Assembly (NCBI RefSeq): GCF_000485595.1
Contig: NW_014577731.1
Location: forward strand, 130,367 to 171,209
DNA length: 40,843 bases
Source of the DNA: Priapulus caudatus
Lineage: Eukaryota; Priapulida; Priapulimorpha; Priapulimorphida; Priapulidae
Reading direction: 5' to 3'
Shown: positions 1 to 40,843 of the stretch, piece after piece
Layout of the letters: every line of letters starts with the position of its first letter
Numbering within the stretch: the stretch's first letter is position 1
Program-made: the position numbers and the translations under genes
Notes under the pieces: generated by a model
Seen by the model: only the letters and a program-made list of their open reading frames with translations
The model's database searches: none
What the model was told of the DNA's origin: nothing

Positions 1-329
1 TTCCACTTCACGATTCATAGTTAATCGGATTGCCGCTGCAGGTATCTGGCGCTCGTGTGCAGATGCTTACAGATAAACAAATGAACAGCTGTGGAACTGC
101 GGTAAAGCCGACGGCGTTCAATGGTACATATATTATGTTTTCCATTATCTATATTATACTATTACTATTGCGATACTAGATTTAAACACAGACAACTCAC
201 ACCTATTAATAACATCATTAATTAATTTCGAGTTGTGTGCTACATCGGCTGATTTCCTGGCAGTGGAAATGGCTGGGCATTAACGAGGATTTCTCATGTT
301 TTTACCAACCGTCTTCATGCCTTCTCGGT
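1..329. other. Intergenic, nothing recognised
   Basis: AT-rich sequence. I see no exon-like reading frame, RNA gene or repeat boundary in this stretch. The left edge may continue a locus outside the window. Confidence 0.5.
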
Positions 330-520
330 AGTGTCTAAACGACCGTACCCGGTTTCGGAGGCCTGAAAACTAAACAACCGGCTCTCTTCTCTGATTGGTC
401 AGTTTCCGAACATAACAGGACAAATATATATAATATAATAGGACAATTGTTAATGCAAAACATAAAGAAATATATTTAATTCCGAACATAAACAAACGTT
501 ACACTTACAGAACAAATAAA

Positions 521-592
521 TGCAGAAACACGGTTCGAACACGGTACTTTACTATCAAGAAGCGAACGCTCTACCGTTGAGCCACTGCAACC
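521..592 (-). pseudogene. tRNA-like fragment with A and B box (tRNA pseudogene or SINE head)
   Basis: Read on the - strand, it starts GGTTGCAG and has an A-box-like TGGCTCAACGG with a D-arm-like GCTC..GAGC, and then a B-box-like GTTCGAACC. The anticodon stem does not pair and no matching 3' acceptor strand is present, so it is not an intact tRNA. It is probably a decayed tRNA or a tRNA-derived SINE head, carried inside the 330-1330 element. Confidence 0.45.
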
Positions 593-961
593 AACTTGAA
601 AGTTATAGCTATACACCCTAACCCTAACCCAAAGGGTGTTGCTATCCCCCGGGCGTGAAGGGAGGTCACGTGATAACGTTGACGATGACGTTCAAAACGT
701 CAACCCTAACGCCAGTAACGGTAACCCTCACTCCAACACCGCCAACACTAACCCTCACACTTTAGTTAGTTAGTTAGTTAAGGTTAGATGGGTTGAGTTT
801 AGGCCTGGCCTATTATTATACCCATATCTGTCCAATGTAAGTCTAGTTTGTTTTTAAAGTTTGAATTTTTAAAGTTCTTTGTTTTAATACACTAAATATA
901 TATGTCTCGCCGCGTTATATATAGGCATTGTGATCCACAAAAATTATTCTATGGTGGTGGG

Positions 962-1196
962 GACAGATATCATGATGCAAAAACCCTAACCCTAACCCTA
1001 ATCCTAACCCTAACCCTAACACTAATCCTAACCCTAATCCTAACCCTAACCCTAACCCTGACCCTAACCCTAATCCTAACACTATCCCAACACTATAGTG
1101 CTGCCACGTTGCGGTCACCTCCCTCCACGCCCGGGGGATAGCATTACCCTAACCCAAACCCTAACCCTAACAATAATCCTAACCCTAACCCTATCC
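962..1196. repeat. Interstitial telomere-like repeats (CCCTAA variants)
   Basis: CCCTAA units mixed with variants CCCTAAT, CCCTGA and ACTAAT run at about 983-1080. A second run lies at 1145-1196, just beyond the inner inverted repeat. The array is degenerate and flanked by unique sequence on both sides, so it is internal and not a chromosome end. It matches the animal telomere repeat TTAGGG on the opposite strand. Confidence 0.85.
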
Positions 1197-1510
1197 CTAT
1201 AATTCTAAAATAAAATAAAATTAGCCAAAAATAATAATAAATAAAATGGTGACAAAATTAGCCAATCAGAGAAGAGAGCCGGTTGTTTAGTTTTCAGGAT
1301 ACCGAAACCGGATCCGGTTGTTTAGACACTTCCTATTTTCTCAACCGTTCTTATATCCTACTTACCAGGGCCCGGTACTCCTTGCATAACACCAAATGTA
1401 TACAGTATAACTAAGGTTAACATCTTATAGAACACTCGTACAACATTCTTTTTAACAATATGTGCACCGATCTGCGTTTTAAATTTGATTGTTTACATAT
1501 AATATATAGT

Positions 1511-2038
1511 CGCGTTCACACGGTCATGGTTTGGCTCGAGCCAAATGGGCTATATTTGGCTCGGGCCGGTTTGAGTCAGAGCGTTCACACGTACGCAAGT
1601 GAATACTGTCTGTTAAATTCAAATTCAAATTTAAATAAATTTTATTGCACAAATATCTCACAGATACTTTGGCAGTATGTCGCGAGATGACGTTGTGTAC
1701 GATTCAGAGTGTTTACTTCCGTTCCGAGTTCAATTATCAATCTTGAAAACATGCATCCTGATCAAATTTTTCGAATTTTTATGGCCCTACTGTTTTGGAC
1801 TTTATTTCATAGAAGTACACGTTCGACACTCGCGGCATCTACCGCTCAATCGATTCTACCGCTTGCCGAAAGGTGGTGCTAAAATTTGACTCGGGCCTGG
1901 TCCGACGTTTTCGATGGGACCAAATTGGCTCGTGCCAAATTGGCACAGCCCAAAAAACCGTCCGTGTGAACGCTCGGCTCGAGCCAAATCTGGCGCGGGC
2001 CTAATTAGGCTCGGGCCAAAAACGTCTGTGTGAACGCG
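1511..2038. mobile_element. 528-bp inverted-repeat element with CGCGTTCACAC ends
   Basis: The left end CGCGTTCACAC at 1511 is matched by its reverse complement ending at 2038. Inside are many small palindromic words such as TTGGCTCGAGCCAA and GGCTCGGGCC, arranged symmetrically towards both ends. No coding potential is seen. A target duplication is not clear. Best read as a non-autonomous DNA element (MITE); its superfamily is not assignable from the ends alone. Confidence 0.6.
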
Positions 2039-2493
2039 CCTTTAGTCAACGCAGGGTCTAGCACGTGATTTTTGCTCCTGTGAGAACGGAACAATGTCTC
2101 TACACTATTACTATTAGTATTACTGTCCACTGAAGGCTATGAGTTAAAACCCCGGCCGGGGCAGTGAATTTTATCAATGTGTAAAAACCTGGCTCTCAAC
2201 ATTGGAGACTGAATCTCCCGTTGCTCGGATGACCACGTAAAATGGCGGTCTTGTCTCCAGTAATACTAAGGCCAATGGGGACGTAAAAGAACCACTAACA
2301 GTGAGGGCGTAAAAATACTCTGGCTGTGATCACCCTCGGTGCCATTTGGCTAAAAGGCGAACTACCTGGCTTTACCCAAGCTAGGCACACCCCATGGCTA
2401 GCTATAGCCCTGGACATTTATTCCTTACGGACTGTCCAGTATAGAAGTAGAAGTATGATTACCTTTGTATACATTTTGAGAGAGGTATCAGTC

Positions 2494-2501
2494 TATAAAT
2501 A
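2494..2501 (+). promoter_or_regulatory. Possible TATA box
   Basis: TATAAATA lies 71 bases before the ATG of a short signal-peptide-like reading frame at 2572. It is an isolated sequence match in AT-rich DNA, and its relevance depends on that frame being a real first exon. Confidence 0.2.
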
Positions 2502-2571
2502 TTTGCGTCGCGTAACTAGGTCCATTTGTTTTGTGGTAGCGTTTGAACATTCCATTCTCGAGAATCTGAAG

Positions 2572-2661
2572 ATGGGGGGGCACACTTTTGCAGTTTGGCA
2601 CGTTTTGCTGTTGATTTACTGTGTTATAGCCTATAACACTAACAGCACAAATTCGTTGTGA
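2572..2661 (+). CDS. Possible signal-peptide first exon (29 codons), unidentified gene
   Basis: The frame starts ATGGGGGGG and encodes a short polar start, then a hydrophobic stretch (VWHVLLLIYCVIAY), then a polar NTNSTNS tail and a stop. That is the form of a secretory signal peptide. If this is an exon, a splice could leave the frame at a GT near 2657 before the stop. No downstream exon of a secreted protein was recognised in the next 5 kb, and chance is a real alternative. The call rests on composition plus an upstream TATAAATA, not on homology. Confidence 0.2.
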   Translation: MGGHTFAVWHVLLLIYCVIAYNTNSTNSL

Positions 2662-3300
2662 TTGTTGTGCCGGAGTAATCAGTAAAAACTCTACTAATAG
2701 GTGAGACCCAATTTTTCTACACTTATGCAGCTTTCCGATTTATTCGTAAGATCTAAGTCGTTCTAGAATTAGCTCTAAAACTATAGCCCTTCGCTCTGCC
2801 ACAGGACTTCCACTAATCAAACTAGAAATGTTTCAAAACTTTCATGTTCTTGTTATTTCCTGTTATTACATGTACGAAGCTCTTGTAGGGTTTTATTTAT
2901 CACTCCTGTGGTGAACTTATGGAACTTCTCAACTATCTCTGCAACCGTTGGTTTCGAATGAGCAAAGGTGAACCCATTGTATATTTTACCCCAGGTGATC
3001 AATTTGTCCGGTCATTTTCCACTGTCTATTGATTTTAGTACTGTAATTTGCTCACTGCTTCCACCATCTTTCATGAGATGTATTTAGCAGAAGAGACTGC
3101 ACAGAAACGCATACTTCCTTAGGTAAGATTCTTTATTAGAATGGTGCAAACAGTAACAGCAGCAAGCAATGGTGACAGGTCTTATCACCTGACTGATTAT
3201 GTGAACTGGGAGTAGGTATATGAACTAAATATAAGCTGGCCTAACCAGGAAACAAAAGTAGTCTTAACATTAGTCTTAACATTAACTTCCACTCGTAAAT
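2662..3300. other. Intergenic, nothing recognised
   Basis: No exon with paired splice sites, no RNA gene and no clear repeat boundary was found here. The stretch just upstream (about 2100-2450) reads like a dispersed repeat, but I cannot define its ends. Confidence 0.4.
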
Positions 3301-3931
3301 CGTTGACAGAAACATCGCAAAGTTACGAGAATGAAAAATCATCGAAAATATTCTCTTAACATTACGAGAGCCCAGACCCTTTCGTAACTTTAATATTAAG
3401 ATGAAAATAACACATTTACACTACGAATTACAATTATAGTTATATTATATTTTATAATACTGAATAAAATGTGTTTTTCTTGAAAAACACGTCAAAATAA
3501 TTAATTATCTACTGATCATAAAACAAAACAAAACATTTACAAATGGCGTATGGCATTTGTACTCTTGTTTTAACTACTTTGCATTTGCCACGACTCTCGC
3601 GTCTCGTGTTACAGTGCGAAAATTTGTCTTGTTGTGCAGAATAAATTCATGATCACGTCGTTTTTCATCAAATATTATTTATATGTGGTTAGCCATCATA
3701 ATATGTATAAATTACTGTGATGTACAATAAATGTGTATGAATTTGAATTTTGTGATCGATTCTCATCCAATCAGCAGCCTTGTGACATGAAATTATGACG
3801 TTTCTGTTATCGTGAGTTTGCTTGTAGCTACGATGTGTTTCTGTCAACACTACTCTCGTAACATTAACATTAGTCGTAGGTATTATCGTAACATTAACAT
3901 TAGCATTAACTTTACGATGTTTCTGACAACG
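3301..3931. mobile_element. Inverted-repeat element, 26-bp ends
   Basis: The sequence from 3301 (CGTTGACAGAAACATCG...) is repeated in inverse orientation ending at 3931, with 3 differences in 26 bases. A further inverted copy of GTTGACAGAAACA lies at about 3836-3850, and clusters of TAACATTA occur near both ends. No open frame of note and no target duplication were found. Probable MITE. Confidence 0.5.
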
Positions 3932-5019
3932 GCCCCCATGTCGTTCATGTAACAACCTCCACAATCCACCTATGCAGCATTTCTTGCAGAAGTAGCAGGG
4001 CTTTAATGATTTGTGTGAAATGGTGGGGTAAAAAATGCATTAACTTTGTATCTTGATGCAACACACCTATGCACAAATTAACGATAGGTTTCAGCCGTTG
4101 CTTCTTGTGGCCGACAGTGCACGTCTTATTTCCTAAAATCTCACCTGGCAGCTTGATGGTTGAAAACTTTTTGTGTACTTGAGTTTTTGAAGAATTTCTG
4201 ATATGGTCCCAATTGAACAACACAATCTGGTGGTGCACACTGCTCCTGGTAATTGAGTAGATATTGCATTATGTCATGCTTAGGGTTTGTGCTGTAACTT
4301 CATTTATAATTATCCAGTTTTGTCCAAACATAGCCTAAGTGATTCACATGTACCTCCGCTGATACTATAACAGCAATTTATTGGGCATCAATAGAGTCAA
4401 TGAAGCTCTCTTTATTCAGAATCTTGTTTATTCTGCCTCAGCTTAGTCTTAATGGATTACAAGGGATCGTTGTACATACATGGTAGTTGTGGATTCACAA
4501 TAGCTGAAACTAGTCTACCTAAAATCGACATTGAAACAATTGTGCTGTGGTAATGAAAACTTATAGATATTTTTGCATGATAGGGAATTCCAGGCGTACT
4601 AACAAGTGACCATGGTCCACAATATGCTTCATCGAAGTTAGTTTTTTGCACGAAATTATGGCTTCTGTCATCACATGACATCACCACATTTTTCACAGGC
4701 AAACAAAGTTATTGAGAGAAGGGTCAGACAGACTGATGATATCTTAGCCCATAGTGATCCTCATCAAGCTCTAATGACATATAGATTAATGTCATTTGCT
4801 ATTGCTATTTTTGGACCTAGCAGGATAACTATCGTTCATGTTATAACCCAAACCCTAAGAGTGTCACATAATGCAATATCTGCTCAACCACTAGAGGGCA
4901 CTGTATGTCGCCAAGTGGTGCTGTATACCTTATCGCATATTCTTCAGGAACTTTCATAGCATGTGCTTGCAAGGTTTTACAGTCCTTATAAGTGCACAAT
5001 GTCCGTTTTTAGCTCACAT
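3932..5019. other. Intergenic, nothing recognised
   Basis: No gene or clear repeat found. Short open frames on both strands here lack splice context and family resemblance. Confidence 0.4.
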
Positions 5020-5560
5020 TGACATCGTCAAGATGAGCTATTGCCATGGGGTGTCGTACGTCCGTTCGTCTGTCCGTCAACATTTGGCTACGGTCAACGA
5101 TAACTTGAAAACCATTTGATCCACATGTTTCAAATTGCATACAGTTGTTACTCCTATGGGAGAGATGTGAACGTCCTATTTTGGAGCACGGCAGTTGACC
5201 TACTTTTGAGCCACGCCCACTTTTTGGCAAAAATGGAAATGGCCATGTCAGTTCAGGTTCAACGGATTTTGCTAATTTTTTGTATGTGAATGAATAAGGA
5301 CTGGCCCCAAAACATAACACACGGGTTTTGATATTTTTTTTAAATTATGCAAATTAGGTAGATTTTGCCAATTTCACTATGCATTTCAGTGTCTGCCTAT
5401 GGTCAACGATAACTGAAGAACCATTTGACCCACATGTTTCAAATTGCATACATTTGTTACTCCTATGGGAGAGATTTGAACGTCCTATTTTGGAGCACGC
5501 CAGTCGACCTACTTTCGAGCCACGCCCACTTTTTTGAAAAAATGGAAATGGCCATCTAGA
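5020..5560. repeat. Two diverged tandem copies of a dispersed repeat
   Basis: Sequence from about 5092 to 5247 (GGTCAACGATAACTTGAA...) recurs at 5401-5555, an offset of 309 bases, with roughly 90 percent identity by eye. The left flank carries a CCGTTCGTCTGTCCGTC run. The same style of GTCCG/GGACG-rich repeat occurs at 17600-17840 in the PELP1 intron, so this is probably a dispersed family. Confidence 0.7.
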
Positions 5561-5599
5561 TTCATTCGATTTTGTTCCTACCTAAATAAAAAAAAACCT

Positions 5600-5685
5600 A
5601 GGTAAAATTACCTACTTACCTACTTACCTACTTACCTACATACCTACCTACCTACCTACCTACTTACCTACCTAATCATACCTAC
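5600..5685. repeat. TACC/TACT microsatellite
   Basis: Tandem four-base units TACC, with TACT and TACA variants, run for about 85 bases. Simple-sequence DNA with no coding meaning. Confidence 0.9.
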
Positions 5686-7618
5686 GTGTAATATTGTGTT
5701 TTATATTCTTCGTTACAGTAATTTGACTGGAATATTTTATTGCTTTTATTTGTGTGATAATCGAAAACCAAAATGGCGATCATTTAGGTGTAGCACCATC
5801 TCTCACCCAGATTTCAGACTTTCAGATCTGAAACATTTAGGATTTTCGCATAAAACTTAACCCTGAGACAAAACAGTGAAATTTCTAATAGTAGTATAAA
5901 ACAGGGAATAAGGAAATTTGATCACATTTTGAAAAGTCATAAATGAAACACTTGCCAAATTTTAAATATCATCTCCCTCTTCTATCACACCCAAGGTGAG
6001 CTATAGTGTCATTGACACTTTCATTTATTTTTATGTGCTTATCCTCTGTACTAATAATGGTACATTACACATATCAAAGATAAACCTGTCTGACGTATTG
6101 GCAGCTGGCTGTATGTTTATTACATACGTTTTATTAACAACAATTGAGTATTCTAGTGCTAGTTTTTGTATAAAATAACCTGCTCATACCTTTTTTTAAA
6201 TAATAGAATTCATATCATGTCATTATTTGCAAATTATGTGTGGTCGAGTTGTGTTATCACGAGTTGTGGTGATAATTTAGAAATTACGTATATATCTGAG
6301 TTTTCCTAATTGGTGCTATAACTTTACTGCTGATTTCACTTGTTCAGTAGCTTTTAGCAGTTATGTTATTTGACCTCATTATTAGTCTGTGTCACATCTG
6401 GCTACTTCGCCAGTTGCAGTAAATTGTTGGTACAGATACTGTGTGGTAATGTCGATCACGTGTTCCTTGGTCTTCTACGTAGATAGCCTACTTTTCCTTG
6501 CATCGGTTTGTGTAGTAAAAAATTTAGAATGTATTGCAGTTAATTAATTACCTGAGCATGGTAAGCACATTCTATTTACATCTCTGTTATTCTAGTCAAA
6601 TATGTTCTTCATAATGAACTTCATACCATCCCCTAAAAAAAGGCTATTTGTGTGTTATAAAGCACTTTCTGAAAATATTTACATGTGTATAAATATCTAG
6701 GAGGCAGTAGTTGGTCCACTAAAGTCCTCTGCCTTAGCAAATTTTTGCACCGGGTTTGTGGGTAGCTGCCGTGAGCTGTGTGTTCGCAACTCACATAAAA
6801 TTGTTTTGTAAATCGGCTTCCATCATCTGTTTACATAACTGGAGCAGGGCACTGCTAGACGTGGCCTGCGTCATGAGCGCTGCAGGCTCAAGCTCCATGA
6901 GATTCTATTCTGGTAACACATGTGTGCGGCCCTTTAACCGCCACTCATCGGATGGGTTTCTCTGCCCTTTCAGTATTCAGTGACGAACATCGGTGAATCA
7001 CTGCGAGCGTGTATATGCTGGTGACGATCATATTCGCTACTGTTCAGGCTGCCCACAAAGAGACTGGTCGTGTGTCATTGTGATCTATTGTGTGTCAAGT
7101 GAGGTAAAATCGTGGGTCATGTGCTACGTGAAGAGTAGCTGCTAGGTCCTGCGTCCTGTGATGCTTATTGTGTAGTTATTAGGCTATTGCTGTAGTTGAG
7201 ATTTTTGTCACTGTCTATGGTGATAGGGTTGCTAGTCGCTGAGGTAGGGGTGTTCTTCATGCATTCTTGTGTTTGAAGGTGCCATATATCCTGTGTTGAG
7301 TCATTTTTATAATGATACCCTAGCCTATCCAAATTATAGTATAACAGATATCTTTTATAGAACCATGGAAGGCTGGCTGGCAAGTTCTTTGCAAATCGCT
7401 AGTGTAGAGCTCTGTGTGCTTTGCACTTCTGTATTAGGGTGTCACTGTGTATATAGGCTTGTGGTAGAAGTTGCGACATGGCAATTTTGAAATTTAAAGG
7501 ATGATATAGAGTTCTTTTACCATGCATGTATATCTGTGGGTGGGTGTGATACCCGTGTTTTATTTCTCAGTAACGGGTTAATTTTAATTGATAACTATTA
7601 TATTAATTCAGATAGAAA
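5686..7618 (+). promoter_or_regulatory. Upstream region of MSRB with a possible 5' UTR intron
   Basis: No coding exon was found before the MSRB start codon. A splice-acceptor-like ...TTAATTCAG ends at 7611, only 7 bases before the ATG at 7619. A donor-like AG|GTAAAA lies at about 7103. A non-coding first exon ending there is possible but is inference. The zone around 6750-7100 is less AT-rich than its surroundings and could contain the promoter; no TATA or initiator could be fixed. Confidence 0.3.
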
Positions 7619-10013
7619 ATGGAGTCGTTTAAAGCTGACAAAGCTGCGGTGAATGGAGATACTGCTGAGCAAAACTCCATAGAAGGTAAAAAACACTTCA
7701 TTTTTCCTAAATAGCATGTGAATTACAAATTGGAGATTTTTCTACAGTAGGTATATAATTTATGTCTGTAGCTCTATAGTAATGGCGATCGAATGTTGTT
7801 ATAAATTATGTATTTAATTATGAAACTGGTCAATAGGGACAGACAGTGGCGTGAGCCCGTCGGACAATAGAAGCCCAGCTTTGACATGCAGTGTGCGGCC
7901 AAAGCAGCTATCCCCTGTGTACAAAGTGCAATTCTCAAACGAGGAATTGAAGGCAAGACTGACTCCCACCCAGTATAATGTGACACAGGAGAGAGGCACA
8001 GAGAAGTAAGTGCTATTGAGTTTAAAATTCCTGGAATGAAGTTCATTGTATATGATACAAACATGTGGATACTAACAGTGGAGAGTCTTGGTTTACACCA
8101 TCCGGAAGAACTGCAAGACACATTAACCCTTGGTGTTATTGTCTGTTACTCACAAACAGTCTGTTAACACTCTCTCTTAACACTCCTCTCACAAGAGGCA
8201 GTGGTGTTACACTTGATCGTTATCTGTTACCTCATAAACACAGGACACTGTCTAACCAGCAGTTTGGCAGCATGCCAGATTGTAAGTGTCAATGGCTTAA
8301 GCTGGGTTTACACTGACGATTTTTAGTTGCCGAATTGTACGAACTTTGCAATTTGGCAACTGACAATCGGTAGTGTAAACGCAAAAGTCAGACGTCCGAC
8401 TGATCGATAGCAGCGAGTTGGGAGATTAGAACATGTTCTAATTTCGCCAACTCGGAGTAGCCGAGTTGGACGTTTTTTTGCCAAGTGGCCAATCAGAGAA
8501 CAGCAATCAGGGGGGTGTCCCTCCACCATAGGGGGAGCACGTTTTTGCTTTAGGCGCCACGCTTGCGGCATGGAATACATGCAAAAATGCGTATCCACGT
8601 CGCCCCGCACGGACTCTACGGGTCAAGTGTTGAAAGGTTTGCCGCCTCGCGGTCGATAACGTAAGAGCTTTGTCATATATAGCGAGGTCGGTAGAAAGAA
8701 TAAAAACGCCAACTTGCCTGCATAAAATCGTCCGTGTAAAGCCTGCTTAAGGGCCAATTAACATATATCTTTATTAACTAGACCCGGGCCAATAATCTGT
8801 TTCATTTCAGTCATTTCAAGTACTTGTCCAACTGATGGTGAGGGGTTTTAAATAGTTATAATTGACTTTTTTCTATCACATTGTATCTAGATTTCTAAAT
8901 GATTTAGACAACACGTCTATAGGTTAGTGTCAACTCATTTCATGTTGATGATGTGGGAATATAATAATACTATTAACATAATAAATAATCAGGTTATGTA
9001 CATCATATATAACATATGTCGTCATCATGGTAGTTGAGACGTACCCAAGTAAGCCTATGCACAGTCTCACTGACTTCAAAATTGCAGGGCCTACAGTGGT
9101 ACTTATTATCGAAATAGAGAGAACGGCATCTACTGTTGCATCGTCTGTGGAGAGTACATTTTCACGTCAAAGACAAAATTCTACTCGGGCACGGGCTGGC
9201 CGTCGTTCTCTGACGTTGTCGATACAGCCAGGGTACATCTAAAACCAGACGGCCTCGGCTGCGGTGAGTGTCTGCATGTAGAACATGCGAATAGGGACCG
9301 TATCTAGCACAGCGTCAGCCTAGATTGAGACTGTTCCTCGTACTACTCTCAGATCTATATTTCCACATTTCAGATGCATGTTGCAATTATTGATTCCCAA
9401 TGGTTGTAAGTTGTTATGCGAGCAGTGTCTCTTGTAAGGTTTCTTGCACAAGAGTGGCCCTCCTAATTAGGAACCATATCTCAGCATGATATAAGGGATA
9501 GTTCTACACACATTGATCAGCTGTCCTACCTTGTTAATATAAAACAAACTGCATGTCCCTACGATGCCCCTACGCTGAGATAATGAGCGGTGAAAATCTG
9601 GTATTTTCGCCGAAAACCGACTCGAGTTTATTAATTCGACTAATACTGCAACATGGTTTCAGCATTTCACCGTTGTATGCTTTCCTTCTTTATACGCTCT
9701 TAATTGCTACGAACCATAATTAAGAAATTATATAAAAAGAATATATTCCTCAATTATGTTCTGCACTTCATCACACCTAACGACACTGTACTGCTTGGTG
9801 TTAGGCTGTGGAGGTTCACTCGTGCCATTGCCCAGCAGGGATGCTTCTGCTATGCGCATGGAGGTGAAATGCCACAACTGTGGTGCTCATATGGGCCACA
9901 TGTTTGAGGATGGACCAAAACCGACTGGCAAGCGCTACTGTATCAACTCAGCTGCTCTCATCTTTCACAGGATTGTAGAAAAACCTGAGGGCCAGAAGGA
10001 GACACAGGTGTAA
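7619..10013 (+). CDS. MSRB: Methionine-(R)-sulfoxide reductase B, 4 coding exons, 206 aa
   Basis: MsrB reduces methionine-R-sulfoxide in proteins back to methionine, normally with thioredoxin as electron donor. Coding exons are 7619-7685, 7837-8005, 9088-9263 and 9805-10013. All splice sites are GT..AG with phases 1, 2, 1, and the 621 coding bases end in TAA. The SelR/MsrB domain spans about residues 55-192: zinc cysteines C96/C99 and C160/C163, GWPSF at 115-119, GHMF-x-DGPxPTGKRYC at 168-183. The catalytic residue is Cys183, not selenocysteine. The start is fixed by an in-frame TAG immediately upstream. Residues 1-54 are polar, with no signal or mitochondrial presequence, so cytosol or nucleus is likely. 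The segment between the two zinc pairs (about 130-150) is unusual: GLGCGCGG replaces the usual loop, and exon 4 was placed by phase, since the nearer AG sites break the frame. Which animal paralogue (MSRB1/2/3) it represents is unresolved. Confidence 0.93.
8301..8746. mobile_element. 446-bp MITE with TTAA target duplication in MSRB intron 2
   Basis: TTAA at 8297-8300 and at 8747-8750 bracket inverted ends: left GCTGGGTTTACACTGACG, right reverse complement GCAGGCTTTACACGGACG, extending together about 23 bases. An inner GTGTAAAC word recurs near 8375. No coding potential. TTAA duplications are typical of piggyBac- and Kolobok-type transposases; assignment to either is inference. Confidence 0.7.
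9684..9702 (-). mobile_element. Half copy of the CAAGAGC mini-palindrome
   Basis: Read on the - strand, AAGAGCGTATAAAGAAGG matches one arm of the full elements at 13024 and 31368. The second arm and any flanking duplication are absent. It sits in MSRB intron 3. It could be a decayed insertion or chance similarity. Confidence 0.35.
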
Positions 10014-10424
10014 ATTGGTGACCTGCGTTGTGGTGCATGAGCGAATTATGGATTGTTATGACGGCTATTGCCTTACTTTATAATGGGCGAAATGGGTTGA
10101 CCTTCATGATGGAAATGAATTGTATACAAGATTGTAAAGTTCTCTTCCAGCAATGTCACATCGTTTGAAGGTTGTTGTTCACAGCCACCATGTAGTGAGC
10201 AGGGGGGGATCCAGAGGGTTTGGGTGACCAGTTTCCATATGTTCTTCTGCAGCTAGGGGGTCCGGGGGAATGCCCCCCCCCCGGAAATTTTTAAAAAATT
10301 AGGCTATATTTGGTGCATTCTGGTGAATTTTGAGGCCTGTGACCGGTTTCTGGAAACTGGTGCAAACCGGCCTAAATCTGCGCCTGGTGAGAACTACAGC
10401 CTTTTTACAGAGAAGTGGAAAAAA
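10014..10424 (+). other. MSRB 3' flank / probable 3' UTR
   Basis: Follows the TAA of MSRB. A G/C-run inverted motif at about 10203-10290 (GGGGGGATCC... and GAATGCCCCCCCCCGG) resembles similar runs at 21045-21075 and 36975-37005, so part of this region is probably a dispersed repeat. No further exon was seen. Confidence 0.4.
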
Positions 10425-11265
10425 TTATAGACAGTTACAGACAATAACAGACAGTTATGTTCAATTACAGAAAGTATATGTAATAAAATTACAGACGGTC
10501 TCGGTGAGCCAGTAATAAAATGTACAGACAGTAACTGAATGTTTCCAAAAAAACACTTCAATCGCACCTAAAAAGCAAGTACATGTGCAAAGTTTGCTGA
10601 TAAGAGCTGTTCATTGTTCATAGATTATATCATCCGCAAACTGGTATCAAACTCGGTTCAATGTGCCAGTGAGTTCATTTTACTGAAGGGTTGGCAGAGA
10701 GTTAACTCGGCATCAGTAGCAATACGTACTTAAGCATGGCACTTATGCTATACATCATATTGATAGATTACGAATTCAGCATTGCTAGTGGTTAGATTGC
10801 GACACTTGTCTGCAAAGCACAAATATACATAGATGTAAGGCTGGTATATACCACTTATAGTGAAAACAACGAACATGCTCACGATATAAAAAGTTTTTGT
10901 CACATGTTTTGTTTAGTTTATTAAGTGTGTACTATCCAGTGACTATTAGTATTATGTGTTTGTGTGTGTGTGTGCGTGCGTGCAGGTATATAGTAATAAA
11001 ATATAATTTATGTGGCACCGAGTTAACTTTCTAGCGCCCGCTTTAGTAAAATGAACTCGCTGGCACGTTGAGCAGAGTTTGACACCAGCTTGATGATAAT
11101 ATGGAGAACTATCAAAAGTTCTGCAAAACTCTCCTCGTATCGGCAAACTTTGCACGTTTTGTGCGTTTAAAGAGCTTTTACAGAATGCTCTGTAGCTGTC
11201 CATGGATTGTATTACGGTCTTTCTGTAATTGTCGGTAACTGTCCGTTATGGTCTGTAACTGTTAT
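10425..11265. repeat. Large foldback (arms about 290 and 250 bp)
   Basis: The left arm, about 10425-10713, and the right arm, about 11014-11265, are inverted copies with many small differences. Landmarks pair in order: ACAGACAGTTACAG with CTGTAACTGTC, GTGCAAAGTTTGC with GCAAACTTTGCAC, GTGCCAGTGAGTTCATTTTACT with its inverse near 11045-11075, and GTTAACTCGG with CCGAGTTAAC. The 300-bp spacer holds a TG-rich run. It is probably a foldback transposon or an inverted duplication. It contains the first AATAAA signals after MSRB (10482 and 10514). Confidence 0.7.
10482..10519 (+). terminator. Candidate poly(A) signals for MSRB
   Basis: AATAAA occurs at 10482-10487 and 10514-10519, about 470-500 bases past the stop. 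They are the first canonical signals downstream but lie in repeat DNA (left arm of the foldback), so the real site may be elsewhere. Confidence 0.3.
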
Positions 11266-11693
11266 ATTATAATTTTATATATACATAATTTTTGTCACTT
11301 TTCTGTAAAGATTCCATAACTCTCACTTTATATTGTGTCTTGTCCTGTACTCCTTAGTACTTTTTTGATTACTGAGGATTGTTTACGGCTGGTTAGTCCC
11401 ACCATTTTAAAAGAAAGTGATAAAAATTGTACTTTTAGAAACTTTTAAAGATTTTACAATAGTTTTGCTATTTAAAAAATTGGTGTAATAGAATTTACAC
11501 AGTTGTTCTATGAATACTTCTATTGATCACTTACCATTTTGTTATTTTCTGTCACCAAAGTTTGTTAGAGACAAACTCATTTGCTTATAGTTTTTTCCAA
11601 GTAATAAGAGGCAGCAAAGCCATAGTTGCCTGTATACATTTGTTGCTCTTTTAAGACCTTGTTTTCCTTGTTTCGTTTTCCCTTGTTATTAGC

Positions 11694-11876
11694 GCTGATA
11701 GGGTCTATACCGGAACGTACCTTGGTAACTATCTGATATGGTTAGGGTTATGGTTAGGGAGTAGGCGTAGGCGACTCCCTAGACTCGTTAGGCGAGTAGA
11801 CGAGGTACGGTCCGGCATATTAGATAGTGACAGGGTACGTTTCGGCAGTACCCAGGGAGACATTGACCCTGGCAGC
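11694..11876. mobile_element. 183-bp MITE with exact 9-bp target duplication (family A, copy 1)
   Basis: The flanks are GTTATTAGC at 11685-11693 and again at 11877-11885. Ends are inverted: left GCTGATAGGGTCTAT, right reverse complement GCTGCCAGGGTCAAT. The centre has GTTAGGGTTATGGTTAGGGAG and a CTCCCTAGACTCGTTAG segment, shared with the copy at 28524. The left terminal repeat lacks about 18 bases that copy 2 retains. No coding potential. A 9-bp duplication with long inverted ends suggests a Mutator-like (MULE) source, which is inference. Confidence 0.85.
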
Positions 11877-13016
11877 GTTATTAGCCTCTTGTGATTTGTT
11901 AGGTAGCAAGCACAGCCATAACGTTCTTTCAAAACCAGCTGAGTGCCAGGATGCACAAATCTACACATGCACATCATACGTGCACCGATGCACACGTGTG
12001 GCAATATTGCATCTGTTATAGCAAACGCTGTGGTCATGTTGTGTTGTTGTGTTCTATTGTGTTGTGCTTTGATTTATAACAATAGAAGCCCCTTGATACG
12101 GAATGTCAGTTAGGATATGAAATTTTTTATGTCGCTGACAATAGCATTTGTCCAATTTACTCTATTCTGTGCAACAACTAGTCTTCATTATTTTATGTAG
12201 AAATGTTTTGTGCTCAGTGATAGCAACACGAGTAACTTCATATAAGATCTAATATGATGTTACTCCTGATAAGTGTGGTGTGGGAGATCTTATGACTAAA
12301 AGCAAATATGCTCAAACCGTCTATCTATACGTGTAGTTCCGAGAAACGGTCATGTATTGAAAGACCATTGTTTAGAGACGATGAGGTTTCACAGCTGCCT
12401 CATGGTGCTTGTACATGATACATGCTCTTACAATGAATAATGTCGGAACCATAAAGTTTTATGGTTAATGATAGATGTTGGAATGATCGAGCAGCTATTT
12501 TTACTATATAATTATGCATGTGTCATCACACTTGTTTTAACTGCAGTACATCCATTGATCTTCGGAGATGAATGTTTTTGCTTTATAAAACCTCTAGTCA
12601 GATGGGAGATGTTAGACGACTCATAACCTGTGCCGCCTGGTGGTAGAATTAGAATCATGTCTATATATTTATAGGTACGTACATACGTGCTTCCCACGTG
12701 TACAATATAGCAGTTAGTGCATCAGCTTCTAGTGCACAACATCGTGTATCTTCCTGGTACATGTAGATCTTTGTGCAGCTATAGGGCCTATTGATGCCCA
12801 TTGTCACCATTGATTATCGGTGATAGAATACACGACTTCTATATGCTTTGATGATCTATCTGTTGTTTCAGGTACAACTATAGTTTGCACTCGGTTATGC
12901 AACGTTATGTAGACTCCTGTCACTTTTTATTTCTGTGAGTAGGCAAGTAGAATACGTGGCAGTAGTAAGGCTCATTTTCGGTCCAACTACAACTACATAG
13001 GAGGTCGATAAGTGTA
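11877..13016. other. Intergenic, nothing recognised
   Basis: Convergent intergenic DNA between the MSRB and PELP1 3' ends. No exon, RNA gene or clear repeat was found. Confidence 0.4.
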
Positions 13017-13023
13017 GTATGTT

Positions 13024-13056
13024 CAAGAGCGTATAAAGAAGATTTATACGCTCTTG
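13024..13056. mobile_element. 33-bp CAAGAGC palindrome with 7-bp target duplication (copy 1)
   Basis: A perfect 14-bp stem (CAAGAGCGTATAAA and its inverse) surrounds a 5-base loop. GTATGTT occurs directly on both sides (13017-13023 and 13057-13063). The duplication stops exactly at the palindrome ends. The structure is directly seen; mobility is inferred from the target duplication and the related copies elsewhere. Confidence 0.85.
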
Positions 13057-13063
13057 GTATGTT

Positions 13064-14350
13064 CTACTGTGGTCAATTGATTTCATCCCTACCATTTTTA
13101 GCATGGATGCTAGCAACTTCATCTTCATTTGTATGCAAATGTGCACTGAAATATATTCATGCATGGATGATGAATTATCTCATATATTATTATGTGCCTA
13201 TTATGTTAGTTGAAGCCAGTAGTTTTATTTTATATTATAGCCAAGATGCTGCACACATATCAACAAGCGGGGTTATTCAAGTTTGTTTGACATCATGCAG
13301 ATGTCAGTAATATATTGATATGCATAGGTAAAATCGCCAGTTAATGTACTGATGTGGACAAAAATGGCGTGGCATGGAGATTAAAATCGTGTTTCTACCC
13401 ACTAATATATATATATAGTAATTTCCATTACCGACTTTTGATAGTCCATCTGTATGTGTAGCGTCTTCATAGGGCCAGTGATAGTGCGTGGGTAATATTT
13501 ATAATGCGAAGTTGTTATGCAAAGTTATTATAGTACACTAATAGCTTACTTTAACTGACGGTTTTCAGTGTTTAAACAGCATAAATTCTTTGCAAACAGA
13601 CGAGTAGATTTTGTGCGCATTTCTGTAATTTAGTTGTACATGAGCATCATGAGCGAGTTGTGCATATTGTTACTGTTATTGACAAATTGTATGTCATATT
13701 ATTAAAATGCTTTTATCTTTAATATATTCTTTCTTAAAGAATTTGGGGTCGTACTTACATAGATTTGTAGATGTCAGCTATATATTTAATCAATTTCCAA
13801 AAATCAATGACACCATTTTTAAGATGACCAATGACAGAATGACAGGGCTGGTCTAATGGATCTCTTACTGCTCTATTGCCGCGGCTACTGTCACTGCCCA
13901 CCGCTACCTAGCTACTACTGTTGCTATTGATGAACAGTGATAGTACGGTGTACATGCTCCTATTGTTGATATTGTTTAAACTCAATGCTCTGTATAATGC
14001 AGGTCGCGGTTTTTTCTCAGCAGTGGGCAATTAATACAGAATGAGTCGACTAGGAGTCAAGAAATCTACACAATATCATACACAAAATGCATGTCATACA
14101 AAGAATGATTTTAAGAGCTTTTTAACGTATAATGTGAATAAGCCTCTACTAGTCAGAGAAAATCACTCCTTTGTTGACACTGAAAAAACCCAAGTTTAGC
14201 TCTTGGTTAAAAGGTCACCACAGCATCAGTAAAAAGTACAAGTACATTTTAGATCAGTGGAAGCTTTATCATTAGATGAGCTGACCTACGTCCTCTCCTC
14301 TGTATTGACCCACTGCCTATTCACCTTTGCCTGTTGCATGCTAAAGATAC
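13064..14350. other. Intergenic, nothing recognised
   Basis: AT-rich convergent intergenic DNA with a short (TA)n at about 13408. No exon or RNA gene was recognised. Confidence 0.4.
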
Positions 14351-14357
14351 ATGCTAT

Positions 14358-14391
14358 CAAGAGCATATTAAGCATACTTAATACGCTCTTG
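14358..14391. mobile_element. 34-bp CAAGAGC palindrome with 7-bp target duplication (copy 2)
   Basis: A 15-bp stem with one mismatch (CAAGAGCATATTAAG against CAAGAGCGTATTAAG) surrounds the loop CATA. ATGCTAT is present on both sides, at 14351-14357 and 14392-14398. It shares its terminal heptamer with the copies at 13024, 31368, 34811 and 36338. Confidence 0.85.
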
Positions 14392-14398
14392 ATGCTAT

Positions 14399-15076
14399 CT
14401 TCTCACAATAACTCGGTACAAGATTTTATAGAGTCACATTTCCCCTTCCGCTCCATGATCGTTGCCTCTTGACCTCCCTTCGGCCCATGTGCAGTCTTTC
14501 GGGATGAATTTTTATGTGCTGAATATGAAGGCTGTAGGTGACTCCGTTTATAGACGTTCTGCTGTTTTTTATCTACAGAGAGATGGATGCCGTTTCTATG
14601 CTACTTGCTGCATAAGGCTATGTCAGATGAGCTAATATAAATAACACTATACAGAGATTGTATTATGGAAGTTCCAAACAGGAAATATGTGCATAACATG
14701 CGCCTCTCCTGTTGTGAAATTTACTACTAATGAAAGCATGACAATTAAAATTTAATATCTCTACATGTGAATTTTATTCATCGGGGAATTATAATGATAG
14801 TTACAGTTAAGAAACCAAGTTCAAAATCGGCCCAACGTGGTTATAAGATACACATAACTCGAGTCCCCTTATAACTTCTAACAACATGAGATTGAAATTA
14901 TTTTAGTTTGCTTGCTAATAATTGATTTATATGCGAACCAGTTAAATAACAACCAACCTGGTTTTCTTATGCAAATTACAAATTAAATACTTAATCTCTG
15001 TTTTTATGTTCAAATAAATCCCCTGGCAACCAGAAAGTGATTGTTTATCCAATGGTTGGTCATTTGTAGCTGGTCC
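14399..15076 (-). other. PELP1 3' UTR and flank
   Basis: Downstream of the PELP1 stop on the - strand. It contains a candidate poly(A) signal at 14773-14778. A word GCTATGTCAGATGAGCTAA near 14612 recurs at about 17825 and marks a dispersed repeat. No other feature was recognised. Confidence 0.4.
14773..14778 (-). terminator. Candidate poly(A) signal of PELP1
   Basis: TTTATT on the + strand reads AATAAA on the PELP1 strand, about 300 bases after its stop codon. The distance is ordinary for an animal 3' UTR. The signal is common in AT-rich DNA, so this is suggestive only. Confidence 0.4.
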
Positions 15077-15151
15077 TTACTGAACTACCTCATCTTCTGA
15101 GTCAGGTCTGGCATCAACAAAGTCATGAATCATTACATCAGATACCTCTTC
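15077..15151 (-). CDS. PELP1: PELP1 exon 16: conserved C-terminal peptide
   Basis: The acceptor CTTTTCTTGCAG leads into EEVSDVMIHDFVDARPDSEDE and then VVQ stop. The HDFVDARPDSEDE core parallels the human PELP1 end ADFIDCPPDDE. The match to the very end of human PELP1, after a long unalignable tail, suggests this peptide has its own conserved partner. Phase 0 joins it exactly to exon 15. Confidence 0.9.
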   Translation of the reverse strand, partial: EEVSDVMIHDFVDARPDSEDEVVQ

Positions 15152-18100
15152 CTGCAAGAAAAGCGTATAGAATTAAAACCAAGTGAAAGAACTTTCGTCA
15201 TAACATGAATGATTGCACACAACACAAACTTACAGATTAAAACTTACACTTTTTATTCTAGAATCAGCATTGCCTTCCATCTCGCTCGCCTTTCTCTTCA
15301 AGGGGCTAGCATGTACGGAGGGTGGTTCAGACTCTGTGTCAGCCAGTGTGATTAGCTCAATGCTTGAATTGTCTTCTGCTCGTGTGCACACTGATGCTGG
15401 GAGATCACCACTTCTTTCACTATGTTGGAAAAGTTTAGCTTGCGTTGCATGACCTTCCTCCATTGATAACAAGACTGAAGATGCCAAAGCCTTGTCTTCA
15501 TCATCCGAAACATCAAAAACTTCTATAACTTCATCTCCCACAAACTCATTCGTCGCCCGATCAGATTCTGTCGCTGGGATACTCAACTGCATTTGTTCAG
15601 CTTCATTTCGTGCAGCTAAAGCATTGCCTTCCATTATTGGTGAATATTTCCTCATAGGTGCCTTGATAATGGCATCTCCCATGTCATCACGTGTGCAACT
15701 ATCTGGTCCGGATGATGACACAATCGCGTCGTGGTCATCCTTCCGCTCCGTGGAGATACACACGTCACTGGAACTTGGGAGACCGCCACCATCCACATAG
15801 TCACTAGTCCCGGGATGCCATATTTCCTTGAATGGACTTATTTCGTGCTCTTGTTTTCCAGATGGTACTGGCAATGCCTGCTCCACTGCTGTTTGTTTGT
15901 GCTTGCTAACTGGAGACTGTGCTGGTCGGGTAGGCTTCTCGATCAACATGGGTAATTGTAAGGATGGCACTCGAGGATGAATAATGGCTTCACAAGCTGT
16001 TAGAGCTTCTATACAAAAGCTGGAAACCTATAAAAATAAATGCGCTGGTTTAGCTTGGCAGAACTTAGATAGCCCTTAAAGTGGATAAACCTCGCAACAA
16101 AAAGCCTATATATACACCTATTGTGAGCATACTTGCAGTATGCAAACATCACGAAATGTTCTCATTGAGCCAGAAATGTGCTCTGAAGATTACTATTTTC
16201 AATTACCCCGTCGGACTCGGTTTTGGCAAAAATAGACAAATAAATGATGTTGAGTGAAGTGTCAGAGGATGCTAAATAGTAGCCCTATGCTAGCGCAAAT
16301 AGTTCCTGGAACGAAAACACTATATTTGTTTCCTGATTGCATATGTAATGTAGATAACATGTGATTTAAACAAATTTCACAATTTCGTACCGAGTAAACA
16401 TCGAACAATAAAGTATAACATGTGTTATCACAGAAAAGAACTGTTAATGCAGCACAACGTTCGCGCGGTTGTGTACCGGATGTGTAAATACTGTAAACAT
16501 CCTGTGGTGCTACTTTCGTTTAGATTTTATGAAGAAATGTTGTGAAAGTAGCAATACAAATAAGTTGTAGTGACTTTTTGCAACATAGGCAAGCTCAGAG
16601 TAGGTATATATATATGCATCTAGCTGGGACGTTTATCCACTAAAAGACATAAAACAAGTGCCGCATAGCGACAGCGCTCATCTAACGTCTACTGCGGTGA
16701 CTCTGTGGTGGAGTGGTGGGATTTCTTAAGTAAACCTGTAGTCCAACTTGTTTTCACGATACATCGCAACACATGGAGTGCACAGGGATGGTATCCAGGA
16801 ACCTTCTCAAAAGAATGTTCGTTTGGGAATCTGTTATGAAAGTGCCCACGTAGATGGCGCCGTACGTTTAAGTGTCTTCAGATTAAGATGGACAGCTGCC
16901 CATTCATACGTAGCCAACAACTATCTCAAGCCAGAAATAGGTAAAACTCATAAACCATTACGCTATACGCAAGCCTACAGGCTGCGCAAATTAGAGAGCT
17001 GCCACCTTTACCCCATTAAGGCAAACATTCCACAGGTATCCAAACATGGCGAGTGGCATACGTTACATGTAACACTATCTGACACACAGAATCCATATAA
17101 TTATTAACGAGTTAGGGAGCCTAAAACTTCTTTAAACCAAATTAGCTTTGCAAATTTCACTGTGACATTGTTCGCCTCATACATCCAGGCATGTATAGAT
17201 TCTACTACAAATCCGGCAGTCAAATTCTTTTAACAGACAGGCAACAAAGCCCATTTTAACCCTCCTCTTGATGGTCAAAAGTTTAGTCCGACAACTGTAC
17301 TCTTCGCATGTCAGCAGAGAGGGACATTTCATGGTCCTCTCAATTAAAAGCTATAACAAAATGCTAGGTCACGCTGAAACAAAAAAGTTTTTCCAACTCG
17401 CTCCGCAAGACGATGTCCTCAGAAATGTCTAAATCTGCCCTGCTGCCCATTTGCGCTTGACCATGTGACCATCAATTTCGGCACAGTGAGTGGTTTTCCT
17501 ACATAGATGCCTGATACACACCGACTAGCAAAGCTAGGTGATGCGTTTAGATTTGGTGCGGCAATCTGCATTTCCTCCCTATACTAAGTTTAAGGAGTAA
17601 TGTTCCCCCTTCTTTTAGCACCTCTTGACCTTTGAACTTGACCCCACAGCTTCGACACACGTCCCCCAATCACGTTTTGACAGATCCCCCCAATGTGCCG
17701 AATATCGTGACCGTACGTCGAGCGTTAAGATTTGTCGCCCAACGTTGACGACGGCGGACGGACGACGGACGCCCGGACGGACGCCCGGACGGACGATCAT
17801 GCGATTCTACAAGCTGCATCTGACTATGTCAGATGAGCTAAAGACACTATATCACATGAGATTTTTTACTTGGCACCAAAAAAATATTTAGCCAAGACTA
17901 TCAAATATGGTGCATATATAATAAATATATATAATAAAATATAATAATAAAACAATAAAACATATAATAAGTACCATCAAGGTAAGTCAACTTGTATGAA
18001 AACAATGAATTCAATATTTAAATTGAAATAAAAAAAGCAACACAAACAAGTTGACACATGCAAATTTAAATCTGCTATATTTGTGAAACTATCAATTGCC

Positions 18101-21100
18101 ATTGCCAAAATGTATTTGTGTTTACTGTTTTAACTGTTTTACTGTTTTCACTGTCTGGTAGCAAGAATAATATCATTGCCACAACATAGTTCTGGCACTG
18201 AGCAAGTTTCATGCTATTCAGCAAATATGACACATATAAAGCCACTATTAATTTAGAAAAATGCACTTACTCTACAATAACACAGAAGTACATATTACCA
18301 CGAACATGTCTACGTAACTGCAAAGATATAGTATATTGAATAGTTATCTTCATGATAACACCAAATATCAGCATTTTAATTTCTTATAGATATATATACC
18401 CTGTAGCTTAAAATCTAGTTGAACGATTTCAGGACTAGACACAAGTCTGCATTAGGCCAACTGCAACAGGCTTCGCCGTCTGAGAAAACCACGGGGTCTA
18501 AAAACGGCCCCATCATTTACTCAACGGGGCTGATTTTTTTCTAGACGTGACTGATATTTTTTAACTGATGAATTATGTAATAAAAGCTTTGTACATTCAT
18601 ATGTACTGTTACTATGCTTATTCACTACTACTTGGTATATGAACTTATAGCAACCAGTGTTCTTTCTCGATTCGACTTTCGTTTTCGATTCTCGGAATCC
18701 CAAAATTTGAGAGAAGTCGGCAAAAAAGCCCCGTGGACACCGGAGACGGGGCTGTTTACGGGGCTTGGGCCGATCGGCCCCGTGAAAAGGCGAAGCCTGC
18801 TGCGAGGGGTCATATAGTACTCTATGAAACACATGACATTAGAGCTGTACGTCACCTCAATGTTCCCATCATTCTGGCCCGTGGCAAACAGTCTCAGAGC
18901 AACGTGTAGTGGAGGTGGCAATCTAGGATGAGGTACGAGCATGAAGCTAAGAAGCACGTGGTATAGCTCCTTCCTACAAGACGGACATGCTGCGTATGTA
19001 ACGTGCTTCTTGCCCTGCTGAATCTCCAAGAGTGTGTGGATGATCAGCTCATGGAGTGCCTGTTTGTAAACAGACAGAGTAACACTATTAAAACTAATAT
19101 TATTAGATTATTATTATGATTAGAGGTAACACTATAACACTATTAACACTCTTATTATCAGAGATTAGTATTATTATTATTATTATTAGAGGTAACACTT
19201 TTAACACTATTAACACTACAGTCCGGCCTCCTTTATCTCGCCACGTCGGGACCGGCACCCATCCGGATATGGGATTTGGCCGGATATGAGAGTTATGCTC
19301 AAATACAGCATTTCTATGCAGTTCAGTAGGGGTTATGCATGTTATAATGTATTTACTCGTTGCTACGATTGATTATTTGTAACAAACTGTCGTGTTTTAT
19401 GGTTTATATAAAATGGAAATAAAATGAAATAAAACAGAAATTTTACCACTTCGGTTTGTTTTTTTCTTTTGTGCCGAGATCTAGGGCTGTAACAATCGAT
19501 ACACTCGCGGCGTTGTATGCCTAGGCCTGTTACATGTGATCGGCAGCGGTGCCTTTGATTGAAGTACGGGGCTCGATCGATCGCGAGTGCGTAGCGAGGT
19601 AGCATCGTTTCACTAACGTCCGACAGTAAGAGTTGTTCGTTAACGAACAAAAGTTGTACGGAGGCATAGCGGACAACACACACACGCACGCACGCACGCA
19701 CACACATTTTTGTTCATTCATATAGTATACAATGTATATATCTTTTATTCCTTGGTAGTTTTTACAGCATCAACAAGTGAGTATGTATTCGTGAAATAAT
19801 CGTATATTTATACAAGTACATGGGCGTTTGCTCTTACGGTAAGTGCGTTTGTTTTGTGCATGTGATAGCTGTGCGCTCTTATGATAATCAATGTGTGAGA
19901 ATCATTGGTGCATCGCGTGAGTTTTGAGCGAGCTTTGAGCGAGATTTTTAGGTGGAAATGAATGAAAAAACATAGAACATAAACTGCGAGATCGCGGCCG
20001 GTTAATAGAGATTTCCGGATAACGGATGGCCGGATAAAGGAGGTCGGATTGCATTATTATTAGAGATTACTATTATTATTATTATTATTATTAGAGGTAA
20101 CACCTTTAACACTATTATTATTAGATTATTATGATGATTAGAGGTAACACTATAACACCATTATTATTACAGTCCTTGTGTTTTAAGGTGCGCGATCGCG
20201 CTGGCGCGCCTCGATCGATCCGGAGAAGTGCGAAAAAACGCGCATCTAAGCATTATCAAAACGCGCACCTCGCTTCGTGTTTTGTTTTTTATTAATTCAA
20301 CTTATAAACTCGAAGATAAACGCAAACGGTTGTAAACGTCACGGACATTGCAGGAAGTCGGTTCACATGTTTATAACGACAGTTGTAACGTTTATACCAA
20401 CAGCAGTCTTTAACATCAATTCATCCGCTCATCATTTATTTATCACCGATGAAAGCTTGGCTTATCGTTGACTCTGCTATTCTTCCGTTACACACTGAAC
20501 CGTATACACACCTCTCGACCATCGTAACTCACAAAGCCTACTGCCTGCGTTGACTGCTTTGCACCCGAACCCACCCAAAACTAAAACCGTCCGGCCTATC
20601 ATACGCGAGCCATACATGATGAATATGACTGTTACTGTATTCAATTGCTACAGCAGATCGATACTGGTGATGAAGATGCAGCTGACAATGAAATTTAAAG
20701 AGCCTGATTAAGGTTTTTAGTGAATTTTTATTGCAAAACATGTATGTTTTCTTGAAATGAAACTGAAATACCTCAAATGGACAAAAATGCAAACAAGTGA
20801 CTGAATGATTATGATGTTGCAAATACTATTAAAGTTTTAATAGTCTGCTTTGAGTGTTGTTCCTTTTTGACTAAACATGCTAAATGTGTGATTCAAGTTA
20901 TCCATCAATATGTTCAAGAACTGATATTTTGTTAGATGAAAAAAAATCACCTAAAAAATGTCCAAATTAAGAGTACAAATGCAGAGCAAATTTTTATCCC
21001 AAAATGCTGGAAATAGCATTTCATGAAGTCTAGATTTCAAATTTTTTCCGGGGGGGCATGCGGAACCCCCCTAGTTTGCCTCGTGACCTGCGGGCACTCG

Positions 21101-24100
21101 GATGCAAATCACACACCTCGGCAAGCCAAGGCGTGTGATTTTTCACTCGCCTGCCTTTTTCAAAACACAAGGACTGTTATTAGAGATTATTATTATTAGA
21201 GGTAACACTATTAACAACGCAGTGCCAGGGTCTAAATGGCACACTTTTAGGATTGCTGTGATTGGAGCAAGAGATAAAATGATCAGGATGTGGTTGAATG
21301 TGCACTTTCTCTATGGTATCTGGCATGTTTTTATGTTAGCAGATGTTATTATAGGGGGCTATTCTATCCAATACATACGCGAATCACAGGGAAGGAAATT
21401 AACAGATAGATTAGATTAAAGAAGTATGACTTTAGCAGAAAATCATAAATAGTACCTGATGATGTTTTGGTTTGATTAACATCCCACTGCTATAGATCAG
21501 CAACCGGATAGCTAAATAAAAAATAAGTAAACTTAGTGTCACGTAGTATTATTCCCCTCAAAATTACAATAGGATATATATATATATGTTTAATTAAAAC
21601 AAACATTCATTACATACACATTTTATCTTTAAAAATAGAAATAGAAATGATATATATATATAACACCAGCAATGAGCAGCAACCTTGCTTTCAATTTTGA
21701 CCCTGAATTGTAAGTTTATTTAACTACCAAACAAAAAAGTGAACACGTCACAATAATTATTGCTAAAAAAATTGGTGGGTCTGACTAAGAACGTTAATGT
21801 TTATATTATAAAAACATAATAACAATATTATATATATATAAATAAATAGATATATATATATTATCTACGAGTTGCTTATACTAGGTACCCTTCAAGGCAG
21901 ATGATACAACTCTCTCATTCCCTCTCAGATTTCGGTTGTGCTGAGCCGAGGTGCTCTCTGCATTTACTCCGCCACCCTTTCTCTTCTTTTTACCCTTTTT
22001 TTGACTGCTACTCGCTGTCAATTGGTGTGGTACCACATGTAGCTAAAACATTTGACCGCTTTGATCACATCATCAGTTCCATTATTAGTTTCAAGTAACT
22101 GTACAACACATACGACCAAGTTCCTAACCTCATAGCGTATTAATTTTATACTGCTTATATTTCTAGATATATACAAACCTGTAGTATTGTAGACGGAGGC
22201 ATTATGTCACTCGCAATGTGTTCTATAAGTTGGTCCTGATACTCCTCTATTCCACTAACAGCGCCGGTCACTATAAGCCAGTCTGCCAGCACTGCATACA
22301 CGGTTTCCTTCAAAGTGCTGTAGAAATTATATATCCATATATTATTTGGCATGCAGTCATCATCACTAGTCTTTGTTCCACAACTGCTACTGTAATTAGG
22401 TTTTATTTGTCACTTTTAGTTTTATACAATATATTTTTTATGTCAATATAATCATGTCATATATTTACGTCGAATAATATGCAATAAATTATAGCTATAT
22501 TATATTACAATTAGAAAAAAACAATTTAATTTAATTTTATGCACTTATATTTGGATTCATAGTGTTACCCACTTATAGTTATACAATTGCACCAGACAGA
22601 TGGTGTAACTGTTATATAAAGCCACGAATACTTTTATAATAATATTTTACTTAGTTACCTAACAGATTATCAAAGGTTAGTTAAATTACTAAGATGATCA
22701 GTGCTCAAAAATATCATAGATATTATTAAAAGATGTGTTTTCTATTCAAACTGTTAATTACTACAGTAGAGAAGGATCACTGCTAACAACTCAAATAATG
22801 ATAATCAACCTTTTCAAATGCCTATTTGTTAATGTTAATATTTCAATTCCAAGCTTTTGGCCTCTATTACAGTCTTGGCTTTCCTCAACACAAATGCAAT
22901 TACCTTTGTTGCAATATATTGAAATTTAAAAGTTGAATAAGATTATAAGCCGTTGCAAAACTATTTTCTTGCTTTTGCTTGCTTACGCAAGTATCCGTAG
23001 TGTCCATAGCAATGCAATTTCACAGTGTATATTGTTATTTGCAGATACAATTGCATCCTGGAACAGCAAATTCATTCATGACTTCTATCAATTATATTGT
23101 CAGTAATTTATTGAGAATCATTGCAAGCTAGTACCACAGAGAGCCAGCGCTTATCTGTCGGTTAGTGCTATACTGTTTCTGCCATGTATCAATGGATAGT
23201 ACATTTCATGGTTTTGATTTCTTTCATAGTTATGAAAATGGTAGGCCAGTGCCCCGTGGGAAGGCCACCAAGGAAAGTCTGTAGTCAAAATATCCACCAT
23301 GAATGTATTTTTGTATGAGTGGATATGTTGTGACACAAATAGCGCTTTTTGAATATGTTAATTCTCTTGATTACATGTTGATATTTCTGCTATAATACAG
23401 CTACAATTAAACAACAGTAAATGAAATGTGTACAACGAAATATTGTATTCAGTAATTAACAACATGCACACTGCCCTGAATCGCAAAGGGAACTTAAAGA
23501 TCTTATAAAATAGACAGACCTAAACAGCTTTTGTGGCGAAGATGTGGATGTCATCCATTTCAGAGCTTGAACAAACAGTTGGTTGATCACACGACTTGAT
23601 GGAATCAATTGTCTTCTACAGCTGAAAGAACATTAAAAATGAAAAATTAACCATTTAACGATTGTGTTTAACATTACCAGTATATTTAAGGCACTATACA
23701 TATTTTACATGGAAAGAGCTGCATAAGGCATATATAGACCCCTCTCACAGGACCTCGTCACTTTAGCAAAAAGGTCAACCGTTCAGGCAGTCATCTGACT
23801 TTAAAAGCCATTAAGATTTTGGTAGTCACAACAGAGCATTACTCAATTTATACCAGATACTGCCAAATAATCCCCTACATGCCCTTAAAACCAATCGAAG
23901 ATAACACATACAGCACAACCATCATGTTGAATGAAGATAGTGGTGAAAAGGTAAATTGTCAGGACCAAATCTTACCACAAGATGAGGGCTCGCAGCAGCT
24001 TGAATGCTGAACAGTGAATCTTTGGCAAGACTGCAGCCAGCATTGCATGGTCAACACTGAAACCCTAGAGTTAAACTCTAAAAGTCAGAGTTTGTATTTA

Positions 24101-27100
24101 AATATATTAGCAAACTTCATAAATTTACCACAGAAGGTTACTTCTTTTTTTTAAACCACGAGGACCAATGGTCTGACTGCTGTCTAGTCAAAATCCAGAG
24201 AGACAATATTTCATTCAAAGTAAATACCAAAAATTATATTCACATTGATATTAGCCACGTTCACACGCAGCAAGAAATTCGGTATTTAGCACAAGGCAAA
24301 ATGCGCGGTCCAAGAAATACGGTATCTAAACAGATCCGGTATTTGATGTAAATACGCGGCTTCCCAGACCCCGAATAATTTGCCGTGCTTGAGAAATACC
24401 GGATCTCTTGGACCGCGCATTTCCTCGTGTGAACGCTAAATACCGTATTTCTGAAGCCACGTATTTTATAGACTGGTCCGCACTCGACAGTTCCAGTGTA
24501 ATGCGAGTGGAACTGTCGAGCGCGGACCAGTCTACGTATTTTATCGACAGTTGGTGCGCATTGCATTGTTTATTTCTCATTGTTCGCTTGATTGTTACTA
24601 AAGCAGCTCGCAGCTCGCAAATACGGCATTTCTGGAGCCGCGAATCAGTGTGTAAACGCTCGGCCGCGTATTTGTCTCAGATTCGGTATTTCGCAAATAC
24701 CGTATTTCTGGAGCCGCGAATCAGCGTGTGAACGCTCGGCCGCGTATTTGTCTCAGATTCGGTATTTCGCAAATACCGTATTTCATAAATACGAGGTCTC
24801 GTGTGAATGAGGCTAGTATTTAGGATCATGAACACATCATAGCAGCAGTACCAGATGTGAGGCGTTGATCGAGTGCACTCGACAAATCAAAGCAAGGATG
24901 TTATCATGTGGCACGCACACAACAACTGCTGTCATGTCACCCCTGAAACATTACAAGTGCAATGATAAAAATGTTTTAGAGGCAGTCATTAATAAATATT
25001 ATATGGTTATTATAATGCTAACTATCATCCAAAAAAAGAGCAGATACTTGGTAGTATCAGGGTTCTCCCCAGGCCTTGTGGAGTAAAGAGCATGTGTGTA
25101 TGCGAGGAGGATGGCAGACATAAAAACAAGCAGAAAGCATATAACTGACCTTAGCAAATCACCTAAAATAACAATCACTAAATTAGCCATACATATTATC
25201 AGGAGTAAATAAAAACTTTTTTTCAATTCACTCCTGGTATTAATTATTATATTATGTATTAGAACTCACACTAATAGCTGCTGAAGACATGTTCCAAGAG
25301 TGCAAAACAAACTACTTGTATGAAAATGTTCTCCAATCAATAGGCTCTGGTCAAAAATTCCAGATTGTGATGAAGTTCCACCTATTTGTAAAATGTTAAA
25401 GTTGATTTAAAACAACATTAGCGAAAGATGGGACTCTATAGAAATATGTATATATATAATTTAACTCTCTCTTATATATCATACTGTCTCTCTTTCTATC
25501 GCGATGTGTATCACAATAAGTATCGTATTGTGACCTACGTATCGAGATACGTATCGTATCAAGACCCTAGTGTATCGTTACACCTCTAAATATAAGTGGA
25601 GACCAGCGGATATTACCCACTTCTTTTTCCCCAAAATTGTTTTTTGAGGAATATTTCACTTATTATATAATAAAAGTCAATTTTTTAAGGTTTTCACATA
25701 ACAAACGTTATTTTACGGAGTACATTACTTCCATGTCTTGCAGTATCACTGGATATCTTATCATCTTGGAGAAATACACATTCATACCTGTGTTAAAGTC
25801 AACGTATAACAAGTCCAATGCATCATTCATGGAGCCCAAAACCTTTTCACAGATCTCCATCCATGATGTAGTGTAGTTGATACCATGGTGGCCACTAGAA
25901 CCACACTGAGGCAACAGAGCAAAGCACTCACTAAGTGCTTTAACCTGTAAAGAAAAGGACTATTTATGGACAGCTACAGTATTATTATGTAATAAATTAT
26001 GTCAGCCACAACATTGTTTCATTTATAATCATCATCATAATTAAGTATCATCCCCAAGTCACTACAGAAACCACCAGGAATTACATAGCAGTGAACAAGT
26101 AGCACAACACCAGCTTACAAATACATTGACTGGGGCTTATATAAGTACAGTAACACGTGCCATGCGCTACGAAAACTCGAATTAACAAATTACGTATGTG
26201 CAAATTTATACAAGCCGATCGGCTTGTATAAATTTGCACATACGTAATTTGTAAATTATGACCACAACCTGAAATACGATAACTCACCCATACGTAATCA
26301 TAAATTAAACTTGGGATACAAAGCATATTGATTCGCTCTTACGGAATGGTTTAAAATATTGAGAGGGTTGTTTTACGAGAAAAGTGGCATGCTCAATCAC
26401 CGTAAATAAAATTAATGTAATAATGTCTATGCTATGAATATAGTCTGTCATAAACTTTGCATGTACTTACATTTGTCAACTCAGCAGCATTAGTGGACAT
26501 TAGGTCTACAAGTAGAGATTGAATCTTGCTCTGGAAATAATTACATGTATGCTATGATAATTATAACATGTATAGAAAAATTTCAATCAATTATATTTCT
26601 CCAATTAAAGCTATATATATAGTTAATACTACTATTTACACAGACTGAATGGAAACACTGTAATACTGATTTACGCATGCTAGCATATATCTACATAATC
26701 AGGTGTCGAAATTTCCCAAAGTGACCCACTAGCCAGCATGACTATTAAGAGAAAAGGAATAAGGTATGTGGAGGAGCCATGTTACAAACTGATTGCAGTA
26801 TTCTCCACAATACCCTGATAGGTTTTGCCTCAGTTTTCCCATCCCTACTTAGCCTAGTCTTGGTCTAGCAGAAAAAGCGATCATTTCGACTGCTGGCCAT
26901 AGTACACAGTTCAGTAAAACAAGTCATATGTTCACCACTAAATAATCTAGTTTTTCAGAAATGAAAACAAATGGTAATATACTAATCTACATATCAGCAG
27001 AATGCCCTCCTTCTAATACCTTCATGGGGCCGCAGGAACTGGGAAAGTATCTCATGCAAGCATACAAACACTTCCACGATCCAACTGAACTCTGCAATAA

Positions 27101-30100
27101 TATCAAAATATCAACAGATTTTCTTTACACTATTAAAAAGGGTTGTCTGCACTTTACTTATGAAAGAAGTTCACACATTGCAAATCAGATGTATGGCTTT
27201 TATTAGCACTAAAACCCTTCAAATTTTGTAATGTGACCATGTATAGCAAATAGCTAGCATTTCAACGTAAATGGAATAGTGATATACCTGTAGTCTGGTT
27301 ACGAGAAGCACAGGGATGAGTTGTGGAATCACTGAGATGGCAACCTGCTGAACCAGCTCATGTTCACCAGGCACCTGCTGTAGTATTTCAGCCACTACCA
27401 GAGATGCTAACTCTTTCACAGCTACTGATCCACCCGACTGAAATACGGATGTACATATATATTCACCTATATCATCATAAATTATATTTGTATATACACA
27501 TGCATATATACAGCTACAGTATGATGCAAGATTGTTTTAACAAGCTCAATTAAACATACATGCATGTACTTAATATTCATACTGGAATAAGTGTATACAA
27601 TAAAAGGAAAAGAATTATGTACCATTTGCAAATAGTTTCAATGTATAAGAAATTGCATATGAGCCAAAATATGTCCAGGATTCATTCCCACAAAGGAATG
27701 CATTTTTCCAGGACTTATAGAAGATCCATTTTCTAGGACTAGGGAGTATGGTTATATATCATTGTATCATATTGTATCGTATTGTATTGTATCTTATTGT
27801 ATTTTAATACTTGGAAATTACAGTATTTTAACAGCTTAACATCTCCAAGATTATTTTCTATATGAAAATGACTGTTGTCAGATATACAATACATGTCCTT
27901 GTATTTGAATTAAATGGAAAAAATATTTCATACAAATAAAATAAAATTGGTACCTCCTATCATCTTGTAAACTTGAAATTATTATTGGCACAGTGAATGA
28001 GGACACAATAGAAACATGCTTAATTTCCAAAAATCTTTAGAATTAAACATAGTAATAGCCTATTTTTCTATTATATTTTTAGGAACATATAGCCTGCTTT
28101 CCGGGACCTTTCAGACTAAGAAATTGAGATTTTAGAATAATCAATTACAGGACCTTTCATGTATTGCAAGACCAATATGAAACATGTATATATGATTTTC
28201 ATGGTGTACATAACAAACCTGCAACAACTGCAGCATTCTGTGCAGCCACCCAGTGCAATGCTGAATGAAAATTTCACCATTGCACTGCTGAACTAACTGA
28301 TGGAGAAACACCAGTCCTCTCTCGCTGTAAAACATTATAAAAAATCATTAGTTGCAAATCAAACTATCAAAAGTGCTAATTGTAGACAGAATATATACAT
28401 TATTAGATGTCCACTCCCATACACTTACATACATGTGACAGTATTAAGTTAACATGTACAGTAATTGTATCATTCAATGTTAATCCTGTACCAGATCTAT
28501 CCGCTAACTGTCAACATACTTTCGCTCATAGGGTCTATGTCCCCCAGGGTACTGCCGGAACGTACCCTGGTAACTATCTGATATGGTTAGGGTTAGGGTT
28601 AGGGAGTAGGTGTAGGCAACTACCTAGACTCGTTAGTGGAGTAGGCGAAGTACGGTCCGGTATATTAGATAGTACCAGGGTACGTTCCGGCAGTACCCTG
28701 GGGGACATAGACCCTCTCAGCCATACTTTCACTCCATTAAATAATATGAAATGGCTGAGCCAGGTGAAGTATAAATATGAAACCACGAATACACCTATAA
28801 GTAATGCTGAAGGGGTCGTTGTCATATATGTAGTACCCGAGGTGTCGGCGAGTATGCCGCCTATGCCTACTCCCTAACCCTAACTAAATGTTCTGCTTAC
28901 CGGGAATTCCTAGAATTTATAGAAGAATTGACCTTTGTTATCCAATCAGAAATTGAGCCTTGTTCCTGAAATAAAACATACTGTATGGTCAATGGACATG
29001 TATACGTCTCAGTTCAAAGTGCATGAATTGTATCAGTGCCATATATATTTTATACACTCACGCACGCACACACACACACACATATAACATAGTTTGAGCA
29101 ACAGCAAAATGTAAGTAAATGTATACCACCAGAACTTGTCTACAGTACATGAAGAAAGCCAACACTTAAATGCACTGCTGTGGACCCCGTTTCTTTTGTA
29201 GTAATGGTGGCACGCACTATTATATATTGTATACAATTTGGCAAATTAGGACGAGTTTAAGTAAGTTTGAACTAAGAATGGCGAACATTTTTATAGTACC
29301 TTGGATTGTATTAATTGACTGCCACATTGTGACTTGTGTGTCAAAAATATTGTAATAGTTGACATCTCTGTTAAAATCCACTGTCACGCAATTAATTTCA
29401 GATTTTTTGTCAAACTGAGCTAGGCAAAACTGGTGGTCTTTTCATAAGGTTTCTTTTATCTTATTCATCTCATAAAATAGGCCATAAGTTGGTGAATACA
29501 TTACCCAGGAACACCCAGTTACCATGAGCAAACCAGTGGTTCATTGATTTGTTTGAGCTATTACGTGAAACTCTATCTCTTAATTTTTATGCATAGGTGT
29601 AGCTCAGTAAAATATCAAGATGACACATTTTCCCAAACTATTTTACTTTACTATTAAGCCTTGCCAATTCTGCAGAATATGAATTTCGGCAGATGTCGAC
29701 AAGTGGCATAACTTATTAGGTAGGTTGTACACATGACATAACACACTACCAATTAAGGTTTGAGGTGTCTTTAAATTAATGACGATTTCTTGGAGCTGTC
29801 TACCCAAGAATGAGTTTATAGGGGTGGCCAAGGCGATGGCATTGTTTGTTTTTAATACTACAATAATTTTATACAGGGCCGGATTTACACATTGTGAGGC
29901 CCTGATTAGGCAATTGTTAACAGGGAATAAGGCTGGGTAACAACTGAACTTGGCAATAACGCTGCCAAAATGCACAACAAATTCGTGTGGAGGAGGGCTG
30001 CTCGTGTAGAAATTTAAAAGGCCGTGGCTCCTCGACCGGTAACCGATCACCAATGTTCCATGGCTAAACAACCGGTTAACAGGATGGACCAATCAACAGC

Positions 30101-30870
30101 GAGCTTTCCTTGCACGCCGAACACTATACTAGTTGCTACGACAGTGGTGCTGCCAATTCAATTTGTTGTTTTATCAGAACACTATCAACACATTTTTTGT
30201 AATGAGCACTATTAATTATTCATTTTATTGTGAACCAATAATAAAACTAGTTTAAACAGTACATTTAGCAGCGGTTACAGTGATTTTAGTAGCCTCCCTT
30301 CCCTTCCCTTCGCGAGATGTGTCCGGTCGAGGAGCCACAGCGAATTTAAAAATATGCCGAAATCAGTATTATCAAAAGTAGCCCTAGTAAAGTAGTAACT
30401 AGTATTAGTAAGTAGTATTTATATCTACTTCTGGTATTATTCAAGCTGAGATTTTGAGCGGCCCCTTCAGACCCAGGCTTCAGACTGCGCGAGGGGCTGA
30501 AGTTGTACCTTCTAAGGCTTCTTTAGCTTATGCCTAAATCCGGCCCTGTTTTTGTAACATCGTCTGTGTATCTACCTATGCAATTAATTATATTCATACT
30601 AATTACTATCATAATCATTATCATATCATATGACATATATTTTTGAACCGTCCGTTCGTTGTATTATTAATATTAATAATTATAATATTAATATTATTGA
30701 TTTGTATTATAAGCAATAATTTTTTGCTTAAGTACACTAACATCGTTTAAACACTCATATTCACGGAGGATCCTAGAAAGCTGGTTGTCAGAGTTTCGGC
30801 TATTCTGGTCATCAGTATTAAATTTGCCTAGCATAACCGTAAACACATGCTTTCTCATGGCGGCTGCCAT
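15077..30870 (-). CDS. PELP1: PELP1 (RIX1-type rixosome scaffold) homologue, 16 exons, 824 aa
   Basis: PELP1 is the scaffold of the rixosome/5FMC complex with TEX10, WDR18, LAS1L and SENP3. It supports 60S subunit maturation in nucleolus and nucleoplasm and, in vertebrates, also acts as a nuclear-receptor coregulator. Exons in transcript order: 30736-30870, 28901-28965, 28219-28324, 27288-27437, 26471-26530, 25788-25944, 25270-25381, 24852-24942, 23976-24064, 23520-23621, 22179-22317, 21889-22042, 21456-21511, 18856-19059, 15248-16027, 15077-15151. All introns are GT..AG, all 15 phases agree, and the coding length is 2475 bases. Residue order follows human PELP1 from the RIX1 region to the conserved C-terminal DF(I/V)D motif. 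It is shorter than human PELP1 because the proline- and glutamate-rich expansions are absent. The start ATG at 30868-30870 has a strong context (AAGATGG) and is the first ATG in the frame. Exon 1 joining is the least certain part. Confidence 0.93.
15248..16027 (-). CDS. PELP1: PELP1 exon 15: acidic tail with two SUMO-interaction-like motifs (residues 541-800)
   Basis: The exon opens VSSFCIEALTACEAIIHPRVP, colinear with human VSSFCSEALVTC..THPRVPPL, and then becomes a low-complexity hydrophilic tail. VIEVFDVSDDED at residues 707-718 sits where human PELP1 has TVININSSDEEE, and IELITLADTESE at about 763-774 is a second hydrophobic core followed by acidic residues. Both look like SUMO-interaction motifs. 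PLKRK at 782-786 is a probable nuclear localisation signal. The long poly-glutamate and proline-rich blocks of human PELP1 are missing. Acceptor TTTTTATAG and donor AGT|GTAAGT are clear, both phase 0. Confidence 0.92.
17600..17840. repeat. Dispersed repeat with GGACG array
   Basis: Starts CCTCTTGACCTTTGAACTTGACC and ends with a (CGGACGGACGCC)n run and CTATGTCAGATGAGCTAAAG. The terminal words recur at about 14612, and a related TCCGTTCGTCTGTCCGTC run is at 5060. This is probably a short interspersed or satellite-derived family; the type is undetermined. Confidence 0.55.
18463..18803. mobile_element. 341-bp inverted-repeat element in PELP1 intron 14
   Basis: The ends are GCAACAGGCTTCGCC (left) and the inverse of GCAGCAGGCTTCGCC (right), with one mismatch in 15. 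Near both ends are internal CGGGGC/GCCCCG runs that pair. No target duplication was found. Probable MITE, lying just downstream of exon 14 in the transcript. Confidence 0.6.
18856..23621 (-). CDS. PELP1: PELP1 exons 10-14: second helical region with basic linker (residues 322-540)
   Basis: Exons 10 and 11 give the segment equivalent to human LKVYAILELW..CGASAG (here ETVYAVLADWLIVTGAVSG). Exon 12 holds a lysine-rich linker, SSSQKKGKKKRKGGG (about residue 413-427), in the position of the human PKKLKLD basic motif; it may serve as a nuclear localisation signal. Exon 13 is only 56 bases (residues 454-472, RLLIYSSGMLIKPKHHQ) and was found because exons 12 and 14 leave a gap against human; its phases (1 in, 0 out) fit exactly. 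Exon 14 encodes CRKELYHVLLSFML and PPPLHVAL, nearly matching the human NUC202 region. The intron between exons 13 and 14 was enlarged by two transposons. Confidence 0.9.
19076..19218. repeat. TTA-rich satellite, segment 1
   Basis: Irregular tandem units of ATTATTAGAGGTAACACT and ATTAACACT. The same satellite continues at 20052-20169 and 21177-21217, so it was split by two insertions. It lies in PELP1 intron 13. Confidence 0.75.
19219..20051. mobile_element. 833-bp pogo/Tigger-like non-autonomous element
   Basis: The ends are CAGTCCGGCCTCCTTTATC (left, preceded by TA) and the inverse CAATCCGACCTCCTTTATC (right), 17 of 19 identical. CCGGATA words cluster inside both ends. A CAGT start, a CTCC..TATC pattern and a TA flank are typical of pogo/Tigger elements; the right flank is CA, not TA, so one side has mutated. 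The longest internal frame is not transposase-like. Inserted into the TTA satellite. Confidence 0.65.
20070..20169. repeat. TTA-rich satellite, segment 2
   Basis: Same ATTATTAGAGGTAACACC/T units as at 19076. This piece lies between the two inserted elements. Confidence 0.7.
20170..21176. mobile_element. 1007-bp element with perfect 15-bp inverted ends
   Basis: CAGTCCTTGTGTTTT at the left end is exactly inverted at 21162-21176. The left flank is TA and the right is TT. The first CAGTCC is shared with the 19219 element, but the inner sequence differs. The interior has GC-rich ATCGATCG-type ends, a G-run motif near 21045 and no transposase frame. Tc1/mariner or pogo type is inference. Confidence 0.7.
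23976..30870 (-). CDS. PELP1: PELP1 exons 1-9: N-terminal RIX1 helical-repeat region (residues 1-322)
   Basis: Exon 1 (residues 1-45) starts MAAAMRKHVF and is the least conserved. Exon 3 carries the most diagnostic match, EIFIQHCTGWLHRMLQLLQ, against the human segment ELFQQHCVSWLRSIQQVLQ. Exon 6 has SECFALLPQCG followed by a conserved tryptophan, as in the human CYSRLPSLG region. Exon 7 ends in LQQLL at residues 257-261, the only clear LXXLL box I found in the protein. Exon 8 (NILALICRV) and exon 9 (VLPKIHCSAFKLLRALIL) match human residues in order, and the two together agree in spacing with human, which fixed the acceptor at 24064. The family is all-helical armadillo-like; that fold is family knowledge, not visible directly. 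Confidence 0.9.
24252..24815. mobile_element. 564-bp element of nested palindromes, TTCACACG ends
   Basis: The left end TAGCCACGTTCACACG is matched by the inverse of TAGCCTCATTCACACG at the right end. Inside, CGTGTGAACGCT recurs at about 24426, 24650 and 24725, and AAATACGGTATTT-like words repeat throughout. A near-duplicate of about 65 bases (CGCAAATACC..GAGCCGCGAATCAG) occurs twice between 24600 and 24760. No coding potential. It lies in PELP1 intron 8. Confidence 0.65.
24470..24533. repeat. 64-base hairpin inside the nested-palindrome element
   Basis: Arms 24470-24494 and 24509-24533 are inverse copies with one mismatch in 25 (start AGACTGGTCCGC), with a 14-base loop. A stable cruciform or RNA hairpin is possible. 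Confidence 0.8.
26185..26252. repeat. Perfect 68-bp palindrome with no loop
   Basis: Every base pairs outwards from the centre CCGA|TCGG (between 26218 and 26219), 34 pairs without a mismatch, ending ACAAATTACG...CGTAATTTGT. The flanks are not an obvious direct repeat. It lies in PELP1 intron 5 (transcript order), 250 bases from exon 6. Confidence 0.95.
28524..28721. mobile_element. 198-bp MITE with exact 9-bp target duplication (family A, copy 2)
   Basis: CATACTTTC is present at 28515-28523 and again at 28722-28730. The terminal inverted repeats run about 58 bases (GCTSAKAGGGTCTATGTC, then CCCAGGGTACTGCC, then GGAACGTACCCTGG), nearly perfect. The core is GGTTAGGGTTAGGGTTAGGG and a CCTAGACTCGTTAG segment, as in the copy at 11694. 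A partial relic of the same core in inverse orientation is at about 28835-28885. It sits in PELP1 intron 2. Confidence 0.9.
29874..30548. mobile_element. 675-bp hAT-like non-autonomous element in PELP1 intron 1
   Basis: The ends CAGGGCCGGATTTA and its exact inverse are of the hAT type. The flanking octamers ATTTTATA and TTTTTGTA agree at 6 of 8 positions, as expected for an old 8-bp hAT duplication. Inside, GTGGCTCCTCGACCGG near 30024 is inverted at about 30322. A 149-codon frame on the - strand overlaps it but has no transposase features. Confidence 0.75.
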
Positions 30871-31019
30871 CTTTTGAGGGAAACGCTCGCAGTCGCAGCT
30901 CACCAGGGGCGCTTGTACCGTGTCGGAGTATTTTGACCTCTGACCCACAGACTAGGATCAGAGCTAGGAACAAGGAATACATTGTATATTATTGTGGAGG
31001 AATGTATTATGACTGAGCA

Positions 31020-31366
31020 TATAATAACACATAATGTACATATATGTATATATATATTATTATATTATATATATATATATATATATAATATATATATGAA
31101 TACTACCTAATATGTACAATGTGTTTATAATAACATGCGCTATCAGAGCACGCTATATCCAAGTATATATATATATTACGTACTGAGCTATATAATAAAT
31201 AAATAAATATAACGGTATAGTATTAATATATATATATCTATATTTATTTATTTATTTTATTTTATTTATATATATACTTTATTATATATATATATATATA
31301 TTATATTATCTATATATATATATATATTTTATATATATATATTATATTATAATTATATATATATTA
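31020..31366. repeat. (AT)n-rich field
   Basis: Alternating AT blocks with interspersed TTTATT. It lies upstream of the PELP1 start (about 150-500 bases) and hosts one CAAGAGC palindrome at its edge. Confidence 0.9.
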
Positions 31367-31367
31367 T

Positions 31368-31405
31368 CAAGAGCGTATAAAGAAGGCCTTATTAATACGC
31401 TCTTG
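31368..31405. mobile_element. 38-bp CAAGAGC palindrome with 7-bp target duplication (copy 3)
   Basis: There are two 19-base arms with two mismatches and no loop, centred on AAGG|CCTT. ATATTAT occurs on both sides (31361-31367 and 31406-31412). Because the surroundings are AT-rich, this duplication is weaker evidence alone than those at 14358 and 34811. Confidence 0.8.
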
Positions 31406-31659
31406 ATATTATGCGTATATGAATATATTTGATAATATGATATGATATGATATGATAATATGATAATATTTGGCAGTTATAGGAAATTTGTTTTAATCAT
31501 TTTATATGCACTGAATCTGCTGGCCACTAGCTTCTTTCAAGCATTTGAAAAAGTGTAGATTTCAAAGTTTTATAAATTTTGGAATTTCGAATTTGTTTTA
31601 TTATTGAGGTGGGTATCAAATAGATTATCTTATTACAGGCTCTGTATTCCATGAAATTC

Positions 31660-33930
31660 GCTCGCGTCATCGTAGGTGGTAGCTCTTATACCTCCTCCAA
31701 CCTTCATCCTCCTTCCTCCACCACTCTCTATACCTCCTCCCCACTACCTCTGTACCTTACGTCTCTCTCCTCCGTCACACCATCCTTGCTAACATTCGCA
31801 TATATCTCCCCCTCTTTTCCATCCTCCGTTCCCTCGTCATCCTCCTCGTTCTACCCTTCCCCTATCTCCCCCTCATACTATACCTTATGCTTCTTTTCTC
31901 CGTATCTACAACCGACTTCTCATCCTCCCTTTCCTCTTTATCTACTACGAACCTGCTCTCCTCTCCCTTCATCTACATACCCTCCTCTCCCTTCTCCGTT
32001 ACCTCCTTCTTTTTCCTCTACATCTCCTCGTATTTCTCCGCTTTCTCCTCCTTCTCCTTCGGCTCTTCCTCTCACTTTCTCTTCTTCCTCCTCTACCTCT
32101 TCTCTTCATCCTTCTACCCGTCACATCTACCTTCCTCCTCTCCCCTCTCTCTCTATCTCTTTCTCTCTCTTTCTAAAGAACTATCTCCCACTCCTCAGCC
32201 TCCCTTCCTGCTCCTGCTCTTCCTGCTCCTCTTCTCCTCTCCTCATCTACCCCTCTCTCTACTTTACGTCCTCCCTCCTTTATCGTGTACTCCTTCTCCA
32301 CCCTCCCCTTCCTCCTCCGCCTCCCCATCCCATTCCCCTCCCCCTCTAGCCTTCAAATCCACCCCATCGCCGGTCCCCTCTCCTTTATCTCCTGCTCCTC
32401 CTACTCCTGCTGCTCCTCTTTCTCTACCAACTCATCCTCCTCTACTTCCTCCTTTTCTCCCCTTCACATCTATCTCTCCTCTCCCCTCATTTACCCCTCT
32501 TCATTCTCCCCTTCCTCTCCCCCTTCCCCTCCTCCGCCTTCTTCCCGTCCCCTTCTTCCTCATCTACTGACTCTCCTCCCCTCCTACCCTTCACATATAC
32601 CCCCTCTCTCTCCTCCTAAAGATGAGAACCTAAAGAACCTTCTCCCACTTCTCCACCTCTTCGGCCTGCTCCTCCTTTCCTCGCCTCGCCTACTTCCCTC
32701 CTCTCTCCTTTACTTCCTCCCTCCTCTACCATGTACCTTCTTCTCTACCCTCTCTCTACCCCGCCCCCTGCTCCTCCTTCTTCCCTCATCTGCCTCTCCT
32801 TCTTCCCTCCTCTGCCTCTCCTTCTTTACCTCTTGCTTCTGGTACTCCAGCCGCTCCTCCTGCTCTACCAACTCACCTTCCTCTACTTCTTCCGCTTCTA
32901 CCCATTATATATACCTCTCCTCTTCTTTCATCCTTTACGTATCCCCTCCTCCTCTTCTTCCTCCTCCTCCTTCTTCTCCTCGTCCTCATGCTCCTCCTCT
33001 TCTTACTCCACCTTATCCTCCTCTTCTGCCTTCTGCTCGTCCTTCACCTCTTCCCACGCTTGTCTTTTACTTTCCTCCTCATCCTCCGCCTCCCACTCTT
33101 CTCATCCTCCTCCTCTACTATCTCTCCTCCTCCTCTCCTACCCTTCACATCCAACACCTTCTCTCTTTTCGGCATTACCTCCTCCTGCACCTTCTCATCC
33201 TCCCTCCCTCCCTTCCTCCCCTCTGTCCTCCCTTCTCTTAATATAACCTATGCCTCTCTCCTTCTTTATCCCTATCGCATCATTATCTTTGTCTGCACAA
33301 CCACTCTTTATCTGATACGTATCTCTTTCACCTTTTGCCCTTTCCCCTCTCTTCTTCACCCCACCTCTTTCTCCACCGCCCTCCACTTCTTCCTCCACCG
33401 CTCCCACTCTTCCTTCCACCTTCTCTTCATCTACCCCTCTCATTCTTCTCCTAAAGAATAATCTACCAATCTTCCTCCTCCTCCGCATTCTCCTCTACCT
33501 CTTCCCTCTTCTACCTTGATCCGTTCTCCTCCTGTACGGCTACTCTCTTCCTACTATACCTTATGTCTCTCTCCTCCTCATTCACTACCACTTTATCATT
33601 CACTTTCTCTACCTCCTCCTCTTTCCTTCCCTCCTCCTGCTCCTCCTCTACCACCTTGCTCCTCCTATTATACCTTATGCCTCTCTCCTCCTCGTCTACT
33701 CCCACGTCATTCTTCTCTTTCTCTATCTCTTCCTTTCTCCTTTACATCCTCCCATCATCTCTTCTTTCATTTACCACGTTCCTCCTACCCCTCCTCTTCC
33801 TCTTCCTCCTCCTCCTCCTCCATCGTCTTCGACTCCTCCCCACTTTCTCCTCTGCTACTTTCATCTACCCCCTTTCTCCTCCTAATGAACCATCTCCCCC
33901 TCCTCCTCCTTTAGTCCCTCCCTCCTCCTC
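31660..33930 (+). repeat. 2.3-kb polypyrimidine tract (diverged CT minisatellite)
   Basis: Almost uninterrupted C/T sequence on the + strand. The unit TATACCTTATGCCTCTCTCC recurs with variation (for example near 31880, 33250, 33560 and 33675), so this is a diverged tandem array, not random. Long reading frames in it are serine/proline/leucine low-complexity artefacts. It begins about 0.8 kb upstream of the PELP1 start codon, where the PELP1 strand is polypurine. Confidence 0.85.
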
Positions 33931-34456
33931 TACATCCTCTCCTATGCATGTATACATAGTATTGCCTTTATGATATGGTTACACAAAGGTTTATGTGTAA
34001 CATTAATAGTTTTACTGTAGTGTTTTAGTTTGATAACAATGTTGATACCATGGCCGCAGCTAGCAGCGGCGTTGGGAGGGCGCAGAAAGAACAGTTGTCC
34101 CCAGAGAAATGTAGATTCATTATATGGTCAATAGCTGTCACCTTCCCAGGATACACAACACACGTGGCTTTGCCCCACCCCAGCCAAAATGGGTTAGCTA
34201 CGCTGAATTATTCGCATGATTTAGCTATTGAGAGGCACCTTGAAGTTGAATGTTTAGTGATGACTCTCGTGCGGCGTGGGTTAGGTTAGGTCATGACGAT
34301 AGCTGTTGTTAGCAAGCAGTTAACGCACATATGCTGCTATTATGAGACATTATTATGATACATTCTTTATATATAGTAATAATACAGTTCGTTATTCTGT
34401 GGTAATAATAATGTGTCGACGTTGTGGGGACGGCGTGCGGCCATCGTACCTGTTGT
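33931..34456. other. Intergenic, no supported gene
   Basis: A 79-codon + frame at 34050 starts in a GCC-rich context (ACCATGGCC) but has no family resemblance and no clear donor. Nothing else was recognised. Confidence 0.35.
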
Positions 34457-34556
34457 CTGTCTGTCTGTCCGTCTGTCTATCTCTCTGTCCGTCTGTGTGT
34501 ATGTCTGTCTAACTATCCCTCACTCTTTCTTTCTTTCTCCGTTTGTGTGTGTGTGT

Positions 34557-34595
<39 letters not shown>
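34457..34595. repeat. TCTG/TG/CT microsatellites
   Basis: Runs of (TCTG)n, then (GT)n at about 34543-34560 and (CT)n to 34595. Simple-sequence DNA. Confidence 0.95.
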
Positions 34596-34598
<3 letters not shown>

Positions 34599-34810
34599 CT
34601 TTCTTACAAGCCTTAATTGGCGACGTAGAAACCATGTGTTATATTCAAATACGAATTTGTACGCGCTATCCACCAAGATCGAAAGGCAACTGGATGCGTG
34701 GATGTGGCGATTTAAACGGGGGATTAAATGTATTGTTTTTCCTGTGAATCGGGTAGTTGATGTGTTTGATAGCGTACGTGCTCGTGTTGTTGTCTTTATC
34801 AACATCTTAT

Positions 34811-34850
34811 CAAGAGCGGATAATACCTTATTGTGTATTATTAGCTCTTG
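34811..34850. mobile_element. 40-bp CAAGAGC palindrome with 7-bp target duplication (copy 4)
   Basis: The 16-base arms differ at two positions (CAAGAGCGGATAATAC against CAAGAGCTAATAATAC) around an 8-base loop. ATCTTAT is present on both sides, at 34804-34810 and 34851-34857. It belongs with the 36338 copy to a TAATA subtype. Confidence 0.85.
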
Positions 34851-34857
34851 ATCTTAT

Positions 34858-36150
34858 TCATCTCAGTTGCACATGGTTGAATTTCAAAATGTTTTATACC
34901 TTCCATCTCCAACATTGTATGCATTACAATAGCGTCAAATATAAATGCCCAGCATTAAATTATTTCATTTTCAATTTGGAATCTTGCTTGGACTTGTAAA
35001 GAGCTTGGAGTATGAAATATCGAGGTTACGCAATGTGGGCGAGCAATAGATATTTAGATTACACACATTCCATGAAAGATTATAACACTAGTAATGTTAG
35101 TTACACTTGTTTACTATAACTGTTTTATTTCAATATTCTCGACGCGTGATTTTTGTTCTAACTATTGATACAAGCTTTCGGAAAATATTCGACATAGCTA
35201 GCTTATACAACAGAAAGTAGTTAGCTACACATGCACTGTCTATACACACTAACAACCCCGGTCTCTCGCTCTTCAACTCCTGTCTCTATCTCCAACTCGA
35301 TCCTCTCTCCGTATTATTATAAGTGATATCGGAAAGTCCAGCTGTGTTACATAGGTCATAGAAAAAGGGGGTACAAAATGGCCGAGGCGTGCTTAGGAAA
35401 ATACACGATTAATGTAAACACTCGTGCGTTTTTAGTTTTTGCATTAACACAAACATTACAAAATATCCCAAATGACCACAATCATATTCGTAAATGTTTC
35501 TGTAAACAGAAACGCACCTGTAAATTGAAGTATGATGCTAGTGAAGAGAATTATAGATCAAAAACCTAAACTAGTTCTATCCTAACTATGTTATATACAG
35601 GCAAGTTATACCCCCTCTTATCTGATCTCAATATGGCGGCGGGGACTTTCCGATATGGGCTTATTGGTATCGACCTTGTAGCCGCAGCTAGCATCCCGGC
35701 GATACGCTACATTATACCATTGTTACCGGCGATAATGATATAAATATCTATAAATATATAAATAATAATATAAATATATAATATATATATAATGATATAA
35801 GCTTCATCGTAAACACAGATCCATAGCCCATAGCAATGTTACTAAAATTTTGAATTCGTGGTTTCGCTACGTCGTGGTATAGACCAAACAGTTTCAACAG
35901 CCGTGACTCCAAAGTGACGAGTGACGTAAGTAAACCCCCCTTGCGGGCATATAATATACGGAGCTGCTTTAGCTCGTACGTCACGATTGTGCACTGGACA
36001 CTTAAATACGCCCTCTCTCGGGACTGTCCCTATATGGGCTCGAATTCTTACATATACATCGTTATTATAGCGTACTATGGTGAGTTTGTATATACCGAGG
36101 TATGCATCTGATGTCTAGATGTCATACAAATGCCGGCGAGGCCTCTCGTG
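34858..36150. other. Intergenic, no supported gene
   Basis: Contains ATGGCC- and ATGGCGGC-type starts at 35378 and 35633 and short frames without splice partners. An AT-dinucleotide run lies at about 35740-35795. I see no gene I can defend. Confidence 0.35.
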
Positions 36151-36158
36151 AGCGCGCG

Positions 36159-36162
<4 letters not shown>

Positions 36163-36256
<94 letters not shown>

Positions 36257-36294
36257 TGCGTGCTGCGCGCGTGTGTGTGTGTGTGTGTGTGTGT
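36163..36294. repeat. (GT)n microsatellite with CGTG core
   Basis: About 130 bases of GT repeats, interrupted by a (TGCG)n block at 36238-36263. Simple-sequence DNA. Confidence 0.97.
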
Positions 36295-36337
36295 GGTATT
36301 TCATGTCGTTTTCACTGTAAGGTATGTACATATATAT

Positions 36338-36380
36338 CAAGAGCTAATAAATACCTATAATAATTATTTATTAGCTCTTG
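36338..36380. mobile_element. 43-bp CAAGAGC palindrome (copy 5)
   Basis: A perfect 16-bp stem (CAAGAGCTAATAAATA) surrounds an 11-base loop. The flanks are (AT)n on both sides, so a 6- or 8-bp duplication is equally possible and the length cannot be fixed. Confidence 0.75.
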
Positions 36381-36626
36381 ATATATATATAATCCTCAAT
36401 ATCAACATCAAAACATCGAAAATTGTTTAGGCCTACTTATAATGAAATATCAAGCTTAAACTGAATCTACGGATATATGCACACATAATTACAATACATG
36501 GTGTTAATTTCTGAATACAAACATTCCGGATAAACACTATTTTTATATAATACTATACACATATACATATATCTATATTAAGTCACGAATCTATCTATGC
36601 TTTTAGAGTGAACAAAATAGTACGAT

Positions 36627-36655
36627 CAAGAGCTAACATGCAATACCTATATAAT
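36627..36655. mobile_element. Truncated CAAGAGC element (left part only)
   Basis: CAAGAGCTAAC...AATACCTATA resembles the left half and loop of the 36338 copy. It then stops at CAGTGGCG, which resembles a transposon end. The right arm is not found nearby. Confidence 0.4.
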
Positions 36656-36717
36656 CAGTGGCGCGTATCAGGATCTATAACCGTGGGGGGGGGCGAGAGC
36701 AACTGCGCAAAATAGTG

Positions 36718-36835
36718 GATGACTTAATATTTAAAATAATTTTTATGACTTAATATTTTAAATAATTTTTATGACTTAATATTTAAATAATTTTTATGAC
36801 TTAATTTAAACTAAGTTTATGACTTATATATTTTA
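36718..36835. repeat. Short tandem array (unit about 28 bp)
   Basis: Four to five units of TTTTTATGACTTAATATTTAAA, progressively diverged rightwards. Confidence 0.85.
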
Positions 36836-38571
36836 AATGTTCTCGACTCCCTTTCCACACCCTACGCTTCCCCACCTCTCAGCTCTGTATAATCTTGTTT
36901 AAGGCGCATGCCTCCGAAGATAAATTATGCAATCTGTCAGTGCGCCGATCCTTTGATTCCAATGAGAGTGAAAAAACAGGCCGGGGGGTATGTGCCTCCC
37001 CCAGAAAATTGTGAAATGTACAGATTGCAGAGATGTATTTAGACGCCACTTTGAGTACCATATCACACCCAGAGTTACGCTCATCACGATTCGCCCTGTC
37101 CTTCAAAAAATTTGCCGAGCGTTGTTGAGCGTGGTTGAGAGCGTGGCCTAAATTGGCCCCAGGCCGGGCCCAGCGCCAATATCTACGGATCTAATTACGT
37201 CCAATACTACGATCTAAGTGCGTCTTACTCCTTTCTCATTGCGCCCCTCAAACAAGCCTTTCACCACGCTAAAACAACACACACGCCCGCATCACGCTTG
37301 CCACTGCGCGGCACGCCGTCTTTAATTGCGACCAATCAGATCGGTGCGGTTCGAAACGACGCTTGCACTGCCCTTAGCAACGCTCACCGCGCCTCCAAGC
37401 TGCGCGCAACACGCCACCGACTTAGCGCTCGGCAACGATCATATAAATACCGCGTCCAGTTCTATACTATCATCATTCATTCTGCCGTGTTTCAAGATTA
37501 ACATCAAGATAATTTAAGGATCAACATTTATCAACTTAAATCAAGATTAAATCTCAGTATTATTCTACGGCACACAAACTATGCCGCCAAAAGACAAGCG
37601 GGAAGAGCCAGCCCAAGATCTTTTTGTCTCTTATTTCTCCCTCGTTCCTGCCTTTCAGCATGCATAGGGCTTTGCAATCAATAGTTCGAGTTGTTCTTCT
37701 ACGAGAAACATGGTCATGGAAGTAGTGTTGCCTCATTCATAGTGGACACTGAACTGGTGCGGGTGCCAGGGTAGCACCCCAAATTATACCCCAAGTTCTG
37801 CAGGACGTATCTGAGTAACACGTAATGCGAAAGCCAACAACGCGTATCTGAGCGTTGGGCGTAGTACAATCGTTAGTACGAACGGGTCGAGCTGCTAGAG
37901 ACGCACCATGATCATAGCGTGAGAGCGTCGTCAGTCTCGCAGAGACATCTCCATGACATAGTACAGCGCTGATGAAAAACGTTTTAATTGACATCGTGCT
38001 GCAGAAACCGGGAGGCGACAATTTTCACGACACGCCGGACACGCTTGCGCATACGACATTTAAGTCGTACTACGCCCGATTACGTGGTACGTACGCCTTC
38101 CACGTCTCTAATGACGCCACCGCACTGCCGCTTGTATTTCCGCCCACGCTCGCACCACGATTATTTTTGAAACATGTTCAAAGTTTGGCCACCTCTCCAC
38201 TCCTCATGCTGACGCCCACCGCCGCTTCGCATCACCATCGCAGTTACGTCTATATACGTCCACACTCTTTCTACACGTTTTCACCACGCTCTTAGAGCGT
38301 AACTGTACGAGCGTACCGTGAGATCGGCGGCCCTGGGGATTGAGCGTATTAGTATAGAACAATTACTTTCTTTTTTTTTCTTTTTCTTTTTTTCACTTTC
38401 GCGCATCAACAAGGGGTGGCCATGGCCCCCTTTGCCTCTCCCCCCTAACTACGCCACTGGACAAGGTGATATCAGCGCTTGTTACAATACATAGTGATTA
38501 TTCCTCAGTAAACATTGAAGATAAACATCATTATTATAAAGCATTATATATATATATAATCACACACAAAC
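36836..38571. other. Repeat-like DNA, no supported gene
   Basis: Contains a G/C-run motif near 36975, a 28-codon frame from 37580 (MPPKDKREEP...) and, at 38410-38460, a CCCCCTAACTACGCCACTGG end that resembles the inverse of CAGTGGCG at 36656. This may be an old transposon of about 1.8 kb, but no target duplication or transposase was found. Confidence 0.3.
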
Positions 38572-38599
38572 GTGTGTCTCTCCGTCTCTCTGTCTCTCT

Positions 38600-38652
<53 letters not shown>

Positions 38653-38790
38653 CTCTCTCTCTCTCTCCTCTCTCTCGCGTCTATCTATCTCTCTCTCTCT
38701 CCTCTCCTCTCTCCTCTCATCTCTCTACTCTCGCCTATCTCTTCTCTTCTCTCTCTCTCTCTCTCTCTCTCCTCTCGCTCTCTCTCCACA
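38572..38790. repeat. (CT)n microsatellite, interrupted
   Basis: About 220 bases of CT repeats with CCT and GTCTAT interruptions. It adds to the strong pyrimidine bias seen at 31.7-33.9 kb. Confidence 0.97.
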
Positions 38791-38918
38791 TCTTCTTGCA
38801 TCACTGTCCCGTCGCGTGATAGGTGGCTTGCTATCCCTTGTGAGCCAATTCTTAAAAGAATAAATCGTGCTACAATGTAAGCCAACTAAAGTACCCACGT
38901 AGATCATACATAATATTA

Positions 38919-38959
38919 TATATATATATAGTATATATATATATATATATATATATATT
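38919..38959. repeat. (TA)n microsatellite
   Basis: Simple alternating TA run. Confidence 0.95.
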
Positions 38960-39062
38960 AATACTCTCCGTGGTTAATTCATTAGTTGTAAAAATTTTCT
39001 AATATAAATATGTGCAACGTTGAAATTCTGCACTCTACTTTGCTAATACAATTTATACCTAC

Positions 39063-39152
39063 CTCCACTTCAATGCTTTCTAGTTCAACAGTCACCTTCT
39101 CTTCAGCTGGAGCATGCGAGATCAGGAGTCTCCCATGCGAGGCAACGCCAAT
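39063..39152 (-). CDS. Isolated 30-codon exon of an unidentified gene
   Basis: On the - strand, a strong acceptor (TTTCTTTTGGAACAG) and a consensus donor (GTGGAG|GTAGGT) bracket a 90-base, stop-free segment, phase 0 at both ends. It encodes IGVASHGRLLISHAP, then AEEKVTVELESIEVE. Amphipathic composition and clean boundaries look like a real exon. I could not place its family. No phase-compatible partner exon was found in the window: a 35-base candidate at about 39242-39276 has the wrong phase to join it. Its neighbours may lie beyond the window's right end or inside the repeat-dense DNA around it. Confidence 0.4.
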
Positions 39153-39504
39153 CTGTTCCAAAAGAAAGCACGCCAGCCGTGTGAACACATAATCATATTA
39201 CGCACACGCACAGATACGCAAGCACACAACAGACCACGCACCTTCTACACTGGCAGCGGGATCAAGTTCGGTCCTACTGTGCTCATGTTAAAAATATATC
39301 TAATACATATTTGTGAATGTATATCTGTTTGTTAGTTTGTTCTCAATGCAAATCAATATGGAACACTCTAAAAATGTCCAAGGACGGTCAGTAGGGGTAA
39401 CTTTTGATGCTGAATCTCATGGGCACATTGGATTATATATACACTTTAACACGTTGTTGTAATGTGAGCGTGGTTCGGGTGGGCGTAATTGAACCCGCTG
39501 CTAG

Positions 39505-39960
39505 CGACACACACGCGCGCGCGCACATGCACACACACGCACATGCACGCACACGCACATGCACGCACACGCACACACTGGATACATACTCAGCCGGGTC
39601 TGCCTAGATCGACTGCGTTGTTACATATATTTGTAGTCAATACATACGCACACACGCACGCACGCACGCACACACACACTTTCTCTCACACAGGCACGCG
39701 CACGCACGCAGGCACACGCACTCTCTATATCTCACACATACACGCACGCACGCGCGCACGACCACGCACGCACACCGCACGCCACAAGCACACACACGCC
39801 ACGCACACGCACCACGCACACGCACACGCACACGCACGACGCACACGCACAAGCACACGCATCACCACCGCGCAACACGCGGGCGCCGGCCACACGCCCA
39901 CTCACACTCCACGCACACACGCGCGCCGCAGCACGCGCGCACACACACACACACACACAA
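39505..39960. repeat. (CA)n/(CACG)n microsatellite field
   Basis: About 450 bases of CA, CACG and ACGC units, with one 80-base unique island at about 39580-39640. No coding meaning. Confidence 0.95.
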
Positions 39961-40284
39961 GCATCACCCAGGGGCTAACGTATCACAGTCCGCACCACCC
40001 ACACACGACCACAGGCACAACACACTGCAGTGCAATGCCTACTATGCGCTAGCAACTGGTCGGCCTCTGTGCCCGTAGCAAATGCATGCAGCCTTCACAC
40101 GTCTACGGATGGCAATTTACTTCTAACCATAATGCATAAACATAAACTATATAATTACTATAACACAAGCTAACCGCGCAACCTCATATAGTAACTATTT
40201 GAGGTGTCATACCGATACTGAGTCATTTAGATGTAATTGAAATAACGAACGAATATAGTGCGTGTGGGTGCGCGCGCCAGATGT

Positions 40285-40440
40285 GTTGTGTGTGTGTGTG
40301 TGTGTTGTGTGTGTGTGGTGTGTGTGTAGTGTGTGTGTGTTGGTGTGTCTGTGTGTGTGTGTGTTGCGTGGCTGTGGTGTGTGTGTGTGTGTGTGTGTGT
40401 GTGTAGGTGTGTGTGTGTGTGTACGTGCGTGCGCGGCGTG
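40285..40440. repeat. (TG)n microsatellite
   Basis: TG repeats with GTG/TTG interruptions, about 155 bases, in the opposite orientation to the CA field at 39505-39960. The two could pair as a large inverted structure. Confidence 0.95.
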
Positions 40441-40454
40441 CGCGCGCGCGGCAC

Positions 40455-40843
40455 GTTCTATATGTTCGTTGTACGTTTCTCGTTCTAAACTTTCCGCTGT
40501 TGCGTTGCACGTTGCCAGCGTTCATCGTGTTATTTTCTCGCCGTTCTATATTGTTTCGCTGTTACGATGTAGATCACATTGTTCGAGTTCCCCTTCTAAA
40601 TTGTTCGTGCATGTTGCACCTCTACGCTGTTTCCCTGCACGTTGCACGTTCAGCGTTTGTTCGTTGTTCCTTCGCGTTCATATGTTCATTGTACGATGTA
40701 AATCGCTAAATAGTTTGTTTCCGTTCTACATTGTTCGCTGTACGTTGCACGTTCTATATTGTTCGTGCAACCTTGCACGTTCGGCGTTGTCGTGTTCCTT
40801 TCCTCGTTCTATCTTTGTTCGTTCGTACGTGTACATCCAACCA
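40455..40843. repeat. Diverged minisatellite (GTTCTATATTGTTCG-type units), runs off the window
   Basis: Units resembling CGTTCTATATTGTTCGCTG followed by TACGTTGCACGTT recur with variation to the window end, at roughly 60-100-base spacing. It is rich in CGTT and GCACGTT words. It continues beyond 40843. Confidence 0.7.

Follow-up and report, generated by a model that had tools for sequence, protein, structure and literature searches.

The closest described systems are found in the P superfamily. One of the two cuts made by the P-element transposase is placed 17 bp into the inverted repeat, so that 17-nt 3' overhangs stay at the donor site (PMC7776569; this and the papers below are cited from excerpts). 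In Drosophila, excision with such overhangs yields junctions that read duplication-CATGATGAAATAACATA-TATGTTATTTCATCATG-duplication, and the repaired P{wa} junctions include blunt joins, trimming and microhomologies, with templated insertions in 24% of the wild-type junctions, while many have lost most of the remnant sequence via a long microhomology (PMC5466332). The target duplication is 8 bp in fly and zebrafish P-like elements (PMC7776569) and 7 bp, with the consensus GTAGTAC, in Galileo, also of the P superfamily (PMC2775673). P excision footprints are, in other words, already known from Drosophila experiments.

The window, i.e. the whole stretch of 40,843 nucleotides of Priapulus caudatus DNA analyzed here, contains five palindromes with CAAGAGC and GCTCTTG ends, all located exactly where a preliminary description had placed them (Table 1). 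While that description took the palindromes for mobile elements, we consider it probable that they are repaired scars of excised P-superfamily transposons, with a cut lying some 18-20 nt inward from the transposon ends. The exact 7-bp duplications given for four of them were recovered, but the repeat around the fifth, previously called ambiguous in length, is never 7 bp. Sorting of the arms gave an 18-nt left arm, CAAGAGCGTATAAAGAAG, in the first palindrome, whose right arm matches the subfamily over 14 nt, and the arms ATATTAAG and GTATTAAGTATG in the second. The left arm of the third is GTATAAAGAAGG, its right arm having diverged, and the fourth, also with one diverged arm, belongs to the subfamily TAATAATACC.

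Table 1. Palindromes and scar-like sites in the window, and CA...TG palindromes with other ends from further loci. Window positions are counted from the first nucleotide of the window; "scar" denotes the probable origin proposed in the text.
Feature	Position	Strand	Description
Putative scar 1	13017..13063	.	Duplication GTATGTT on both sides; 33-bp palindrome at 13024-13056
Putative scar 2	14351..14398	.	Duplication ATGCTAT on both sides; 34-bp palindrome at 14358-14391
Putative scar 3	31361..31412	.	Duplication ATATTAT on both sides; 38-bp palindrome at 31368-31405
Putative scar 4	34804..34857	.	Duplication ATCTTAT on both sides; 40-bp palindrome at 34811-34850
Putative scar 5	36330..36388	.	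43-bp palindrome at 36338-36380 within (AT)n, flanked by direct repeats (4, 6 or 8 bp)
Probable older scar, related end family	30366..30440	.	CAAAAGT...ACTTCTG, 61 bp (30373-30433); exact 7-bp repeat GTATTAT
Probable decayed scar	25193..25243	.	CAGGAGT...ACTCCTG, 37 bp (25200-25236); flanks ATATTAT/GTATTAA, 5/7 match
Possible decayed scar	12227..12268	.	CACGAGT...ACTCCTG, 42 bp; no direct repeat
Lone CAAGAGCTAACATGCAATACC	36627..36647	+	Partner end absent within 70 bp
Putative scar, other ends	L023:5046-5097		CAGGAGC; duplication ATATATA
Putative scar, other ends	L034:3928-3972		CAGGAGT; duplication ATAATAC
Putative scar, other ends	L020:8873-8917		CAAGAGT; duplication ATACACT

Two or three older-looking scars thus occur in the window beside the five CAAGAGC copies, and in the 61-bp palindrome 4 of the 14 arm positions differ. 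The lone end may be a remnant or a chance occurrence. An open frame at 15230-16027 (-), which by eye we take to resemble PELP1, gave no match in a Pfam search or in a protein search. With five copies in 40.8 kb, as compared to 0.10 expected from the genome mean, the density of the window is far higher than average. Local hopping was considered as the cause and dropped, as the 36 places listed on C1-C8 showed 6 neighbor gaps below 40 kb against 4.1 expected and hence no significant clustering (P 0.21).

Throughout the 385-Mb genome, the pattern CAAGAGC-N(18-34)-GCTCTTG was matched 953 times, while the reversed pattern, used as a control, was matched 11 times. Flanks were compared in 43 palindromes, i.e. 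those of the window and of the loci L001-L035, some of which are not independent (L008, L009 and L010 fall in one 25-kb interval and have flank sequence in common). An exact 7-bp direct repeat was found in 28 of the 43, with 0.90 expected when flanks were swapped between copies, while repeats of 5, 6 and 8-12 bp were represented by at most three cases each. Three further copies (L007, L019 and L021) had a 7-bp repeat bordering a composite on its outside, and four (L001, L006, L013 and L014) had one with a single mismatch. No 7-bp repeat was seen in the other eight, namely L004, L009, L011:104, L015 (8 bp instead), L027, L031, L033 and the window copy at 36338. The preliminary description had allowed that the 7-bp flanks might turn out not to be in excess, or that all copies might lie within one larger repeat. 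Neither was the case among the 43 copies, and the second idea was dropped because the flanks differ.

The target consensus of the 28 exact repeats, ATANTAT, is symmetric. Duplications of 7 or 8 bp are characteristic of the P superfamily, and here they are exactly 7 bp in 28 of 43 copies and 8 bp in L015. Both these duplications and the P transposase domains encoded in the genome (see below) speak for scars of P-superfamily transposons, and the earlier guess of a P-like system was a good one. The Dada superfamily, which had been named alongside, has 6-7-bp duplications and target-site-specific insertion. The GTATAA form had no exact match in viral contigs.

These data could also be read as the preliminary description did, i.e. 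that the palindromes are themselves mobile, as minimal non-autonomous elements made of back-to-back terminal repeats and mobilized in trans by a P-like transposase. Most copies (28 of 43) sit in an exact 7-bp duplication of their own, matches number in the hundreds whereas the sequence examined contains few long elements, P transposase domains are present, and three palindrome sequences recur identically, in 3, 2 and 2 copies, all of which speaks for such mobility. We nevertheless regard it as unlikely.

The anatomy was studied in 55 sequences, namely the five window copies and 50 listed of the 953 genome matches. Following the common heptamer, the arms were sorted into the groups TAATAATACC, TAATAAATACC, G/ATATAAAGAAGG, AGATAAAGAAGG, GTATTAAGAAGG, A/GTATTAAGTATG and G/CCATTAACCCC; L001 and L004 match none of these, both having been forced into one by the script. 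Arms of 18-20 nt are exemplified by CAAGAGCTAATAATACCT and CAAGAGCGTATAAAGAAGG. The two arms of a copy mostly match each other, and within one arm family the agreement extends to about nucleotide 17-20, beyond which lies mostly a copy-specific center. Dyads of 14-21 nt were found without mismatch in 36 of the 55 and with one mismatch allowed in 50. In all 55 the dyad stopped at a maximum of 21 nt, although the 48-bp limit of the pattern would permit 24, and the longer putative scars from other scans (52-72 bp) likewise had dyads of at most 21 nt. Six palindromes were perfect, four of 38 bp, one of 40 and one of 42. Up to strand, 51 of the 55 sequences were distinct, differing mostly in the center, and such variation between most copies argues against the palindromes having spread as elements. 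MITEs are usually 100-600 bp long with a common internal sequence, whereas the 55 listed palindromes measure 33-48 bp and have no interior. Furthermore, two transposase-bound ends 33-45 bp apart on a stiff duplex would be hard to pair, which also counts against mobile palindromes.

Under the excision reading, a parent transposon would have inserted at an ATANTAT-like site, creating the 7-bp duplication. Upon excision, the transposase would cut one strand at the end of the element and the other some 18-20 nt inside, and a staggered cut of this kind would leave each side of the break with a single-stranded 3' tail carrying the outer inverted repeat (CAAGAGC...). End joining would then unite the two tails, giving the order duplication, arm, inverted arm, duplication. 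The length of the palindrome would be about twice that of the tail, and the center would vary through trimming, short microhomology or filler copied nearby, while different parent families would account for the different arm sequences. Parent elements, staggered cut and repair pathway are all inferred here from their putative products. What is seen in those products corresponds to a P-type excision footprint, i.e. both duplications are kept, end remnants are joined and the junctions are copy-specific, with significant templating in 5 of 22 long centers.

Other end families were found as well. Among CA...TG palindromes of 28-110 bp in 284 kb, 24 had an exact 7-bp repeat, against 0 in the shifted control; 19 of these have the CAAGAGC ends that were the basis for choosing most of the loci, and five have other ends. 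The last three rows of Table 1 give additional cases with other ends. In L013, a CAAGAGC scar is nested in a CAGGAGT scar.

A 12-bp form of the scar was predicted in advance, along with a 20-bp form joined at TATA, and the search for the former, with ATNNTATCAAGAGCTCTTGATNNTAT, was done afterwards. Tails starting with CAAGAGCTAAT and annealing at the self-complementary AGCT would shrink the scar to CAAGAGCTCTTG. Between ATNNTAT sites, this sequence was found at 4 places, as compared to 0 for the reversed control, and the free letters of the two flanks were equal at all four. Since a longer palindrome could give rise to the same product by slippage between its two AGCT copies, the 12-bp scars support end joining rather than prove it.

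Filler was analyzed in 43 hand-picked scars, 39 with CAAGAGC ends and 4 with related ends, out of which 22 had centers of at least 6 nt. In five of these 22, long stretches were copied from the arms or flank of the scar itself (shuffle P <=0.003), and the other 17 showed no significant copying in the shuffle test. The copied filler measured 19 nt in L007, 17 nt in L019, 11 nt in L021, 11 nt in L027 and 22 nt in L024, the first four being 11-19 nt of an arm repeated in the filler. The fifth, L024:4463-4533, is a CAGGAGT scar with the duplication ATGTTAC and the filler TTACCAGGAGTAAGATAATATA, 22 nt of which are identical to the end of the duplication plus the arm. The TTA of its four flank bases could derive from a neighboring arm copy, which leaves one base that is specific to the site. 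In L019 and L021, copying extends into the duplication by two bases (AT), which are common to most duplications. Copying from the site itself, and not from the arms, is consequently weakly supported, and the filler is compatible with repair at the site, short of proving it.

Some composites, then, repeat their own arms plus a base or two of flank, and 12-bp forms with equal duplications exist, both of which count against mobile palindromes. Taken together, the size (about two arms of 18-20 nt), the individual centers, the arm-copied filler and the 12-bp forms agree with breaks that were repaired after the excision of longer elements. Hence, what stands of the original interpretation is that independent transposon insertions with 7-bp target duplications took place, while the idea of the palindromes being the mobile elements is probably wrong on these same four grounds. 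Against the scar interpretation it may be argued that no long CAAGAGC-ended parent was found in the sequence examined, that three palindromes recur, as copies of a mobile hairpin would, that 17 of the 22 long centers lack significant copying, and that the values described so far, a stagger of 17 nt in the fly P element and a duplication of 8 bp in fly and zebrafish, differ from the roughly 19 nt and 7 bp of Priapulus.

The two readings may also be combined, with the debris of excision having turned into a family of 33-45-bp hairpins that spreads by itself. A scar would retain both complete recognition ends, and P-like transposases could therefore move it again. We know of no mobile DNA as small as such hairpins would be, and consider this combination unlikely.

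The search for parent elements gave at least 64 genome matches to PF21787, the RNase H-like domain of the P/THAP9 transposase, the best at 1.9e-49, although some of them are pieces of one gene. Open frames at these matches reached 827 aa, and in 14 control genomes the domain had no match. Two P-transposase loci, C1414 and C1603, were considered as parents and dropped, since the CAAGAGC arm was absent from the pieces near their presumed ends (1.1 and 1.2 kb, and 0.7 and 0.8 kb, respectively), a result that applies to these pieces only. One of the pieces contains a bare GCTCTTG that is not followed up by an arm, and the pieces may fall short of the true ends; the C1414 piece apparently, by eye, holds part of a THAP exon, which would place the true end further out. 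A 309-bp sequence, L034:5552-5860, was likewise rejected, as it has no duplication and its 34 other matches all fall within its positions 55-175, so that the whole is not multicopy. No transposase was recognized by eye among the reading frames between a lone end at L034:7831 and the end of that locus.

Larger elements combining the CAAGAGC ends with a transposase, which the preliminary description had proposed to look for, were found neither in the 288 kb examined nor in the pieces near the two transposase loci, and long elements combining CAAGAGC ends with matching 7-bp repeats were likewise absent from the 288 kb. Long CA...TG elements (110-9000 bp) flanked by an exact 7-bp repeat numbered one in the same sequence, as compared to 0-3 in controls, and the interior of this single element consists largely of nested scars. 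In the sequence examined, mostly chosen for containing palindromes, scars are far more frequent than long elements that have 7-bp repeats.

These lengths bear on another explanation, which we consider improbable, namely extreme internal deletions, where the gap left by excision is refilled from a sister copy and synthesis halts after about 20 nt on each side. Internally deleted P-like copies occur in flies. They have also been described in zebrafish (PMC7776569), and the palindromes do retain both ends and the duplication. Aborted gap repair, however, should leave a broad range of lengths, whereas the dyads end at 21 nt and no excess over controls was seen for elements of 110-9000 bp that carry an exact 7-bp repeat. 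Finally, chance or structural palindromes of cruciform-prone AT-rich DNA, unrelated to transposition, can practically be dismissed, for although several copies have AT-rich surroundings and one is embedded in (AT)n, this is refuted by the 953 matches against 11 and by site-specific 7-bp repeats in 28 of 43 copies against 0.9.

If the palindromes are indeed excision scars, the genome has kept the traces of hundreds of past excisions in readable form. The depth at which a P-superfamily transposase cuts inside its ends could then be measured without experiment, as could the repair of such breaks in an animal germline, by e.g. the proportion of microhomology and templated filler, and the jumps per surviving element could be counted. 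It would also follow that a family of short palindromic repeats with target duplications does not have to consist of elements.

Among known systems, the palindromic repeats of Volvox organelles are likewise short and dispersed and are thought to be selfish, but these are organellar (PMC2670323). With MITEs the Priapulus palindromes have in common that they are non-coding, with terminal inverted repeats, target duplications and many copies, but unlike MITEs they are palindromes without an interior. THAP9 and the zebrafish P-like transposons are examples of a P-superfamily transposase outside insects (PMC7776569), as are the PF21787 matches in Priapulus; the zebrafish elements have 13-bp inverted repeats and 8-bp duplications (PMC7776569), while in the pieces near two of the Priapulus loci no tie to CAAGAGC ends was found. 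Galileo elements are long and carry long inverted repeats, a kind of which no CAAGAGC-ended example was found in the Priapulus sequence examined, but its GTAGTAC and the ATANTAT of Priapulus have the same symmetric form and both are 7 bp (PMC2775673). A natural, genome-wide scar family with arms of 18-20 nt and hundreds of matches was not reported among the matches listed from the open-access literature. The closest likeness is to the P{wa} footprints, as far as these are covered by the excerpts of that study, which have the same order of duplication, arm, inverted arm and duplication with copy-specific centers (PMC5466332). Whereas those derive from a 17-nt overhang and an 8-bp duplication at one engineered site, Priapulus has arms of about 18-20 nt, 7-bp duplications and 953 pattern matches.

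A loop-free palindrome of 78 bp in the window (26180-26257), with 39-nt arms of 97% complementarity, is a repeat of a different kind from the CAAGAGC type. Inverted copies of a AATACGGTATTT-like motif seem, as judged by eye, to crowd positions 24250-24815 of the window, and this stretch includes a 66-bp palindrome (24469-24534) with the 9-bp repeat CGTATTTTA on both flanks. At loci elsewhere in the Priapulus caudatus genome, the palindromes listed in the table are possibly scars (i.e. repaired excision breaks) or small elements of another superfamily. Yet another locus, L008, harbors a 40-bp CAAGGAGC palindrome (1596-1635) with an 8-bp repeat, CTTCTACG, and another copy of the arm close by.

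Palindromes of the 59-80 bp class flanked by 9-bp direct repeats
Locus	Position
L020	199-278
L020	9715-9786
L025	4616-4674

By employing as query the 309-bp element of locus L034 (5552-5860), we found 34 partial matches besides the element itself, all inside query positions 55-175. A dispersed hairpin motif, TTAGATACAATAATGTAACCC, is situated near positions 72-112 of this element.

Two further features were seen in the window, namely an interstitial array of CCCTAA-type telomere-like repeats (982-1200) and a 265-codon open frame on the minus strand (15230-16027). The latter presumably resembles the end of a PELP1-type protein; it gave no Pfam match and no hit in the protein search.

Lastly, longer elements were found at two loci. 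The 258-bp element of L017 (5897-6154) has CAGGAGT-type ends, flanks agreeing at 6/7 positions and a repetitive interior made of TIR-like pieces, and is possibly a scar enlarged through successive rounds of templated filling. That of L015 (1816-2287), 472 bp long, has identical 24-bp ends beginning with CACAGGCACTTGG and an 8-bp repeat, CATGGAAG, a form which we take to resemble hAT.
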